From Sulfitobacter sp. D7 (GTDB lineage: Bacteria; Pseudomonadota; Alphaproteobacteria; Rhodobacterales; Rhodobacteraceae): a stretch of 64,000 bases of DNA. The stretch lies in NCBI RefSeq assembly GCF_003611275.1, contig NZ_CP020695.1:129277-193276 (forward strand), read 5' to 3'. Below the pieces are notes generated by a model, which saw only the letters and a program-made list of their open reading frames with translations, did no database searches and was not told the DNA's origin. A program made the translations under genes and the position numbers. Within the stretch, counting starts at the first letter, position 1, and each line of letters starts with the position of its first letter. Shown here in pieces: positions 1-64,000 of the stretch.

Positions 1-1279
1 AGATCAGGTTCGCCCCCCCCGCAATCTGCCCGGTGGCAGAGACGGGATCGAAGCCGGGCGTGTCCATAAAGACCAGCCCCTTTTGCGTCACCGCTTCGGC
101 ATAGCGGTAAACCTCCATCAACCCGGTGCTGCCGCTTTTCTTGGCCCCGCCGAGCGATTTTTCCAACACATTCGCCAGACCGCCCGCCTGATTGCCGGGG
201 CTGACCACGCCGTTGATCTGAGTATCGCGGCCCTTGGTATGCTCCAGCCACCAGTCCATGCGTTCGACCAGTTTGCGGCCCACCTCTTCGCTGCGGGCGC
301 GGCGGGTCAGCAGGTGTTCGACGCCGAAAATCTCGGGCGTCTCCGACAGGATCGCCGTGCCGCCGTTGCGCACGAGGATATCCGCCGCAGCCCCAAGCCC
401 GGGGTTGGCCGACAGACCCGAAAGCCCGTCCGACCCGCCGCATTGCATTCCGATGGTGATATGCTCTGCCGAACAGGGTTCGCGCCGCACGGCATTGGCC
501 TGATCCAACATCTCGCGCACGGCGTCCTTGCCATCGGCAATCGCGCGGGCCGTGCCGCCGACGTGCTGCATGGTGATGGTGCGCAGCATCTTGCCCTCGG
601 CCAGTCCTTCCTCCTCAAAGAACTGCGCCAAATTGTTGCGCTCGCACCCCAGCGACAGGACCACGGCCCCGGCCAGATTGGGGTGGCGGATATAGCCCGA
701 GAGCGTGCGCCGCAGCAGGTCCATCGGCTCGCCTGTCAGCTCCATCCCGCAGCCGGATTCGTGGATGAAGGGGATCACCCCGTCGACGTTCTCCCATGCC
801 TCCATCCGCTCTTCGTCGAAGTAGTTGGCGATCTTGCGCGCCACGGTGGCGGAGCAATTCACGGTTACAAAAAGCCCGATGTAGTTGCGCGTGCCCACGC
901 GGCCATTCGCGCGGCGGATGCCCATGAACTGCGCGCGGTCTGAAGGCGGCAGCAGGTCGGTCGGGGTATAGTCGCGGGCAAAGGCATAGTCTTTGTCGAC
1001 CGCGTCGAACTTGATGTTGTGGCTGTGCAGCCAATCGCCTGCGGCGATCTCCTCTGCCGCGTAGCCGATGACGGTGTCGAATTTCAGGATCGGCGCGCCC
1101 CGCTGGATCGGGCGGATCGCGATCTTGTGTCCTTGGGGCGTATCGTGGTTGGCACGCAGCCCGTCTTGCGGCAATACCGCCCCTTGGGGCACCGCCGAGG
1201 TCGCCACGACCACGTTATCCGTCGGTGACAGCAGCATCACCTTTACGCGTCTGTCCTCTTGCATGGTCTGGCTGTCCAT
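1..1279 (-). CDS. UxaA/GarD-family sugar-acid dehydratase (3' end outside window)
   Basis: The reading frame is open from an ATG at 1279 to the window edge, giving 426 codons and no stop, so the C-terminus is missing. A GGGAG ribosome site sits 6-7 nt before the ATG. The first ~100 residues look like the SAF domain of altronate/galactarate dehydratases (VKVMLLSPTDNVVVATSAV near the start, GHKIAIRPI). The rest matches the UxaA C-terminal domain: GRVGTRNYIGL, HESGCGME, LSLGCERNN, GMQCGGSDGLSG and SETPEIFG. The cysteines in these blocks are those expected to hold the metal or Fe-S site. Family members remove water from D-altronate, galactarate or related acids to give 2-keto-3-deoxy acids. It is divergent from the GntR gene and shares the operator-bearing promoter. 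The exact substrate cannot be read from sequence. Confidence 0.9.
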   Translation of the reverse strand, partial: MDSQTMQEDRRVKVMLLSPTDNVVVATSAVPQGAVLPQDGLRANHDTPQGHKIAIRPIQRGAPILKFDTVIGYAAEEIAAGDWLHSHNIKFDAVDKDYAFARDYTPTDLLPPSDRAQFMGIRRANGRVGTRNYIGLFVTVNCSATVARKIANYFDEERMEAWENVDGVIPFIHESGCGMELTGEPMDLLRRTLSGYIRHPNLAGAVVLSLGCERNNLAQFFEEEGLAEGKMLRTITMQHVGGTARAIADGKDAVREMLDQANAVRREPCSAEHITIGMQCGGSDGLSGLSANPGLGAAADILVRNGGTAILSETPEIFGVEHLLTRRARSEEVGRKLVERMDWWLEHTKGRDTQINGVVSPGNQAGGLANVLEKSLGGAKKSGSTGLMEVYRYAEAVTQKGLVFMDTPGFDPVSATGQIAGGANLI

Positions 1280-1332
1280 CGGATGCTCCCCCCAGGGTGT
1301 CGAAAAAAACCGCTTCGGTAAGATGTCATTAA

Positions 1333-1344
1333 CTGATATATTAG
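1333..1344. promoter_or_regulatory. Candidate GntR operator, copy 1 (divergent promoter)
   Basis: The 12-mer CTGATATATTAG is palindromic except at one base pair. It lies in the 90-bp gap between the divergent dehydratase (ATG at 1279) and GntR (ATG at 1370). The same motif recurs at 5580 (CTGATATATTAC) and, inverted, at 19487 (CTTATATATTAG), each time in another divergent promoter. This is the pattern of a regulon operator; assigning it to the adjacent GntR protein is inference. Confidence 0.65.
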
Positions 1345-1369
1345 ATTTAATAGCTATGGAAGAGCCCAC

Positions 1370-2146
1370 ATGACCTCATCGAACAGATCCGCCGCACAGA
1401 GCGCACAGACCCTCGCTAAAAGCATTTTGGGCGGCGGGACTGACTTGGGTCTGTTTGAGGGTGGGCCAACGGGGCGCGGGGTCTATGCCACGCTGCGCGA
1501 TCAGATTGTCCGGCTCGACCTGCCGCCCGGCACCCCGCTTTTGCGTGCCGAATTGGCCGAAACCCATGGGGTGAGCCTGACGCCGCTGCGCGATGCACTG
1601 CAGCAGCTCGCCAAGGAGGGGCTGGTCAAGATCTACCCGCAATCGCGCACGTTGGTGACGCCAATCGACATGTCGGCGATCCGCGAAGCGCAGTTCATGC
1701 GCATCGCGCTAGAGACCGAAGTCGTGCGCCGTTTGGCCGCCGAGATCGCGCCCGAAGCCCTGACCCGTCTGCGCAGCATCGTCGCCCTGCAAAGCAGCAT
1801 CTCGGACCAACCCGGCGACGTGCCGACTTTTCAGGAGTTGGACGAGGTGTTTCACCAGACCCTCTTTGTGGCAGCAGGCCACGTGCAAAGCCAGCGCATC
1901 ATGCGCAGTCACGCGGGCCATCTGGAACGTCTGCGCCGCCTGCATTTGGATGACATTGATGAGGCGGGGCGCATCCTGAACAACAAGGACGTGATCGGGG
2001 GCCACAGCCGGATCCTTGATGGGATTGAAGCGGGCGATGCCCCTGCCGCGATGGAGGCGCTGCGCCAACACCTGCAACGCACCGTTGACCGCATGACCGA
2101 GAAACGGGCGGCTTTCCCGGAGTATTTCACCCCGGAAAAGCCCTGA
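1370..2146 (+). CDS. GntR-family regulator, FadR subfamily (FCD domain)
   Basis: 258 residues. A winged-helix GntR domain covers roughly residues 35-105 (YATLRDQIVRLDLPPGTPL, then GVSLTPLRDALQQLAKEGLV). An all-helical FCD ligand domain follows at about 110-245. The FCD metal-site histidines are visible in ELDEVFHQTLF, GGHSRILDGI and LRQHLQRT; FCD proteins usually bind a carboxylate such as a sugar acid through this metal. The first ~33 residues are a non-conserved extension; the ATG at 1370 has GGAAGAG upstream. It sits between the two arms of the sugar-acid cluster and shares its promoter region with the UxaA-type gene, so it is the natural candidate for the CTNATATATTAG-binding regulator. 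It probably represses the pathway until the acid or its keto-deoxy product is present. Confidence 0.9.
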   Translation: MTSSNRSAAQSAQTLAKSILGGGTDLGLFEGGPTGRGVYATLRDQIVRLDLPPGTPLLRAELAETHGVSLTPLRDALQQLAKEGLVKIYPQSRTLVTPIDMSAIREAQFMRIALETEVVRRLAAEIAPEALTRLRSIVALQSSISDQPGDVPTFQELDEVFHQTLFVAAGHVQSQRIMRSHAGHLERLRRLHLDDIDEAGRILNNKDVIGGHSRILDGIEAGDAPAAMEALRQHLQRTVDRMTEKRAAFPEYFTPEKP

Positions 2147-2147
2147 T

Positions 2148-2858
2148 TCAGCGGTTGTTGGCCTTGCGCCATTCCGCGAACCTATCGAGGTTTTCCTGCT
2201 TGGTGCCCGGATAAAGTCCGATGATCCCCGCGCCGCCTTTGACCTCCTCGACGACGAAATCCTCATAGGCCGTCATCTCTACCGCCTCATCCGCGACCTC
2301 TTCGGCGATATCTGCGGGGATGATGATTACGCAGTCGTCGTCGCCCACCACGATATCACCGGGAAAGACCGGTGCATCGCCGCAGCCGACGGGGCAGTTG
2401 ATCTCTATCGCCTCATGGAGGGTCAGGTTCGTGGGGCTTGAGGGCCGCGCGTGGTAGGCGGGCATCTCGAGCGCGCCAATGGTCGCGGCATCACGCAGCC
2501 CGCCATCTGTCACCACCCCCGCCGCGCCGCGCATCATCAGACGGGTGATGAGGATATCCCCAGCACTCGCGGCACGCGCATCCTTACGGCTGTCCATCAC
2601 CAGCACATGGCCCTCGGGGCATGTCTCAATCGCGACGCGCTGCGGGTGTTCGGGATTGCGAAACTCGACCAGTTGATTGCGGTCTTCGCGGGCGGGCATA
2701 TAGCGCAGCGTGAACGCCGGGCCGACCATATTCTGCCCCTTTGCCGCGACCGGGCCGACCCCCTGCACCACCTGATTGCGCAACCCGCGTTTATACAGCG
2801 CCGTGGCCAGCGTCGCGACTGAGACCGCCTTGAGTTTCTCGCGTAGTTCGGGGGTCAT
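2148..2858 (-). CDS. RraA-like aldolase/oxaloacetate decarboxylase-family protein
   Basis: 236 residues from the ATG at 2858, which overlaps the stop of the upstream DHDPS-like gene in an ATGA junction. Longer readings of this frame start inside that gene and are rejected. The fold is that of RraA / 4-hydroxy-4-methyl-2-oxoglutarate aldolase, shown by GAAGVVTDGGLRDAATI (the metal- and substrate-binding GGxRD), GDILITRLMMRG and PGDIVVGDDDCVIIIP. Enzymes of this class cleave 4-carboxy-4-hydroxy-2-oxo acids or decarboxylate oxaloacetate; the E. coli RNase E inhibitor is a relative, but that role is not implied here. It is the last gene of the leftward unit IlvD-DHDPS-RraA, suggesting it handles a downstream keto acid of the same pathway. 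Confidence 0.85.
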   Translation of the reverse strand: MTPELREKLKAVSVATLATALYKRGLRNQVVQGVGPVAAKGQNMVGPAFTLRYMPAREDRNQLVEFRNPEHPQRVAIETCPEGHVLVMDSRKDARAASAGDILITRLMMRGAAGVVTDGGLRDAATIGALEMPAYHARPSSPTNLTLHEAIEINCPVGCGDAPVFPGDIVVGDDDCVIIIPADIAEEVADEAVEMTAYEDFVVEEVKGGAGIIGLYPGTKQENLDRFAEWRKANNR

Positions 2859-3766
2859 GCTCTCTCTCCCTTTAGTCCGTTGTCTGTTATGAATTGGTCC
2901 AGCACCGCCTGCTGCCGCTCTGTCAGGGGCCAAGCGGAGGGCGGGCGCGTGGCCCCGCAATCCTGTCCGATGGCCATAAGGGCGGCTTTGACACCGGTGA
3001 CATTGGTGCCGTTATGCTCTTCCGCGCGGATGTCCTCAAAGGCGCGCATCCCTGCGATAAGGCGGTTCGCCTCGGCGTAGTTGCCTGCATCCAGTGCCGC
3101 GTGAATGGCGACCGACCGCTCGGGCCAGACGTTGATAAGGCCCGAGGTGAACCCCCGCGCCCCCACGGCATAGAGCGGCGGTGCCCAGACCTCGGCCAGC
3201 CCGCCGACCCAGACGATATCATCCGGCGCCGCCTCAATCGCGCGGGCAAGGTTCAAAGGGTTCGGCGTGGCCCATTTGACCCCCTTCACCCCCTCGACTT
3301 CGCACAACCGCGCGATGCCCTCGGGCCCCATCGCATCATTGCGCAGATACAGCATCACCGGCAGCCCGCCCGACGCATCCCGCACCGCGCGCACATAATC
3401 GACCGTGCCACGGGGGGAGACGAAGGGATCGGGCGGTTGGTGAATCATCAACGCATCCGCCCCAGCCTCGGCGCTTGCCTTGGCCAGCGCGCAGGCATCG
3501 CGAATGCCGCGCCCGACACCCGCAAGCAGCGGCGCGCGCCCGTCGATCATCTGCGCAACCTCGCGGACCATGGTGCAGGCCTCATCATTGGTCAGCGCGT
3601 AATATTCGCCGGTGTTGCCATTCACGACCGGGATATGCACCCCGGCGGCGAGCGCGCGGTCGATGATCGGGGCCAGCTTGCGCGGCGCAATCTCTCCAGC
3701 ATCGTCATAGGGCGTCACGAGGATGCCCGAGATGCCGGTGAGCGCTTTTGATAGATCATGTGTCAT
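2855..3766 (-). CDS. DHDPS-family keto-deoxy sugar-acid dehydratase or aldolase
   Basis: 303 residues, the normal length for the dihydrodipicolinate synthase/N-acetylneuraminate lyase class I aldolase family. Visible motifs are VVNGNTGEYYAL (carboxylate-binding loop, ~48-57), MLYLRND (Tyr140, proton relay) and GVKGVKWATPN (Schiff-base lysine, probably Lys164). Beside an IlvD-type dehydratase and a ketoglutarate-semialdehyde-type dehydrogenase, the likely reaction is dehydration of 2-keto-3-deoxy-pentonate, or dehydration-decarboxylation of 5-keto-4-deoxyglucarate, giving 2-oxoglutarate semialdehyde. A retro-aldol reaction is the alternative. It follows the IlvD gene by 11 nt and overlaps the RraA gene by 4 nt, so the three are co-transcribed. 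Confidence 0.85.
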   Translation of the reverse strand: MTHDLSKALTGISGILVTPYDDAGEIAPRKLAPIIDRALAAGVHIPVVNGNTGEYYALTNDEACTMVREVAQMIDGRAPLLAGVGRGIRDACALAKASAEAGADALMIHQPPDPFVSPRGTVDYVRAVRDASGGLPVMLYLRNDAMGPEGIARLCEVEGVKGVKWATPNPLNLARAIEAAPDDIVWVGGLAEVWAPPLYAVGARGFTSGLINVWPERSVAIHAALDAGNYAEANRLIAGMRAFEDIRAEEHNGTNVTGVKAALMAIGQDCGATRPPSAWPLTERQQAVLDQFITDNGLKGERA

Positions 3767-3777
3767 AGACGTACCCC

Positions 3778-5520
3778 TCAGAAAATATCCGGCTCACCCG
3801 CCGTTTGGCCAAAGGCCGCGGTGAGATAGTCGAAGTCGCAGCCCTGATCGGCCTGCCCCACATGGCGCTGGAACATATAGCCCCAGCCCCGCTCGAACCG
3901 CGGCTCAGGGGCTTTCCAAGCGGCGCGGCGGGCGGCGAGTTCATCCTCGTCCACCAGCATGTCGAGGGTGCGCGCCTCTAGGTCCATCCGCACGATGTCG
4001 CCCGTTTTCAGCAGCGCCAGTGGCCCGCCCACGAAAGACTCCGGCGCGACATGCAGGATGCAAGCGCCGTAAGACGTGCCCGACATCCGCGCGTCTGAGA
4101 TCCGCAGCATGTCGCGGTGGCCCTGTTTCAGCAGCGCCTTCGGCATCGGCAACATGCCCCATTCGGGCATCCCCGGCCCGCCCTGCGGCCCCGCGTTACG
4201 CAGCACCAGCACATGGTCCGGCGTCACGTCGAGATTTTCGTCATCAATCGCGGCCTTCATCTCGGGGTAGCTATCAAAGACCAGCGCCGGGCCTTCGTGG
4301 CGGTGGAACTTCGGGTCGCAAGCCGCCGGTTTGATCACCGCGCCATTGGGGCAAAGGTTGCCCTTAAGCACGGCGAGCGAGCCTTCTTTATAGACCGGGT
4401 TCGACAGGGGCCGGATCACGTCGTCATTATAGACAGGCGCGCCCGCGATCCCTTCCTCCAAGGGTTTGCCGGTGCAGGTGATCGCCGACCGGTCAAGCTT
4501 ATCGCCCAACTGATCCATCAGCGCCCGCAGACCGCCCGCGAAATAGAAATCCTCCATCAGGTATTCGCTGCTGCCCAAGGGTCGGATATTGGCAATAAGC
4601 GGTGTGGTGCGGCCCAGAGCGTCCAGATCGTTCAACTCCAGCGCCACACCCGCGCGACGCGCCATTGCCAAGAGATGCACCACCGCATTGGTCGAACAGC
4701 CTGTCGCCATCGCCACCGTCGCCGCGTTCTGCACGGCGGCGGGGGTGATGATCTTGTCCGGCGTCAGGTCTTCCCAAACCATATCGACGATCCGCCGCCC
4801 GCAAGAGGCGCTCATCCGTTTGTGGCCCGCATCCGCAGCGGGGATCGAGGTGGCCCCCGGCAGGGTCAGCCCCATCGCCTCGGCAATCGCGGTCATGGTC
4901 GAAGCGGTGCCCATGGTCATGCAATGCCCATAAGACCGCGCGATGCCGCCTTCTACGCCGACCCATTCCTCGGCCGAGATCGTGCCCGCGCGGCGCTCGT
5001 CCCAGAACTTCCACGCATCCGAGCCTGAGCCAAGGGCCCGCCCCGCGTAATTGCCGCGCAGCATCGGGCCTGCGGGCAAGAAGATGAACGGCACGCCTGC
5101 GCTGATCGCGCCCATGGTCAGACCCGGCGTGGATTTGTCACAGCCGCCCATCAGCACCACCCCGTCGAGCGGATGCGAGCGGATCGTCTCTTCGGTCTCC
5201 ATCGCGATCATATTGCGGTAGAGCATCGAAGTCGGCTTGGTGAAACTCTCGTCGATGGAAATCGTAGGGATCTCCAACCCCAGCCCGCCGGCCTGCGCGA
5301 TTCCCTTTTTCACGTCCTCCGCGCGGTCGCGGAAATGGAGGTGGCAGGGGTTCATCTCGGACCAAGTGTTCAGGATGCCGATCACCGGGCGGCCTTCCCA
5401 ATCCTCGGGGCCCAGACCCATCTGCATCATGCGCGACCGATGCCCAAAACTGCGCAGATCGTCGGGGGCAAACCAGCGCGCGCTGCGCAGCTGATCGGCG
5501 GTTTTCTTGGTCTCGGTCAT
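3778..5520 (-). CDS. IlvD/Edd-family sugar-acid dehydratase (L-arabinonate dehydratase-like)
   Basis: 580 residues. The closest remembered match in layout is L-arabinonate dehydratase of Rhizobium leguminosarum (about 579 aa). Three [2Fe-2S] ligands are at the equivalent positions: Cys59 (NPCHLH), Cys127 (GGCDKS, with Lys129 as the probable carbamylated lysine) and Cys200 (YGHCMTMGT). The catalytic serine is Ser480 in DARMSGTSYG. It removes water from an aldonic acid to give a 2-keto-3-deoxy acid. Arabinonate, xylonate, galactonate or fuconate are possible, because this subfamily is promiscuous and substrate cannot be fixed from motifs. It is the first gene of the leftward operon, divergent from the HpcH aldolase across a promoter holding operator copy 2. 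A true DHAD of branched-chain synthesis is less likely given the neighbours. Confidence 0.88.
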   Translation of the reverse strand: MTETKKTADQLRSARWFAPDDLRSFGHRSRMMQMGLGPEDWEGRPVIGILNTWSEMNPCHLHFRDRAEDVKKGIAQAGGLGLEIPTISIDESFTKPTSMLYRNMIAMETEETIRSHPLDGVVLMGGCDKSTPGLTMGAISAGVPFIFLPAGPMLRGNYAGRALGSGSDAWKFWDERRAGTISAEEWVGVEGGIARSYGHCMTMGTASTMTAIAEAMGLTLPGATSIPAADAGHKRMSASCGRRIVDMVWEDLTPDKIITPAAVQNAATVAMATGCSTNAVVHLLAMARRAGVALELNDLDALGRTTPLIANIRPLGSSEYLMEDFYFAGGLRALMDQLGDKLDRSAITCTGKPLEEGIAGAPVYNDDVIRPLSNPVYKEGSLAVLKGNLCPNGAVIKPAACDPKFHRHEGPALVFDSYPEMKAAIDDENLDVTPDHVLVLRNAGPQGGPGMPEWGMLPMPKALLKQGHRDMLRISDARMSGTSYGACILHVAPESFVGGPLALLKTGDIVRMDLEARTLDMLVDEDELAARRAAWKAPEPRFERGWGYMFQRHVGQADQGCDFDYLTAAFGQTAGEPDIF

Positions 5521-5579
5521 GGAATCCTCGCCAGCTAAAACATCATCGCAAAACGGGTGGAAAACACATCTTGCTCGAA

Positions 5580-5591
5580 CTGATATATTAC
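5580..5591. promoter_or_regulatory. Candidate GntR operator, copy 2
   Basis: CTGATATATTAC differs from the copy at 1333 only in its last base. It lies in the gap between the divergent IlvD-type gene (ATG at 5520) and the HpcH aldolase (ATG at 5638), 60 nt from the first and 46 nt from the second, where a bound repressor could control both. Confidence 0.65.
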
Positions 5592-5637
5592 CGTATCACC
5601 CCAATTGTCGATACCATTTGAGGGGCGCGTCGCGAAA

Positions 5638-6438
5638 ATGTCGGGAAAAACACTCAAGCAATCGCTTCGCCAAGGCAGCCGCTTGTCGGGTTTCTGGCTC
5701 TCGCTCTGCTCACCTACGGTGACGGAGATCGCCGCGGGCAGCGGGATCGATTGGTTGTTGCTAGACATGGAACATGCGCCGAATGACCTAAGCCAGATCA
5801 CCGATCATCTGCGCGCCGCAGGCAGCGCCAATCCCAATGCGCAGATGGTGGTGCGGATGCCCTCATCCGACCAGACGATGACCAAGCGGCTGCTGGATAT
5901 CGGCGTGCAAAATCTGATGTTCCCGATGATCCAAAACGCCGAAGACGCCCGCCGCGCCGTGTCATGGACCCGCTACCCTCCCGAAGGGCTGCGCGGCATC
6001 TCGGCTACGATTCGCGCCAATAACTACGCGCGGCAGACGGATTACCTGACCACATATACAGACGCGCAATGCGTCATCGTGCAGGTCGAGACCCCCGAAG
6101 CGGTCGACCAAATTCCCGCCATCGCCGCCGTGGCCGGCGTGGACGCGATCTTTATCGGGCCGGGCGATTTGTCGTCGGCGATGGGCCATACCGGCAACCC
6201 CATGCACCCCGATGTCCAAGACAAGATCCGCGAAGCGGTCGACGCCATTCACGCCGCCGGGCTGCCTGCGGGCATCCTTGGCTACGGCGCCGATCTGGCG
6301 CGCCGCTACTTTGACAACGGTATCGAATTCGTCGCCATCGCGGGCGACGCTTGGCTGCTCACGCGGCAGATGGACGCGCTGGTGCAAACCATGGCGCAGC
6401 CCTCCCCCACTTTGACACAGCAAACCGACAAGGATTGA
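5638..6438 (+). CDS. HpcH/HpaI-family 2-keto-3-deoxy acid aldolase
   Basis: 266 residues from the ATG at 5638; a TTG at 5605 in frame is an alternative start, but the family begins like KTLKQSLRQGSRLSGFW. This is a metal-dependent class II aldolase. Motifs are LLDMEHAP (His46), VVRMP (Arg73), VQVETPEAV (Glu151, metal) and FIGPGDLS (Asp177, metal). GarL-like members cleave 2-keto-3-deoxy-glucarate to pyruvate plus tartronate semialdehyde; others act on KDR or 4-hydroxy-2-ketoheptanedioate. The aldehyde dehydrogenase follows 2 nt later. The cluster therefore holds both a cleavage route (this enzyme) and a dehydration route (the DHDPS-like protein) for the same kind of intermediate. Confidence 0.87.
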   Translation: MSGKTLKQSLRQGSRLSGFWLSLCSPTVTEIAAGSGIDWLLLDMEHAPNDLSQITDHLRAAGSANPNAQMVVRMPSSDQTMTKRLLDIGVQNLMFPMIQNAEDARRAVSWTRYPPEGLRGISATIRANNYARQTDYLTTYTDAQCVIVQVETPEAVDQIPAIAAVAGVDAIFIGPGDLSSAMGHTGNPMHPDVQDKIREAVDAIHAAGLPAGILGYGADLARRYFDNGIEFVAIAGDAWLLTRQMDALVQTMAQPSPTLTQQTDKD

Positions 6439-6440
6439 TC

Positions 6441-7982
6441 ATGAGCGCTGACAGCAAGACATTTCACCCCCACGGCAAGCACTTGATCGCAGGCGAATGG
6501 ATCGGCGGCGGAGAAACCTTCGCCAATTCCCCCGCCACCGGCGAAAGCGACCAATTCCAAAGCGGCACCCCGGCCCATGTGGACCGCGCTTGCGAAGCCG
6601 CCGAGGACGCCTTTTGGTCCTACGCCTATTCAAGCCGCGAGAGCCGCGCCGATTTCCTTGACGCCATCGCAGACGAGATGGAGGCCCGCGCGGATATCAT
6701 CACAGAAGTTGGCGCGCGCGAATCTGGCCTGCCGACTGCCCGCCTTCAGGGCGAGCGCGGACGGACCATGGGGCAGCTTCGCCTCTTTGCCGATCACATC
6801 CGCAAAGGCGCCCATCTGGACCGTCGTGTCGACGGTGCCCTGCCCGAGCGCCAACCCATGCCCCGCCCCGACATCCGCATGATCCAGCGCCCCATCGGCC
6901 CGGTTGCGATATTCGGCGCGTCGAATTTTCCGCTGGCATTCTCCACCGCAGGCGGTGACACCGCCGCGGCGCTGGCGGCGGGCTGCCCGGTCATCGTGAA
7001 AGGCCATTCCGCCCATCCCGGCACGGGGGAGATTGTGGCCGAAGCGATCCATGCCGCGATCAAGAAATGCGACATTCATCCCGGTGTCTTCTCCCTCATC
7101 CATGCCAACAGCCGTGAAGTGGGCCAGACGCTGGTGCAGCATCCGCTGATCAAAGCCGTTGGCTTCACCGGCTCCCTCGGTGGAGGCCGCGCGCTGTTTG
7201 ACCTCTGCGCGCAACGGCCCGAGCCGATCCCGTTCTTCGGCGAGTTGGGCTCGGTCAATCCGATGTTCGTTCTGGCCGAGGCCACTCGAAACCGCGGCGC
7301 GGAAATCGGCGCTGGCTGGGCCGGGTCGCTGACCATGGGCGCGGGGCAGTTCTGCACCAACCCCGGCATCGCGGTCGTGGCCAAGGGGGCCGAGGGCGAT
7401 GCCTTTGTCGCAGCCGCGAAAGAGGCGCTTGAGCAGGTCGGCCCGCAGGTCATGCTGACCGACGGCATCGCCAAAGCCTACCGCGACGGTAAGGAACGTT
7501 TCACCGGGCGCAACGCGGTACGCGCGCTGGTGAGCAATGACAGCGAGGGGCGCAGCGCCCAGCCGAACCTCTTTGAAACCGATGCCGATACCTACCTACA
7601 AGACCACGCACTTGGCGAAGAGGTCTTTGGCCCCTTGGGTCTGGTGCTGCGGGTCTCGTCGGGCGATGAGATGCAAGAGCTTGCCAAAGGGTTCGAAGGC
7701 CAGCTAACCGCGACACTCCAGATGGACGAGGGCGACACCGAAGCCGCCAAGGCGCTGATGCCGATCCTTGAACGGAAAGCGGGCCGGGTGCTGGTGAACG
7801 GCTTCCCCACCGGGGTCGAGGTTTGCGATGCCATGGTGCACGGCGGCCCCTACCCGGCCTCCACCAACTTCGGCGCGACCTCCGTCGGCACCATGGCGAT
7901 CCGCCGCTTCCTGCGACCTGTCTCCTACCAGAACCTGCCCGAGGCCTTGCTGCCCGAAGATCTGCGCGGGGCATCGACATGA
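6441..7982 (+). CDS. Aldehyde dehydrogenase, 2-oxoglutarate semialdehyde dehydrogenase type
   Basis: 513 residues from the ATG at 6441, two bases after the aldolase stop; the longer in-frame reading runs into that gene. The N-terminus HLIAGEWIGGGETF and the ~510-residue length resemble the KGSADH branch of NAD(P)-dependent aldehyde dehydrogenases. Catalytic residues are in place: Glu268 in FFGELGSVNP and the nucleophile Cys305 in GAGQFCTNPG. The cofactor loop is VGFTGSLGGGRAL. The expected reaction is oxidation of 2,5-dioxopentanoate to 2-oxoglutarate, the last step of Weimberg-type pentose-acid and glucarate/galactarate pathways, which suits the neighbouring dehydratases. The stop overlaps the start of the hydroxyacid dehydrogenase (ATGA). 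Confidence 0.9.
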   Translation: MSADSKTFHPHGKHLIAGEWIGGGETFANSPATGESDQFQSGTPAHVDRACEAAEDAFWSYAYSSRESRADFLDAIADEMEARADIITEVGARESGLPTARLQGERGRTMGQLRLFADHIRKGAHLDRRVDGALPERQPMPRPDIRMIQRPIGPVAIFGASNFPLAFSTAGGDTAAALAAGCPVIVKGHSAHPGTGEIVAEAIHAAIKKCDIHPGVFSLIHANSREVGQTLVQHPLIKAVGFTGSLGGGRALFDLCAQRPEPIPFFGELGSVNPMFVLAEATRNRGAEIGAGWAGSLTMGAGQFCTNPGIAVVAKGAEGDAFVAAAKEALEQVGPQVMLTDGIAKAYRDGKERFTGRNAVRALVSNDSEGRSAQPNLFETDADTYLQDHALGEEVFGPLGLVLRVSSGDEMQELAKGFEGQLTATLQMDEGDTEAAKALMPILERKAGRVLVNGFPTGVEVCDAMVHGGPYPASTNFGATSVGTMAIRRFLRPVSYQNLPEALLPEDLRGAST

Positions 7983-8941
7983 GCGGCGATCTGATCGGCC
8001 CCGTCGCCGTGCTCGACGCGATGCCGGAGGATATGCAGAATAAAGTGCGCGGCTATGCCGAAGGGCTCGACCTGCGCTTTGCGGCGTCCTATTCCGAAGA
8101 GGATTTCGCCAAGGCGGTGAAAGGTGCCGCCTATATCGTTCCGCGCGGGCGCGGCCTTCCGGCGCCGGTGCTGCGGGGGGCCGATAGCGTGCGCCTCGTG
8201 CATCAATGGGGCACCGGCTATGACAAGATCCCGGTGGATCTGGCGAAAGAAATGGGCGTGACCGTGGCGCGCAGCCCCGGCGTTAACGCCCCCACCATTG
8301 CGGATCTCACCATCGGCATGATGATCGCCGCCCTGCGCCGCATTCCGCTGCACTATAACAACACCCGCGCGGGCAAGTGGATCGTGCCAGAGATCGTCCC
8401 CGGCGCGCGGGACCTCAGCAGTCAAAAGGTCGGGCTGATCGGTTTTGGTGCCATCGGGCAACTCGTGGCGAAACGGCTGACGGGCTTTGACTGCGAGGTG
8501 CTCTACTACCGCCGCTCAGGGGAGGCTGAAGGCACCAGCGCGCGCTATGCCGAGCGCGACGAAATTCTTGAGACCTGCGATATCGTCAGCCTGCACATGC
8601 CGCTGACGGAGGCGTCGCACCACACCATCGGCACGCCGGAACTGGCGCAGATGAAATCCGACGCCCTGCTGGTCAACACCGGACGCGGAGGGCTGATTGA
8701 TGAGGCGGCTCTGATCGACACGCTCACCCATAAACGCATCGCGGGCGCGGCCTTGGATGTGTTTACCGAAGAGCCTGTCGAGCCGGACAACCCACTTCTG
8801 CGGCTCGATAACGTCCTGCCCCTGCCCCACATCGGCGGCCACAGTGAGGATAACCTCAAACGTATGGTCGGCCATTGGACCAGCAACATCCGCGCCTTTC
8901 ACGAAGGGCGCGGGATCGACGAAAGCTGTATCGTCACCTAA
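7979..8941 (+). CDS. D-isomer-specific 2-hydroxyacid dehydrogenase
   Basis: 320 residues from the ATG at 7979 (4-bp overlap with the previous gene). The NAD(P) fold shows GLIGFGAIGQLVAKRL (G155-x-G157-x-x-G160). The catalytic triad is complete: Arg236 (NTGRGGLID), Glu265 (EEPVEPDNPL) and His284 (LPHIGGHSEDN). Where many NAD enzymes carry an acidic residue at the end of the second strand, this one reads YYRRSG, which would favour NADP; that is inference. The family interconverts 2-oxo acids and D-2-hydroxy acids (glyoxylate, hydroxypyruvate, 2-ketogluconate). As the last gene of the rightward unit it could reduce an aldolase product such as tartronate semialdehyde/hydroxypyruvate, or oxidise a hydroxyacid substrate. 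Confidence 0.88.
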   Translation: MSGDLIGPVAVLDAMPEDMQNKVRGYAEGLDLRFAASYSEEDFAKAVKGAAYIVPRGRGLPAPVLRGADSVRLVHQWGTGYDKIPVDLAKEMGVTVARSPGVNAPTIADLTIGMMIAALRRIPLHYNNTRAGKWIVPEIVPGARDLSSQKVGLIGFGAIGQLVAKRLTGFDCEVLYYRRSGEAEGTSARYAERDEILETCDIVSLHMPLTEASHHTIGTPELAQMKSDALLVNTGRGGLIDEAALIDTLTHKRIAGAALDVFTEEPVEPDNPLLRLDNVLPLPHIGGHSEDNLKRMVGHWTSNIRAFHEGRGIDESCIVT

Positions 8942-8946
8942 ACCAT

Positions 8947-8976
8947 GCCTCCGGCCTGAACCCTCAAGCCGGAGGC
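8947..8976. terminator. Bidirectional hairpin between convergent genes
   Basis: A perfect 9-bp stem (GCCTCCGGC / GCCGGAGGC) with a 12-nt loop, placed 5 nt after the hydroxyacid dehydrogenase stop and 7 nt before the stop of the leftward NIPSNAP gene. There is no strong T-run. Confidence 0.75.
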
Positions 8977-8983
8977 GTACCGC

Positions 8984-9298
8984 TTAACCTTCGAGCGGTA
9001 CGGGCATGAGGATCTTATTGGTCTGGCTCACGAGATATCCCGCCTCTGCGCTCTTCTTCAGATAAGCCTGCCACTCAGTATCCGCCGCCATCTGCGCGCG
9101 GCGTGCTGCGCGGTCGGCGGCATTCTCATAGGCCCAGATATGCACGAAGGAGTTCACATCCCCCGTCTCGACCTGAGCATAGATCACTGGCTCGCCAAGA
9201 GTACGCTTTTGGGCGGGAAAGCCGAACTCCGCATAGAGGGCGAGGTGTTTCTTGATCGTGCCGGGGCGGCAGCAATAGGTGCGGTGGTCGTAGATCAT
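8984..9298 (-). CDS. NIPSNAP-family small protein
   Basis: 104 residues from the ATG at 9298, which has AAAGG nine bases upstream; the longer reading enters the GntR gene and is rejected. The sequence begins MIYDHRTYCCRPGTIKKHL, then ALYAEFGFPAQKRTLGEP, SFVHIWAYENAADRAARRA and WQAYLKKS. This is the ferredoxin-like dimeric alpha-beta barrel pattern of NIPSNAP proteins (ELRTY..pG.., vvhlw.Y.d...R...R). The molecular function of bacterial NIPSNAPs is unsettled; they are often found in catabolic clusters for organic acids. It is the last gene of the leftward GntR-larE-larB-GntR unit, which ties it to that system. Confidence 0.8.
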   Translation of the reverse strand: MIYDHRTYCCRPGTIKKHLALYAEFGFPAQKRTLGEPVIYAQVETGDVNSFVHIWAYENAADRAARRAQMAADTEWQAYLKKSAEAGYLVSQTNKILMPVPLEG

Positions 9299-9323
9299 AA
9301 AGGGGCCTTTCGGGGTGTTGGCG

Positions 9324-10040
9324 TCATGCGATACCGGCGTGGTCGGTGATCCGGGCCCGCGCCTGCAACAGGTGATAGGCCATCGATACGCCCGCAACTT
9401 CGCTGTCGCCCGCACGGATCGCTTCAAGGATTTGGCGGTGCTCATTGATCACCACGTCGATCCGCGCTTGCGAGCCTTGGCGGGTCAGTTTTTGCGCCAC
9501 GTCGATCCCCTGTTCGATCGACTCGCGCGCGCAGTCGAGCATCTGAAGGAAAACCTCATTGCCCGAGGCCGCCGCGATGGCGCGGTGGAATTGGTAATCG
9601 GCATCGAAGGAAGGGTTGCGCGCCTGCATCGACGCCTCAAGCGTCTGCAGCGCGGCCTCGATCCGGGCGATATCCTTGGGGCTGGCCCGTTGCGCGGCCA
9701 TATGCGCGGTGGCTTTTTCAATCGTGATCCGCGCCTCCATCGCGCGCATCAGCCCGGCAACCGACCCCGCCGTGGCGTATTCGATCAGCTTTTCCGAAGG
9801 CCGCCGCCGCACAAAAGTACCCACGCCGCGCCGCGCCTCGACCAGCCCGTCCTCTTGCAATTTACGCAGCGCTTCGCGCACCACGGGGCGGGACACGCCA
9901 AAGGCTGTGGCGATCTGGTTTTCCGAAGGCAGCTTTTCGCCCTGCACCAGTTTGTTCGACACGATCTGCTCAAGCACCTGCCCGTAAAGCTGATCGGCCA
10001 GTGTCTGCCGTTTCTTGATCTTCAGTTTCGGTGTTGTCAC
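9324..10040 (-). CDS. GntR-family regulator, FadR subfamily (second in the lar unit)
   Basis: 238 residues, starting at a GTG at 10040, 3 nt after the larB stop. The GntR helix-turn-helix spans about residues 10-80: LADQLYGQVLEQIV, GEKLPSENQIATAFGVSRPV and VREALRKLQEDGLVE, with the wing GVGTFVRRRP. The FCD domain follows, with metal-binding residues in DADYQFHRAIAAASGNEVF, NEHRQILEAI and MAYHLLQAR. It lies between larB and the NIPSNAP gene inside a leftward operon that already begins with another FadR-type regulator. Two regulators of one subfamily in a single operon suggest that the system responds to two effectors or has two target sets. Confidence 0.9.
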   Translation of the reverse strand: MTTPKLKIKKRQTLADQLYGQVLEQIVSNKLVQGEKLPSENQIATAFGVSRPVVREALRKLQEDGLVEARRGVGTFVRRRPSEKLIEYATAGSVAGLMRAMEARITIEKATAHMAAQRASPKDIARIEAALQTLEASMQARNPSFDADYQFHRAIAAASGNEVFLQMLDCARESIEQGIDVAQKLTRQGSQARIDVVINEHRQILEAIRAGDSEVAGVSMAYHLLQARARITDHAGIA

Positions 10041-10043
10041 CGG

Positions 10044-10751
10044 CTACCCTCCCGCCGCGGCGCGGCGCATCATATTGGCCAGCCGCAAGGCCGAAGTCGC
10101 AGCCCCATAGCCGTTGTCGATATTCACCACCGTCACCCCCGGCGCGCAGCTGGCAAGTATCGAATCGAGCGCGACCCTCCCGCCGCGGGCCACACCATAG
10201 CCCACGGAGGTCGGCACACCAATGACCACCCCCGGCACCAGCCCGGCCACGACCGACGGCAGGGCCGCGTCCATCCCGGCGAAGACGATCACCACATCCA
10301 TTTCGCGCAACAACTCCTCCCGCGTGAGCAGACGCCAAAGCCCGGCCACGCCCACGTCTGACACTTCGGTCGCGTCCATTCCACCGTAAGCCAACGTACG
10401 CTTCGCCTCTTCCATCGGGGCATAGTCTGACGTCCCCGCGCTGACCAAACCGATGCGTGGGGTGCTGGCCAACGGGCCAACCTCTCCGAGAATGGCGGTG
10501 CGAGAGGCGGCGCAGTAATCAACCAACTGACGCATATTTTCTGGCAGGTCGCCGAACTGCTCTGCCGTCAGCCTGGTCAAGAGAAGCCTGCGCCCCTCCG
10601 TCGCCGCGTCACCGATGATCGCGGCGATTTGCGGCACTGATTTATGCTCGCAAAGCACGGCTTCTTCGATGCCGATGCGCCCCCCGCGCCCCCGGTCAAA
10701 GGTCACGTCCGGATGCCCGTCGGGGCCTTTCTCATTGATGGACAAATGCAC
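10044..10751 (-). CDS. larB: LarB: pyridinium-3,5-bisthiocarboxylic acid mononucleotide (NPN cofactor) biosynthesis, carboxylase/hydrolase step
   Basis: 235 residues, GTG start overlapping the end of larE by 20 bp. LarB carboxylates the pyridine ring of nicotinic acid adenine dinucleotide and hydrolyses the phosphoanhydride, giving the precursor of the nickel-pincer nucleotide. The C-terminal two thirds are the PurE-like AIRC domain: RIGLVSAGTSDYAPMEEAKR (~102-121), DVGVAGLWRLL, VIVFAGMDAALPSVVAGL, and IGVPTSVGYGVARGG. The N-terminal part (DVTFDRGRGGRIGIEEAVLCEHKS) corresponds to the EAVFC segment of the family. The pairing with larE in the same operon makes the call firm. No larC or larA homologue is visible in the window. 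Confidence 0.93.
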   Translation of the reverse strand: MHLSINEKGPDGHPDVTFDRGRGGRIGIEEAVLCEHKSVPQIAAIIGDAATEGRRLLLTRLTAEQFGDLPENMRQLVDYCAASRTAILGEVGPLASTPRIGLVSAGTSDYAPMEEAKRTLAYGGMDATEVSDVGVAGLWRLLTREELLREMDVVIVFAGMDAALPSVVAGLVPGVVIGVPTSVGYGVARGGRVALDSILASCAPGVTVVNIDNGYGAATSALRLANMMRRAAAGG

Positions 10752-11517
10752 TTCCTCTTGAATAGGCCCGCAGATCCACCGCGCGCCCGTCGTCCGTGGC
10801 CCGCCGGACCTGCGTCAGAATCGCCGCGCGCTTTTGGGCGGAAAGACCTTCGTAAATAGGCGGATCAAGCTCAACCACCCACCCCCCGCGCAAGCGTCTG
10901 CAGCGCAGGGTGACATTGCCCAACGCCGCACGCAGCAGGGTTTCGACGCGATCGATCACCGCCAGATCCGCAGGCTCCACCCGCAGGCCGGTCTCAATCC
11001 GGCTGGCCAAACAAGGGGCCGCGGGCAGTTCGGCCAGTTCCCCCAGCCCAAGCGCCCGCGCCAAGGCCCGCACATCGGCTTTTGACATCTGCGCATCGAC
11101 GAACGGGTGCAGCACGCTATGCTCCGCCGCAGCCTGCAAACCGGGGCGGTAGTCTGACAGATCGTCGGTATTGGTGCCCGCCGCCACCAACGGCCCCATC
11201 CGCGCCAATGTGCCATAGAGGTTCGACTTGCAGAAATAGCAGCGGTTCACCGGGTTGGCGCGGTAGGACGGATCGGCGAATTCGCCCGCATCTACCAGTT
11301 TCAGCGGCAGGCCCCAAGCGGCTGCAAAGTCTTTCACCCGGGCGGTCGCCGCCGAAGGGACCGCAGCCGAAACCGCGTGGCAAAGCGTAACCCCCTCCGT
11401 CCCCCGCACCTTGGCCGCGGCGGCAGAGAGGGTGAGGCTATCGATCCCCCCGCTAAGCGCGATGGTCAACGATGCGGGCCGCGCGAGGGCGGCTTGGAGC
11501 GCGGCAGGAACCGTCAC
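10732..11517 (-). CDS. larE: LarE: ATP-dependent sulfur transferase for nickel-pincer cofactor
   Basis: 261 residues from a GTG at 11517 that overlaps the GntR stop (GTGA). The PP-loop pyrophosphatase motif LSGGIDSLTL is at residues 21-30 and activates the precursor carboxylate by adenylation. Cys93 and Cys96 (NRCYFCKSNLYGTL) and Cys169 (APCLASRIETG) form the three-cysteine pattern of LarE proteins proposed to carry a [4Fe-4S] cluster that delivers sulfur catalytically. In the single-cysteine type, sulfur comes from sacrificing the enzyme's own cysteine. GTNTDDLSDYRPG is the substrate-binding segment. It is encoded directly before larB. Confidence 0.93.
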   Translation of the reverse strand: MTVPAALQAALARPASLTIALSGGIDSLTLSAAAAKVRGTEGVTLCHAVSAAVPSAATARVKDFAAAWGLPLKLVDAGEFADPSYRANPVNRCYFCKSNLYGTLARMGPLVAAGTNTDDLSDYRPGLQAAAEHSVLHPFVDAQMSKADVRALARALGLGELAELPAAPCLASRIETGLRVEPADLAVIDRVETLLRAALGNVTLRCRRLRGGWVVELDPPIYEGLSAQKRAAILTQVRRATDDGRAVDLRAYSRGSAFVHQ

Positions 11518-12269
11518 TCGCCCAACCCATCCTCTGTCTTGAGCTGCGCCAAGAGACGCCCGCTCGACATTTGAAGGTGGTCGCGCATCCGCTGGCGCGC
11601 CCGTTCGGCATCGCCCTGAGCAATAGAGGCCGCAATGTCATAGTGTTCCTGAATGGCGTCCCGGCTTTCGCCGCCGCGTTTCAATGCTTGCAAACGCCCG
11701 GCCAGCATCGTCTCGCGCAGGCTGGCGACAAGGTAGTTGAAAAGGCTGAGATAATAGCTGTTCCCGGTCGCCTCACAAACCGCGCGGTGAAAGGCGAGGT
11801 CGGCGCTGACCCCACTCGCAACCGCGGGGCCGCCGATTTTGTTGCTTTGGTCATAGGCGGCGGCGGCGCGCTGGATCTCCTGGCAGGCTTCGGGCGTTGC
11901 ACGGGCGGCAGCGATGGCGGCGGCTTCGATCTCAAGCCCCATGCGCAACTCTAGGATCTGCTCAAGCTTGCGCTGGCTTTCCATATCCCGCTCAGGAATC
12001 GCAAAGCCCTGCCGGGGCCGATCACTGGCCACAAATGCCCCACGCCCCTGCCGGCTGGAAAGCATGCCTTCCGCCTTGAGCCGCGAGACAGCCTCCCGGA
12101 TCACGGTGCGGCTGACATCGAAATCGCTGGCCAAGGTGGTTTCCGACGGCAGCACATCCCCCACGCCCCAGATGCCATTCACGACATTATGGCGCAGGAC
12201 TTCCGTCACTTGATCGCTGAGCGTCGCGCCATCGACGAGGAGCGCAGTCGCCTGAAGATTTCCAGTCAT
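11514..12269 (-). CDS. GntR-family regulator, FadR subfamily (first gene of the lar unit)
   Basis: 251 residues from the ATG at 12269, preceded by AAAGGA at a good distance; a TTG further upstream is in frame but lacks a site. The winged helix is at ~18-85 (LSDQVTEVLRHNVVNG, DVLPSETTLASDFDVSRTV, GRGAFVASDRP). The FCD domain carries the metal ligands in SADLAFHRAVCEATGNSYY, QEHYDIAASIA and MRDHLQMSSG. It is divergent from the TAXI-TRAP/TPP-enzyme operon, and inverted repeats with TGACA half-sites lie in the shared 254-bp gap, so it probably controls both arms. The stop overlaps larE. Confidence 0.9.
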   Translation of the reverse strand: MTGNLQATALLVDGATLSDQVTEVLRHNVVNGIWGVGDVLPSETTLASDFDVSRTVIREAVSRLKAEGMLSSRQGRGAFVASDRPRQGFAIPERDMESQRKLEQILELRMGLEIEAAAIAAARATPEACQEIQRAAAAYDQSNKIGGPAVASGVSADLAFHRAVCEATGNSYYLSLFNYLVASLRETMLAGRLQALKRGGESRDAIQEHYDIAASIAQGDAERARQRMRDHLQMSSGRLLAQLKTEDGLGE

Positions 12270-12305
12270 GATAACAACATCCTTTCGCCGATTGGAGCAC
12301 CTGTA

Positions 12306-12318
12306 TGACAAGCTGTCA
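12306..12318. promoter_or_regulatory. Inverted repeat TGACA-N3-TGTCA upstream of GntR/lar unit
   Basis: A perfect 5+3+5 dyad, 37 nt upstream of the GntR start in the divergent control region. On the minus strand the context reads ATTGACAG, which also precedes the related site at 12408. Candidate operator of the adjacent FadR-type regulator. Confidence 0.45.
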
Positions 12319-12407
12319 ATAATCAGTAACTAGGGCCATTCGCTGCATTACAAGCAGAATACAACATTACAAGTAAGAGGAAATCCCCCTAAATTTGTAT
12401 TTTTAAT

Positions 12408-12420
12408 TGACAGGCTGACG
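12408..12420. promoter_or_regulatory. Second, degenerate TGACA-N3-TGACG site in the same gap
   Basis: AATTGACAGGCTGACG shares ATTGACAG and spacing with the site at 12306 read on the other strand. It sits about 100 nt before the TAXI protein gene, where it could control the rightward operon. The remainder of 12270-12523 is AT-richer than its surroundings and holds no gene. Confidence 0.35.
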
Positions 12421-12523
12421 ATTCCCCCGCAGTCTGCGGTCCTACGGCAAGAGGATGTCAGGGGGGAGCCCGGAACCCATCCAGTTACTGCCGATACACA
12501 GTTAAAACTCGGGAGGAGTTTCT

Positions 12524-13483
12524 ATGTCACCAATGTTGAAATCACTGCGCCGCACAGCCGCGGCCACCATCCTTTTCACCGTCGCCGGCGTCGCCGCACA
12601 TGCGCAGAGCTTTGTCATGGCCACCGGCCAGCAGGGCGGGTCGTGGTATCCCGTGGGCGGCGCGATCAAGGCGATTGTTGAGCGTGAGAACCCAGGCATG
12701 GACATCACCGTCACGCCGGGCGCGGGCGTGTCCAACGTGGTCGGCGTGGACGCGGGCCGCTTTGGCATCGCATTCGCCAACTCGATCTCGACCGTGGACA
12801 GCCTGTCGGGCAAAGAGCCTTTCCGCAAGGCGACCACCAATGTCTGCAACCTTGGCATTCTCTATCCGCAGTATTTCCAGATCGTCGCGCTTGAGGATTC
12901 CGGCATCAAGACCATCGCCGACATGAAGGGCAAACGCCTGACCACGCAGCAGCTTGGCAACACCGGCGAATTCCTGACGCGCGAGCTTTTATCGACCGCT
13001 GACATGACGTTCGATGATCTCGATAGCGTGGCCAACACGTCCTATTCCGACTCTGCTTCGCAGATGAAAGACGGTCAGGCCGATTTCTTCACCCTTGGCT
13101 CGTCGCTGCCGACCGGTTCGGTCATGGATCTGGCATCCTCGCGCAAAATCCGTCTGATCGACGTGGACGAAGAGACCTTTGCCTATTTCAAAGACAAGAA
13201 CGCCGCCTTCCAGCGTCGCGAAGTCAAAGCGGGCGCCTATCCCGGTTTCGATGAGACCGTGCATGCGATCAGCTACGACACCCATATGGTCGCGCCCTGC
13301 GACTATGACGGTGAGATCATCAAATCGGTGCTCGGCGCGATTGCTGACAACAACGACAGCTTTGCCGCGATCAGCAAATCCATGGCTGACCTGACGGTTG
13401 AGGAAATGGCCACCGACATCGGCGTGCCCTTCCACCCCGCCGCGAAAGAGTTCTACGCAGAGCGTGGCGTCTCGGGGATGTAA
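12524..13483 (+). CDS. TAXI-family TRAP transporter solute-binding protein
   Basis: 319 residues with a Sec signal peptide (LKSLRRTAAATILFTVAGV, cleavage after AHA-Q near residue 27), so it is periplasmic. The mature part begins SFVMATGQQGGSWYPVGGAI, the classic TAXI opening with the binding-loop glycines. VTPGAGVSNV, FANSISTVDSL and LRYPQ/LYPQYFQ-type segments follow. TAXI proteins deliver a ligand, often a dicarboxylate or amino acid, to a fused TRAP permease. A strong GGGAGGAG site precedes the ATG. The fused permease lies downstream, and a TPP enzyme and FAD dehydrogenase follow in the same direction, so the cargo is probably their substrate (a 2-oxo or 2-hydroxy acid). Confidence 0.93.
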   Translation: MSPMLKSLRRTAAATILFTVAGVAAHAQSFVMATGQQGGSWYPVGGAIKAIVERENPGMDITVTPGAGVSNVVGVDAGRFGIAFANSISTVDSLSGKEPFRKATTNVCNLGILYPQYFQIVALEDSGIKTIADMKGKRLTTQQLGNTGEFLTRELLSTADMTFDDLDSVANTSYSDSASQMKDGQADFFTLGSSLPTGSVMDLASSRKIRLIDVDEETFAYFKDKNAAFQRREVKAGAYPGFDETVHAISYDTHMVAPCDYDGEIIKSVLGAIADNNDSFAAISKSMADLTVEEMATDIGVPFHPAAKEFYAERGVSGM

Positions 13484-13503
13484 TCCACCCCTGACGAGAA
13501 ACG

Positions 13504-13532
13504 GGTCGGCCGGGGCCATGCTCCGTCCGACC
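13504..13532 (+). other. Possible intercistronic hairpin after the TAXI gene
   Basis: GGTCGG and CCGACC pair around a partly complementary centre in the 130-nt gap between the binding protein and permease genes. Such a hairpin could stabilise the upstream mRNA and raise binding-protein levels relative to the permease. Weak evidence. Confidence 0.3.
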
Positions 13533-13613
13533 TACACCCCTAAAGGCCCTGCCCCGCGCATTCCGCGCGATGACGCATAAGGGCCGCCTTCCACTCTAGA
13601 CGCGAGAACCCCC

Positions 13614-15488
13614 ATGCAACTGTCGATCTTTCTGGACAAGATGCCCCTGATTACCCGTATAGCAAGGCTGATCCTGATCGGCATGGCTGCTTGGCATCTC
13701 TACGTCGCCTTCGTTGGCCCGCCTAACCCCTATATTATGCGCGGCGTGCACGTCGCCCTGGCGCTGCTGCTGATTTTCTTGACGGTGAACCGCAAGGGTC
13801 TGCGCAATGATGTGCCCAGTTGGTATGATGTGGTCATCGGGCTTATCGCGGCGGGGGCCGCACTCTATCCTTCCTTTAACCTTAATTACATCACGCAGCG
13901 GTTTCTCTACGTCGACCCTCTGATGCCGATGGATATCGTGGTGGGGATCACTCTTGTGGTTCTGCTGCTTGAGGCAACTCGACGGATGCTCGGGCCGATG
14001 CTGCCGATTACCGCCCTGCTGTTTCTCGGCTACGGTCTGGCTTTCACCTCCACCCTGCCGTCGGTGATCCTTGAGCAATTGTTCATGACACCCGAAGGCA
14101 TCTTCGGCATCCCGATCGCGGTCTCGGCAACCTATATGGTGCTCTTCATTCTCTTCGGCTCGTTGGTCGAGCGGATGGGCGTCGGACAGCTCTTTATGGA
14201 TTTTGCGGTGGCGCTTACGGGGCGTCAGGTCGGCGGCCCGGCCAAGGTGGCCTGTGTGACCTCCGGCCTCTTCGGCTCGGTCTCTGGCTCTGCCGTGGCC
14301 AATGTGATGACGACCGGCACCTTCTCTATTCCGCTGATGAAACGCATGGGGTTCAAACCCGCCTTCGCGGGCGCGGTTGAGGCCGTGGCGTCGACGGGCG
14401 GGCAGATCATGCCCCCCGTGATGGGGGCTGCGGCCTTTGTCATGGCGGAATATCTCGGCGTGGGATACCTGACGGTCGCGAAATATGCGCTGGCCCCCGC
14501 GGTTCTGTTCTATGTCGCGCTCTTCGCGGCGGTCCATTTTGAGGCCAAGCGCAAGGGCATCGGCTCAGTCCCGAAAGAGGATCAAGTGCCGCTGAAGATC
14601 GTGCTGCTTGAACGCGGCCACCTGTTCTTGCCGTTGGCGATTATCGTGGGCGTGCTGATGATGGGCTACTCTGCTCCCTATGCAGCACTTTGCGGTATCA
14701 TCTCGGTCGTGCCGGTCGCGGCCCTGCGCAAGACGACACGGCATTACGTCACCATCGACAACATCCTCGAAGCGCTTGAGGGCGGCGCGCGCAACGTGTT
14801 GGCGATTGCTGCGGCCTGTGCCTGTGCGGGCATCGTTGTGGGCGTGATCGACATCACCGGTCTTGGCCTCACCTTCTCGAACTTCGTGATCGAAGCGGCC
14901 CAAGACACGCTGGTCATCGCGCTGTTCCTGTCGATGATTGCGGGTATCATTCTTGGTATGGGAATGCCGACAACACCCGCCTATATCGTGCAGGTCGCCC
15001 TGCTGGTTCCGGCGCTGGTGAAGCTGGGCGTACAGGTCGAAGCGGCGCACCTCTTTGTGTTCTACTTCGCCATCCTGTCGGCCATCACACCCCCCGTCGC
15101 CATGGCGGTCTATGCAGCCAACACCCTATCGCACGCCAAGATCGTCGAGGCGAGTTGGGCTGCGGTGAAACTCGGTGCCACCGGCTTTATCGTGCCCTTC
15201 ATGTTCGTCTATGAACCGGCGATCCTGATGCAGGGTTCGGTCACCCAGATCACGCTGGTCCTGTTGCAGGCCACCATTGGCGTCATCCTGCTGGCCGCCG
15301 CCTTGCAGCGCTACTACTTCGGCAGACTGTCCAATGTGCTGTCGGTGGTGCTGTTCGGGGCGTCCTTGCTGCTGATCTACCCCGATCTGCGGCTCACCGC
15401 CTCGGGGTTGGTCATCGCGGGCGTTATCCTGGCCTTCCAAAAGGCCAGGAACCCCAACCCGAAAAGCCAAGCCGCCACACATACTTAA
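13614..15488 (+). CDS. Fused DctQM-type TRAP permease (TAXI system)
   Basis: 624 residues, almost entirely hydrophobic, with the small four-helix DctQ-like part (about 1-120) fused to the large DctM part. Segments typical of the DctM transport domain are GLFGSVSGSAVANVMTTG (~222-239), GGQIMPPVMGAAAFVMAEY, and IILGMGMPTTPAYIVQ (~443-458), with AILSAITPPVAMAVYAAN near 480-500. It runs on an ion gradient in the inner membrane and is served by the TAXI binding protein upstream. A TPP enzyme starts 31 nt after its stop, in the same presumed operon. Confidence 0.93.
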   Translation: MQLSIFLDKMPLITRIARLILIGMAAWHLYVAFVGPPNPYIMRGVHVALALLLIFLTVNRKGLRNDVPSWYDVVIGLIAAGAALYPSFNLNYITQRFLYVDPLMPMDIVVGITLVVLLLEATRRMLGPMLPITALLFLGYGLAFTSTLPSVILEQLFMTPEGIFGIPIAVSATYMVLFILFGSLVERMGVGQLFMDFAVALTGRQVGGPAKVACVTSGLFGSVSGSAVANVMTTGTFSIPLMKRMGFKPAFAGAVEAVASTGGQIMPPVMGAAAFVMAEYLGVGYLTVAKYALAPAVLFYVALFAAVHFEAKRKGIGSVPKEDQVPLKIVLLERGHLFLPLAIIVGVLMMGYSAPYAALCGIISVVPVAALRKTTRHYVTIDNILEALEGGARNVLAIAAACACAGIVVGVIDITGLGLTFSNFVIEAAQDTLVIALFLSMIAGIILGMGMPTTPAYIVQVALLVPALVKLGVQVEAAHLFVFYFAILSAITPPVAMAVYAANTLSHAKIVEASWAAVKLGATGFIVPFMFVYEPAILMQGSVTQITLVLLQATIGVILLAAALQRYYFGRLSNVLSVVLFGASLLLIYPDLRLTASGLVIAGVILAFQKARNPNPKSQAATHT

Positions 15489-15519
15489 ATCTTAGAACGA
15501 ACGAAACGGAGCCTTCTCC

Positions 15520-17226
15520 ATGCTGCAAAAAACTTCCCTCAAGGCCCGGACCGGCGGACAGGTCCTTGTGGATCAACTGCTGATCCACGGTGCCGACACC
15601 GCCTACTGCGTGCCCGGCGAAAGCTATCTTGAGGTGCTCGATGCGCTGCATGATGTGCAGGACCGTTTCACCCTCATCAACGCGCGGCACGAAGCCGGGG
15701 CCGCCAATATGGCCGAGACCTATGGCAAGCTGACCGGCACCCCCGGCATCTGCATGGTCACCCGCGGCCCCGGCGCCTGCCACGCGGCCATCGGCGTTCA
15801 TATCGCGCAACAAGACAGCACGCCGATGATCCTCCTGGTGGGGCAGATCGCCCGCGACACGACCGACCGTGAGGCGTTTCAAGAAGTCGACTACCGCGCC
15901 ATGTTTGGCCCCATCGCCAAATGGGCCACCCAGATCGACGACCCGGCGCGGGTGCCGGAATATATGGCCCGCGCCTTCCGCGTGGCGACCTCGGGCCGCC
16001 CCGGTCCGGTGGTGATCTCCCTGCCCGAAGACATGCTGACCGAGGTGGTCTCCGTCGCCGACGCGCGGCCCTATACGGCGACCCATGCTGGGCTGTCGCC
16101 TGACAATCTCGACATGCTCAAGACCGAGATCGCGCAGGCCGAACGGCCCCTGCTGCTGCTCGGCGGCTCTGGCTGGTCGGATGAGAGTGCGGCGGCCATC
16201 ACCCGCTTTGCCGAGGCCAACAAGATCCCCGTCACCACGTCCTTCCGGCGGCAAGACATCGTGAACAACCTCTCGCCGGTCTATGCCGGGGATTTCGGCA
16301 CCTCTACCGCGCCCAGCCTCTATGCGCATCAACGCGATGCGGATCTGCTCGTGGTGATCGGCGCGCGTTTGGGGGAGATGACGACCAAGACCTACACCAC
16401 CATGCAATCGCCCAACCCCGAGACGCGGCTGGTGCATCTCTACCCCGACGCGGATGAGATCGGGCGCGTCTATTCGCCAGATCTGGGCATCGCTGCAGCA
16501 CCCGTTTCTGTCGCTGCCGCCTTGGACGGTGTCGATCTGGGCCGCGCTGAGGCATGGGACGCATGGTGCGAGAAACTCCACGCCGATTACCTCACCGATA
16601 CCGAAGCGCCCAATGGCGGCGACTGGGATCTCGACATGGGGGTGGCACTTGCGCAGCTGCGCGACGAGCTGCCCGATGATGTGGTGGTCACGCTCGACGC
16701 GGGCAACCACACCGGCTGGGCGCAACGGTTCCTGCGCTTTGGCCGTCCGGGCCGGATTGTCGGCTCGACCTGTGGTGCGATGGGCTATTCCGTGCCCGCC
16801 GCCGTCGCGGCCTCGATTGCCGAGCCGGAGCGCCTGACGCTCTCCTTCGTCGGCGATGGCGGCTTTATGATGAGCGGCAATGAACTTGCCACCGCCGCGC
16901 AATATGGCGGGCGGCCCATCGTGCTGCTGTTCAACAACGGCATCTATGGCACGATCCGCATGCACCAAGAACGCGACCACCCCGAGCGCATCTCGGGCAC
17001 CACTTTGCAGAACCAAGATTTCGTCAAGATGGCCGAGGGGCTGGGCGCTCATGCGGAACGGGTTACCAAGACCGAGGATTTCGCCGCCGCCTTCATCCGC
17101 GCCCGCGAAAGTGGCCGCCCGGCCCTGATCGAGCTTGTAACCGACCCCGAGCAGATCTCGACCCGCACCACGATCAGCAAGCTGCGCGCGGCGGCCCAGA
17201 AAAAAGTCGACGCCGACCAGCGCTAA
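15520..17226 (+). CDS. Thiamine-diphosphate enzyme (acetolactate synthase-like, probable 2-oxoacid decarboxylase)
   Basis: 568 residues with the three-domain layout of the acetolactate synthase/benzoylformate decarboxylase family. The ThDP-activating glutamate is Glu58 in NARHEAGAANMA. The metal/ThDP motif is VGDGGFMMSGNELATAAQYG, followed by LLFNNGIYG. The biosynthetic ALS is normally encoded with a small regulatory subunit and sits with ilv genes; here none is present and the neighbours are a TAXI-TRAP transporter and a FAD-linked hydroxyacid dehydrogenase. A catabolic role is therefore more likely: non-oxidative decarboxylation or carboligation of a 2-oxo acid formed by the FAD enzyme. The substrate is unknown. 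Confidence 0.87.
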   Translation: MLQKTSLKARTGGQVLVDQLLIHGADTAYCVPGESYLEVLDALHDVQDRFTLINARHEAGAANMAETYGKLTGTPGICMVTRGPGACHAAIGVHIAQQDSTPMILLVGQIARDTTDREAFQEVDYRAMFGPIAKWATQIDDPARVPEYMARAFRVATSGRPGPVVISLPEDMLTEVVSVADARPYTATHAGLSPDNLDMLKTEIAQAERPLLLLGGSGWSDESAAAITRFAEANKIPVTTSFRRQDIVNNLSPVYAGDFGTSTAPSLYAHQRDADLLVVIGARLGEMTTKTYTTMQSPNPETRLVHLYPDADEIGRVYSPDLGIAAAPVSVAAALDGVDLGRAEAWDAWCEKLHADYLTDTEAPNGGDWDLDMGVALAQLRDELPDDVVVTLDAGNHTGWAQRFLRFGRPGRIVGSTCGAMGYSVPAAVAASIAEPERLTLSFVGDGGFMMSGNELATAAQYGGRPIVLLFNNGIYGTIRMHQERDHPERISGTTLQNQDFVKMAEGLGAHAERVTKTEDFAAAFIRARESGRPALIELVTDPEQISTRTTISKLRAAAQKKVDADQR

Positions 17227-17238
17227 AGGATGACCCAG

Positions 17239-18687
17239 ATGACCACTCTGACCGCGCCGCGCCGCGCGCCCGAAACGGACGGGCAAAACCATAGCGCTCT
17301 GCTCGATGATCTGCGCCAAGCCATCGGTGCCGCCCATGTCGTGACCGACGCCAAGGATTTCGACGCGCGGCTGATCGAAGATCGCGGGCTGCGGCGCGGC
17401 ACGGCGCTGGCCCTCATCCGCCCCGGCTCCACCGAGGAAGTCGCCGCCTGCATGCGTCTGTGCCATGCCGCACAGGTACCGGTAACCCCACAGGGCGGCA
17501 ACACCGGTCTGGCTGGGGGCGGCGTGCCGGACGGCGGGATCATCCTCACGACTGACCGGTTGAACCGCATTCGGGGGGTCGATCCGACCAACGCAACCAT
17601 GACGGTTGAGGCGGGCTGTATCCTCGCCAATATCCAAGCGGCTGCGGATGAGGTTGATGCGCTCTTCCCGCTGTCGCTCGCCTCCGAAGGGTCCTGCCAG
17701 ATCGGCGGCAATCTTTCGACCAACGCGGGCGGCACGGCGGTGCTGCGCTATGGCAATACCCGCGATCTGGTGCTGGGGATCGAAGCGGTTCTGCCCGATG
17801 GCCGGGTGCTGAATGATCTGGGCGGGCTGCGGAAAAACAACACTGGCTTTGACCTCAAACACCTCTTTATCGGGGCCGAAGGAACGCTTGGCATCATCAC
17901 GGCAGCGGTGATCAAGCTTTTCCCCAAGCCCACCGCCCGCGCCACGGCGCTGGTGGCCTGCACCGGCCCCGACCCCGCGCTCGCGCTCTATGCCCGGATG
18001 CGTGGCCAAACGGCGGACACGCTCTCGACTTTTGAATATATCGACCGGCTTGGCCTGCAAATGGTGATCGACCACGCGCCCGGCTGTAGCGACCCGATGG
18101 CAGAGACCCATCCGGCCTATTGCCTGATCGAACTCACCGGCAATGGCGCGCAGGCCGACCTTGATGCCCGGCTGGAGGCGGCGTTGGAAGCAGCGTTTGA
18201 GGCGGAAGAAATCATCGACGCCGTGATCGGCGCATCGGAAGCGCAGAAGGACGCGCTTTGGGCGCTGCGGGAAAACCTCTCAGAAGCGCAAAAGCCTGAG
18301 GGCGCGTCGATTAAGCATGACGTATCCGTGCCGGTCTCGCGCGTGGCTGATTTCATCCGCGAGGCGACGCAAGCATGCATGGAACATATGCCCGGACTGC
18401 GCCCCTGCCCCTTTGGCCATTTCGGCGACGGCAACCTGCATTTCAACCTGTCGCGCCCCGTCGATATGGCCGATGCCGATTTCCTTGCAGAATACAGCAC
18501 GTTCAACCGCATCGTGCATGATATCGTGCACCAGATGGGCGGCTCATTCTCGGCGGAACATGGCATTGGCACGTTCAAACGGGCCGAACTGCGCCGCTAT
18601 AAAGACCCGGTCGCGCTGGAGTTGATGGAGCAGATCAAAGCCGTGCTCGACCCGGGCCAATTGATGAACCCGGGCAAGGTGCTTTGA
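17239..18687 (+). CDS. FAD-linked D-2-hydroxyacid dehydrogenase (GlcD/D2HGDH family)
   Basis: 482 residues from the ATG at 17239. AAAGGA lies eight bases before it, whereas the in-frame ATG at 17230 overlaps that site, so the later start is preferred. The PCMH-type FAD domain shows PVTPQGGNTGLAGGGVPDGG, QIGGNLSTNAGGTAVLRYG and GAEGTLGIITAAVIKLFPKP. The C-terminal FAD-oxidase domain has PFGHFGDGNLHFN and FSAEHGIG, with the metal-site histidines. Enzymes of this family oxidise D-lactate, D-2-hydroxyglutarate or glycolate to 2-oxo acids, passing electrons to quinone or ETF. It lies 12 nt behind the TPP enzyme, suggesting hydroxyacid to oxoacid to aldehyde as the order of steps. Confidence 0.9.
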   Translation: MTTLTAPRRAPETDGQNHSALLDDLRQAIGAAHVVTDAKDFDARLIEDRGLRRGTALALIRPGSTEEVAACMRLCHAAQVPVTPQGGNTGLAGGGVPDGGIILTTDRLNRIRGVDPTNATMTVEAGCILANIQAAADEVDALFPLSLASEGSCQIGGNLSTNAGGTAVLRYGNTRDLVLGIEAVLPDGRVLNDLGGLRKNNTGFDLKHLFIGAEGTLGIITAAVIKLFPKPTARATALVACTGPDPALALYARMRGQTADTLSTFEYIDRLGLQMVIDHAPGCSDPMAETHPAYCLIELTGNGAQADLDARLEAALEAAFEAEEIIDAVIGASEAQKDALWALRENLSEAQKPEGASIKHDVSVPVSRVADFIREATQACMEHMPGLRPCPFGHFGDGNLHFNLSRPVDMADADFLAEYSTFNRIVHDIVHQMGGSFSAEHGIGTFKRAELRRYKDPVALELMEQIKAVLDPGQLMNPGKVL

Positions 18688-18691
18688 CGGC

Positions 18692-19438
18692 TTAGCCGCG
18701 CCCGACAAATGGCATCTTGGTGGCCATCACGGTGACAAACATGGCGTTGGAGTCGAGCGACAGCTTCGCCATGTATGACAGCGTTTCGGCCACGTCGTTC
18801 ACATCCATGCGCGGCTCGGACATGCGGCTGCCGTTGGGTTGCAGGATGCCGTCTGCCATCCGCTCCGTCATCTCGCTGGCCGCATTGCCGATGTCGATCT
18901 GCCCGCACGCGATGTCATGCGCGCGCCCATCGAGCGACAGCGCGCGGGTGAGCCCGGTGATCGCGTGTTTCGTCGCCGTATATGGCACCGAGAGCGGGCG
19001 CGGCACATGGGCGCTGATCGAGCCGTTGTTGATGATCCGCCCGCCCTTTGGGCTTTGGCGTTTCATCAAGGCGAAGGCCGCGCGGGCGCAGAGGAATGAC
19101 CCGGTCAGATTGGTCGCGACGATGTCATTCCACTCCGCCACGCTGAGCGCATCCACCTCAACCGCCGGACCATTGCGCCCGGCATTGTTGAACAGCAGGT
19201 CCAGCCGCCCGAAGGTCGCCTCCACTCTGTCGAAAAGCGCGTCGACATCGGCCTCAACCCCCACGTCCGCAGCCACGGCGATATGCCCCTGCCCGTCAAG
19301 CGTAGCACAGGCAGCGTCGATCTTATCCTGCTGCCGCCCGGTGAGAACGAGAGTGAAACCGTCTTTCGCCAACCGCTGCGCGCAGGCGAGGCCGACGCCG
19401 CTCCCGGCCCCTGTGATCAGAGCAATCTTTTGGTTCAT
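18692..19438 (-). CDS. Short-chain dehydrogenase/reductase
   Basis: 248 residues of classical SDR type. The cofactor loop is ITGAGSGVGLACA (TGxxxGxG, 9-16), NNAG is at 84-87, and the active site is Ser140, Tyr153, Lys157 (NNGSISAHVPRPLSVPYTATKH). The sequence VLTGRQ after the second strand suggests NADP or NAD with an Arg contact, but this is not decisive. It is convergent with the FAD dehydrogenase (4 nt between stops) and divergent from the TetR gene. Its upstream region carries operator copy 3, so it is likely part of the sugar-acid regulon, perhaps as the sugar or sugar-acid dehydrogenase that feeds the dehydratases. Confidence 0.9.
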   Translation of the reverse strand: MNQKIALITGAGSGVGLACAQRLAKDGFTLVLTGRQQDKIDAACATLDGQGHIAVAADVGVEADVDALFDRVEATFGRLDLLFNNAGRNGPAVEVDALSVAEWNDIVATNLTGSFLCARAAFALMKRQSPKGGRIINNGSISAHVPRPLSVPYTATKHAITGLTRALSLDGRAHDIACGQIDIGNAASEMTERMADGILQPNGSRMSEPRMDVNDVAETLSYMAKLSLDSNAMFVTVMATKMPFVGRG

Positions 19439-19486
19439 TCTACTATCCCATTCCTTATCGTTGCGCGTCGGGCCGTTACTGAGAAT

Positions 19487-19498
19487 CTAATATATAAG
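19487..19498. promoter_or_regulatory. Candidate GntR operator, copy 3
   Basis: CTAATATATAAG; read on the minus strand it is CTTATATATTAG, matching copies 1 and 2 at 11 and 10 of 12 positions. It lies 49 nt upstream of the SDR start and 100 nt from the TetR start, so it probably acts on the SDR promoter. Confidence 0.6.
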
Positions 19499-19572
19499 AT
19501 CGCGCAGGGATAGGTTTTTTCACCGCTTTCCAATCATCACGGGGTCCGTGCCTCACATTCACGCGAGCGCAC

Positions 19573-19587
19573 TAGACGACCGGTCTA
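19573..19587. promoter_or_regulatory. Candidate TetR operator with TAGAC/GTCTA half-sites
   Basis: TAGACGACCGGTCTA carries TAGAC and GTCTA arms five bases apart, resembling the palindromes bound by NemR/AcuR-type TetR proteins. It overlaps a TATTAT -10-like hexamer at 19586-19591 just before the TetR start, as expected of an autorepressed promoter. Confidence 0.55.
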
Positions 19588-19598
19588 TTATTTCATAG

Positions 19599-20219
19599 AT
19601 GCCACTCATGACAGAGGCAAAGAAATCAGATCAGACGCGGCAACGCATCTTGGACACCGGACGTAGCCTCGTGCTGCGGCACGGGTTCTCTGGCGTTGGC
19701 CTGTCGCGGATCCTGAGCGAAAGCGGCGTGCCCAAAGGCTCGTTCTACTATTACTTCGCGTCGAAAGAGGCTTTTGGCACCGCGATGCTGGCCGATTACA
19801 TCGAGGCCTATCTCGACCGCGTCGATGCGCTGATTGCAGCCCCGGGAACGGCGGGCCACAAGCTCGACAGTTTTTGGGATGCATGGCTCAGCCAATCCAG
19901 TGGTCCGGGGATCGCCAGCGCTTGTTTGGTGGTGAAACTTGGCTCCGAAGTGGCTGACCTGTCGGATTCCATGCGCGAGACGCTGGACCAGGGTGTCGAC
20001 GCATTGGTCGCCCGGATTGCCCAATTGCTGCGCCAAGGCGCAGAGGATGGGACCGTTCGTGCGTTGTCTGACCCCGAAACCACCGCCCGCATGCTCTATG
20101 CCAAATGGCTCGGCGCGGCGGTGCTGGCCAAACTGGCGCGCAGCGATGCAGCCCTGCGCATGGCCCGCGCTGAAACCTCTGCCCAACTCTCCCCCACTGG
20201 GGGCCAATTCCCAACCTGA
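19599..20219 (+). CDS. TetR-family regulator, NemR/AcuR-like
   Basis: 206 residues. The N-terminal TetR helix-turn-helix is RQRILDTGRSLVLRHGFSGV, then RILSESGVPKGSFYYYFASKE. The ligand domain contains ASACLVVKLGSEV. Its cysteine is residue 109 from the first Met, or 106 if translation starts at the second Met (19608). That is the position of the redox/electrophile-sensing Cys106 of E. coli NemR. No ribosome site precedes either Met, and the -10-like TATTAT ends 7 nt before the ATG at 19599, so the message may be leaderless. It is followed after 11 nt by an MDR reductase, the usual kind of target for NemR-type regulators of reactive carbonyl or quinone stress. Confidence 0.85.
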   Translation: MPLMTEAKKSDQTRQRILDTGRSLVLRHGFSGVGLSRILSESGVPKGSFYYYFASKEAFGTAMLADYIEAYLDRVDALIAAPGTAGHKLDSFWDAWLSQSSGPGIASACLVVKLGSEVADLSDSMRETLDQGVDALVARIAQLLRQGAEDGTVRALSDPETTARMLYAKWLGAAVLAKLARSDAALRMARAETSAQLSPTGGQFPT

Positions 20220-20230
20220 AAGGAAACAGC

Positions 20231-21211
20231 ATGTTCGCTGCCATCCACGACACATTCGGCGAGCCCGCCGAGGTTCTGACCACCCGCGAAACCGACAAAC
20301 CCGCACCCGCCGGTGGCGAAGCGCTGGTCCGCATGGTGCTGTCGCCCATTCACAACCACGACCTTTGGACCGTGCGCGGCAACTATGGCTACAAGCCCGA
20401 ACTGCCCGGTGCCATCGGCGGCTCTGAAGCGCTTGGCATCGTCGAGGCCGTGGGCGAAGGCGTTGACGAAGCGCTGATCGGCAAACGGGTCACGGCGGCC
20501 GGGTTCCACGGCGCATGGGCTGAGTATTTCACCGCCCCCGCTGCCGGCCTGCTGCCCCTGCCCGAGGCGATCTCGGACGAGGCCGGTGCGCAGTTGATCG
20601 CCATGCCGTTCAGCGCCCTGTCCCTGCTGGAGACCCTGAAGGTCGGCGAAGGCGAATGGTTGATCCAAACCGCCGCCAACGGCGCGGTGGGCAAGATCAT
20701 GGTCGGTCTGGCCAAGGCACGCGGGATCAAGCTGCTGAACCTCGTCCGCCGCGAAGGTGCCGCCGAAGAAATGCGCGACACCGGCGCGGAGAACGTGCTT
20801 TCCACCGAAGATGCGGATTGGCAGAGCAAGGCGCGCGAGTTGATCGGCAAAGACGGCGCGGTTTCGGCCATCGACTCGGTCGGCGGTGAGTTGGGCGGTC
20901 AATTGGTCGAGCTTCTGGGCAAGGATGGGGAATTGATCGTTTTCGGCACGGCGACGGGCCAACCGCTTTCCATGTCCTCGGGCGAATTGATCATGAAGCA
21001 CATCACCGTCAAAGGCTTCTGGGGTTCGCGCGTCAGTGGTGACATGGCGGCTGAGACGCGGGGCCGTCTGATTGGTGAGCTGGTGCAACTCGCCGCGAAG
21101 GGGCAGCTCCCCCTCGACACAGGCGGCACCTACCCGCTGGCCGATGTGACCGAGGCGATGAAGGCCGCACTGACCACCGGGCGTGGCGGCAAGGTCATGC
21201 TGCGCCCTTGA
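20231..21211 (+). CDS. Zinc-independent MDR-family NAD(P)H-dependent reductase (quinone/enoyl reductase-like)
   Basis: 326 residues of the medium-chain dehydrogenase/reductase fold. The zinc-ligand motif GHE is replaced by GGSEALG, placing it with the zinc-free quinone oxidoreductases and enoyl-thioester reductases. The nucleotide loop is QTAANGAVGKIMVGLAKARG, and the C-terminal segment PLADVTEAMKAALTTGRGGKVML is typical. A good AGGAAA site precedes the ATG. Transcribed with a NemR-like regulator, it probably reduces electrophilic enones, quinones or acryloyl-type compounds. It is not close enough in visible motifs to call it AcuI. Confidence 0.85.
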   Translation: MFAAIHDTFGEPAEVLTTRETDKPAPAGGEALVRMVLSPIHNHDLWTVRGNYGYKPELPGAIGGSEALGIVEAVGEGVDEALIGKRVTAAGFHGAWAEYFTAPAAGLLPLPEAISDEAGAQLIAMPFSALSLLETLKVGEGEWLIQTAANGAVGKIMVGLAKARGIKLLNLVRREGAAEEMRDTGAENVLSTEDADWQSKARELIGKDGAVSAIDSVGGELGGQLVELLGKDGELIVFGTATGQPLSMSSGELIMKHITVKGFWGSRVSGDMAAETRGRLIGELVQLAAKGQLPLDTGGTYPLADVTEAMKAALTTGRGGKVMLRP

Positions 21212-21227
21212 TCGGGATTTGACGACA

Positions 21228-21255
21228 GCGGCGGCCCTCAACGCGGGGCCGCCGC
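21228..21255 (+). terminator. Hairpin after the MDR reductase
   Basis: A perfect 10-bp stem GCGGCGGCCC / GGGCCGCCGC with an 8-nt loop, 17 nt after the stop at 21211. No U-run follows. Confidence 0.7.
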
Positions 21256-21375
21256 GCCATTCTTGGACCGCCCAAGATTACGACACATCCGCGAATTTCC
21301 GCCCTTTATTTGGGCAAATGCAGCGCGCTGGCGACCCTGCACCGCCTCGGCGATGACTCTCCCCCGTCTCTATGG

Positions 21376-21389
21376 TGATTAAAAAATCA
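21376..21389. promoter_or_regulatory. AT-rich dyad upstream of the urease operon
   Basis: TGATT-AAAA-AATCA is a perfect inverted repeat in the only AT-rich part of the 248-bp gap ahead of ureD, about 70 nt before the proposed start. It may be a promoter element or regulator site; I cannot assign a protein. Confidence 0.35.
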
Positions 21390-21459
21390 TCATACCTTTC
21401 CGGGCGGAGCCATTCTCATTCTCGTCGACACCAGCATAAACAGCCCCCAAGCGACCCCC

Positions 21460-22257
21460 GTGCAGCCGCGCGCGATCGGTGCGGCGATGGTCTCGGCCAA
21501 GGCCGCGCGGGGTGGCTCGATGCTGGGGGATTTGCGGCAATCGGGCGCGATGAAGCTGCTGTTTCCGCGCCCCGACCCCGCGATGCTGCAAGCGATCATT
21601 ATCAATTCCGCAGGTGGCATCACGGGCGGCGATGCCTTCACCCTGACCGCCCGTGCAGAGGCCAAGGCCGCGCTCAGCCTCACCACGCAGGCCGCCGAAC
21701 GCGCCTATCGCGCGCAACCGGGGCAAGTGGCAAACCTGCGCAACACCCTCGCCGTAGACTCCGGCGCGACGCTGCATTGGCTGCCGCAAGAGACGATCCT
21801 TTATGACGGATGCGCGCTGCGGCGGCGGCTGTCGGTCGATCTGGCGCAAGATGCCTCCCTCCTGCTGGTTGAGCCGCTGGTCTTTGGCCGCGCCGCCATG
21901 GGTGAAACCCTTCGACAGGCCCATTTCCGCGACCGGATCGAGGTCAGCCGCGCGGGACGCCCGCTGTTCCACGACGCGATGACGCTTAGCGGCGATGTCA
22001 CCGCCCATCTGGCGGCCTCTCATATCGCGGCGGGCGCGGGCGCCCTTGCCACGATTATCTATGTCGCGCCCGATGCCGAAGCGCGGCTTGCCCGGCTCCG
22101 CGGCCAATTGCCCGCCAGCGCCGGGGCCAGTCTGATCGGCCCTGACCTGCTGGTCGCGCGGATCCTCGCGGCAGACAGTTTCGACCTTCGCCAGTCGCTC
22201 GTCCCGATCTTGGGCGAACTGAGCGGTGACACCCTCCCCCGATCATGGATGACCTGA
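21460..22257 (+). CDS. ureD: Urease accessory protein UreD
   Basis: 265 residues as read from a GTG at 21460. UreD is the scaffold that binds apo-urease and, with UreF and UreG, delivers nickel. Typical segments are [65 protein letters not shown] and [13 protein letters not shown]. The start is uncertain. No ATG occurs between the upstream in-frame stop at 21376 and this GTG, and the GTG lacks a ribosome site. GGAG at 21406 precedes ATT codons at 21412 and 21418, which would be rare starts. The operon continues with ureA 1 nt after the stop. Confidence 0.9.
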
Positions 22258-22258
22258 C

Positions 22259-22561
22259 GTGCAACTGACCCCGCGAGAAAAAGACAAATTGCTGATCTCC
22301 ATGGCCGCCGAGGTCGCCCGCAAGCGCCTTGCGCGGGGGGTCAAGCTGAACCATCCCGAAGCCATCGCGCTGATCACCGACACCGTGGTCGAAGGCGCGC
22401 GGGACGGGCGCAGCGTGGCCGATATGATGCAGGCCGGTGCCCATGTCATCACCCGAGACGACTGTATGGAGGGGGTGGCCGAGATGATCCCCGAAGTGCA
22501 AGTCGAAGCCACTTTCCCCGACGGAACCAAATTGGTCACCGTGCACAACCCCATCAGATAA
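22259..22561 (+). CDS. ureA: Urease gamma subunit UreA
   Basis: 100 residues with a GTG start, the standard size of a separate gamma subunit. Recognisable by [50 protein letters not shown] and [20 protein letters not shown]. It forms the (alpha beta gamma)3 urease core with UreB and UreC in the cytoplasm and has no catalytic residues. It lies 1 nt after ureD; the next gene is a small membrane protein and not ureB. Confidence 0.97.
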
Positions 22562-22570
22562 GGACATTTC

Positions 22571-22768
22571 ATGCCGCGTTTTGCCCCCCTTCTTGCCCTG
22601 CCGCTCATGTCGCTTGCCATGGCGGCCTTTGCCCATACAGCGCCTCTCCCCCATGGCCATGGCGCAGAGAGTGACGGATCGCTGGCGGTCTATATTGTCG
22701 CCGGGCTGGCCTTTGTGCTGTCGGGCCTGATCCTTGCCATGCGCCACCTGAAAACAGCAAAAGCATGA
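22571..22768 (+). CDS. Small His-containing membrane protein inside the urease operon
   Basis: 65 residues, ATG preceded by AAGGA. Residues 1-21 look like a signal peptide or first membrane helix ([16 protein letters not shown]). A short loop [10 protein letters not shown] with three histidines follows, then a hydrophobic helix at ~38-58 ([20 protein letters not shown]) and a basic tail. The stop overlaps the ureB start (ATGA), so it is translationally coupled. The function is unknown. The histidines and the urease setting would fit a part in nickel or urea handling at the membrane, which is inference only. Codon use is like that of its neighbours. Confidence 0.8.
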
Positions 22769-23069
22769 TCCCCGGAGAGATCTTTCCGGCGGCGGGCCTG
22801 CTGACCCTGAATGCCGACAGCGAGGCGATCACGCTCATGGTGGCCAATACCGGTGACCGCCCGGTGCAGGTGGGCAGCCACTACCATTTCGCCGAGAGCA
22901 ACCCCGCGCTTGAGTTTGACCGCGCGGCGGCACGGGGGCACCGGCTTGATATCGCGGCGGGGACCGCTGTGCGGTTCGAGCCCGGCCAACGCCGTGAGGT
23001 ATCGCTGATCCCGATCCGCGGGGCGCGGCGGATCTTTGGCTTTAACAGCGCGGTGATGGGAGACCTCTG

Positions 23070-23070
<1 letters not shown>
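22765..23070 (+). CDS. ureB: Urease beta subunit UreB
   Basis: 101 residues, normal for UreB. Recognised by [52 protein letters not shown] and [11 protein letters not shown]. Structural subunit of the cytoplasmic urease trimer. The ATG overlaps the stop of the small membrane gene, and the final A of its stop is the first base of the ureC ATG. Confidence 0.97.
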
Positions 23071-24806
<1,736 letters not shown>

Positions 24807-24816
24807 AGAGACCGAA

Positions 24817-25347
24817 ATGACCCCCATCCTATGCCAAGACATGCGCCGCGCCGAAGCGTGGTCCGATGCCAGTGACCGGGTAGAACTGACCTATGACGGG
24901 CGTTTTCTGCGCCGCAAGGTGCTGACCACGGCGGGCGGGCTGCCGTTTCTGGTCGATTTGGCGCAGACCATCTCGCTTGACCACGGCGACGCTTTTGTTC
25001 TGGCCGACGGGCGCGTGGTTGAGGTGGTGGCCGCCGACGAAGACCTGCTGGAAGTGACCGGCCCCGACCTGCCGCGCATCGCGTGGCACATCGGCAACCG
25101 ACATACCCCCTGCCAGATCGACGCCGACCGGCTTGTGATCCAGCGCGACCATGTGATCGCCAAGATGCTTGGCCAGATTGGTGCCGCCACGCGAGAGATC
25201 ACCGCCCCCTTTCGCCCCGAAGGCGGCGCCTATGGCCATGGGCGCACCCATGGGCACGACCACGGCAATGTCCATCACGCCGTTCATGATCACGACCATG
25301 CGCATGATCACGACCCCGCCCAGCACCACGACCACGCGCATGGCTGA
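24817..25347 (+). CDS. ureE: Urease nickel metallochaperone UreE
   Basis: 176 residues from the ATG at 24817 (the longer in-frame reading begins inside ureC). The N-terminal peptide-binding domain includes LTYDGRFLRRKVLTT and DLAQTISLDHGDAFVLADGR. The metal-binding domain includes VIQRDHVIAKMLGQIGA; its conserved nickel histidine precedes this as IAWHIGNRHTPCQI. A histidine-rich tail follows from about residue 145, with repeated HDH and HG units (some 17 His), which stores or passes nickel. The tail overlaps the ureF start by 8 bp. Confidence 0.96.
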   Translation: MTPILCQDMRRAEAWSDASDRVELTYDGRFLRRKVLTTAGGLPFLVDLAQTISLDHGDAFVLADGRVVEVVAADEDLLEVTGPDLPRIAWHIGNRHTPCQIDADRLVIQRDHVIAKMLGQIGAATREITAPFRPEGGAYGHGRTHGHDHGNVHHAVHDHDHAHDHDPAQHHDHAHG

Positions 25348-25987
25348 AACCCTGCAGGCCGACGCGCTTCTGACGCTGGTGCAGATGCTCTCCCCCTCCT
25401 ATCCGGTGGGGGCATTTGCCTATAGCCACGGGCTGGAATGGGCGGTGCAGGACGGGGCGGTGACGGATCAAGATGCGTTGGCCGACTGGCTGTCCAGCGT
25501 GCTGCGGCACGGCGCGGGACAGGCCGATGCGCTTTTCCTCGCGGCGGCCTATCGCGCGGATGACCCGGCAGAGATCGACGCGCAGGCCCGCGCCTTTGCA
25601 GCCTCTGCCGAACGGTTGAAAGAGACCGTGCTGCAAGGCGAAGCCTTTGCCCGCGCAAGTGCCGCGATCTGGCAGGTCGACCTGCCGCCGCTTTGCTATC
25701 CGGTTGCCGTAGGACACGCGGCGCGTCTGCAAGCGCTGCCGCTGCGCCAAACGCTAGAGATGTTCTTGCACGCCTTTGCCGCCAATCTTGCCACCGCAGG
25801 CATGCGCCTTATTCCCTTGGGGCAGACCGAGGGGCAGATCGTCATCCGCGCGCTCGCGGCAGTCTGTCTCGAAGTTGCCGGGGCGGCGGCGGCGGGCACG
25901 CTCGACGATCTCTCCTCCACCGCCTTTTTAAGTGACATCGCCGCCATGAAACACGAAACCCAGTATTCGAGGATTTTCCGCACATGA
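25340..25987 (+). CDS. ureF: Urease accessory protein UreF
   Basis: 215 residues from the ATG at 25340; longer readings are an artefact of the His-codon repeats of ureE in another frame. All-helical protein recognised by [24 protein letters not shown] near the N-terminus, then [19 protein letters not shown], and [13 protein letters not shown] at the end. UreF binds UreD and acts as the checkpoint for UreG GTPase during nickel insertion. The stop overlaps ureG (ATGA). Confidence 0.96.
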
Positions 25988-26628
25988 AACGCAACAACGG
26001 CCCTTTGCGCGTCGGCATCGGCGGCCCCGTGGGCGCGGGCAAAACCACCCTGACGGCAGCGCTTTGCCGCGCCCTGCGTGACCGGCTGTCAATCGGCGTG
26101 ATCACCAATGACATCTACACCCAAGAGGATGCCGAAGCGCTGATGCGGATGCAGGTGTTGCCCCAAGACCGGATCATCGGGGTCGAGACCGGCGGCTGCC
26201 CGCATACGGCAATCCGCGAAGATGCCTCGATCAACCTTGCCGCCGTGGCAGAGATGGTCGCGCGCCACCCTGAGGTGGACGTGGTCTTGATCGAAAGCGG
26301 CGGCGACAATCTGTCGGCCACTTTCAGCCCTGAATTGGCGGATGTGACGCTTTATGTGATCGACGTGGCAGCGGGTGAGGAAATCCCCCGCAAAGGCGGT
26401 CCGGCGATTACCAAGTCCGACATTCTGGTGATCAACAAGACCGATCTCGCGCCCCATGTCGGGGCCTCGCTTGAGGTCATGCAGCGTGACAGCGCGCGGA
26501 TGCGGCCAGTCCTGCCGACGGTCTTTTGCGCATTGAAGTCCGGTCAAGGGGTCGACGCCCTGCTGGAGCATCTGGCGCAGGTGGGCGGGTTGGACCTTGC
26601 GCCTATGGCCCCGGCAACCGCGGATTAG
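25984..26628 (+). CDS. ureG: Urease accessory GTPase UreG
   Basis: 214 residues, SIMIBI-class GTPase. The P-loop is [11 protein letters not shown] (13-23), the nickel-binding motif is [14 protein letters not shown], the Walker B region is [19 protein letters not shown], and the guanine specificity motif is NKTD. It drives GTP-dependent nickel transfer to UreC. Last gene of the operon; an 11-bp terminator hairpin follows. No urea or nickel transporter genes adjoin it in this window. Confidence 0.97.
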
Positions 26629-26640
26629 GCGGTGGTGAGA

Positions 26641-26666
26641 CCCGCCTTCCGGTCGCGGAAGGCGGG
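26641..26666. terminator. Bidirectional terminator after ureG
   Basis: Perfect 11-bp stem CCCGCCTTCCG / CGGAAGGCGGG closing a GTCG tetraloop, 12 nt after the ureG stop, facing the convergent UDP-glucose dehydrogenase gene. Confidence 0.85.
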
Positions 26667-26735
26667 CAACGGCTGCTATCCTCGCCCCGCTGCGGCCCAC
26701 CATTCCAAAGCGCGTTGAGGAGTGCCGCCCATCCG

Positions 26736-27911
26736 TTAATCCGCGCCAAAAAGGTCGCGGGTAAAGACCTTGTCCGGGACATCCGCCAAATCGGGGTGAT
26801 TGCGGTTTGCCACGATCACATCCGCGCGCGCCTTGAAGGCCTCCAGATCGCGGGTGACCTCCGAACCAAAGAACTGGTCCTCCTGCAACACAGGTTCATA
26901 GACGATCACTTCGATGCCCTTGGCCTTGAGCCGTTTCATGATCCCTTGGACCGAGCTTTGGCGGAAATTGTCCGACCCGGTCTTCATCACCAGCCGGTAG
27001 ATGCCCACCCGCTGCGGGCCAAGTGCCATGATCTGCTCTGACACAAAATCCTTGCGGGTGCGGTTCGCTTCGACCACGGCGTTGATCAGGTTCTGCGGCA
27101 CATCCGAATAGTTCGCCAGCAACTGCTTGGAATCCTTGGGCAAACAGTAGCCGCCATAGCCGAAAGATGGGTTGTTGTAATGCCCGCCCACGCGCGGGTC
27201 GAGGCAGACGCCGTCGATAATCTGGCGCGTGTCTAACCCATTGGTCAGCGCATAGCTGTCCAATTCATTGAAATACGCCACCCGCATGGCGAGGAAAGTA
27301 TTGGCGAAGAGTTTGACCGCCTCTGCCTCGGAGGCACCGGTAAAGAGCATGGGAATATCATCGTCGATTGCCCCCTCGGCCAGCAGTTGCGCAAAGCGCC
27401 GCGCACGGGGGCTGTCTTCGCCGACGACGATCCGCGAGGGGTGCAGATTGTCATAAAGCGCGCGGCCTTCGCGCAGGAATTCCGGGCTGAAGATCACTTG
27501 ATTGGTGTCCAACGCGGCAGACAGACCTGCGGTATAGCCCACCGGCACCGTGGATTTAATAACGATGGTGGCCGTTTTCGTAACCGCCAGAACATCCCGC
27601 ACCACGGCCTCGACACTGGAGGTGTCGAAAACATTGGTGCGCGGGCCATAGTTCGTCGGCGTGGCGATCAGCACATAGTCGGCCTCACGGTATGCCGCCT
27701 CCGGCTCGGTGCTGGCCTTGAGGGTAAGCGGCTTTTGGGCGAGGTATTGCTCGATCTCGGGGTCGACGATCGGCGCGTGGCGCGCATTCACCTGCGCCAC
27801 CCTGTCCGCGTTCAGATCCACCGCCGTCACGTCATTGTGCTGCGCCAGAAGCACCGCGTTCGACAGCCCGACATAGCCGATGCCAACAACGGCGATCTTG
27901 GTCATAGACAT
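26736..27911 (-). CDS. ugd: UDP-glucose 6-dehydrogenase
   Basis: 391 residues. N-terminal Rossmann motif [18 protein letters not shown]; the catalytic cysteine is Cys256 in [16 protein letters not shown]. Other family blocks are [21 protein letters not shown], the substrate lysine in [20 protein letters not shown], and [10 protein letters not shown]. It oxidises UDP-glucose twice with NAD to UDP-glucuronate for capsule, exopolysaccharide or lipid decoration. The length matches the short bacterial class. AGGAAAGG lies upstream of the ATG at 27911; a second Met two codons on is also possible. No polysaccharide genes are adjacent, so it is isolated here. Confidence 0.93.
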
Positions 27912-28158
27912 AAGCGTGGGCCTTTCCTGCGTGCCGGTGGCGGGATGTTAGACTGCGGCTTTCGGATTGAAAAGGTGCCGCCTGACAGGGAGTTAGGGCG
28001 GATTGGCGAATGTGAAAGCGGCCCGGTTCAGCAATTTGCGCGCGGGGCGCGGCCGGGCAAGCCCCCCGCGCCGTTGCGCCCCGCCCGAGCGGTGGGTTGT
28101 CAGGCTGGAAAGACTTCTTTCACACAGTCTCAGGCGACCCATAACCCGGAGAGCCCCG

Positions 28159-29493
28159 ATGCCCGACACCTCAGAGCGCCTGTCCCTTCCCTATCTGATG
28201 CCGGCACAGGCGCAGAAACATGTGACCCACAACGAAGCGCTGCAACGGCTGGACCTTCTGGTGCAGCTTGCGGTCGAAGGTTTCGACGCCAACACGCCGC
28301 CCGCCCTGCCGCAGGCGGGGGAGGTTCATGCCCTCGGCACCGCCCCCACGGCGGCTTGGGCGGGTCATGTCGGCGAACTGGCCGTCTGGATTGGAGAGAC
28401 CTGGCAGTTCAGCGCGCCACAGGACGGCTGGCTTGCCTTGGATAAATCCATCGGGATCCTGCGCCGTTGGGTGGCGGGCGCATGGGCCGAGGTGTCGCCC
28501 CCCGATCTGGCGAACCTCTCTGGGGTGGGGATCAACACGGATCACGACAGCGGCAATCGCTTGTCGGTTTCTTCCCCGGCGAGCCTGTTCACCCACGAAG
28601 GCGCGGGGCATCAGGTGAAGCTCAACAAAGCCAGCGCCGCCGATACCGCGAGCCTGCTGTTCCAGACCGATTTTTCCGGACGGGCCGAAATGGGCACGGC
28701 GGGGCAGGATGATTTCGCCATCAAGGTCAGCGCCGATGGCAGCGGGTGGACCACCGCGCTGGCCTTTGACGCCGCCAGCGGCATGGCCTCGGGCGCGGCG
28801 CTGACGGAGAGCGTGGGTGACGCGACGGTGGGACGGCTGCTGCGCGTGGGGGATTTCGGCATCGGTGCGGATGCGGGGCCGCTTGTGGCGGACCTTGACG
28901 CGCATGCGCTTTCGGGCAGTTTCTCAGCCTATGGCGGCGCCCATGCACAGGCACCCGCTGGGGCCAATCCGTTTTCGGCGCTGGATGGGGTTTTTGGCCT
29001 GCTTTGCGGCAACAGCACCTTGGGCGGGCAGAGCGCGAACTTGTGGCAGATCGCAGTGGGGATCGACACGCCGGGTCTGGCCTTTCGCGTGCGGGCAACC
29101 GGGGCGTGGGGCGCGTGGCAATCCCTGTGGACTGGGGCGAACACGACTGTGGATGCCAATGGTTTCATCAAAGAAGCGAGCCCGATTGTCCGGCTGTTCC
29201 ACGACAGCAGCGAAGAGCCAGCGGTGCCCCTAGCGGCGCGGTTCGAACGGATTGGGCTTGGCCACTACAGATTGACGGATGTCCCGCCGCTTGCGTCCAA
29301 AGGGTGGCAGATCGAAGTGCCGCAGGATGCGAATGGCAACCGGTTGGTCTATGTCGATTGCAGCTATGACGCGGGGATGGCGGCGCTTGATGTCCGTACC
29401 CGCGAGGTGATCTGGCAGGATGGCTGGGCCGGGGGTGCGCCCTGTGACATCCCCGTGGGCCGTTGGGTTGATCTGCGGTTCGACATGCCCTGA
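28159..29493 (+). CDS. DUF2793 protein, phage-tail/GTA-like
   Basis: 444 residues from the ATG at 28159 (GGAG upstream). The N-terminal ~130 residues carry the DUF2793 signature (LPYLMPAQAQKHVTHNEAL, then WAGHVGELAVWIGETWQF and GWLALDKSIGILRRW), found in tail-associated proteins of Rhodobacterales phages and gene-transfer-agent-like elements. The middle resembles tail-fibre head-domain sequence with many G/S/A-rich beta segments (WQIAVGIDTPGLAFRVRATG, GAWGAWQSLWTGANTTVD). The C-terminal ~110 residues form a separate domain (ASPIVRLFHDSSEEPA, GLGHYRLTDVPPLASKGW). No capsid, terminase, portal, integrase or lysis genes surround it. The 247-bp gap upstream contains a GC-rich hairpin (arms at 28040-28047 and 28074-28081). 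Its role is unknown: possibly a domesticated tail fibre or surface protein. Confidence 0.8.
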   Translation: MPDTSERLSLPYLMPAQAQKHVTHNEALQRLDLLVQLAVEGFDANTPPALPQAGEVHALGTAPTAAWAGHVGELAVWIGETWQFSAPQDGWLALDKSIGILRRWVAGAWAEVSPPDLANLSGVGINTDHDSGNRLSVSSPASLFTHEGAGHQVKLNKASAADTASLLFQTDFSGRAEMGTAGQDDFAIKVSADGSGWTTALAFDAASGMASGAALTESVGDATVGRLLRVGDFGIGADAGPLVADLDAHALSGSFSAYGGAHAQAPAGANPFSALDGVFGLLCGNSTLGGQSANLWQIAVGIDTPGLAFRVRATGAWGAWQSLWTGANTTVDANGFIKEASPIVRLFHDSSEEPAVPLAARFERIGLGHYRLTDVPPLASKGWQIEVPQDANGNRLVYVDCSYDAGMAALDVRTREVIWQDGWAGGAPCDIPVGRWVDLRFDMP

Positions 29494-29500
29494 GGCAAAG

Positions 29501-29535
29501 AGCCCCGGCCCGCTGACGCCACAGCGGGCCGGGCT
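29501..29535. terminator. Bidirectional terminator after DUF2793 gene
   Basis: A 14-bp GC-rich stem with one bulged C (AGCCCCGGCCCGCTG / CAGCGGGCCGGGCT) and a 6-nt loop. It sits between the convergent DUF2793 and dehydratase genes. Confidence 0.8.
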
Positions 29536-29539
29536 GCAA

Positions 29540-30502
29540 TCAGAGAATGCTGCGCAACTGCGCGACCTCATAGTTGCCCCCGCAAAGCAAAACGGCAGAG
29601 GTTTGGCCTGCGTATTTCTGCGGCTCCGCCAGATAGGCCGCCAGCGCCAAGGCGGCGGCCCCTTCGACCAACATATTCTCTTCCCATGCCAGCACCTTTA
29701 GCGCGGCGGCGATTTGTTCTTCGTTGCAATATACGATCTCGTCGATCACCGCGCTTGCCATCGGCAGGGTGAGCGACCCCTCATCGACCCCGCCCGCCAC
29801 GCCATCGGCCAAAGTGTCGAGATGGTCCGTCTCGACGATCTTGCCCGCCTTGATCGACGCCGCCAGAGCGCAGCTGTTGGCGGCACTCACGCCGATCACA
29901 CGGGTTTGCGGCGAGAACTCTTTGATCACCGACCCCATGCCAGAGATCAGCCCGCCCCCGCCCATCGAGATAAAGACAGTGTCGATCCCTTCGATCTGGT
30001 CGAGCAGTTCCAGCGCGGCGGTGCCTTGGCCCGCGATCACCTCGGCGTCGTTGTAGGGGGAGATATAGGTGTAGCCTTCGGCTTCGGCCAAGGCCTGCGC
30101 ATGCCGTTCCGAAAGCGACGCATCCGACCCATGGATCACGACCTTGGTGCCAAAACCTTCGATGGTTTTGCGTTTCTTGGCGACGACCGTCTCGGGCAGC
30201 ACGACGATCAATTCATGCCCCGTGGTCTGGGCGGCACGTGAACAGGCGATGCCGTGGTTGCCGGAGGATGCGGTGATGACCGGTCGGTCCAGCGGCACCG
30301 TGGTCAGTTTGGCACTGGCCCCGCGCAGCTTGAACGACCCGGTGTGTTGAAAGTTCTCGGTTTTGTAGAAAAGCCGCGTGCCCTCTGCCATCGGCAGGCG
30401 CGAGGCGATCACCGGGGTGCGTGAAATCGCGCCTGCGATCTTGCGGTGAACCACGCAGGAACGCGCGGCGGATTGGGCGATCAGATCAGAGACTGGCGGC
30501 AT
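29540..30502 (-). CDS. Threonine/serine dehydratase-like PLP enzyme (fold type II)
   Basis: 320 residues from the ATG at 30502, preceded by GGAG; ATG at 30514 is an in-frame alternative. The PLP lysine is Lys58 in FQHTGSFKLRGA. The phosphate-binding loop is SMGGGGLISGMG, and ASSGNHGIACSRAAQ holds the substrate loop. It lacks the C-terminal ACT-like regulatory domain of biosynthetic IlvA, so it is the catabolic/short type. Likely reactions are deamination of threonine or serine, threo-3-hydroxyaspartate ammonia-lyase, or the hydroxyectoine-pathway EutB; none can be chosen from motifs. It lies downstream of an aminotransferase but is separated by a terminator-like hairpin. Confidence 0.85.
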   Translation of the reverse strand: MPPVSDLIAQSAARSCVVHRKIAGAISRTPVIASRLPMAEGTRLFYKTENFQHTGSFKLRGASAKLTTVPLDRPVITASSGNHGIACSRAAQTTGHELIVVLPETVVAKKRKTIEGFGTKVVIHGSDASLSERHAQALAEAEGYTYISPYNDAEVIAGQGTAALELLDQIEGIDTVFISMGGGGLISGMGSVIKEFSPQTRVIGVSAANSCALAASIKAGKIVETDHLDTLADGVAGGVDEGSLTLPMASAVIDEIVYCNEEQIAAALKVLAWEENMLVEGAAALALAAYLAEPQKYAGQTSAVLLCGGNYEVAQLRSIL

Positions 30503-30557
30503 GATAGGCTCCATCAGGTTGGCTGAGATGCGCCGCTGCGGCATGTGGGCCCGTCAG

Positions 30558-30591
30558 AACCGATGACCACAGCGGAGGGCGGTCATCGGTT
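30558..30591 (-). terminator. Terminator overlapping the aminotransferase stop codon
   Basis: Perfect 11-bp stem AACCGATGACC / GGTCATCGGTT around a 12-nt loop. Its upstream arm includes two bases of the aminotransferase TAA, so termination would occur immediately after the gene. Confidence 0.75.
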
Positions 30592-31735
30592 AAGGCTGCG
30601 TGGCGGTCTGGGCCACGCTCTGCCGCGCGAGGAAGGTTGAGACACGTGCCAGCCCGTCCTGCAAGTCGGCGGTCGAATTGGCGAAACCGATGCGCAGCCA
30701 ACCCTCCATATCCATGGCGCTGCCGGGGGTGAAAAGCACGCCCTCTTCCTCCAGCAACTGGGTGCAGAAATCGCGGCTGCGCAGTGGCAGGTCGTATTGC
30801 ACCAACGCCGTGGTGCCCGACTGGGGTTTCACCCATGAGATCAGCGGCTCCGCCTCGACCCAATCTGCCAAGATTTCGAGGTTCCCCCGGGTGATCCGAT
30901 GCGCGCGGTCAAGGATCTGCGCGCGGCTCTCAAGCGCGAGAGCCGAGAAATACTCGTCGATCCCCCCGACGGAAATCGTGTTGTAGTCACGATGGATCAT
31001 GATCTTCTCAAGCAGCGCCTGCGGCCCCGCCACCCAGCCCACGCGCAGCCCGGCCAGCGAATAGGCTTTGGACATGCCCGCCGTGCTGATGCCGCGGTCG
31101 GAGAGATCGCAGATCGAGGCGGTATAGCCATCACCCGTCTGATCGGTGCCGCGATAGACCTCATCGCAGAGCACCCAAGCCTCGCTGCCGCGCGCGATCT
31201 CGGCGATCTCTGCCAGCATCGCGCGGTCCATCAGCGCGCCGGTCGGGTTGTTGGGATTGTTGGTGGCGATCATCCGCGTGTCAGGGCGCATCATGGCGCG
31301 CAATTCGTTCAGATCGGGCAGAAACCCGTTCTCGGGGCGCAGGTGCAGCAGTTCGACCTCTGCGCCGATGCTCTCGGGGATGGAGTAGTGCTGCTGGTAG
31401 GTCGGCACGATGGCGATGACATGATCACCGCGCGAGATCAGCGTTTGGTGTACCAAGGCATTGGCCCCGATGGTGCCATGGGTGGTCAGGATGTTCTCGC
31501 GGCTCTGGGTCTCATAAAGCCCCGCCACTGCGTCGCGCAGACGGTCCGAGCCTTCGATCGCGCCGTAGCCCATGCGCATCCCGCGCAGTTCGCCCAGCAC
31601 CGAATTGTCGACGCCCGCCATGTCGATCAACTCTCCCAATGTGATCGAATCGACGCAGGTCTCGGCGAGGTTGTAGCGGCAGTGGTTTTCGAACTCGTTC
31701 ATCCACATTTCGACGCCGAAGGTCGCGATCTTCAT
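30590..31735 (-). CDS. Fold-type I PLP aminotransferase (class I/II)
   Basis: 381 residues with AAGGAAAA before the ATG. The PLP-binding set is complete: NNPNNPTGA (159-167), Asp191 and Tyr194 in LCDEVYRG, and the Schiff-base Lys223 in TAGMSKAYSLAGLRVGW. The C-terminal arginine for substrate carboxylate is in GWLRIGFANS. The N-terminus CRYNLAETCVDSITLGEL resembles the branch that includes capreomycidine synthase-like aminotransferases. The amino acid substrate is unknown. It lies between a beta-lactamase-fold protein and a threonine/serine dehydratase; the 19-nt gap from the former suggests co-transcription. Confidence 0.87.
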   Translation of the reverse strand: MKIATFGVEMWMNEFENHCRYNLAETCVDSITLGELIDMAGVDNSVLGELRGMRMGYGAIEGSDRLRDAVAGLYETQSRENILTTHGTIGANALVHQTLISRGDHVIAIVPTYQQHYSIPESIGAEVELLHLRPENGFLPDLNELRAMMRPDTRMIATNNPNNPTGALMDRAMLAEIAEIARGSEAWVLCDEVYRGTDQTGDGYTASICDLSDRGISTAGMSKAYSLAGLRVGWVAGPQALLEKIMIHRDYNTISVGGIDEYFSALALESRAQILDRAHRITRGNLEILADWVEAEPLISWVKPQSGTTALVQYDLPLRSRDFCTQLLEEEGVLFTPGSAMDMEGWLRIGFANSTADLQDGLARVSTFLARQSVAQTATQP

Positions 31736-31754
31736 GGGGTTTTCCTTTCGTATC

Positions 31755-32828
31755 TCAGTGGTCTGCCAGCGCAGCGAAAAGCTGGCGCAGAAAGTGCGGC
31801 GTGGCGGTTGGGGCGAGCCAGCGCATCACCGCCACGATGTCATGCTTCGGCGCGATCCAGATCGTGTGCCCACCCGCGCCCTGCGCGCTAAAGGCGGTTT
31901 CGGGCAGCTTGGGGTCAGCCTCCGCCCCGCGGTTCAGCCACCACAGGAAGCCGTATTTATCCAGTGTCGGCGTGGGCGTCAGCGCTTGCTGCATCCAACC
32001 TTCGGGCAAGATCTGCGCGCCGTTCCACTGGCCGTTTTGGCAGATGAACTGGCCGAAGCGCGCGTGATCGTCGGCGCCGATGAACAGCCCGCCGCCCCAA
32101 TGGCCACCGCCGGTGACCGATTGAACGCGCCTGCCCGCCATCTCGATCCGAGAGGTCGAATAGCCCTCCCACCGCCAATCGTCTGAGGCGCCAATCGGGC
32201 CCATGATCCGCGCGCGCAGCACCTCTGGCAGCGGGCGGCCGAACCGCATCAGCAGCGCATAGGCCAGCGCGTTCACCCGCACGTCGTTGTATTCGTAATG
32301 GCTTCCCGGTGGGCGGACTTTGCGCAATTGTCCCTTGCGGCTGTTGTCTGCGCCCGGCCCGATCTGGCGGTAATGGTCGACCTGATCGTCTTTGCCGAAA
32401 ATCTCGCCGCGCCATTCACTGTTCATCTGCAACATATGCCGCCAAGTGATGCGCCCGTTGTGGTCGCCCGCAAAATGCGGCCCCGGCACGCTGTCGCCCA
32501 CGGGCGCGTCGAGGTCGGTGATCAGCCCATCCTTCACCGCCAGCCCCGCCAGCACCGACAGGTAGCTCTTGGCGATGGAAAAGGTCATGTCGGTCCGCGT
32601 CGTATCGCCCCAATCGGCGACCCGCTGCCCCCGGTGCAGGATCACCCCTGCCGGGCCGCCGCGCGGCTTTGCCGGGCCCACGATCTCGGTCCAAGGGCCG
32701 CTTTCGTTCCACTCGCGGTTGCCAACATAGGCCCCATCGGGGTGATACATCGAGCGGGGCCAGTCAGTCTCATGCGCCAGCGCGTGGTCGACGACGGCTT
32801 GCAGGGCGGGGGTGGCTGCGAATGTCAT
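31755..32828 (-). CDS. Serine hydrolase of the class C beta-lactamase/PBP4*/EstB family
   Basis: 357 residues from the ATG at 32828, chosen because GAGGAG stands seven bases upstream; longer readings enter the intergenic region. The nucleophile motif is Ser84-Ile-Ala-Lys87 (TFSIAKSYLS). Tyr180-Asn181-Asp182 in GSHYEYNDVRVNAL occupies the Y-x-N position. GAGGHTIWIAPKHD near the end corresponds to the HxG/KTG block. There is no signal peptide, so it is probably cytoplasmic and more likely an esterase, peptidase or amidase than an antibiotic resistance enzyme. The neighbouring aminotransferase suggests a substrate containing an amino acid. Confidence 0.85.
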   Translation of the reverse strand: MTFAATPALQAVVDHALAHETDWPRSMYHPDGAYVGNREWNESGPWTEIVGPAKPRGGPAGVILHRGQRVADWGDTTRTDMTFSIAKSYLSVLAGLAVKDGLITDLDAPVGDSVPGPHFAGDHNGRITWRHMLQMNSEWRGEIFGKDDQVDHYRQIGPGADNSRKGQLRKVRPPGSHYEYNDVRVNALAYALLMRFGRPLPEVLRARIMGPIGASDDWRWEGYSTSRIEMAGRRVQSVTGGGHWGGGLFIGADDHARFGQFICQNGQWNGAQILPEGWMQQALTPTPTLDKYGFLWWLNRGAEADPKLPETAFSAQGAGGHTIWIAPKHDIVAVMRWLAPTATPHFLRQLFAALADH

Positions 32829-32919
32829 GCGGACTCCTCGGGGCTTGGGGCGAACCTTTCCCAAGGGGGGCGGAATTGTAAACCGGTTAAATGGTTTCGG
32901 CGTCCTCAATCGCGCCTGC

Positions 32920-33399
32920 TCAGCCCCCAATATCAGGATAGACCTGAGAGCGTTTGACCACCCCGTAGACAAAACTGGTGTCGATCGACCCGATGCCGCC
33001 GATGGGGTGCAGCCGGGCGCGCACGAAACGCTCGTAGTCTTCCAGATCGCCCACCACCACGCGCAGCAGGTAGTCTGACAATCCGCTCATCACGAAGCAC
33101 TCCAGCACCTCCGGGATCGCGCGAATCTTATTTTCAAAACGTTTCACCGTGCCCTCGTCATGGCCATCGAGCGTTACCCGCACCATGACCGTAACCGGCA
33201 GGCCGTAGGCCTTGGCGTCGACCTCCACACTATAGCCACGGATCGCGCCGTTTTTCTCAAGCGCCCGCAGGCGGCGGAGACAGGGGGAAGGCGACAGGCC
33301 AACTTCCTCGGCCAGATCAAGGTTCGTCATCCGGCCATTGCGCTGTAGCGCGCGGATGATGCGGCGGTCAGTAGCGTCCAGTCGGGGTGTTTGGGGCAT
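32920..33399 (-). CDS. mdeR: Lrp/AsnC-family regulator, probable MdeR
   Basis: 159 residues from the ATG at 33399. The helix-turn-helix is at ~8-60 (LDATDRRIIRALQRNGRMTN, then LDLAEEVGLSPSPCLRRLRA). The C-terminal RAM ligand domain includes VMVRVTLDGHD, EVLECFVMSGLSDYLLRVVV and IDTSFVYGVVKRSQV. It is transcribed away from the methionine gamma-lyase gene, across 96 bp. This matches the mdeR-mdeAB arrangement of Pseudomonas putida, where the Lrp-like MdeR activates the lyase operon. Assignment of the name rests on that synteny. Confidence 0.85.
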   Translation of the reverse strand: MPQTPRLDATDRRIIRALQRNGRMTNLDLAEEVGLSPSPCLRRLRALEKNGAIRGYSVEVDAKAYGLPVTVMVRVTLDGHDEGTVKRFENKIRAIPEVLECFVMSGLSDYLLRVVVGDLEDYERFVRARLHPIGGIGSIDTSFVYGVVKRSQVYPDIGG

Positions 33400-33495
33400 G
33401 ATATGCCAAATCCTCTGCAATCTGCGCATACATTAGCAACCAAATGCCTCTTGCACCATCGGATCATGCCCTCAAAATCAATCAGGGGGCCAGCC

Positions 33496-34698
33496 ATGAC
33501 CGAGAACCAGAAATCCTTTTCCACCCGCGCCATCCACCACGGGTATGACGCGCAAAGCGAACAGGGCGCGCTGAACCCGCCGATCTACATGAGCTCGACC
33601 TTCACCTTCGAGACCGCCGAGGCCGGCGGCGACATGTTCGCGGGCGAGCGCGCGGGGCATTTCTATACCCGCATTTCCAATCCGACGCTGGACCATCTGG
33701 AAAAACGCATTGCCAACCTTGAGGGGGCCGAAGCGGGCCTCGCCACCGCCTCGGGCATGGGGGCGATCACCTCCACGCTCTGGACATTCCTGCAGGCGGG
33801 CGATGAGATCATCATCGACAAGACGCTTTATGGCTGCACCTTTGCATTTATGACCCACGGCCTGCCGCGCTTTGGCGTCAAGGTGACGCTGGTCGACATG
33901 ACCGAGCCTGAAAACCTTTCCGAGGTGATCAGCGCTCAGACCAAGATCGTCTATTTCGAAACCCCCGCGAACCCGAACAACCGTCTGGTGGACATCGCCG
34001 CGATCTCGGCCATTGCGCATCGCGCCGGGGCCAAGGTGGTGGTCGACAACACCTATGCCACGCCGGTGATCACCCGTCCCATCGAACATGGCGCGGACAT
34101 CGTGTTGCATTCGGCGACGAAATTCCTCTCCGGTCACGGTGATGTGGTCGCGGGTCTTGTCGTTGGCAGTGCCGAGGACATGACGCAGGTGCGGCTTGTC
34201 GGGCTCAAAGACATGACCGGTGCCGTGATGTCGCCGCTGACCGCCATGCTGCTCTTGCGCGGGATCAAAACGCTGGAACTGCGGATGGAGCGGCACTGCG
34301 CCACGGCCGCCAAGGTGGCCGAGGCGCTCGAAGCGCATCCGGCGGTGCTGCATGTCGCCTATCCGGGGCTGGAGAGCTTTCCGCAGGCCGAACTGGCGCG
34401 GGGGCAGATGGGCAATTTCGGCGGCATGATCCCCTTTGAGGTCAAGGGCGGCAAACCGGGCGGCATCGCCTTTATGAACCGTCTGCACCTCATTCAGCGC
34501 GCGGTGAGCCTTGGCGATGCGGAAAGCCTGATCCAGCATCCGGCGAGCATGACCCATTCCACCTATTCCCCCGAGGAACGCGCCGAGCATGGCATCGCCG
34601 AAGGGCTGGTGCGGCTCTCGGTTGGGCTGGAATCTGCGGAAGACATCATTGATGACCTTTACGCCGCGCTTGGCGCGCATAACATGCAAGCGGCCTGA
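33496..34698 (+). CDS. mdeA: Methionine gamma-lyase
   Basis: 400 residues from the ATG at 33496 with GGGGG upstream. Cys/Met-metabolism PLP enzyme. Tyr112 and Cys114 (DKTLYGCTFAFM) correspond to Tyr114 and Cys116 of P. putida MGL; that cysteine is diagnostic of methionine gamma-lyase against cystathionine lyases and synthases. The PLP lysine is Lys209 (LHSATKFLSGHGD). It splits L-methionine to methanethiol, 2-oxobutyrate and ammonia in the cytoplasm. The downstream gene is a ketoacid dehydrogenase E1 for the oxobutyrate, and an Lrp-type regulator is divergent. In marine Roseobacters methanethiol is also formed from DMSP, which makes the product relevant. Confidence 0.93.
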   Translation: MTENQKSFSTRAIHHGYDAQSEQGALNPPIYMSSTFTFETAEAGGDMFAGERAGHFYTRISNPTLDHLEKRIANLEGAEAGLATASGMGAITSTLWTFLQAGDEIIIDKTLYGCTFAFMTHGLPRFGVKVTLVDMTEPENLSEVISAQTKIVYFETPANPNNRLVDIAAISAIAHRAGAKVVVDNTYATPVITRPIEHGADIVLHSATKFLSGHGDVVAGLVVGSAEDMTQVRLVGLKDMTGAVMSPLTAMLLLRGIKTLELRMERHCATAAKVAEALEAHPAVLHVAYPGLESFPQAELARGQMGNFGGMIPFEVKGGKPGGIAFMNRLHLIQRAVSLGDAESLIQHPASMTHSTYSPEERAEHGIAEGLVRLSVGLESAEDIIDDLYAALGAHNMQAA

Positions 34699-34721
34699 TC
34701 CGGCAAAGACCGGACCAGTCG

Positions 34722-34749
34722 CGGGCGGTGTCGAGGAGGGCACCGCCCG
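34722..34749 (+). other. Intercistronic hairpin between mdeA and mdeB
   Basis: Perfect 9-bp stem CGGGCGGTG / CACCGCCCG with the loop TCGAGGAGGG, which contains a Shine-Dalgarno-like GAGGAGG but is 27 nt from the mdeB ATG. It may be an attenuator, an mRNA stability element or a leaky terminator. Confidence 0.55.
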
Positions 34750-34776
34750 AGGGATCCTCAAGATGAAAGACCTGCC

Positions 34777-37161
34777 ATGACCGCTCTCGCCCCTGCCCAG
34801 CTCAAAACCATCGAACAACGTCTGCTGTGGCTGTCGCATTGGATGATCCACAACGCCAACCACATCCGGCCCAAGGTGGACGGGATCAAGGTGGGCGGGC
34901 ATCAGGCGTCTTCGGCCTCCATGGTGTCGATCATGACGGCGCTTTATTTCAGCGCCCTGCGGCCCGAGGACCGGGTGGCGGTCAAACCCCATGCCTCCCC
35001 GATCTTCCACGCGATGCAATATCTGATGGGCAATCAGACCCGCGAGAAGATGGAAAACTTCCGCGGGTTTCAGGGCGTGCAGAGCTACCCCAGCCGGACC
35101 AAGGACATCGACGATGTAGACTTCTCCACCGGATCGGTGGGTCTTGGCGTGGCAGTGACTTCCTTCGCCTCATTGGTGCAGGACTACATCACCGCGAAGG
35201 TTTGGGGCGCGGATGTCGATCTGGGCCGCATGGTGGCGCTGGTGGGCGATGCGGAACTCGACGAGGGCAATATTTATGAGGCCCTGCAAGAGGGTTGGAA
35301 GAACGATCTGCGCAACACATGGTGGATCATCGACTACAACCGCCAATCGCTCGACGGGGTGGTGCGTGAAGGGCTGTTCAAACGGATCGAGCAGATTTTC
35401 GACGCCTTCGGCTGGGATGTGGTCAAGGTGAAATACGGTGCCCTGCAACGCGCCGCCTTTGACGAGCCGGGCGGCGACAAACTGCGCGACTGGATCGACA
35501 ATTGCCCCAACCAACTTTACTCGGCGCTGACCTATCAGGGCGGCGCGGTCTGGCGCGAGCGGCTGATGGAGGCGCTTGGCGATCAGGGCGATGTCACAGC
35601 ACTGATCGACGCGCGCAGCGATGACGAACTGGCCGAACTGATGGAGAACCTCGGCGGCAACTGCGTTGAGACCATGGCCGAGACCTTTGCCGCCATCGAC
35701 CACGACCGCCCGGTCTGTTTTCTGGCCTACACGATCAAGGGCTGGGGCACGCCGATCGCGGGGCACAAGGACAACCACGGCGGGCTGATGACCAAAAGTC
35801 AGATGGCCGATTGGCAGAAACACATGGGAGTGAATGAGGGCGCGGAATGGGAGAAATTCGCCACCGTCGACGACCCCGATGCCCTGCAAGCTGCGCTCGA
35901 CCGCGTGCCGTTTTTTGCCAAGGGCCGCCGCCGCTACGGTGACGCGACCCTGCCGGTGCCGCAGATCGAACTTTCCAGCGACCGCGAGATTTCCACGCAA
36001 ATGGCCTTTGGCAAGATCCTCGACGATCTGTCGAAAGGCGACAGCGATCTGGCCGCGCGTATCGTCACCATGTCCCCCGACGTGACCGGCACCACGAACC
36101 TCGGCCCGTGGGTGAACCGGCGCAAGCTGTTCGCGCGCAGCGAACAGGCCGACACCTTCATCAACGAGAAAATCCCCTCCACCGCGAAATGGGAGTTCAC
36201 CCCCGAGGGCCAGCATATCGAGCTAGGCATCGCCGAGATGAACCTCTTTCTGCTCTTGGGTGCGGCGGGTCTGTCGCATTCGCTCTTTGGCAAGCGGGTC
36301 ATTCCCATCGGCACGGTCTACGACCCCTTCGTCGCCCGCGGCTTGGATGCGTTGAACTATGCCTGCTATCAAGATGCGCGCTTTATGATTGTCGGCACGC
36401 CGTCGGGCGTGACGCTCGCCCCCGAAGGCGGCGCGCATCAGTCGATCGGCACACCGCTGATTGGGATGAGCCAAGACGGGCTGGCGAGCTTCGAGCCTGC
36501 CTTTGCCGATGAGTTGGCCGTCATCATGCAGTGGGCTTTCGATTATCTGCAAAAGGACGGCGAGGGCGACCCGGACGAACGCACGTGGCTGCGCGATGAG
36601 ACCGGCGGCTCGGTCTATCTCCGGCTCACCACCAATCCCATCGAACAGCCCGGCAAGCGCGTGGACGAGGACTTCCGCCAAGGCGCCATCGACGGGGCCT
36701 ATTGGCTGCGCAAACCGGGGCCGAACTGCGACGTGGTGATCGCCTATCAAGGCGCGGTGGCGCCCGAAGCGATCAAAGCGGCGGGCAACATCGCCGAAGG
36801 CCGCCGCGATGTCGGCGTACTGGCGGTGACCTCTGCTGACCGTCTGAACGCGGGCTGGACCGCCGCGCAACGCGCCCGCGCGCGGGGCAATGCGGCGGCG
36901 GAAAGCCATATCGAGACGCTGCTGGGGCAGCTCCCGCGCAACTGCAAACTGGTCACGGTGATCGACGGGCATCCGGCGACGCTTTCGTGGCTGGGCTCGG
37001 TCGTTGGGCACCAGACCGTGCCGCTTGGGGTTGAGCACTTCGGCCAGACCGGCACCATTGCCGACCTTTATCGCCACTTCGGGATCGACGCGCGGTCAAT
37101 CGTGGAAAAGGTGCAGGGGCTGACCCCGGGCCGCCAGATGCTTCACCGGGTTGCGGGCTAG
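34777..37161 (+). CDS. mdeB: Homodimeric 2-oxoacid dehydrogenase E1 (AceE-like), probable 2-oxobutyrate dehydrogenase MdeB
   Basis: 794 residues, in the AceE/transketolase-like class but about 90 residues shorter than AceE. The ThDP motif is GDAELDEGNIYEALQEGWKN ending in WIIDYNRQSLDG. Other family blocks are VGGHQASSASMVSIMTALYF, SYPSRTKDIDDVDFSTGSVG, KGWGTPIAGHKDNHGGL, GQHIELGIAEMNLFLLLGA and TLAPEGGAHQSIGTPLIGM. In Pseudomonas putida the gene after the methionine gamma-lyase encodes just such an E1, which decarboxylates 2-oxobutyrate. No E2/E3 genes adjoin it, so it would use partner subunits encoded elsewhere. Its ribosome site is weak (GAAAGA). Confidence 0.88.
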   Translation: MTALAPAQLKTIEQRLLWLSHWMIHNANHIRPKVDGIKVGGHQASSASMVSIMTALYFSALRPEDRVAVKPHASPIFHAMQYLMGNQTREKMENFRGFQGVQSYPSRTKDIDDVDFSTGSVGLGVAVTSFASLVQDYITAKVWGADVDLGRMVALVGDAELDEGNIYEALQEGWKNDLRNTWWIIDYNRQSLDGVVREGLFKRIEQIFDAFGWDVVKVKYGALQRAAFDEPGGDKLRDWIDNCPNQLYSALTYQGGAVWRERLMEALGDQGDVTALIDARSDDELAELMENLGGNCVETMAETFAAIDHDRPVCFLAYTIKGWGTPIAGHKDNHGGLMTKSQMADWQKHMGVNEGAEWEKFATVDDPDALQAALDRVPFFAKGRRRYGDATLPVPQIELSSDREISTQMAFGKILDDLSKGDSDLAARIVTMSPDVTGTTNLGPWVNRRKLFARSEQADTFINEKIPSTAKWEFTPEGQHIELGIAEMNLFLLLGAAGLSHSLFGKRVIPIGTVYDPFVARGLDALNYACYQDARFMIVGTPSGVTLAPEGGAHQSIGTPLIGMSQDGLASFEPAFADELAVIMQWAFDYLQKDGEGDPDERTWLRDETGGSVYLRLTTNPIEQPGKRVDEDFRQGAIDGAYWLRKPGPNCDVVIAYQGAVAPEAIKAAGNIAEGRRDVGVLAVTSADRLNAGWTAAQRARARGNAAAESHIETLLGQLPRNCKLVTVIDGHPATLSWLGSVVGHQTVPLGVEHFGQTGTIADLYRHFGIDARSIVEKVQGLTPGRQMLHRVAG

Positions 37162-37188
37162 ACGCCCCCCCGGATCGAAAGGACCGAC

Positions 37189-38109
37189 ATGACCTATTCC
37201 CTTGCCATCCACGGCGGTGCCGGAACCATCCTCAAGGAAAATATCACCCCCGAGCAAGAGGCCGCCTATCACGACGCCCTCGCCCGCGCGCTAGAAGCGG
37301 GCGAAGCCATCCTGCGCGAAGGGGGCAGCGCGATGGACGCGGTCGAAGCGGCGGTCTGCGCGCTGGAGGATGAGCCCCTGTTCAACGCAGGGCGCGGCGC
37401 GGTCTATACCTCGGAAGGCGCGCAGGAGATGGACGCCGCCGTGATGGACGGGCGCGACCGCAGGGCGGGATCGGTCGCCGGTGTCTTTGGCCCGAAGAAC
37501 CCGGTGAAACTGGCCCGCGCGGTGATGGAGCGGACCGAGCATGTCACGCTCATTGGCCCCAACGCGCTCGAGATCGCGCGGCAAGCGGGGCTTGAATTCG
37601 GCGACCGCAACTACTTTTTCACCCAGTCCCGCTGGGACGCGCTGCAAGAGACGCTTGCGATGCGGGCGCGCGGCGAAGTCTCGGACGATCCGGCGCGGCG
37701 GCATGGCACCGTGGGGGCCGTGGCGCGCGATGTTGCAGGAAATATAGCCGCCGCCACCTCAACAGGGGGCATGACCGCCAAGGCCCCGGGCCGCGTGGGC
37801 GACACGCCGATGATCGGCGCGGGCACCTTCGCCGATAACGCGACCTGCGCGGTCTCGGCCACCGGACATGGAGAGGTCTTTATCCGCTGGAACGCGGCGG
37901 GCGAAATCGCCGCACGCATGCGACACGCGGGCGAAGACCTTGCCACCGCCGCCGATCATGTGGTGATGCAGGATCTGGCCCCCAACGACGGGTCGGGCGG
38001 GGTCATCGCCGTGGACGGTGCGGGCAATATCGCCATACCGTTCAATTCCCAAGGGATGTACCGCGGCTCGGTGCGGCAAGGCAGCGCCCCCGAAACCAAC
38101 ATCTACTGA
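37189..38109 (+). CDS. iaaA: Isoaspartyl peptidase / plant-type L-asparaginase
   Basis: 306 residues, an Ntn-hydrolase made as a precursor that cleaves itself before Thr174 (ARRHGTVGAVARD), the position of Thr179 in E. coli IaaA. Opening AIHGGAGTI, FNAGRGAVYTSEGAQEMDA and the oxyanion segment STGGMTAKAPGRVGDTPMIGAG are hallmarks. It hydrolyses beta-aspartyl dipeptides and asparagine. GAAAGGA precedes the ATG. It starts 27 nt after mdeB in the same direction and could be read from the same transcript, although a link to methionine is not obvious. Confidence 0.92.
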   Translation: MTYSLAIHGGAGTILKENITPEQEAAYHDALARALEAGEAILREGGSAMDAVEAAVCALEDEPLFNAGRGAVYTSEGAQEMDAAVMDGRDRRAGSVAGVFGPKNPVKLARAVMERTEHVTLIGPNALEIARQAGLEFGDRNYFFTQSRWDALQETLAMRARGEVSDDPARRHGTVGAVARDVAGNIAAATSTGGMTAKAPGRVGDTPMIGAGTFADNATCAVSATGHGEVFIRWNAAGEIAARMRHAGEDLATAADHVVMQDLAPNDGSGGVIAVDGAGNIAIPFNSQGMYRGSVRQGSAPETNIY

Positions 38110-38215
38110 GCGGCCCCGCCCTTCGGTTGCCCTCCTGCCACTGCGGGCGGGACAAATGCGGCCCGTTGAGGGCCACCCGCCATCTAAATCTTGACATTTA
38201 GCCCCCTCCCTTTGA

Positions 38216-38226
38216 TTGACGGTCAA
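38216..38226. promoter_or_regulatory. Palindrome TTGACGGTCAA before the DctQM operon
   Basis: A perfect 11-bp palindrome with a central G, 27 nt before the DctQ GTG; TTGACA at 38191 could be a -35 element. Candidate operator of an unidentified regulator. Confidence 0.4.
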
Positions 38227-38252
38227 ACGAACTTGACGGGAGAGGGGACAAG

Positions 38253-38831
38253 GTGCGTTTTTTAGCAGCAATTGCCAGAGTTATCTGCGCGGTGAACTTA
38301 TTCATCGGCAATCTCTTCTCATGGCTCGCACTCGGCATCGTGTTGGTCTGTTTCACCGTGGTCGTGCAGCGCTATCTTTTCGCGATCAGCTTCGTTTGGA
38401 TGCAAGATCTCTATATTTGGCTAAACGGCGCGATGTTCACCGCCGTTGCGGGCTTTGCCCTGCTGCGCGACGACCATGTGCGGGTCGATATCTTTTACCG
38501 CCCCGCCACGATGGCACGCCGCGCGCTGATCGACCTGATCGGCGTGGTCGTTTTTTTGCTGCCCTTCTGCTGGATCGTTTACACCTATTCGATGCCCTTC
38601 GTGACACGCGCATGGGGTTATCAAGAAGGGTCCGCCAATGTGGGCGGCATGCCGGGGCTTTATATTCTCAAGGCCTTCATCATCGGCTTTGCATTTCTAC
38701 TCGCAATTCAAGGGATTGCATGGATCATCCGCTCCATCCTCGTGCTCAGCGGCAATGCTGAGCTGGTGCCCAAATCCATGCAATACAGCCGGGACCAAAT
38801 CCCCGCAGACCACCCGCAGGGAGCCGTTTGA
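38253..38831 (+). CDS. TRAP transporter small permease, DctQ type (system 1)
   Basis: 192 residues with a GTG start behind GAGAGGGG. Four predicted membrane helices: ~8-30 (CAVNLFIGNLFSWLALGIVL), 50-70, 92-112 and 132-155. FTAVAGFALLRDDHVRVDIFY is the conserved DctQ block with the DxHVRVD motif. It forms the membrane complex with the DctM gene that overlaps its stop. No binding protein gene lies in the same operon; the nearest is the oppositely oriented DctP at 40469. Confidence 0.9.
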   Translation: MRFLAAIARVICAVNLFIGNLFSWLALGIVLVCFTVVVQRYLFAISFVWMQDLYIWLNGAMFTAVAGFALLRDDHVRVDIFYRPATMARRALIDLIGVVVFLLPFCWIVYTYSMPFVTRAWGYQEGSANVGGMPGLYILKAFIIGFAFLLAIQGIAWIIRSILVLSGNAELVPKSMQYSRDQIPADHPQGAV

Positions 38832-40222
38832 TGGATCCGATTTTGATCGGCGAAATGCTCGCCGCGCTTATGTTCTTTGGCGTGATCGGCTTTTTGCTAT
38901 TGGGCTTCCCGGTCGCCTTCACGCTTGCTGGTGTGTCGTTGCTCTTTGGATTGGTCGGCATCGGCTTTGGCGTCTTCGACCCATCGAACTTCGGCTCTCT
39001 GCCGAACCGTTACATCGGCTTCATGACCAACGAAGTCTTGGTCGCCGTGCCGCTATTTATCTTCATGGGGGTGATGCTGGAGCGCAGTCAGATCGCCGAG
39101 CAACTGCTGATGACCATGGGCAAACTCTTTGGCAATATGCGCGGCGGGCTTGGCTTTTCGGTCGTGATCGTGGGTGCGATGCTGGCCGCCTCAACCGGTG
39201 TGGTTGGCGCGACGGTTGTGACCATGGGGCTGATCTCTCTGCCTGCCATGTTGCGGGCAGGCTATGATCCAAAGCTTGCCACCGGCGTCATCTGCGCGAG
39301 CGGGACACTGGGCCAGATCATTCCACCGTCGACCGTTTTGATCTTCATGGGCGACATGCTCGCGGGTATCAACTCGCAAGTGCAGATGGCCAAGGGGAAC
39401 TTTGCGCCATCGCCCGTGTCGGTCGGCGACCTTTTCGCCGGGGCGCTTTTGCCGGGCATCCTACTGGTGTCGCTTTACATGGGCTATGTCCTGTTCAAGG
39501 CCGTGACTGCGCCTGCCTCCTGCCCTGCGACACCCGTTCCTGCGGATGAAAAAGGCCAGCTTCTGCGGGACTTCTTTGTGGCGCTGGTGCCGCCGCTCTT
39601 GCTGATCCTTGCCGTTCTCGGTTCGATCCTCGGCGGTATTGCGACACCGACCGAGGCGGCTTCGGTCGGGGCCGTGGGCGCGATGGTCTTGGCAGCGTTG
39701 CGCTGGCGCCTGTCCTTCCGCATTCTGCGGGAGACGATGATCGCCACGGCCACGATCACCAGTATGGTCTTTATCATTCTGCTGGGCGCCTCGGTCTTTT
39801 CCATCGTGTTCCGCATGATGGGCGGCGACAATCTGGTGCATGAGTTCCTGAGCAACCTGCCCGGCGGCCCCTTGGCGGCGGTGGCGGTGGTGATGATCAT
39901 CATGTTCTTCCTCGGGTTCATCCTTGATACCTTTGAGATCATCTTCATCGTGATCCCGATCACCGCGCCCGTGCTTTTGATGCTGGATGTTGATCCGATC
40001 TGGCTGGGTGTTTTGGTTGGGGTGAACCTGCAAACCTCCTTCCTCACGCCGCCCTTTGGCTTTGCGCTGTTCTATCTGCGGGGTGTGGCCCCGGCAGACC
40101 TGCCGACCAGTGCGATCTACAAGGGCATCCTGCCGTTTGTGCTGTTGCAGGTGGTGGCGATTGCGATCCTGTTTGCCTTCCCGCAGATCGTGACGTGGTT
40201 GCCGAAGTTGATCGCCGGGTAA
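38831..40222 (+). CDS. TRAP transporter large permease, DctM type (system 1)
   Basis: 463 residues from the ATG at 38831, whose A is also the last base of the DctQ stop. Twelve or so membrane helices. DctM motifs are MGVMLERSQIAEQLL, MLAASTGVVGATVVTMGLI (~118-136), SGTLGQIIPPSTVLIFMGDM, GGIATPTEAASVGAVGAM and LQTSFLTPPFGFALFYLRGV near the C-terminus. The last two blocks resemble permeases for 2-oxoacid or dicarboxylate TRAP systems. The transcript ends in the hairpin at 40242. Confidence 0.92.
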   Translation: MDPILIGEMLAALMFFGVIGFLLLGFPVAFTLAGVSLLFGLVGIGFGVFDPSNFGSLPNRYIGFMTNEVLVAVPLFIFMGVMLERSQIAEQLLMTMGKLFGNMRGGLGFSVVIVGAMLAASTGVVGATVVTMGLISLPAMLRAGYDPKLATGVICASGTLGQIIPPSTVLIFMGDMLAGINSQVQMAKGNFAPSPVSVGDLFAGALLPGILLVSLYMGYVLFKAVTAPASCPATPVPADEKGQLLRDFFVALVPPLLLILAVLGSILGGIATPTEAASVGAVGAMVLAALRWRLSFRILRETMIATATITSMVFIILLGASVFSIVFRMMGGDNLVHEFLSNLPGGPLAAVAVVMIIMFFLGFILDTFEIIFIVIPITAPVLLMLDVDPIWLGVLVGVNLQTSFLTPPFGFALFYLRGVAPADLPTSAIYKGILPFVLLQVVAIAILFAFPQIVTWLPKLIAG

Positions 40223-40241
40223 GACGGCGTTTTTCTAGAGC

Positions 40242-40269
40242 AAAGGCCCGGTGGAAACGCCGGGCCTTT
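40242..40269 (+). terminator. Terminator of DctQM system 1 (left unit of an inverted pair)
   Basis: Perfect 10-bp stem AAAGGCCCGG / CCGGGCCTTT with an 8-nt loop, 19 nt after the DctM stop, flanked by A and T runs that make it usable on both strands. An exact inverted copy lies at 40420. Confidence 0.85.
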
Positions 40270-40419
40270 CGCGTTTGTACGCGAAGGGCATCGCCCTCTC
40301 TTGGGGGCGATCTGGACGTGGGAAAGTAGCTGATGCCGTGCATTATCGCAAACCAATCCGGCTGGTGAAAGGTCGCAAAATCGCCCTCCGGGGGGAGGGA
40401 GGGCGATGCCCTCAAATAA

Positions 40420-40447
40420 AAAGGCCCGGCGTTTCCACCGGGCCTTT
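40420..40447 (-). terminator. Terminator of DctP system 1 (right unit of the inverted pair)
   Basis: AAAGGCCCGG / CCGGGCCTTT stem with the complementary loop, 21 nt beyond the leftward DctP stop at 40469. Confidence 0.85.
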
Positions 40448-40468
40448 CCACATTCCTGAACGCGAAGC

Positions 40469-41563
40469 TTAGTACTTCAAGAACTTCTGACGCGCCTGAA
40501 CGTAGGGGCTGTCGATGTTCTCGGTCCGGGTGCGGACGAGGTTCAGCGCTTCGACAAAGCTGTCGGCGGTCTTCTTGACCAGCGGATCGTCGCTGTTGCG
40601 CAGTTCTTCGACCACTTCAACCGAGGCTTTGGCACCGGCTTCCATGATGTCGTCTGGGAAGTTGCGAACGGTCACGCCGTGCTCTTCGACCAGCGTCTTC
40701 AGAGCGCGCGGGTCGTTGGCATAGAAGTCAGCGGCGACCTGATCGTATTCCGCCTGGCTCACGTCACGGATGATCGCCTGAAGATTCTCGGGAAGTTCCT
40801 GATACTTCTTCTTGTCGACGACAAGCTCTGTCGCCAGACCCGATTCCACGAAGGACGGCATGTAGTAGTTCTTAGCAACCTGATGGAAGCCGAGCGCCAG
40901 ATCGTTGTAGGGGCCAACGAATTCCGCGGCATCGAGTGTGCCCGACTGCAGCGCCTGGAAAATCTCGCCCGCGGCCATGTTGGTCACGGTTGCGCCAAGC
41001 TTCTCCCACACGCGGCCACCAAGGCCCGGCGTCCGGAAACGCACGCCTTTGACATCATCGAGGCTTTTCAGCTCATCGCGGAACCAACCACCCGTCTGGG
41101 TGCCGGTGTTGCCGGACAGGAAGCCCTGAACGCCGAACTGGTCATAGATCTCGTCCCAGATTTCCTGACCGCCCATGTAACGCATCCAAGCTGTCAGCTC
41201 GGGCGTGGTCATGCCGTAAGGCACGCCGGTGAAGAAGGACAGCGCGGGGGATTTGTTTTGCCAGTAGTAGGCGGCGCCGTGGCTCATCTCGGCGGTGCCG
41301 TCGATCACGGCGTCGAGCGATTGCAGCGGCGGCACCATCTCTCCGGCCGAGAAGACCTGAATGGTCAGCTCGCCACCCGAGGCCGCGGTGATCCGGTCGG
41401 CCAGACGCTGCGCGCCGACACCCAGACCGGGGAAGTTTTTGGGCCAAGTGGTGACCATGCGCCACGTGATGTTTCCCTGCGCAATAGCGGGCGCTGCAAG
41501 TGTCGTGGCGGCGGCACCTGCCCCCATCACACCAGCTTTGCGGATAAATGAACGACGATCCAT
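40469..41563 (-). CDS. TRAP solute-binding protein, DctP/TakP-like, with Tat signal
   Basis: 364 residues from the ATG at 41563 with GGGAGG upstream. The N-terminus MDRRSFIRKAGVMGAGAAA, then PAIAQG, is a twin-arginine signal, so it is exported folded. The mature protein follows the pattern of Rhodobacter sphaeroides TakP (2-oxoacid binding): TWRMVTTWPKNFPGLG, VFSAGEMVPPLQSLDAV, NTGTQTGGWFRDELKSLDD (ligand arginine), and DAAEFVGPYNDLALGFH. The ligand is thus probably a 2-oxo monocarboxylate held with a metal ion. It is transcribed towards DctQM system 1 and away from system 2, so its permease partner is not certain; system 2 has its own DctP. Confidence 0.9.
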   Translation of the reverse strand: MDRRSFIRKAGVMGAGAAATTLAAPAIAQGNITWRMVTTWPKNFPGLGVGAQRLADRITAASGGELTIQVFSAGEMVPPLQSLDAVIDGTAEMSHGAAYYWQNKSPALSFFTGVPYGMTTPELTAWMRYMGGQEIWDEIYDQFGVQGFLSGNTGTQTGGWFRDELKSLDDVKGVRFRTPGLGGRVWEKLGATVTNMAAGEIFQALQSGTLDAAEFVGPYNDLALGFHQVAKNYYMPSFVESGLATELVVDKKKYQELPENLQAIIRDVSQAEYDQVAADFYANDPRALKTLVEEHGVTVRNFPDDIMEAGAKASVEVVEELRNSDDPLVKKTADSFVEALNLVRTRTENIDSPYVQARQKFLKY

Positions 41564-41737
41564 GTTTTTCCTCCCAAACGGATATTTGCTAAGCCTCCCC
41601 CGACGTCGATGCGGAGGGCTCTGCGCAGCAGATAATCGTCGCTTTTCGAAAATGTCCATGGCTTAGGCAAATTGAAACCTCTCCTTCTGGACAAACTCTC
41701 CCCACGCCGCATACGTAGTGCTACTTAAAGCAGCATT

Positions 41738-41780
41738 ATTATTGGTCTTTTGCCTTGTTTTTGGCAGAAAGGCCAATAAT
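41738..41780. promoter_or_regulatory. Long imperfect inverted repeat in the divergent DctP/DctQ2 control region
   Basis: The left arm 41738-41754 (ATTATTGGTCTTTTGCC) pairs with 41763-41780 (GGCAGAAAGGCCAATAAT) with one mismatch and one bulge, loop TTGTTTTT. It is placed 28 nt before the TTG start of DctQ2 and 174 nt from the DctP start. It could be a large operator or an mRNA leader hairpin. The rest of 41564-41808 holds no gene. Confidence 0.6.
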
Positions 41781-41808
41781 GTGCGAGCTGCCAGGGAGGG
41801 CTCAGATC

Positions 41809-42306
41809 TTGATAAAATTCATCGACCAGATGAACGAATTCGTCGGGCGTATCGTGTCGGTCGTCGCCGTCATTTTCGCCGCAATCATCATCTATGACGT
41901 TTTCATGCGCTATGCGCTGAATGACCCGACCCGCTGGGCTTTTGACGTTACGAAACAGTTATATGGCTTTTATTTCGTGATGCTGGGCGGCTATGCGCTG
42001 CGTCATCAAGCCCATGTGCGGGTCGATCTGATCACCGAGACCCTTGCCCCCACCCTGCGACGCTGGGTCGAAGCGGCGGGCTATGTGATCTTTTTCTTCC
42101 CCTTCGCGTGGATCTTCACCACCCGCTCTTATGAATTCGCCATGCGCTCTTATGCTCAGGGCGAGACGACCTATGGCTCGGTGCAGCTGCCGGTCTATCC
42201 GCTGAAAATGGCCATGGCGCTCGCCGCTGGTTTGCTGTTGCTGCAAGGTGTGGCGGAATTTTTGAAACTCGTACTTAACCGTCAGGAACTGCCCCGTGAC
42301 GCCTGA
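41809..42306 (+). CDS. TRAP transporter small permease, DctQ type (system 2)
   Basis: 165 residues from a TTG at 41809. The strong GGGAGG at 41794-41799 is correctly spaced for this codon, and the protein then begins like other DctQ proteins (IKFIDQMNEFVGRIVSV); ATG at 41779 and TTG at 41755 lie upstream of that site, inside the inverted repeat. Four membrane helices; YGFYFVMLGGYALRHQAHVRVDLI is the DctQ signature. It overlaps DctM2 by 11 bp. Confidence 0.85.
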   Translation: MIKFIDQMNEFVGRIVSVVAVIFAAIIIYDVFMRYALNDPTRWAFDVTKQLYGFYFVMLGGYALRHQAHVRVDLITETLAPTLRRWVEAAGYVIFFFPFAWIFTTRSYEFAMRSYAQGETTYGSVQLPVYPLKMAMALAAGLLLLQGVAEFLKLVLNRQELPRDA

Positions 42307-43618
42307 ACTCATTGCACTCACCATGTTTGGCCTGCTGTTGCTGGGCCTTTTCATGGGCCACCCGCTGGCCTTCGTTCTGGGCGGCACCGCCGTTTTGGGC
42401 GCTGTCATCGCTGGCAAGCCCATGGTGCTGGGCATCGTCATCAACCGGATTTTCGGCGATGTGCTCGACAACTTCACGCTGATCGCGATTCCGCTGTTCA
42501 TCTTGATGGCGCGGTTCCTGTCCGATTCGGGCGTGACGGATAAGATGTTCGAATCGCTTCGGCTTTTGATGTCGAACATCCGCGGCGGTCTGGCGCTGGC
42601 GGTGGTCTTCATCTCGATCCTACTGGCCGCCACCACCGGCATCATCGGTGCGTCGATCACCGTGATGGGCGTGATGGCCCTGCGCCCGATGCTGCAATAT
42701 GGCTACAGCCCGACACTGACCACCGGCGTCATCGCGGCCTCCGGCTGTCTGGGCATTCTGATCCCGCCGTCGATCATGTTGATCCTTATGGCCTCCTATT
42801 CGCCCCTGTCGGTGGGCGAGCTTTTCGCCGGTGCGATGGTGCCGGGCGTGGTGCTGGGGCTGCTCTATGCGGTGTGGGTCTTTATCGTGGCCGTGGTGCG
42901 GCCGGACATGGCCCCGGCGGTTGAGCCGGATGAGAAGATCTCTAAACCCGCGCTTGTGCGTATGCTGCTGATCGAAGCCGTGCCGCCGCTGGTGCTGATC
43001 CTTGGCATCCTCGGCTCGCTTCTGGCGGGCATCGCCACGGCGACCGAAGCCTCGGCCATTGGCGCGGCGCTGGCGCTGGTCATCGTGATCATGCGGCGCA
43101 AGTTCACTTGGGCCAGCTTTTACGGCGCGATGCTGGAAACGGGCCGCACCTCGGCGATGATCTTGTTTATCGTTGTGGGCGCCACCGCTTTCACCGGCGT
43201 GTTCAACATCACCGGGGGTCTGCGCGCCACGCAAGAGATCATCCGCAACCTCGATATGGCCCCTTGGATGCTGATCGCGATGATGATGTTCATCGTCTTC
43301 ATCCTCGGCGCATTCCTTGATTGGACCGGCATTGTGCTGCTGTCTTTCCCGATCTTCCTGCCCATCGTGCAGGAGATGGACGTGAGCCTGTTGTGGTTCG
43401 TCGTCCTGATGTCGGTGGTTTTGCAGACGTCCTTCCTCACCCCGCCCTTTGGATATGCGCTATTCTACCTGCGCGCCATTGCGCCGCGCGAGGTCAAGAC
43501 GTCGCATATCATCGTCGGTGTGCTGCCGTTCATCGGGTTGATCCTGATGATGTGCGTGGCCATTGCCCTGTTCCCGCAGCTTGTCACTTGGCTGCCGGAA
43601 ACGCTCTATACAAAATAA
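42296..43618 (+). CDS. TRAP transporter large permease, DctM type (system 2)
   Basis: 440 residues, GTG start within the end of DctQ2. Membrane segments throughout. Typical blocks are MARFLSDSGVTDKMFESLRL, ILLAATTGIIGASITVMGVM, SGCLGILIPPSIMLILMASY, AGIATATEASAIGAALAL and VVLQTSFLTPPFGYALFYLR. The ion-driven translocation subunit of the operon DctQ2-DctM2-DctP2. Closely related in layout to DctM of system 1, suggesting related ligands. Confidence 0.92.
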   Translation: MTPELIALTMFGLLLLGLFMGHPLAFVLGGTAVLGAVIAGKPMVLGIVINRIFGDVLDNFTLIAIPLFILMARFLSDSGVTDKMFESLRLLMSNIRGGLALAVVFISILLAATTGIIGASITVMGVMALRPMLQYGYSPTLTTGVIAASGCLGILIPPSIMLILMASYSPLSVGELFAGAMVPGVVLGLLYAVWVFIVAVVRPDMAPAVEPDEKISKPALVRMLLIEAVPPLVLILGILGSLLAGIATATEASAIGAALALVIVIMRRKFTWASFYGAMLETGRTSAMILFIVVGATAFTGVFNITGGLRATQEIIRNLDMAPWMLIAMMMFIVFILGAFLDWTGIVLLSFPIFLPIVQEMDVSLLWFVVLMSVVLQTSFLTPPFGYALFYLRAIAPREVKTSHIIVGVLPFIGLILMMCVAIALFPQLVTWLPETLYTK

Positions 43619-43639
43619 ATCAACGGAGGAGAGAATATT

Positions 43640-44728
43640 ATGAAATTGAAATCAACACTTGCCGGTCTGGCACTCTGCGCTGGCTTTGGCACGCAGGCCG
43701 CGGCCCAAGACAACTGGACCATGACCACCACATGGCCCACTTCGCTGGAACTGATCGAGATCGACAAACACTTCGTTGATCTGGCCAACAAGCTGACCGG
43801 CGAAGACCTGACCATTGAATTCTTCGAAGGCGGCTCGCTCGTGCCCGCGGGCGAAGTCTTTGGCGCCGTTGAATCGAACACCGTGCAGGCTGGCGCCGAC
43901 TGGCCCGGTTACTGGGCTGGCCGCAACTCTGCCTTCTCGCCGCTGGCGACCACGGCGAGCCTGTTCAACGCGGTTGATTACGTCAACTGGATCGAACAAT
44001 GGGGCGGCAAAGAACTCTATAACGAGATCTACGGCAAGTTCGGCATGGTCTATCTGCCCTACGGCGTGACCAACAACGAATCCGGTTTCCGCACCAACGA
44101 GCAGATCGTTACGCTGGAAGACCTCAAGGGCAAGCGTCTGCGTCTGTCGGGTCTGGAGCAGGGCCGTCTGTTGGAAAAACTGGGCGGGTCTCAGGTCTCC
44201 ATGGCCGGTGGCGAAATCTATCAGTCGCTTGAGCGCGGCGTGATCGATGGCGCGGAATTCTCGACCCCCAACGTCGACTTCTCGGGCGGTTTCCAGCAGG
44301 TCACCAAATACTGGGCGACACCGGGCTGGCACCAATCGGCGTCGATCTTCGGCGTGATGATCAACAAAGGCGCGTGGGACGCGCTGTCGGACGAAACCCG
44401 CGAAGCACTTGAAATCGCGGCACAGGCCAACCTCGTCTGGTCGCTCTCCTTCACCGAAAAGCGCGCGACCGAAGCCTATCAGCAGTTCCTCGACGCGGGC
44501 ATCGAGATCAACCGCTACGACGATGAGACGCTGGCGACCGTTCAGGAAATGGCCAACGAAACCATCGAAGAAACCGCCTGTGAGAACCCCGATTCCGCAA
44601 AGGTTTACCTCAGCCAGTTGGAGTATCTGAACGACTACGCCAAATGGCGTGACGCCTCGGCGCCGTTCAACTTGGGCCGCACGCCCAACGGTCCGGACAT
44701 CGAAAAAATCCGCGCCTGCGCGGAGTGA
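43640..44728 (+). CDS. TRAP solute-binding protein, DctP type (system 2)
   Basis: 362 residues; GGAGGAG stands upstream of the ATG. Sec signal peptide LKSTLAGLALCAGFGTQAAA, cleaved before QDNW. Mature sequence TMTTTWPTSLELIEIDKHFV, EFFEGGSLVPAGEVFGAVES, TNNESGFRTNEQIVTLEDLK (arginine of the ligand site) and GVIDGAEFSTPNVDFSGGFQ. It belongs to the same TakP-like branch as the DctP at 40469 but uses Sec and not Tat, so the two have diverged in export route. It follows DctM2 by 21 nt, the complete QMP order. Confidence 0.92.
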   Translation: MKLKSTLAGLALCAGFGTQAAAQDNWTMTTTWPTSLELIEIDKHFVDLANKLTGEDLTIEFFEGGSLVPAGEVFGAVESNTVQAGADWPGYWAGRNSAFSPLATTASLFNAVDYVNWIEQWGGKELYNEIYGKFGMVYLPYGVTNNESGFRTNEQIVTLEDLKGKRLRLSGLEQGRLLEKLGGSQVSMAGGEIYQSLERGVIDGAEFSTPNVDFSGGFQQVTKYWATPGWHQSASIFGVMINKGAWDALSDETREALEIAAQANLVWSLSFTEKRATEAYQQFLDAGIEINRYDDETLATVQEMANETIEETACENPDSAKVYLSQLEYLNDYAKWRDASAPFNLGRTPNGPDIEKIRACAE

Positions 44729-44751
44729 TTTGAACCTATCGGTTCCAACGG

Positions 44752-44777
44752 AAAGGCCCGCCAAATGGCGGGCCTTT
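44752..44777. terminator. Bidirectional terminator after DctP2
   Basis: Perfect 11-bp stem AAAGGCCCGCC / GGCGGGCCTTT closing an AAAT loop, with T/A flanks; between the convergent DctP2 and ParA-like genes. Confidence 0.88.
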
Positions 44778-44834
44778 CTACGTTTTCAGGGGCATGGTCC
44801 GTACCCCAGCAAAATTAGCCCCGCTCTGCCGGGA

Positions 44835-45473
44835 CTACAGCTCAAGAATACCTGCGACCTCTTGTGCCAGCGCGCGAACTTCATCTGCGGCGGGGCCGGA
44901 CTTTTTCGCCTCAACCACACCCAGACCCCGGCCAAGGGCATCGGCGTAGATCACTCTGTTGGCCAGCGACGCTTCAAGCCGCTCGGCCCCAAGCTCGGAC
45001 ACCGATTTGGCCACGTCATCGCCGACCCGCGTGCCGGCGCGGGTGCGGTTCATCACGATATGCGTCGGTTTCTGCGCCCGCTCGGCCAAATCCAATACGT
45101 CATGGGTTGCCCAGACATCGGCCTGACTGGCCGATACCGGCACCAGCACCAGATCCGAGTCGCGCAGGACCCAACGCACATCGCTATCCGCCTTTGGGGG
45201 CGTATCGATGAGAATGACATCAGCCTCGTTGCCGACCGTCCGGATGGCGCGGGATATCCCATAGGGGGTCGCCGTGGCGAACTTCAGTTTTGGATCAAGC
45301 CCAAGCATCTCTTCGCGAATGTCGAGCCACTTGCCAAGGCTGCCTTGAGGGTCCGTATCCAACAGGCCCACGCTTTTGCCCGCTGCCAAATAGGCAATCG
45401 CCAAGTTCGAAACGAGGGTGGTCTTGCCTGCCCCACCCTTTTGTTGGGCTACACAGATAATCCGGGCGCTCAT
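44835..45473 (-). CDS. Orphan ParA-family ATPase
   Basis: 212 residues from the ATG at 45473 (AAGG upstream); a TTG at 45488 is possible. Deviant Walker A AQQKGGAGKTTLVSNLA (~8-24) with the signature lysine; Walker A' DTDPQGSLGKW; Walker B ADVILIDTPPK; and VMNRTRAG. Members position plasmids, chromosomes or protein complexes by dynamic DNA binding. No parB gene or parS-like cluster is adjacent, and the size is that of small orphan ParA/MinD-like proteins, so a cargo-positioning role or a ParA-like regulator is more likely than replicon partition. Confidence 0.87.
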   Translation of the reverse strand: MSARIICVAQQKGGAGKTTLVSNLAIAYLAAGKSVGLLDTDPQGSLGKWLDIREEMLGLDPKLKFATATPYGISRAIRTVGNEADVILIDTPPKADSDVRWVLRDSDLVLVPVSASQADVWATHDVLDLAERAQKPTHIVMNRTRAGTRVGDDVAKSVSELGAERLEASLANRVIYADALGRGLGVVEAKKSGPAADEVRALAQEVAGILEL

Positions 45474-45566
45474 TTGCCAAGCCTTCAATAGGTTCTCTGC
45501 ACCGCAGCATAACGGGCCAAGCCGGTAAAAGCGACAAATACCTCGCGACAGGCGCGCGGCACCCGC

Positions 45567-46301
45567 CTAGCCCTCGACACGCTTGAGAAACTTTTGCAAT
45601 CGCGCATCCTTGGGCGCGCTGAAAATCTCAGATGGCGGGCCGCTCTCAACAATCTTGCCGCCGTCCATAAAGATCACCCGATCCGCGATCTCGCGGGCGA
45701 ACTGCATCTCATGGGTCACGATCAGCATGGTTTGCTTGCGCTCTGCCACCGCGCGCATCAGGTCCAGCACCTCACCGACCCATTCAGGATCAAGCGCGGA
45801 TGTCGGCTCATCGAACAGCATCAACTCGGCCCCAAGCGCCATCGCCCGGCCGATGCCGACACGTTGCTGCTGCCCGCCGGACAGCGCCGCGGGGAAACTG
45901 TCGGCCTTGTCGGCCAATCCGGTCTCGCCCAAGACCGAAAGCGCGCGCTGCTCGGCCTCATCCTTGGGGCCCTTTTGCACGGTGACAAGCGCCTCCATGA
46001 TGTTCTCTTTCGCCGTCTTGTTGGCGAACAAGGCGTAGTTCTGAAACACCATCGCAGTCCGACGGCGCAGCGCCAGAATGTCGGCCTTGCGCGCCTTCGC
46101 GGCGTCAACCGTCACATCGCCGATGCGAATGGTCCCCGCCTGCGGCACGTCGAGGAAGTTGAGACAGCGCAGCAGGGTCGATTTGCCCGTGCCGGAGGGG
46201 CCGATGACAACCACGCGCTCGCCTTCAGCGATCTGCAAATTAATGCCATTGAGGACCGGCGCGCCGCCGAAATGTTTGGTCAGGCCAGTGATATCGATCA
46301 T
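45567..46301 (-). CDS. Polar amino acid ABC transporter ATPase
   Basis: 244 residues, HisP/GlnQ type. Walker [15 protein letters not shown]-loop [18 protein letters not shown], signature [16 protein letters not shown], Walker [21 protein letters not shown]-loop [17 protein letters not shown]. Energises the permease encoded immediately upstream (4-bp overlap). The operon order is binding protein, permease, ATPase. Confidence 0.94.
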
Positions 46302-46972
46302 CGGACGAACGCCTTGTTTAGATAGGTTTCAAGCCGCTTTTGCATCTGGCTAAGCGCTTCGACAATGACCCAATAGATCATCGCCACAACGAGATAGGCC
46401 TCGAAGTAGAGAAAGCTGCCCGCCGCCTCTTTCTGGGCTGCGCCCATCATTTCGGTCACGCCAAGAGTAAATGCCAGCGAGGTGCCTTTGATCATGTCGA
46501 TGAAATAGTTGACCAATGTGGGCGCGGCGATCCGGGCGGCCTGTGGCAGGATGATGCGCCACATCATCTGGCCTTGGGTCATGCCGATGGATTGCGCGGC
46601 CTCCCATTGGCTGCGGTCGACCCCCATGATCGCGGCGCGGATGCTCTCGGCCATATAGGCCGAGAAATGCAAGGTCAGGCCCATGATGGCGGCGGTCACG
46701 CCGTTGATATCCGACAGGAATGACAGCACCTGCGGCAGGCCAAAGTAGAACAGAAACAACTGCACCAGCAGCGGCGTGCCGCGGAAAAAGCTGATGAAGA
46801 CGATCACGAACCAGTCGAGAACAGGCACTTTGGCCACCCGTTCGACAGCCAAAAGCGAGGCGAGGATGAGTGCACAGACCATCCCCGCCACCGCCATGAA
46901 CAAAGTTAACGGTACATAGCCCAATATGACGGGCACCAGCCCCAGCATGTAGTCAAGGTCTAGCGCCCGCAT
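46298..46972 (-). CDS. Polar amino acid ABC transporter permease
   Basis: 224 residues with about five helices. N-terminal HisM-type segment [20 protein letters not shown] and [22 protein letters not shown] loop: [20 protein letters not shown]. It likely works as a homodimer because only one permease gene is present. The ATG lies 3 nt after the binding-protein stop. Confidence 0.93.
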
Positions 46973-46975
46973 GGG

Positions 46976-47734
46976 TTACTCCGCTTTGGTGATGTCAGTG
47001 CCGAACCATTTGTCCGAGATTTCGGTCAGTGTACCGTCTTCGCGCAGGGACTCCAGTGCGGTGTCGACACGGTCCCGCAGGGCGCGGCCTTCGTCATTGT
47101 CTTGGAACGGCAGCGCGTTGCGGATTTCGGAGAACGGCTTGCCTGCCAGTTGCAGCGGCAGGGGGCTTTCCTGAATCAGCTGGGCAGAGGAAACCCGGTC
47201 CATCACGAATGCATCCACCCGGCCAAGCGCGGTGTCTTGGGCGATGTTGGACTCATAGGTCTTGATCTCGATCTCATCTGCAAAGTCGAGTTCGTTCAAA
47301 AGCTGCTCGAAGTTCGAGCCGAGGTTGACCGCAACGGTTTTACCGCGCAGGTCTTCGACGCCACCGATCTCTTCGTTGCCCTCTTTGGTCACGACCTGCG
47401 CGCCATCAAATACGTAAGGCGCGGTAAAGGCGAACTTTTCCTCACGCTCTGGCGTGATGGTGATCTGGTTGGCGATCGTGTCGATGCGGCCTGCGTCCAG
47501 CGCGCCGATCAGGCCGGAAAAGGCCATGGTTTCGAATTCAACCTCAAAGCCCGCCTCTTCGCCGACAGCATTCATCACGTCGACTTCGAAACCCTGAAGC
47601 ACGTCCTGCTTAACGAAGGTGAAGGGGAAATAGCCGCCCGACATGCCCACGCGGAGCGTTTCATTGTCTTGGGCGAAGGCTGCGGTGCCAGAAACCGCGG
47701 CGAGCACGGTGGCGGTAACGATCTGTTTCAGCAT
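46976..47734 (-). CDS. Periplasmic amino acid-binding protein (possibly cystine)
   Basis: 252 residues with a Sec signal (LKQIVTATVLAAVSGTAAFA-Q). Family 3 binding-protein pattern: LRVGMSGGYFPFTF, GFEVDVMNAVGEEAGFEVEF, GRIDTIANQITITPEREEKF (ligand-binding Arg/Thr) and GTLTEISDKWFGTDIT. The size and the YVFDGAQVV segment resemble cystine- or glutamine-type binding proteins; the ligand is not decided. AGGAG precedes the ATG. The 244-bp region upstream (47735-47978) holds a GC palindrome CGGGCG-C-CGCCCG at 47773-47785 and no gene. Confidence 0.92.
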   Translation of the reverse strand: MLKQIVTATVLAAVSGTAAFAQDNETLRVGMSGGYFPFTFVKQDVLQGFEVDVMNAVGEEAGFEVEFETMAFSGLIGALDAGRIDTIANQITITPEREEKFAFTAPYVFDGAQVVTKEGNEEIGGVEDLRGKTVAVNLGSNFEQLLNELDFADEIEIKTYESNIAQDTALGRVDAFVMDRVSSAQLIQESPLPLQLAGKPFSEIRNALPFQDNDEGRALRDRVDTALESLREDGTLTEISDKWFGTDITKAE

Positions 47735-47978
47735 TGAATTTACTCCTGTAACGCTTGAGCATCAGATGTCACCGGGCGCCGCCCGCTTCAACACCATTGC
47801 TGAAACAGGAACGTTTGACGGGCGGGATGGGTTAAGATGGAATGGGAGCTTTGGCCATCGGGTATGCGCGGGTCGAATTTCCTACTGTGGCCCCAGAGGC
47901 AGAACAGAATTCCCAAAAGGCAGGATTGATTCCTCAGCTGCGGGACGGATATGCGCAATTTACATAGCTTTGCGCCCC

Positions 47979-49334
47979 TCAAAGCGCGTCGATATCCAGC
48001 CCCTCAGCGGCCCAAGCGGCAAGCTTGCGGTCGACAGTTTTGCGAGAGACACCCAAACGCCGCGCGGCCTCGGCCCGGTTGCCGCCCGAAAGATCAAGAA
48101 TGTGCAGCATGTGGCGCTGTGTGACCAGTTCAAGATCCTCGATTGCCCTTGGCCCATCGACGGTGCCATGGCCCGCAAAGGCTTCGGGCAGGCTGCCGAG
48201 GATGACCGAGCGTTCGATCAAATTTCGCAATTCTCGTACATTGCCCGGCCAATCGTAGCGCCGCAGTTTCAGCAATGTCTCGGCATCCAACCGCAGCGCG
48301 GGCATGCCAAGCGCGGTCGAGAATTGCTGCATGAACATCGCCGCCAGTTCGACGATATCATCCGAGCGGTCCTTGAGCGGCGGCATTGCGACTTCGACAA
48401 CATTCATCCGGTGATAAAGGTCTGCGCGGAAACGCCCCTCCTCCACCGCTTTGGGCAAATCGGCATTTGTGGCGAAAAGGAACCGCAGGCTCAGCGGAAT
48501 TTCCCGCTCGGCCCCTTCGGGCCGGATGCGTTGATCTTCCAGTACTCGCAACAAAGCCGCCTGCAACTGCTCCGGCATCTGCGCCACTTCATCAAGGAAC
48601 AGCGTGCCGCCATCGGCCAAAAGGAACAGCCCCGGCTGTAGGGTTTCGTTCCCCTCCACCGCACCGAAGAGTTCAGGCACGATCCGATCCGGCGTAATGG
48701 CGGCGCAGTTGACCGCAACGAAAGGATGGTCGGCGCGGTCAGACATCTGGTGCAGTTGCCGCGCGGCCAACTCCTTGCCGGTGCCGCTGGCCCCAGTGAA
48801 AAGCACCGGCGTCGGGACCGGGGCAAGCCGGTTCAGCATCCCGCGCACCTTCGACAGGGCCTCGGACTTGCCAAGCATCTGCACCGCTGCCCCGCCCTGC
48901 AATTCACGCCGCAACAGCGTGTTGTCGCGGCGCAGGTTCTTGCGGTCGAGCGTGCGGGAAACGGCGCCGAGGATTTGGTTCGCCCGGAAGGGTTTCAGCA
49001 CGAAATCACTGACGCCCGCGCGCAGCGCGGCGATGGCGGTTTCCAGATCGGCATAGGCGGTGATCAGAACCGTGTCGGCGTAAAACCCTTTGCGGCGCTG
49101 CTCGACCACCCATTCCAGCCCGGTTTTGCCGGGCATGACATTGTCCAGAACGACCACATCGAAATGCGCCTCGTCCAAGAGTTTGGTGGCCTCTGCAGGC
49201 GACGCGGCCTGTGCAACGCGCTTGACACGCGGCTCCAAAATCTTGGTCAGGAAATGGCGCATTCCCGGTTCGTCGTCGATCACAAGGATCGACGCGCCCT
49301 CGAGCGTGCCGCCGTATTCATCGCCTGCCGCCAT
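47979..49334 (-). CDS. NtrC-type response regulator lacking the GAFTGA motif
   Basis: 451 residues in three domains. The receiver (14-125) has Asp20/Asp21, phospho-acceptor Asp64 in VVLDNVMPGK and Lys114. The AAA+ domain has Walker A GASGTGKE (181-188) and Walker B GGTLFLDEV (242-250). A Fis-type helix-turn-helix is at ~418-441 (RAEAARRLGVSRKTVDRKL). Between ELFG (221-224) and GLFLLADGG the usual GAFTGA loop that touches sigma-54 is missing; the sequence reads AVEGNETLQP and is shorter. Such proteins (for example Rhodobacter capsulatus NtrC) act on sigma-70 promoters. No histidine kinase gene is near. It is downstream of the formate dehydrogenase subunits in the same direction and probably regulates them. 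Confidence 0.9.
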   Translation of the reverse strand: MAAGDEYGGTLEGASILVIDDEPGMRHFLTKILEPRVKRVAQAASPAEATKLLDEAHFDVVVLDNVMPGKTGLEWVVEQRRKGFYADTVLITAYADLETAIAALRAGVSDFVLKPFRANQILGAVSRTLDRKNLRRDNTLLRRELQGGAAVQMLGKSEALSKVRGMLNRLAPVPTPVLFTGASGTGKELAARQLHQMSDRADHPFVAVNCAAITPDRIVPELFGAVEGNETLQPGLFLLADGGTLFLDEVAQMPEQLQAALLRVLEDQRIRPEGAEREIPLSLRFLFATNADLPKAVEEGRFRADLYHRMNVVEVAMPPLKDRSDDIVELAAMFMQQFSTALGMPALRLDAETLLKLRRYDWPGNVRELRNLIERSVILGSLPEAFAGHGTVDGPRAIEDLELVTQRHMLHILDLSGGNRAEAARRLGVSRKTVDRKLAAWAAEGLDIDAL

Positions 49335-49351
49335 GATATGCCTCTTCGGTG

Positions 49352-49477
49352 TCAGTCCAACCGGACGTTTTCACCTGAATAGACCTCAGCCGAGGAAAAG
49401 CCTATCTCATGCAGTCCGAAATAGGCCACAACGCCGATCACCGCGACGCCCAGAAACCCTGCCAGCATGGCTTTCAT
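49352..49477 (-). CDS. 41-residue membrane microprotein between FDH gamma and the regulator
   Basis: Starts at the ATG at 49477, with AAAAGGA six bases upstream. The sequence MKAMLAGFLGVAVIGVVAYF, then GLHEIGFSSAEVYSGENVRLD, shows a single membrane helix at residues 4-21 and a short acidic polar tail predicted to face the periplasm. It lies 31 nt after the cytochrome subunit gene and 17 nt before the response regulator, so it is in the operon. The function is unknown; single-helix proteins of this size often stabilise membrane complexes, here possibly the FDH cytochrome. Confidence 0.7.
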   Translation of the reverse strand: MKAMLAGFLGVAVIGVVAYFGLHEIGFSSAEVYSGENVRLD

Positions 49478-49508
49478 TGCGCGTATCCTTTTACCTGAAC
49501 GCCGCTCA

Positions 49509-50708
49509 TCATTCTGCGGGGGTCCGCTTGTCATCTTTGACCTCATCAAGCCAGAGCGAATGGTGCTGCTCGGCCCAACGTTCATCAACCTCGCCGTTGC
49601 CCATGGCGTCAAAGGCGCCTTCCATACCGAGTGTCCCGATATAGATGTGCCCCAAGATCACCGCCATCATCAGAAAGCCGATGATCGCGTGCCAAAGCTG
49701 GGCATATTGCATTTCCGCATGCGGCGTCAGATCGCCCTGAAGCGGGCCAAGGCCTGCGGCCTCGGCCATGCCGATGTCATTGATAAGGTTGAACGTATGC
49801 CCGAAAAGCTGGATCTCGAAGGGAAACAGCAGCGACAGCCCCGAGAGCGAGACCGAGAAGCCCAGCAGGATCACGGCCCAAAAGACGATCTTTTGCCCGA
49901 AGTTGAACTTTTTCGCGGGCGGGTGTTTGTCGCCGATGAAACCGCCGCCTTGCTTGATCCAAACCCAATCGGTCTTGTTCGGGATATTGTGCCAAATCCA
50001 CATCACAAAGACCATGACGAGCGCAATCATAAAGGCCCATGACACGTTGTTGTGGATGAACTTGGACCCGGTCAGCAGCACCGAGTTAAACTCATGCCCC
50101 AAGAGCGGAATGACCACCTTGCGGCCAAAGAGCGTGGCCAATCCCGTCAGGGCAAGCAGGATGAAAGACCCGGCCAGCATCCAATGGGCAAACCGTTCGA
50201 TCGCTTTGAAACGGGTTATGGTACGCCCGACCTTACCGCCTTCGATACGGATCCGCCCCCGCAGGAGATAGAACAGCAAGAGCACGGCCAGCGTCCCGGC
50301 AAGAAGCCAAGCGCCGTAGGTTGCCAGCGGCCCTTCGCGGAATTGCTGCCACCACATGCCGTTGTCTTGCACCAAGACGCGGCCCGTCTTGTTCATCGTG
50401 CTGACGCTCACGGGCAATTCGTTATAGCGGATGCCGCGCCACAGGTCCGGGTCCGAGCGCCCGCCAAGCGGGCCAAGGCCCGGCACCGTTGCAGCGTCGC
50501 CGCCCAGATTGTTGCGCCGGAACCCGTCGTCAATCTCGGCCCCGTTTTGGCGGCGTTCGATGTCGGCCAGGTTCTGCGCGCCGCCGGTGTTGGCGCGATC
50601 AATGGCCGAGGGGGTCGCGTTCTCGGGCAGGCGCACGTCCTGCGCCGTGGCGCTGACCGGCAGCGCGGCCAAGGCGAGAATGAAAAGAGCCATCAGGTGG
50701 CGCAGCAT
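49509..50708 (-). CDS. Formate dehydrogenase gamma subunit, cytochrome b556
   Basis: 399 residues. A signal peptide (MLRHLMALFILALAALPVSA) is followed by a ~110-residue periplasmic extension, absent from E. coli FdnI, containing GGAQNLADIERRQNGAEIDD. The four-helix cytochrome b core then follows. Heme-ligand histidines are in IERFAHWMLAG, IHNNVSWAF, and QLWHAIIGFLMMAVILGHIYIG near the end. It takes electrons from the beta subunit and reduces quinone. Gene order alpha-beta-gamma on the minus strand. Confidence 0.92.
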   Translation of the reverse strand: MLRHLMALFILALAALPVSATAQDVRLPENATPSAIDRANTGGAQNLADIERRQNGAEIDDGFRRNNLGGDAATVPGLGPLGGRSDPDLWRGIRYNELPVSVSTMNKTGRVLVQDNGMWWQQFREGPLATYGAWLLAGTLAVLLLFYLLRGRIRIEGGKVGRTITRFKAIERFAHWMLAGSFILLALTGLATLFGRKVVIPLLGHEFNSVLLTGSKFIHNNVSWAFMIALVMVFVMWIWHNIPNKTDWVWIKQGGGFIGDKHPPAKKFNFGQKIVFWAVILLGFSVSLSGLSLLFPFEIQLFGHTFNLINDIGMAEAAGLGPLQGDLTPHAEMQYAQLWHAIIGFLMMAVILGHIYIGTLGMEGAFDAMGNGEVDERWAEQHHSLWLDEVKDDKRTPAE

Positions 50709-50774
50709 GGGAAATCCCCCGGCTAGACAGATATGGAGAAAAGGGGCGACCCGGTCAGGCCGCCCCGAAAGCCG

Positions 50775-51368
50775 TTACTGGCCTTTTTGCTCGTAAGCCG
50801 TGCCCCAGCCCCAAGCGCCGGAGCCAAAGCCGCGTGCGACAACACGCTCGCGGTAGATGTCGGAGACCATGTCCCCGTCACCGGCCAGAAGCGCCTTGGT
50901 CGAACACATCTCGGCGCAGATTGGCAGTTTGCCTTCCGCGATCCGGTTGCGGCCGTACTTCTGGAACTCCGCCTGAGAGTGGTTTTCCTCGGGGCCACCG
51001 GCGCAGAAGGTACATTTGTCCATCTTGCCGCGGCTGCCGAAGTTGCCAGCCTGCGGATACTGCGGCGCGCCGAAGGGGCAGGCGTAGAAGCAGTAACCGC
51101 AACCAATGCAGAGGTCCTTGGAGTGCAGGACGATGCCATCGTCGGTCTGGTAGAAACAATCCACCGGGCAGACCGCCATACAGGGCGCGTCCGAGCAGTG
51201 CATACAGGCGACCGAGATCGAGCGTTCGCCCGGTTGGCCGTCTTGAATGGTTACCACGCGGCGGCGGTTGATGCCCCAAGGGACTTCGTGTTCGTTCTTA
51301 CAAGCCGTTACACATGCGTTGCATTCAATGCAGCGCTCGGCATCGCAGAGAAACTTTGCTCTTGCCAT
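50775..51368 (-). CDS. fdh3B: Formate dehydrogenase FDH3-type beta subunit (Fe-S)
   Basis: 197 residues; AAGGAG precedes the ATG. Four cysteine clusters of the DMSO-reductase electron-transfer family: CIECNACVTACKNEHE, CMHCSDAPCMAVCPVDCF, CIGCGYCFYACPFGAP and CTFC with C-terminal cysteines in CAEMC, giving four [4Fe-4S] centres. It has no C-terminal membrane anchor, unlike E. coli FdnH, matching the FDH3 type. It starts 12 nt after the alpha stop. Confidence 0.93.
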   Translation of the reverse strand: MARAKFLCDAERCIECNACVTACKNEHEVPWGINRRRVVTIQDGQPGERSISVACMHCSDAPCMAVCPVDCFYQTDDGIVLHSKDLCIGCGYCFYACPFGAPQYPQAGNFGSRGKMDKCTFCAGGPEENHSQAEFQKYGRNRIAEGKLPICAEMCSTKALLAGDGDMVSDIYRERVVARGFGSGAWGWGTAYEQKGQ

Positions 51369-51380
51369 TCTCTTGTCTCC

Positions 51381-54368
51381 TTACGCTGGCATAATCTTGC
51401 AGAGAGTCGCTTTGGTCTCCTGCATTTGCGTCACTGAATCGTAGCCGTAGGTCTGAACCGTGTTGGTGCTTTCGCCCAGAACGATCGGATCGGCCCCATC
51501 GGGGTATTTGTCCCGCAGGCTGACACCTTCCATGTGCCCGCCGAAGTGGAAAGGCATGAAGGCCACGCCCTCGCCCACCCGTTCGGTGACCATGGCCATC
51601 ACCTTGATCTTGCCGCCCTCGGGCCCTTCGACCCAGACATCGGACCCGTCGCGCACGCCGAGGTTGTTGGCGTCACGGGTGTTGATCTCGATGAACATGT
51701 TCTGTTGCAGCTCGGCAAGCCATGGGTTCGACCGGGTCTCGTCCCCGCCGCCCTCATATTCGACCAGACGGCCAGATGTGAGGATGAGCGGGAATTCCTG
51801 CGAGAAGTCGTTCTTTTGGATCGAGGCATAAAGCGTCGGCACCCGCCAGAAGGTCTTGTCTTCGTAGGTCGGATAATCCGCCACCAGATCGCGCCGGTTG
51901 GAATAGAGCGGCTCGCGGTGTTTTGGCACCGGGTCGGGGAAGGTCCAGACCACACAGCGGGCCTTGGCGTTGCCGAAGGGGGCGCAGCCATGTTCAATCG
52001 CGACCCGCTGGATGCCGCCCGAAAGGTCGGTCTTCCAGTTGATGCCACCGACTTGGGCCACGTAATCCGATTCCATCTCGCCTTGCTGCGAGGTTTCACC
52101 GACCTCTTCTTGGCCATCGTCCGCATTTTCAGGCTTCTCGTAACCTGCGACCGCTTCGATGATGGCGCGTTCCTCCGCTGTGAGATCGCCGTCCCAGCCC
52201 AAATCCGTCAGCATCTGCATCGTGAACTCAGGATAGCCGTCTTTGATCTCGGAGCCTTTGGAATAGACACCTTCAGCCAGCAGGTTTTCACCGTCACGTT
52301 CCACACCAAAACGGGCGCGGAAGGTCAGGCCGCCTTCGGCCACTGGCAGCGACAGATCGTAAAGGTTCGCCGTGCCGGGGTGGTTCATCTCGGGCGTGCC
52401 CCAGCAGGGCCATGGCATGCCGTAGTAATCGCCATCCGCCGGGCCGCCGTTGGCACGCAGAGTGGTTTTGTCGAAGGTGTGCTGGTTCTGCATGTGCATT
52501 TTCATCCGCTCGGGCGACTGCCCGGTATAGCCGATGGTCCACATGCCTTTGTTGAACTCGCGCGTCAGGTCTTCGATGAGCGGCTCTTCACCGTTCACTT
52601 CGATGTTGCGGAACATGCGATCATCAAAGCCGAACTTCTTGGCGAACTTATAGAGGATCGTGTGGTCCGGCAGGCTTTCAAACAGCGGCTCGACAACCTT
52701 TTCGCGCCACTGGAGCGAGCGGTTCGATGCGGTCACGGAACCGGAGGTTTCGAACTGCGTACAGGCCGGGAGCAGGTAGGTGTTGTCGGTCCGATCGTGC
52801 AGAACGGCAGAGACGGTTGGGTATGGGTCGACCACAACCAGCAGGTCGAGCTTTTCCATCGCCGTTTTCATCTCACCCTGACGGGTCTGCGAGTTCGGCG
52901 CGTGGCCCCAGAGCACCATGGCTTTGGTGTTGTCGGGCTGCTCAAGGTTCTCACGGTCCTCAAGCACACCATCGATCCAACGCGACACCGGGATGCCGGT
53001 GAGGTTGATCATCTTTTGCTCTTCGCCCGCGCCATCGGTCCACGAGGCGAAGCGGCTCTGGATCCATTCCAGATCCTCACCCCAGACCCGCGCCCAATGC
53101 GCCCAAGAGCCATCGGACAGACCGTAGTAGCCCGGCAGCGTATCGGCCAGAACGCCAAGGTCGGTCGCGCCCTGCACGTTGTCGTGGCCGCGGAAGATGT
53201 TGGTGCCGCCACCGGCGGTGCCCATGTTGCCCAGAGCCAGCTGCAAGATGCAGTAAGCGCGGGTGTTGTTGTTGCCGTTGGTGTGCTGCGTCCCACCCAT
53301 GCACCAGATCACTGTGCCGGGGCGGTGGTTGGCCAGTGTCCGCGCGACGCGCTGAAGCTGTTCGCCGGGCACGCCGGTGACGCGCTCAACCTCATCGGGG
53401 GTCCAGTTGGCGACTTCCTGACGGATTTCATCCATGCCCCAGACGCGGGTGCGGATGAATTCCTCATCCTCCCAACCGTTCTCGAAGATATGGTAGAGGA
53501 TACCCCAAACCAGCGCCACGTCCGAGCCGGGACGCATCCGCACATATTCGTCGGCATGGGCCGCGGTGCGGGTGAACCGCGGATCGCAGACGATCAGCGG
53601 CGCGTTGTTCTCTTCTTTGGCTTTCAGCACGTGCTGCAGCGACACCGGGTGCGCCTCGGCGGGGTTGCCGCCGATGATGAAGATCGCGCGCGACTTGTGG
53701 ATGTCGTTGTAGCTGTTGGTCATGGCGCCGTAGCCCCATGTGTTCGCCACGCCCGCCACGGTGGTGGAGTGACAGATCCGCGCCTGGTGGTCGACGTTGT
53801 TGGTGCCCCAATAGGCGGCGAACTTGCGGAACAGATAGGCCTGTTCGTTGGAGTGTTTCGCCGAGCCGAGCCAGTAGACCGAATCCGGACCGGAAGAGTC
53901 ACGGATCGACAGCATCTGATCGCCGATCTCGTTGATCGCCTGCTCCCAAGAAATCCGCTGCCATTCGCCACCGACCTTCTTCATCGGGTATTTCAGGCGG
54001 CGCTCACCATGGGCGTGTTCACGCACCGAGGCGCCCTTGGCGCAATGCGCACCGAGGTTGAAGGGGCTGTCCCAGCCGGGTTCTTGACCGAGCCAAACAC
54101 CGTCCGACACTTCGGCGATGACGGTACAGCCGACCGAGCAATGGGTGCAGACGGATTTCTTGACTTCCATCTTTCCGCTGACGGCTGCGGTGGCGGCTGA
54201 TGCCTGTTGCACGCTGCCCGCGGTGCCTGCGATTGCGGCAAGCCCGCCGATGGCAAGGCCCGAACCGCGCAGGAACGCGCGCCGGTCAATACCGCTGCGC
54301 GCCACATCGGACATGATGCCTGTCCGCTGCGCAGACCGCGCGACCCCATTGGTCTTTTTCCTCAACAT
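51381..54368 (-). CDS. fdhA: Formate dehydrogenase alpha subunit (Mo/W-bis-MGD, Cys type)
   Basis: 995 residues, exported by Tat (GIDRRAFLRGSGLAIGGLAA). [4Fe-4S] ligands Cys74, Cys77, Cys81 and Cys109 (CTHCSVGC...CAKG). The metal ligand and proton acceptor pair is Cys199-His200 in HQARICHSTTVAG. A cysteine codon is used and not UGA, so it is a non-selenium enzyme. Further bis-MGD segments are FIIGGNPAEAHPV, CMGGTQHTNGNNNTRAY and LPACTQFETSGSVTASNRSL. It oxidises formate to CO2 in the periplasm. The tungstate transporter in the same locus suggests tungsten as the metal, which is inference. Confidence 0.95.
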   Translation of the reverse strand: MLRKKTNGVARSAQRTGIMSDVARSGIDRRAFLRGSGLAIGGLAAIAGTAGSVQQASAATAAVSGKMEVKKSVCTHCSVGCTVIAEVSDGVWLGQEPGWDSPFNLGAHCAKGASVREHAHGERRLKYPMKKVGGEWQRISWEQAINEIGDQMLSIRDSSGPDSVYWLGSAKHSNEQAYLFRKFAAYWGTNNVDHQARICHSTTVAGVANTWGYGAMTNSYNDIHKSRAIFIIGGNPAEAHPVSLQHVLKAKEENNAPLIVCDPRFTRTAAHADEYVRMRPGSDVALVWGILYHIFENGWEDEEFIRTRVWGMDEIRQEVANWTPDEVERVTGVPGEQLQRVARTLANHRPGTVIWCMGGTQHTNGNNNTRAYCILQLALGNMGTAGGGTNIFRGHDNVQGATDLGVLADTLPGYYGLSDGSWAHWARVWGEDLEWIQSRFASWTDGAGEEQKMINLTGIPVSRWIDGVLEDRENLEQPDNTKAMVLWGHAPNSQTRQGEMKTAMEKLDLLVVVDPYPTVSAVLHDRTDNTYLLPACTQFETSGSVTASNRSLQWREKVVEPLFESLPDHTILYKFAKKFGFDDRMFRNIEVNGEEPLIEDLTREFNKGMWTIGYTGQSPERMKMHMQNQHTFDKTTLRANGGPADGDYYGMPWPCWGTPEMNHPGTANLYDLSLPVAEGGLTFRARFGVERDGENLLAEGVYSKGSEIKDGYPEFTMQMLTDLGWDGDLTAEERAIIEAVAGYEKPENADDGQEEVGETSQQGEMESDYVAQVGGINWKTDLSGGIQRVAIEHGCAPFGNAKARCVVWTFPDPVPKHREPLYSNRRDLVADYPTYEDKTFWRVPTLYASIQKNDFSQEFPLILTSGRLVEYEGGGDETRSNPWLAELQQNMFIEINTRDANNLGVRDGSDVWVEGPEGGKIKVMAMVTERVGEGVAFMPFHFGGHMEGVSLRDKYPDGADPIVLGESTNTVQTYGYDSVTQMQETKATLCKIMPA

Positions 54369-54471
54369 ATCTTCACTCCCTATGCGCGGGCTGGTCCCCG
54401 CCTGAGGTGGCTATTGAACGGCGGGTGTTATCGCCTTGCCAAGTTTTCGGGGCCTCGCCCCGGTTATCTGA

Positions 54472-54684
54472 TCAGAACCGCGCGGCGGCGTAATAGGCCC
54501 GCGTGTGTTCGGTGTCTTGGATGCGGTCCGACGACAGGTCGGGGGCTTTGGCCGCTTCGGCCTCGGTCCCTGTGGTGGCCACGGCAACGGCGGCCAAGGG
54601 GGCGGCGGAGCCCGCGAATTTCAGGAAGTCGCGCCGGTCCTTGCGAACGGGTGCGTCGGTGGTACCCTCTGGCTTGCGTGTCAT
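54472..54684 (-). CDS. Formate dehydrogenase region Tat-signal small protein
   Basis: 70 residues: KDRRDFLKFAGSAAPLAAVA is a clear twin-arginine signal, followed by a short tail DLSSDRIQDTEHTRAYYAAA ending in RF. This is the small Tat-targeted protein found upstream of fdh genes in many proteobacteria (the family known as the formate dehydrogenase region TAT target). It lies 103 nt before the alpha subunit gene. Its role is unknown; it may aid export or assembly of the alpha subunit. Confidence 0.85.
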   Translation of the reverse strand: MTRKPEGTTDAPVRKDRRDFLKFAGSAAPLAAVAVATTGTEAEAAKAPDLSSDRIQDTEHTRAYYAAARF

Positions 54685-54749
54685 CTTCTCTCTCCTGTTA
54701 CGTCTCTTGTTCAGGGGCGCGTGGCCCCGCCTGTCTCATCGCGGTGGGT

Positions 54750-55358
54750 CTAGTCGTCTTTGCTGAGCCGGAAGGCTTCGGCTTCAATCTGCATGAAGGC
54801 ACGGCCAATTTTGCCCACGGGGGCATAGAAGACCGAGTTTTTCGCGCCTTCGAGGTCGGCAAAGAAGTGCCCAGCCCAAGGGGCGATATGCCGGTTAAAG
54901 AATGTCTTTTGCTGCGCCAGCGTCGCGGGGGACGCAAAACGGCCGGCGATCATCGCGCCCATCATTTCCATCAGCGACGCGATGTTGTCTTCGGGCTCAA
55001 ACACATTCGCCGCCCGCTCAAGCCCGCGTGCAACCATATCTTGGCGCAGGGCGGCCAGCGGTTTTTCATTGAGAAATCCGGTGAGGTAAAAGCTTGCATA
55101 GGGCAAAAGCTCGCCCCGACCCAGCCCGATGAAAAGCCGATTGAACTCACTCTCGGCGCCCGACGGTTTGGTTTTGGCGGCGAGTTTGGACAGTGATTTG
55201 AAGCCCTGCCCCAATTCGCTGTCATCACCCGACAGGCCCGCGCATTGATCCAACAAGATCTGATCCGGCGGCCCGGAAAGGATTAGCCCCATGAAGTTGT
55301 AAAGGTCCGCGCGCAGGCGGTCCTCTTCGGGCAGGGGCGTCGCGGCCAATTGGGTCAT
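54750..55358 (-). CDS. TorD-family molybdoenzyme chaperone
   Basis: 202 residues, all-helical. Recognised by EEDRLRADLYNFMGLILSGPP at the N-terminus, EFNRLFIGLGRGELLPYASFYLTGFLNEKPLAALR in the centre (the E-x-x-x-F..G..PYAS pattern), and HIAPWAGHFFADLEGAKNSVFY. TorD/DmsD-type proteins bind the Tat signal of their molybdoenzyme and hold it ready for cofactor insertion; the client here should be the FDH alpha subunit. The start overlaps the DUF3306 stop (ATGA). Confidence 0.9.
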   Translation of the reverse strand: MTQLAATPLPEEDRLRADLYNFMGLILSGPPDQILLDQCAGLSGDDSELGQGFKSLSKLAAKTKPSGAESEFNRLFIGLGRGELLPYASFYLTGFLNEKPLAALRQDMVARGLERAANVFEPEDNIASLMEMMGAMIAGRFASPATLAQQKTFFNRHIAPWAGHFFADLEGAKNSVFYAPVGKIGRAFMQIEAEAFRLSKDD

Positions 55359-56002
55359 GCGCTGCTACCTTCCATGTCCTGCGCCAGATCGCTGGCAAAT
55401 TGAAACCGCATCCGGCGGTGGGTCGGCGCGGGCTGCGCGACGTCTTCCTCGGCATGTTCTACAGGCGCGCTGTAGGTCGGCTGAGGCGCTGTTTGCGCCA
55501 GCGCCGTCTCTGTTCGGCGCGGGGCAGGCACGACCACATCATGGGTCGATGCAAGAACTGGCGCATCTTTCGCAACCGCTTCAGCCGCTCCCTCGGGAGC
55601 ATCGGCCTCAGCCGTCAATATCTCCTCGACCTTCGAGACCATGCCGCGGCCCACTTGGTAGATCGTGTTGACCGGTTTGCCAGCCGTCGCCGCCGCTGTG
55701 TAATCGTCGTCGTAATCGTTCAACCCGTCAAGGCAGGCCAGCACCGGGTTGGTTTTCCAAAAGCTGCGCAGCGCGCGGGTCTTGAGCCGTTGGGGCAGTT
55801 GCGCCTTGAGAAAGGCACGCAACTGTTCGCCGCTCACCAGATCCTCGGGCGCGGGCAGATCGAACTCGGCCAGCAGGTCATCATCGCTGCGCTCGGCCAG
55901 CGCGGCTTCTTCAGCCTCTGCCACCTGCGCTGCGTGAACGCGCACTTCGGCTTCTGCCTCAGCCGCGACGGCGGCGCGGCGTTTCTGCCAAAAACCGCTC
56001 AT
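55355..56002 (-). CDS. DUF3306 protein (FDH-associated)
   Basis: 215 residues. The conserved part is FWQKRRAAVAAEAEAE, DLPAPEDLVSGEQLRAFLKA, then LPQRLKTRALRSFWKTNPVLACLDGLNDYDDDY, which marks DUF3306. The last ~90 residues are low-complexity and Ala/Pro/Glu-rich, ending in MRFQFASDLAQDMEGSSA. No signal or membrane segment. DUF3305 and DUF3306 proteins occur next to each other in front of fdh genes in alpha- and betaproteobacteria; the function is not known to me. Overlaps both neighbours by 4 bp. Confidence 0.85.
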   Translation of the reverse strand: MSGFWQKRRAAVAAEAEAEVRVHAAQVAEAEEAALAERSDDDLLAEFDLPAPEDLVSGEQLRAFLKAQLPQRLKTRALRSFWKTNPVLACLDGLNDYDDDYTAAATAGKPVNTIYQVGRGMVSKVEEILTAEADAPEGAAEAVAKDAPVLASTHDVVVPAPRRTETALAQTAPQPTYSAPVEHAEEDVAQPAPTHRRMRFQFASDLAQDMEGSSA

Positions 56003-56568
56003 GCCAGACGCTTTCGTTTCAGCGCGGGCGATGCATAGATGTCCGCAGGCTTTTCAATGCGCGGATCCCCGATCCCGTCTTGTTTAAGATCAGTGCGCAG
56101 ACGATCCCGGCGGCGCTTGACGAAGGCTTCCTCTTGGTGGAACTCTTCGACGAACTCTTGCACCCATGCCAACAGACCCGGCGTCATCGCGACCTTTTCA
56201 ACCACCTCTTCGGCGCTGTCGCAATAATCCTGCGCCTCATAGGGCGATGCTGTGACCAGCGCGAGTTTGAAGGGGCGGTCGGTTGCACCCGGAATGGGGC
56301 GCATCACAACATAGACACAAGGCACATCCGCGCCAAGGCCGTGGACATAGGCTTCGGTCTCGGCTCCGTGGAGGTCCAGCTTGAGCGTGGCGGCGTGGTA
56401 CTCGACGATCTCGCCGTCGCGGCGCAGCTCGCGCCAATCGGCCTCCCCGGCACCGGGCAGCACGGCGGTCGCTTTCCAGCTCCACTTGGCCCAACGGGTC
56501 ACCCCCGGCGAGCGCCGCAGTACAATGCCCAAGGGCATCGTCCGATACATTGTCGGGTTGTGAATCAA
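55999..56568 (-). CDS. DUF3305 protein (FDH-associated)
   Basis: 189 residues from a TTG at 56568, chosen because GGAGGAG (56579-56573) is properly spaced for it; the ATG at 56550 is an alternative, and an upstream TTG at 56586 precedes the site. Core motifs MPLGIVLRRSPGVTRWAKWS, LKLDLHGAETEAYVHGLG, CVYVVMRPI and LVTASPYEAQDY are those of DUF3305. The C-terminal region (EEFHQEEAFVKRRRDRLRTD) is charged. First gene of the leftward FDH operon; function unknown. Confidence 0.82.
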   Translation of the reverse strand: MIHNPTMYRTMPLGIVLRRSPGVTRWAKWSWKATAVLPGAGEADWRELRRDGEIVEYHAATLKLDLHGAETEAYVHGLGADVPCVYVVMRPIPGATDRPFKLALVTASPYEAQDYCDSAEEVVEKVAMTPGLLAWVQEFVEEFHQEEAFVKRRRDRLRTDLKQDGIGDPRIEKPADIYASPALKRKRLA

Positions 56569-56918
56569 ATTGCTCCTCCGTTTCAACGACCTTCGCCTCT
56601 AAGGCTGGTCCGGGGAAGCGCAAATCCGCGCCAAAGCCCGAAAAACCCGGCTTTCGAGACAAGATGGCCCATCGGCTTGGCCCGCCAATGGCGCCTCGGC
56701 CTAATTGTCTAACTTGAGTATTTCGCTCGGAAAATGAGGGAATCGCAAATTTCGAATCACTGCCCCCGCTGACCGCTGTTTCTGCCTGCTTCACCGCCTA
56801 GGAGCAGCACCGCCGCGCCGCGAATTTCGGTTGTAGGGGGTGGCAAATCCCGTCTAGCTTGGGGCCTCTGCCCTGCCCAGATGGGCTGCGGAATGTCGTG
56901 CGAGATAAGGGAAAATTC
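56569..56918. promoter_or_regulatory. 350-bp divergent control region of the FDH locus
   Basis: No convincing gene is present: the open frames crossing it lack ribosome sites and family resemblance. It separates the leftward FDH operon from the rightward polyferredoxin operon and should hold both promoters. Two copies of CGCRAATTTCG occur at 56744-56754 and 56819-56829, 75 bp apart, and may be regulator sites. ATAAGGGA before the rightward ATG is its ribosome site. Confidence 0.5.
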
Positions 56919-58883
56919 ATGGCCAAGACATTGATAACATGCGATTGCGCAGGGTCGCAGCGTATCGATTCCGATGCACTGGCCGAGCGCAGCGGTTTGG
57001 CGGTCGCGCCCCCCTGTTCGGCCCTCTGCACCACCCAGATCGACCGGGCGGCCAAGGCCCTGACCGCCGGGGACGCAATTTTATGCTGCACCCAAGAAGA
57101 GCGGGTCTTTACCGAATTGGCCGAGGAATTGGGCCTGCCCCCTGCCCCCCTCTTGGACCTGCGCGACCGGGCCGGATGGTCGGATGACCCCCGTGACAAA
57201 CTACCCAAAATGTCCGCCCTCGCAGCCGAGGCGCTTTTGGACGCCCCGGCAGAGAAAACCATCGATGTCGGGTCCGAAGGGCTTTGCCTGATCGTGGGGC
57301 GCGGCCCGGCAGCGCTGGAGGCGGCGGCACAGCTCAAGGACCACCTAAGCGTCACGCTGTTGATGGACGACGCGGTGACACAGGCCGAGGACAATCTGCC
57401 CGAGGTGCGCGATTTTGACCTCATTTCCGGCAAGCTGCGCCGTGCCAAGGGCGCGCTTGGACAGTTCGAAGTGGTGATTGATGCGCTGCGGCAGGTCGAC
57501 CCGCGTGGCCGGGGACCGCTCAACTGGACCGCGCCGCGCGACGGCGCGCGCAGCCAATGTGACATCATCATCGACCTGCGCGGCGAGACGCCGCTGTTCC
57601 CGGCGCATGAAAAACGCGAAGGCTACCTGCGCGCCGATCCCGGCCACCCGCCTGCCGTGGCCGCCGCCGTGTTGGCTGCCTCGCATCTCACCGGCACATT
57701 TGAGCAGCCGCTCTATGTGCGGACCGAGCCGCTGCTCTGCGCCCATTCCCGCGCGGGGCAAACCGGCTGCACCAATTGTCTGGACCTTTGCCCCACTGGC
57801 GCAATCACGCCCGACGGCGATCATGTTGCGATCGACCCGATGATCTGCGCGGGCTGCGGTGCCTGTTCCTCGGCCTGCCCCTCGGGTGCGATCAGCTATG
57901 ACGCACCGCCCGTCGATTTCACCATGCGCCGGGTGCAGACACTGGCGCGCGCCTATCTCGAAGCGGGCGGCGAAGCGCCGCGCCTCATGGTCCATGACGC
58001 CCATGGCGCCGAGATGATCCGCCTTGCCGCACGCCACGGGCGCGGGCTGCCTGCCGATGTGGTGCCGATGGAGCTCGATGCGCTCGCCGCCTTTGGCCAT
58101 GCTGAGGCGCTGGCCGCGCTCGCCGCCGGGTTCGCCCATGTCTCGCTTCTGCTTGGCCCCAAGGCCGACCGCGACGCGATTGAGACGCAGACCGCGCTGG
58201 CCCGCGCCATTGCGGGGGAAGCGCGGATGTCGCTGATCGACACCCCCGACCCCGAGGCGCTGACCGACATTCTTTATGACGGCGAGGCCCCTGCCCCCGT
58301 CGCCCAGCCGGTGCGCCCGATGGGCAGCCGCCGCCAGATCGCGCGGCAGGCGGCGCGGGCGCTCAACCCCGAGGCCGAGGTGCTGGACCTGCCCGAGGGT
58401 GCGCCCTACGGTGCCGTTCTGGTCGACAAGGATGCCTGCACGCTGTGTCTTTCCTGCGTATCGCTCTGCCCTTCGGGCGCGCTTGGCGACAACCCGGACT
58501 TGCCGCAACTGCGCTTTCAGGAAGACGCCTGCCTGCAATGCGGGCTCTGCGCCAATGTCTGCCCCGAGGATGCCATCACCCTCGCGCCGCGCCTCGACCT
58601 GACCGAAGCCGCGCTGAGCCAGCGCGTGCTGAACGAGGAAGAGCCCTTTGCCTGCGTCGAATGCGGAAGCCTCTTTGGTGTGAAATCCACCGTGGAGAAA
58701 ATCACCGACAAGCTGCGCAGCCATTCGATGTTTGCCGACGAGGCAAAACTGCGGATGATCCAGATGTGCGATGACTGCCGGATCAATGCGCAGTATCACA
58801 GCACCAACAACCCGATGACCGGCAACGAACGCCCGCGCCCTCGGACCACCGACGATTATCTCTCCAAACGGCGCGACCACTAG
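56919..58883 (+). CDS. Polyferredoxin-type 4Fe-4S protein of the FDH locus
   Basis: 654 residues from the ATG at 56919. It opens with a CxC (LITCDCAGSQ). The middle part has two ferredoxin motifs (CTNCLDLCPTGAI and CAGCGACSSACPSGAI) and, after a ~150-residue region resembling a dehydrogenase-linked domain (LMVHDAHGAEMIRLAARHG), two more (CTLCLSCVSLCPSGAL and CLQCGLCANVCPEDAI). CVECGSLFG and CDDC close the protein. So four [4Fe-4S] clusters are expected plus extra cysteine sites. The protein is cytoplasmic by sequence while the FDH is periplasmic, so it is unlikely to be a direct subunit. It may supply electrons or sulfur for maturation; that is inference. Confidence 0.85.
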   Translation: MAKTLITCDCAGSQRIDSDALAERSGLAVAPPCSALCTTQIDRAAKALTAGDAILCCTQEERVFTELAEELGLPPAPLLDLRDRAGWSDDPRDKLPKMSALAAEALLDAPAEKTIDVGSEGLCLIVGRGPAALEAAAQLKDHLSVTLLMDDAVTQAEDNLPEVRDFDLISGKLRRAKGALGQFEVVIDALRQVDPRGRGPLNWTAPRDGARSQCDIIIDLRGETPLFPAHEKREGYLRADPGHPPAVAAAVLAASHLTGTFEQPLYVRTEPLLCAHSRAGQTGCTNCLDLCPTGAITPDGDHVAIDPMICAGCGACSSACPSGAISYDAPPVDFTMRRVQTLARAYLEAGGEAPRLMVHDAHGAEMIRLAARHGRGLPADVVPMELDALAAFGHAEALAALAAGFAHVSLLLGPKADRDAIETQTALARAIAGEARMSLIDTPDPEALTDILYDGEAPAPVAQPVRPMGSRRQIARQAARALNPEAEVLDLPEGAPYGAVLVDKDACTLCLSCVSLCPSGALGDNPDLPQLRFQEDACLQCGLCANVCPEDAITLAPRLDLTEAALSQRVLNEEEPFACVECGSLFGVKSTVEKITDKLRSHSMFADEAKLRMIQMCDDCRINAQYHSTNNPMTGNERPRPRTTDDYLSKRRDH

Positions 58884-58908
58884 GCCGCCCACAGCACAGG
58901 AGCCACCC

Positions 58909-59112
58909 ATGAGCGAAGACTTCAACATGTCGATGCGCAAGTTTCTCAAACAGGTCGGCGTGACCTCGCAGCAGGCCATCGAAAAGGCCATGCGCGACCA
59001 TGACACCAGCGGCAAAGAGTTTGCGGTCAAGGCCGTGATCACCATCCCCGAACTGGGCCTTGAGCATGAGATCGACGGCACCATCGCCGGCGCGGACAAG
59101 GGCGAGGCATAA
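58909..59112 (+). CDS. DUF6494-family small protein
   Basis: 67 residues: MSEDFNMSMRKFLKQVGVTS, QQAIEKAMRDHDTSG, EFAVKAVITIPELGLEHEID. The pattern fits the small family I recall as DUF6494, found beside Mrp and fdh genes in alphaproteobacteria. No signal peptide or cysteine. Encoded 25 nt after the polyferredoxin and 5 nt before mrp, so in the same operon. Function unknown. Confidence 0.75.
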   Translation: MSEDFNMSMRKFLKQVGVTSQQAIEKAMRDHDTSGKEFAVKAVITIPELGLEHEIDGTIAGADKGEA

Positions 59113-59117
59113 GCGAC

Positions 59118-60188
59118 GTGACAGCCAGCAGGGAAGCGGTCTTGACCGCCTTGAAGACCGTGACCGATCCGGCCACGGGGACAGACATCGTGGCCAGCGG
59201 CGTGATGCGCGCGCTGAGTGTGGATGACGCGGGCGCGGTGCGTTTCGTGATGGAAATCCCGCCCGCCCAAGCCAAAGCCTATGAGGAGGCCAAGGCGCTG
59301 GCCGAAGCGGCGCTGGCGCAGGTCGAGGGGGTCTCGAAAGTCTCCATCGTGCTGACCGGCCACAGCGAGAAAGCCCCGCCGCCCGACCTCAAGCCACAGC
59401 GCAAAGCGGAGCCAACCGGCCCGCAGAGGATCCCCGGCGTTGACCGGATCATCGCCGTCGCCTCGGGGAAGGGCGGCGTCGGCAAATCCACCGTTTCCGC
59501 GAACCTCGCCTGTGCGCTGGCCGCCCAAGGCCGCCGGGTCGGGTTGCTGGACGCCGATGTCTACGGCCCCAGCCAGCCGCGCATGCTCGGCGTCTCTGGC
59601 CGCCCCGCCTCGCCCGATGGCAAGACCATCCTGCCGATGCGCAACCACGGCGTTACCATGATGTCGATTGGCCTGATGACCAACGAAGACCAAGCCGTGG
59701 TCTGGCGCGGGCCGATGCTGATGGGCGCGCTGCAGCAGATGATGACGCAGGTGCAATGGGGCGCGCTTGACGTGCTGATCGTGGACCTGCCGCCCGGCAC
59801 CGGCGACGTGCAGATGACGCTGGCGCAAAAGGCCCATGTGGATGGGGCGGTTATCGTCTCTACACCGCAGGATGTGGCTCTGATCGACGCGCGTAAGGGC
59901 ATCGATATGTTCAACCAGCTGAAGGTCCCGATCCTCGGCATGATCGAAAACATGTCGACGCATATTTGCACCAATTGCGGCCACGAAGAGCATGTGTTTG
60001 GCCACGGCGGTGTCGCCTCCGAAGCCGAGAAATGGGGCGTGCCCCTGCTCGCCGAAGTGCCGCTTGATCTTCAGATCCGTCTCGCCTCGGACGGCGGTGC
60101 GCCGATCACCGTCAGCCAGCCGGACAGCAAACAGGCCGCGGCCTTTCACGCCATCGCCAAGCAACTCGTGGACGCTGGCGCCGCATGA
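59118..60188 (+). CDS. apbC: Mrp/NBP35-family Fe-S cluster carrier ATPase
   Basis: 356 residues, GTG start. An N-terminal MIP18-like domain (~1-85, VLTALKTVTDPATGTDIVAS) precedes the P-loop domain. Deviant Walker A VASGKGGVGKSTVSANLA (115-132), DADVYGPSQPRML, IVDLPPGTGDVQMTLAQ, and the cluster-binding CxxC in STHICTNCGHEEHVFG. It carries [4Fe-4S] clusters to target proteins; here the Fe-S-rich FDH and polyferredoxin are likely recipients. The stop overlaps the next gene (ATGA). Confidence 0.93.
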   Translation: MTASREAVLTALKTVTDPATGTDIVASGVMRALSVDDAGAVRFVMEIPPAQAKAYEEAKALAEAALAQVEGVSKVSIVLTGHSEKAPPPDLKPQRKAEPTGPQRIPGVDRIIAVASGKGGVGKSTVSANLACALAAQGRRVGLLDADVYGPSQPRMLGVSGRPASPDGKTILPMRNHGVTMMSIGLMTNEDQAVVWRGPMLMGALQQMMTQVQWGALDVLIVDLPPGTGDVQMTLAQKAHVDGAVIVSTPQDVALIDARKGIDMFNQLKVPILGMIENMSTHICTNCGHEEHVFGHGGVASEAEKWGVPLLAEVPLDLQIRLASDGGAPITVSQPDSKQAAAFHAIAKQLVDAGAA

Positions 60189-60901
60189 GCGAACCGCTGT
60201 CCTTCCCCCCGCTGATGTCGGGCGAGGCGGTCGCGGGCGAGGCGCTTGCCGCCGCCTGCGCCCGCGCGGCCGAGGGCTGCGATGCGGGTCTGATCACCTA
60301 CCGGCTCGACGGGGCCGAGATGCAGGCGGCCTTGGTCTTTGCCCCCGAGGTGCCGCTGGCCCGCGCGGTGGCGATGCTGCCGCTCTGCGGGGTGGGCTTT
60401 CAAAACGCCCTCGGCGCGCTCTCGCCGCCCGAAGTCGCGGTGCAACTGGAATGGAACGGCGGCATCCGCGTGAACGGTGCGGCCTGCGGCGCGCTCCGGA
60501 TGATGGCCTCGACAACCGATCCGGCGGCGGTGCCCGATTGGCTCGTCGTCGGTTTCACCCTGCCGCTCTACCCTGCGAACGACCCTGACATGGCGCAAAC
60601 GGGTCTAAACCCGGATCAAACCGCGCTCTATGCCGAAGGCTGCGCCGAGGTGCAGCCCCCTGCCCTTGTCGAATCCTGGGCGCGGCACACGCTGCATTGG
60701 ATCAACCGCTGGGAAGACCTCGGCCCTGCCAGCCTGCACGGCGAATGGCGCGGCTTGGCCTACGGGATCGACGAAGAGGTGACCGCGCAGGGCGCAAGCG
60801 GTACATTCATCGGTGTCGACGAGGACTTCGGCATGTTACTGCGCGCGGGAGAGGCGACCCGCCTGATCCCGCTCACCACCTTATTGGAGCCCGCACCATG
60901 A
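60185..60901 (+). CDS. DUF4444 / biotin-lipoate ligase-like protein
   Basis: 238 residues. The N-terminal ~170 residues resemble the biotin/lipoate A/B protein ligase fold (EALAAACARAAEGCDAGLITYRLDG, VQLEWNGGIRVNGAACGALRM, WLVVGFTLPLY), but the catalytic lysine and lipoyl-binding motif of LplA are not evident. The C-terminal part (LHGEWRGLAYGIDEEVTAQG, TFIGVDEDFGMLLRAGEATR) fits DUF4444. It is coupled to the mrp gene upstream and to the small gene downstream. Role unknown; possibly a ligand-binding maturation factor. Confidence 0.75.
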   Translation: MSEPLSFPPLMSGEAVAGEALAAACARAAEGCDAGLITYRLDGAEMQAALVFAPEVPLARAVAMLPLCGVGFQNALGALSPPEVAVQLEWNGGIRVNGAACGALRMMASTTDPAAVPDWLVVGFTLPLYPANDPDMAQTGLNPDQTALYAEGCAEVQPPALVESWARHTLHWINRWEDLGPASLHGEWRGLAYGIDEEVTAQGASGTFIGVDEDFGMLLRAGEATRLIPLTTLLEPAP

Positions 60902-61383
60902 CCCTCAAACTCGCCCGCGCGATCCATTTCGATGAGAGCGACCGCAACGTCTTCGCCTCACCCGCCCGCACAGGGGAATGGTGCATCTCTGGCGGATTCG
61001 AGTTTTCCGATTGGACCGAGGGCGACCTGACTGGCAAAGCCCGCCAAGCCTTCGCCAACGGCTGGCTCGGGCTCGAAACCTTTGGCCGCGTTACCTTTGT
61101 CGCCGTGACCCAGATCGAAGAAGCCGAGGTAGAGACCCTCGCCGCGCTCCTGGCGCAGCATTTCGTCACCTACTACGGTGCACCTTCGGTCGATGCCGCG
61201 CGTCCCGTAGCGAAAGAGGAGTTGGCCCAGATGATCGACCTCTGCGCCGATCACGCGCCCAACTGTCTGCTCACCGTGGCGCGCGAGTTGACCGACGCGG
61301 GCGTCCGTGAAAGCTTTCGCATGATCCAGCCGCAGGATGCAGGACTAGAGCAATTCGCGATCCACGGCGACCTGCCCGAGTGA
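60898..61383 (+). CDS. DUF6505-like protein
   Basis: 161 residues from the ATG at 60898 (ATGA overlap); a longer in-frame reading starts within the preceding gene. Sequence landmarks: LARAIHFDESDRNVFASPAR, GEWCISGGFEFSDW, TGKARQAFANGWLGLETFGR, and VTFVAVTQIEEAEVETLAA. No signal or cofactor motif. I associate it with the family labelled DUF6505 that follows DUF4444 genes in Rhodobacterales, with moderate certainty. Last gene of the rightward accessory operon. Confidence 0.7.
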   Translation: MTLKLARAIHFDESDRNVFASPARTGEWCISGGFEFSDWTEGDLTGKARQAFANGWLGLETFGRVTFVAVTQIEEAEVETLAALLAQHFVTYYGAPSVDAARPVAKEELAQMIDLCADHAPNCLLTVARELTDAGVRESFRMIQPQDAGLEQFAIHGDLPE

Positions 61384-61413
61384 ACCATCCGCGCCGGTTT
61401 GGGCGCGGATGGT
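61384..61413. terminator. Bidirectional terminator between accessory operon and tup operon
   Basis: Perfect 12-bp stem ACCATCCGCGCC / GGCGCGGATGGT with a 6-nt loop, whose first bases follow the stop at 61383 directly; 13 nt from the convergent tupA stop. Confidence 0.88.
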
Positions 61414-61425
61414 CTCTAACTCAGG

Positions 61426-62238
61426 TTATTCGGCACCTTCCGCGTTGAACACGAATAGTGTCTCACCATTGATCTTATAGTCGTTGATCAGCGCTTTCGC
61501 CCGGTCGGAGGTCAGCCAGTCTTCGAGCTTCAGAGCCAGATCATTTTTGACATGGCCGTGACGCTCGGGGTTCACCGGCAGATAGGCATATTGGTTAAAC
61601 AGAACCGGATCGCCCGCATAGAGCAACGCCAGATCCCCCTTGTTGCCGAAGTTCAGCCAGCTTGCCCGGTCCGACATCACATAGGCAGGCATCCCCGAGG
61701 CGGTGTTGAGCGCCGCCCCCATGCCTGCCCCGACGGCGCTATACCAATCGCCGAACTCTGCCGGATCGACCCCCGCTTCGCCCCAGAGAGACAGTTCCTT
61801 CTTATGCGTGCCGCTGTCGTCCCCTCGGCTCACGAAATCAGACTCTTTGCCGGCGATTGCGCTCAATGCTTCGGTGGCCGCACCCGAGGATGCGATGCCC
61901 GCCGGATCGCTTGTTGGACCGATGAAGACGAAATCGTTGTACATGATTTCCGTTCGGTGGCTGCCGAACCCGGCGTCGACGAAAGCCTCCTCGGCTTTGC
62001 GCGAATGGACCAGGATCGCGTCCACGTCCCCGGATTCGCCTAGCTTGATCGCCTGGCCGGTCCCGACGACCAACAATTGCACATCGAGATCAAGATCCGC
62101 TGCGATCTGAGGCAAGAGAACATCCGCGAGACCGGAGTTATTGAACGATGTCGTCACCGCCATTTTCATCACGTCCGCGGCCTGCGCCGCACCGCTCATC
62201 GCCAGCGCGGAAATTGCGCCTACAATCCAATGTTTCAT
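61426..62238 (-). CDS. tupA: Tungstate-binding protein TupA
   Basis: 270 residues with a Sec signal (ISALAMSGAAQA-AD). The TupA signature is present: AVTTSFNNSGLADVL at the oxyanion site, GDVDAILVHSRKAEEAFVDA, EIMYNDFVFIGPTSDPAG and VSRGDDSGTHKKELSLW. These distinguish it from ModA and WtpA. It captures tungstate in the periplasm for TupB/TupC. Third gene of its operon (tupB-tupC-tupA), overlapping tupC by 4 bp. Its place beside the formate dehydrogenase locus suggests supply of tungsten to that enzyme. Confidence 0.93.
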   Translation of the reverse strand: MKHWIVGAISALAMSGAAQAADVMKMAVTTSFNNSGLADVLLPQIAADLDLDVQLLVVGTGQAIKLGESGDVDAILVHSRKAEEAFVDAGFGSHRTEIMYNDFVFIGPTSDPAGIASSGAATEALSAIAGKESDFVSRGDDSGTHKKELSLWGEAGVDPAEFGDWYSAVGAGMGAALNTASGMPAYVMSDRASWLNFGNKGDLALLYAGDPVLFNQYAYLPVNPERHGHVKNDLALKLEDWLTSDRAKALINDYKINGETLFVFNAEGAE

Positions 62239-62945
62239 TCTACGATATCTCCTCTTAAAAATGCCTGCGCCTCTGGGGTCTCAGGTCGGTTGAAAAACAT
62301 AGTCGCGGGACCGGCCTCATGCAGACGGCCCCCCAGAAGGAACAAGACATCGTCGGCCAAACGGCGGGCTTGACCGTGGTCATGTGTCGAAAGGATCAGC
62401 CGCGTGCCGGCAGATTTCGCCAATTGCAAAATCGCCTCGATCTCGCGGGTCGCACGGCCATCCAATGCGGCACAGGGCTCATCGAGAAACAGCAGCTTGG
62501 GCTTGCAGATCAGGGCGCGGGCGAGGGCCAGTTTCTGCTGCTCGCCACCCGATAGCACAGGGGCTGCGCGGCCCAAAAGCGGCTCTAACCCGACGCGCGC
62601 GGCCCATTCCTCCGCCGCCTGACGGGCCTCTGCCTTTGCGACACCACGCAGGCGCAACGGATAGACAAGGTTCTCCAAAACCGTGCGCCGGAGCATGACG
62701 GGCCGCTGGAAAACGAATGCCTGATGATGCCGCGCCTCTTCGGTCGTGCAGGCCCAGTCGATCCGCCCCGCAGAGAGCCGCGCGGTGCCATGCAGCAATT
62801 GCAACAGCGTGGTTTTGCCCGCGCCGTTCGGGCCGATAACGACCGTGGCGCCCTGCCCGTCTAGCGTCAGATCAATCGGTCCCACCAGCCGTTGCCCGCG
62901 TCTTCGGCTTTCGACCGCGCTGGCCTGCATCGGGAAAAGCTGCAT
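62235..62945 (-). CDS. tupC: Tungstate ABC transporter ATPase TupC
   Basis: 236 residues from the ATG at 62945, coupled to tupB by an ATGA overlap. Walker A VIGPNGAGKTTLLQLL, Q-loop AFVFQRPVML, signature LSGGEQQKLALARAL, Walker B LLFLDEPCAALDGRA, H-loop ILSTHDHGQARRLADDV. No C-terminal TOBE/MOP oxyanion-sensing domain is present, so transport inhibition by cytosolic tungstate of the ModC kind is not expected. Confidence 0.92.
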   Translation of the reverse strand: MQLFPMQASAVESRRRGQRLVGPIDLTLDGQGATVVIGPNGAGKTTLLQLLHGTARLSAGRIDWACTTEEARHHQAFVFQRPVMLRRTVLENLVYPLRLRGVAKAEARQAAEEWAARVGLEPLLGRAAPVLSGGEQQKLALARALICKPKLLFLDEPCAALDGRATREIEAILQLAKSAGTRLILSTHDHGQARRLADDVLFLLGGRLHEAGPATMFFNRPETPEAQAFLRGDIVE

Positions 62946-63649
62946 CACCACCGGCCCTCCCGTTCGGTGCGGCCCAGCCAATGGATCGCGAGATTCACCG
63001 CCACGGCCAGCCCGATCAGTACGAAACCGAGGGCGAGCGCCAAGGCAAACTCTCCCTTCCCGGTCTCAAGCGCGATCGCGGTGGTCAACACCCGCGTCGC
63101 ATGGTCGATATTGCCCCCGACGATCATGATCGCCCCCACCTCCCCAATCGCGCGGCCAAAACCTGCGAGCGCGGCAGTGAGGAGCGCACGGCGGGAATCC
63201 CAAAGCAGGGTCCGTATCTTTTGGCCCTGCGTGACATTCATCGAAATCAACAGATCATGATATTCCTGCCAAAGTTCGCGGATCGACTGATGCGCGATCG
63301 AGGCAATGAGCGGCACGATAATGATCACCTGCGCTATGATCATCGCCGTGGGGGTAAAAAGCAGCCCCAACACGCCAAGGGGCCCGGAGCGGGAAAGGAC
63401 CACATAAACGATGAGCCCCACCACGACCGGCGGCAGCCCCATGAGCGCATTTAAAACCGCGATCACCAAGCGCCGTGCGCGAAACCGTTTTACGGCGACC
63501 AATGCCGCGAGGGGGAGGGCAATCAGGCAGGCAACGACCAAGGCGGAGACGGTCACCTGCAATGACCGACCGGCGATCTCAACCAACTCGGGATCAAGCG
63601 TGAAGACAAGCCAAAAGGCCTGCGTCAGTCCGCTCCAAATATCGACCAT
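62945..63649 (-). CDS. tupB: Tungstate ABC transporter permease TupB
   Basis: 234 residues with five or six helices. SLQVTVSALVVACLIALPLA, LMGLPPVVVGLIVYVVLSRS, and the cytoplasmic EAA-like loop LLWDSRRALLTAALAGFGRAIGEVGAIMIVGGN, which is typical of the TupB/MolB-like branch. First gene of tupBCA. No ribosome site stronger than GGGATGG is visible, but the ATG at 63649 fits the family start. Confidence 0.9.
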   Translation of the reverse strand: MVDIWSGLTQAFWLVFTLDPELVEIAGRSLQVTVSALVVACLIALPLAALVAVKRFRARRLVIAVLNALMGLPPVVVGLIVYVVLSRSGPLGVLGLLFTPTAMIIAQVIIIVPLIASIAHQSIRELWQEYHDLLISMNVTQGQKIRTLLWDSRRALLTAALAGFGRAIGEVGAIMIVGGNIDHATRVLTTAIALETGKGEFALALALGFVLIGLAVAVNLAIHWLGRTEREGRW

Positions 63650-64000
63650 CCCGCAGTGGCCTCCCCCGACTTGGGGCCCAAAGCCCCCTTTTCCCGCACA
63701 GTGTCAGGACTGACCTGCCGACGCCAGAGCCACCGGGACCGAAATTGCCGGAAGAGACAGACTGGCTTGAAACTCACCGTGATCTCGGCCGCGCAAGGTC
63801 AGGATGACCCTTCCCATGATTCTCGCAAATCGGGTATGTGGCTCTAACTACGGCAAAACCGCGAAATGCTGGCCATCCAGCTCATGATGAGCTCATTCTC
63901 ATTTCCAAGGATAGTTTTAACAAATAATTACAGACCCTTAGACGTAAAAGCCCGGACTATCTTTGATCGTAGCTCCGACTATCGATGCCGTCTTTCCCTC
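63650..64000. promoter_or_regulatory. 351-bp region upstream of tupBCA (no confident gene)
   Basis: I see no gene I can support; a 37-codon frame on the minus strand is too short and has no family resemblance. Structural features are a hairpin GGGGC-CCAAA-GCCCC at about 63673-63687 followed on the plus strand by CTTTT, a dyad GTCAG-GA-CTGAC at 63703-63714, and a perfect 6+3+6 dyad AGCTCA-TGA-TGAGCT at 63879-63893. The last 100 bases are AT-richer and may hold the promoter; GACTATC occurs twice near 63955-63982. Confidence 0.45.

Follow-up and report, generated by a model that had tools for sequence, protein, structure and literature searches.

The window, that is, the whole stretch of 64,000 nucleotides analysed here, begins with a group of genes that can fairly be read from their sequences as a pentonate or sugar-acid pathway. 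A UxaA-type protein of the galactarate/altronate dehydratase family is encoded on the minus strand at 2..1279. This gene runs past the left end of the window, its match to TIGR03248 stays below the cut-off, and its counterpart on a 98% identical plasmid is annotated 'altronate dehydratase family protein'. A gene for a GntR-family regulator with a winged HTH and an FCD domain lies divergent from it (1370..2146, plus strand). Three genes on the minus strand follow, which encode an RraA-like protein (2148..2858, PF03737), a DHDPS-family aldolase/dehydratase (2855..3766, PF00701) and an IlvD/Edd-family L-arabinonate dehydratase (3778..5520). The last protein reached 1085.6 bits against the NF009559 equivalog model for L-arabinonate dehydratase, well above the cut-off of 882. 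On the plus strand we found an HpcH/HpaI aldolase (5638..6438, from Pfam/NCBIfam matches, with the start taken from the annotation of the orthologue), an aldehyde dehydrogenase (6441..7982, of the NADP+ type by the orthologue's annotation) and a D-isomer 2-hydroxyacid dehydrogenase (7979..8941, from a profile match and the orthologue's annotation). The 98% identical plasmid mentioned above belongs to Sulfitobacter sp. W074; by annotation it has an equal gene order, with genes for a nickel-dependent lactate racemase and LarC on the far side of UxaA. Further to the right, an SDR oxidoreductase (18692..19438, minus strand, PF00106) is divergent from a TetR-family regulator (19599..20219, plus strand), and a zinc-binding dehydrogenase gene follows the latter. 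The best NCBIfam matches of the TetR protein are CurR (199.4 bits, cut-off 300) and AcuR (114 bits, cut-off 247), both below the cut-off.

The first-pass annotation had placed an AT-rich 12-mer in three divergent gaps, and all three copies and gaps were recovered. Site 1, CTGATATATTAG, lies at 1333..1344 (plus strand) between the UxaA-type (minus) and GntR-FCD (plus) genes and is a predicted operator of the GntR protein encoded at 1370. Site 2, CTGATATATTAC, lies at 5580..5591 (plus strand) near the middle of the gap between IlvD (minus) and HpcH (plus) and is the predicted second operator. Site 3, CTTATATATTAG, is found at 19487..19498 on the minus strand between SDR (minus) and TetR (plus), and is a doubtful operator and more likely a part of the SDR promoter. 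The threefold occurrence was confirmed to lie above chance: the core CTNATATATTA matched three times in the 64 kb, while 100 dinucleotide shuffles gave 0.00 matches on average.

The motif was also searched in the complete genome of 3.96 Mb. Exact CTNATATATNAG occurs at three places, namely 1333, 19487 and C1:430269, the last one preceding a gamma-glutamyltransferase-like gene. When one mismatch to CTGATATATTAG or CTAATATATTAG was allowed, seven places were obtained: the three window sites and C1:430269, C1:2075383, C1:1905094 and C6:2561. Thus the motif is not restricted to the sugar-acid cluster. At two mismatches, two scans gave fewer matches than the reversed control (52 versus 129 and 26 versus 76), and nothing therefore points to a large regulon beyond these places. 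Among 198 family genomes, exact CTGATATATTAG was found at 20 places in 17 genomes, while the reversed control matched 11 times. In seven of these 20, a relative of GntR or IlvD was located within 1.5 kb (the window's own, L060, L064, L065, L069, L070 and L072), and one further copy (L061) has a GntR homologue at a distance of about 5 kb. The remaining places are about as many as in the control, and hence the exact 12-mer predicts poorly without its gene neighbourhood.

Conservation was analyzed in the 220 bp before the tblastn hit of GntR homologues with 40-98% identity. The set comprised 48 regions, made up of 19 loci from one genome set and 30 from family genomes minus the window's own, and it includes the near-duplicates L039/L109, L032/L033 and L037/L040. 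CTRATATATTAG was present with at most one mismatch in 43 of the 48 regions and exact in 30, while 100 dinucleotide shuffles of each region gave a mean of 0.02 and a largest value of 1. The exact 12-mer persists in homologues with a protein identity of 40-42%. Its distance upstream of the tblastn hit ranges from 25 to about 200 bp, both orientations occur, and distant homologues most often have it as the perfect palindrome CTAATATATTAG. No 12-mer at this threshold was detected in five regions (L113, L120, L133, L134 and L137), of which L137 has an exact copy just within the aligned N-terminal frame. Counted by genome, the best GntR homologues were fetched from 29 family genomes, and the site is present in 24 of these. 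In the Sulfitobacter set used below for the SDR gene, all ten GntR-bearing genomes have an exact site 1.

A similar result was obtained for site 2. Thirteen loci have the order GntR..DHDPS-IlvD and a gap covered by the fetched DNA, near-duplicates included (L151, L032/L033/L211, L037/L040), and CTGATATATTAC or CTAATATATTAC was found upstream of IlvD in all of them at one mismatch or less. An HpcH relative lies across the gap in nine of the 13, partly by annotation. One further locus (L034) stops short of the site 2 gap, and in another (L038) IlvD is located elsewhere and has no site. In more distant relatives, GntR and IlvD often share one common gap with one site. In the window, both sites are placed roughly midway in their gaps, and PMC4494728 reports such positions for single sites in divergons. 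The proposed sugar-acid regulon is thereby upheld for the UxaA/GntR and IlvD/HpcH gaps, which have the palindrome in common and retain it in orthologous gaps. This conservation makes it very likely that the GntR/FCD protein encoded at 1370 has its operators at sites 1 and 2.

For scoring, a position weight matrix (PWM) was built from 36 sites picked by hand from the 48 regions; the selection omitted homologues with more than 90% identity, regions without a site and most of the near-duplicates, and the matrix contains no SDR site. Site 1 scored 22.7 bits, site 3 18.4 bits and site 2, whose last letter is C, 16.8 bits, the lowest of the three. As a control, we analyzed the copy at C1:430269. Here CTGATATATCAG forms a perfect palindrome 13 bp before the gamma-glutamyltransferase start and scores 20.9 bits. 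The protein had a match in 57 of 58 genomes, and the best 30 loci of the genus were fetched. CTGATATATCAG was exact in two of them, the window's genome and the genome with the most similar protein, and the other 28 had three or more mismatches. Gamma-glutamyltransferase was therefore rejected as a regulon member and its unconserved site was attributed to chance. As this comparison of loci demonstrates, a promoter site may look perfect and still be a chance occurrence, and only conservation tells such cases apart. It also serves as a warning that one AT-rich 12-mer is insufficient to add a gene to a regulon, the gamma-glutamyltransferase site being unconserved and the SDR site conserved in part.

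The regulator itself was examined for its DNA-reading residues. It has an N-terminal GntR winged HTH (PF00392, 52.2 bits, cut-off 27; helix VSLTPLRDAL, wing PQSRT) and a C-terminal FCD domain (PF07729, 66.4 bits, cut-off 24.3), and because of these domains it is filed as an FCD-GntR protein. The operator consensus given for the FadR subfamily in an excerpt of PMC4494728 is TKGT-N2/3-ACMA, which is described there as typical and not universal, with BioR and NanR as named exceptions; in FadR, Arg45 contacts a G (same paper). CTRATATATTAG does not have this form, as the GT...AC core is absent. TKGT-N3-ACMA, searched with the 3-nt spacing only, had no match in the window against 1.58 expected. FadR positions were placed by motif alignment of the regulators, with the FadR protein itself outside the alignment. 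By this placement, the protein encoded at 1370 has Leu70 at the position of Arg45 and Arg59 at the position of Glu34.

The alignment has 77 rows, among them the three regulators of the window and near-duplicates, and 20 further, mostly more distant homologues were added to it from 33 remaining hits. Arg is absent from the FadR-Arg45 position in 63 of the 77 regulators, and 52 of these 63 have the site with at most one mismatch. In contrast, none of the 14 regulators with Arg has it. At the FadR-Glu34 position, all 63 carry Arg, whereas the 14 carry Glu (12) or Lys (2). In the clade without Arg45, the wing is PQS(R/K/G)T and the Arg is replaced by Leu or Gln. Two further FCD regulators of the window (9324 and 11514) belong to the 14 with Arg45. 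Eleven of the 63 are without a site, five of them with an RQSRT wing and five with a PQS wing, and four of the five RQSRT proteins have no site even at two mismatches. Conversely, a two-mismatch relative, mostly CTGATATGCTAG, was observed in five of the 14. Because of these 11 misses and five relatives, the boundary between the groups is not absolute. Site and residue signature are coherent, yet they may reflect one ancestral event inherited by one clade. On balance, we lean towards an FCD-GntR clade with recoded DNA recognition, in which the Arg of the recognition helix was lost, an Arg was gained at the Glu34 position and the PQS(R/K/G)T wing is present, so that it would read CTRATATATTAG without GT...AC.

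The first-pass annotation had used the third 12-mer to join the SDR to the regulon. If all three sites were operators of one GntR regulon, the SDR would belong to the sugar-acid pathway, and some of the data point in this direction. Site 3 is one mismatch away from CTAATATATTAG and outscores site 2. It is also retained in one locus (L145) whose gap has otherwise diverged. We compared 13 SDR upstream regions, from 12 genomes of the genus Sulfitobacter and one outgroup. CTTATATATTAG was found in five, CATATATATTAG in two, TTGATATATTAG in one, CTTTTATATTAA in two and none of these in three. TATATTA is retained in ten of the 13 regions, while the left half varies. At one mismatch or less, site 3 is present in six of ten GntR-bearing genomes and in none of three GntR-lacking ones. 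This split favours a link of the SDR to the regulon weakly; it is suggestive, not significant, with a hypergeometric probability of about 0.12 among related genomes.

Several findings speak against this link. Four genomes have an altered site 3 despite bearing GntR (CATATATATTAG in G431 and G402, CTTTTATATTAA in G401/G404), whereas site 1 is exact in ten of ten. At position 3, site 3 has a T, a letter that not one of the 36 PWM sites has there. A single Pseudosulfitobacter plasmid was examined; it has the sugar-acid, lar, TRAP, TPP and FAD-oxidase genes in place, but GST and sugar-transport genes are found where SDR and TetR would follow, and in one S. pontiacus plasmid the SDR lies between GST and a TPP enzyme. 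In addition, the gap has a TetR-type palindrome of its own, TAGACGACCGGTCTA (19573..19587, no strand assigned), which adjoins the TetR start. TAGAC-N5-GTCTA was found upstream of all 12 TetR homologues from other genomes, and within 1.5 kb flanks these 12 loci have no AT 12-mer at two mismatches or less and no SDR. Among 29 distant SDR loci besides the window's own, no site was found at one mismatch or less and one at two (L106). This search covered 394 genomes, almost every one from a different genus, with a best identity of 59%, and carries little weight because orthology is not safe at such a distance. None of the best 25 of 215 NCBIfam matches of the SDR reaches its cut-off, which leaves the proposed role in making the aldonic acid unsupported. 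One regulon with three operators thus appears rather doubtful to us, and we regard a weak GntR operator at site 3 as a tentative option at best. Site 3 is probably a promoter element, and at most a weak, lineage-specific operator.

The 12-mers could also be sigma-70 -10 regions, of the extended form TGnTATATT, whose conservation would reflect promoter rather than operator function. TATATT is contained in all three window sites, and TATATTA is the part that is kept at the SDR. TGATATATT can be read as what we take to be an extended -10 element, and for this reason operator and promoter may overlap. However, at GntR and IlvD the whole palindrome is conserved including the outer CT and AG, it occurs in both orientations and at variable distance, and a plain -10 reading is therefore insufficient for sites 1 and 2. 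Furthermore, TATTTT replaces TATATT at some sites. A sigma-70 scan of gaps 1 and 2 detected no pair resembling a promoter. In gap 3 it chose a pair on the SDR strand at 19614-19587 that does not use site 3, which weakens the -10 reading of this site and agrees with an operator there. Taken together, we consider a pure promoter origin of the 12-mers improbable. That another shared regulator reads the palindrome is very improbable, because, even though the Amylibacter, Pseudooceanicola, Maritimibacter and Pseudosulfitobacter clusters contain a second GntR gene, the site tracks the GntR gene from genus to genus and is absent from four of five RQSRT-wing homologues and, at one mismatch or less, from all 14 homologues with the canonical Arg.

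We therefore strongly favour the 12-mers at 1333 and 5580 as predicted operators of the FCD-type GntR protein, whose dimer would repress both divergent operon pairs, with site 3 probably a promoter element. This explanation is preferred because the palindrome occurs in GntR and L-arabinonate dehydratase promoters across the family, and because the GntR homologues with this palindrome have the altered DNA-reading surface in common. A GntR dimer would bind each predicted operator, of which each divergent gap has one, roughly at its centre. Bound at gap 1, it would repress the uxaA operon and gntR itself, i.e. it would be autoregulated. At gap 2, it may repress araD/ilvD-DHDPS-RraA and HpcH-AldDH-2-hydroxyacid DH. 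Binding of a sugar acid or a 2-keto-3-deoxy acid to the FCD domain could then release GntR.

If this is true, an operator and a regulon would be named for an uncharacterised GntR clade and for sugar-acid breakdown in many marine bacteria. The residue-to-operator rule could then help to annotate sugar-acid regulons in this bacterial family and its relatives. It would also provide a test of how the specificity of FadR-type winged helices changes, with an Arg leaving the recognition helix and GT...AC leaving the operator. A search of the open-access literature, directed in part at the motif letters and not at the residue exchange, gave no report of such an off-consensus operator combined with the Arg45/Glu34 exchange. 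The CTAATATATTAG letters turned up in two papers and the CTGATATATTAG letters in one, all unrelated as far as titles and the beginnings of abstracts tell, and TATATTAG was not found together with GntR in the open-access literature.

Compared with known systems, the TetR gene at 19599 with its zinc-binding dehydrogenase neighbour and TAGAC-N5-GTCTA box resembles CurR/AcuR-type TetR regulators beside a zinc dehydrogenase, but the protein scores below both cut-offs. BioR is likewise a GntR regulator of the FadR subfamily with an AT-rich, off-consensus palindrome. Its operator is TTATMKATAA (excerpt of PMC4494728) and its target is biotin metabolism (excerpt of PMC4554459). Thus BioR differs in operator and target. 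FCD-GntR repressors that act from a divergon operator are a kind already known, and members of the FadR (FCD) subfamily listed in an excerpt of PMC4494728 are DgoR, UxuR, GntR and LldR. The system described here shares with them the winged HTH and FCD domains, a palindromic AT-rich operator with one mid-gap site in a divergon, and carboxylate or sugar-acid genes as targets. It differs in CTRATATATTAG without GT...AC, in Leu or Gln for Arg45, Arg for Glu34 and the PQS(R/K/G)T wing.

A TetR-type palindrome, TAGACGACCGGTCTA, was found at window positions 19573-19587, upstream of the TetR gene at 19599. The element TAGAC-N5-GTCTA was present upstream of all 12 TetR homologues (12/12) detected in 149 family genomes outside the window's own. 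In six of these 12, a zinc dehydrogenase gene lies downstream of the homologue.

Further copies of the GntR motif, with one to two mismatches to CTGATATATTAG, were observed in three Paracoccus loci (L042, 4117; L043, 3952; L045, 4063). Each copy is similarly positioned, roughly 6 kb away from GntR, and may perhaps mark another operon of the GntR regulon. In the window's genome, the perfect palindrome CTGATATATCAG (G000:C1:430269-430280, corresponding to 1501-1512 of fetched locus L001) lies 13 bp upstream of a gamma-glutamyltransferase-like start. Its occurrence before this gene was not conserved across the genus.

A second GntR gene lies near aldolase and aldehyde dehydrogenase genes in L036 (14388-15053), L037 (15470-16159), L040 (11075-11764) and, by annotation only, L211 (14437-15135). 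The products from L036, L037 and L040 share 47.8-49.6% identity with the window's GntR. The nearby site reads CTGAAATATTAG in L036, L110 and L111.

Four loci (L203, L206, L210 and L044) carry CTGATATGCTAG or CTAATATGCTAG upstream of a GntR homologue with Arg at the FadR-Arg45 position of the recognition helix, which is Leu in the window's GntR. These sites are perhaps a sister operator.

Nickel-pincer genes were observed beside the sugar-acid cluster (window 10044-11517 and L151 11211-13705). One flank holds LarB and a gene annotated 'adenine nucleotide alpha hydrolase', which we take to be LarE-like; the opposite flank, just beyond the window, holds a nickel-dependent lactate racemase and LarC. 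Together, these flanking genes may point to a sugar-acid epimerase.
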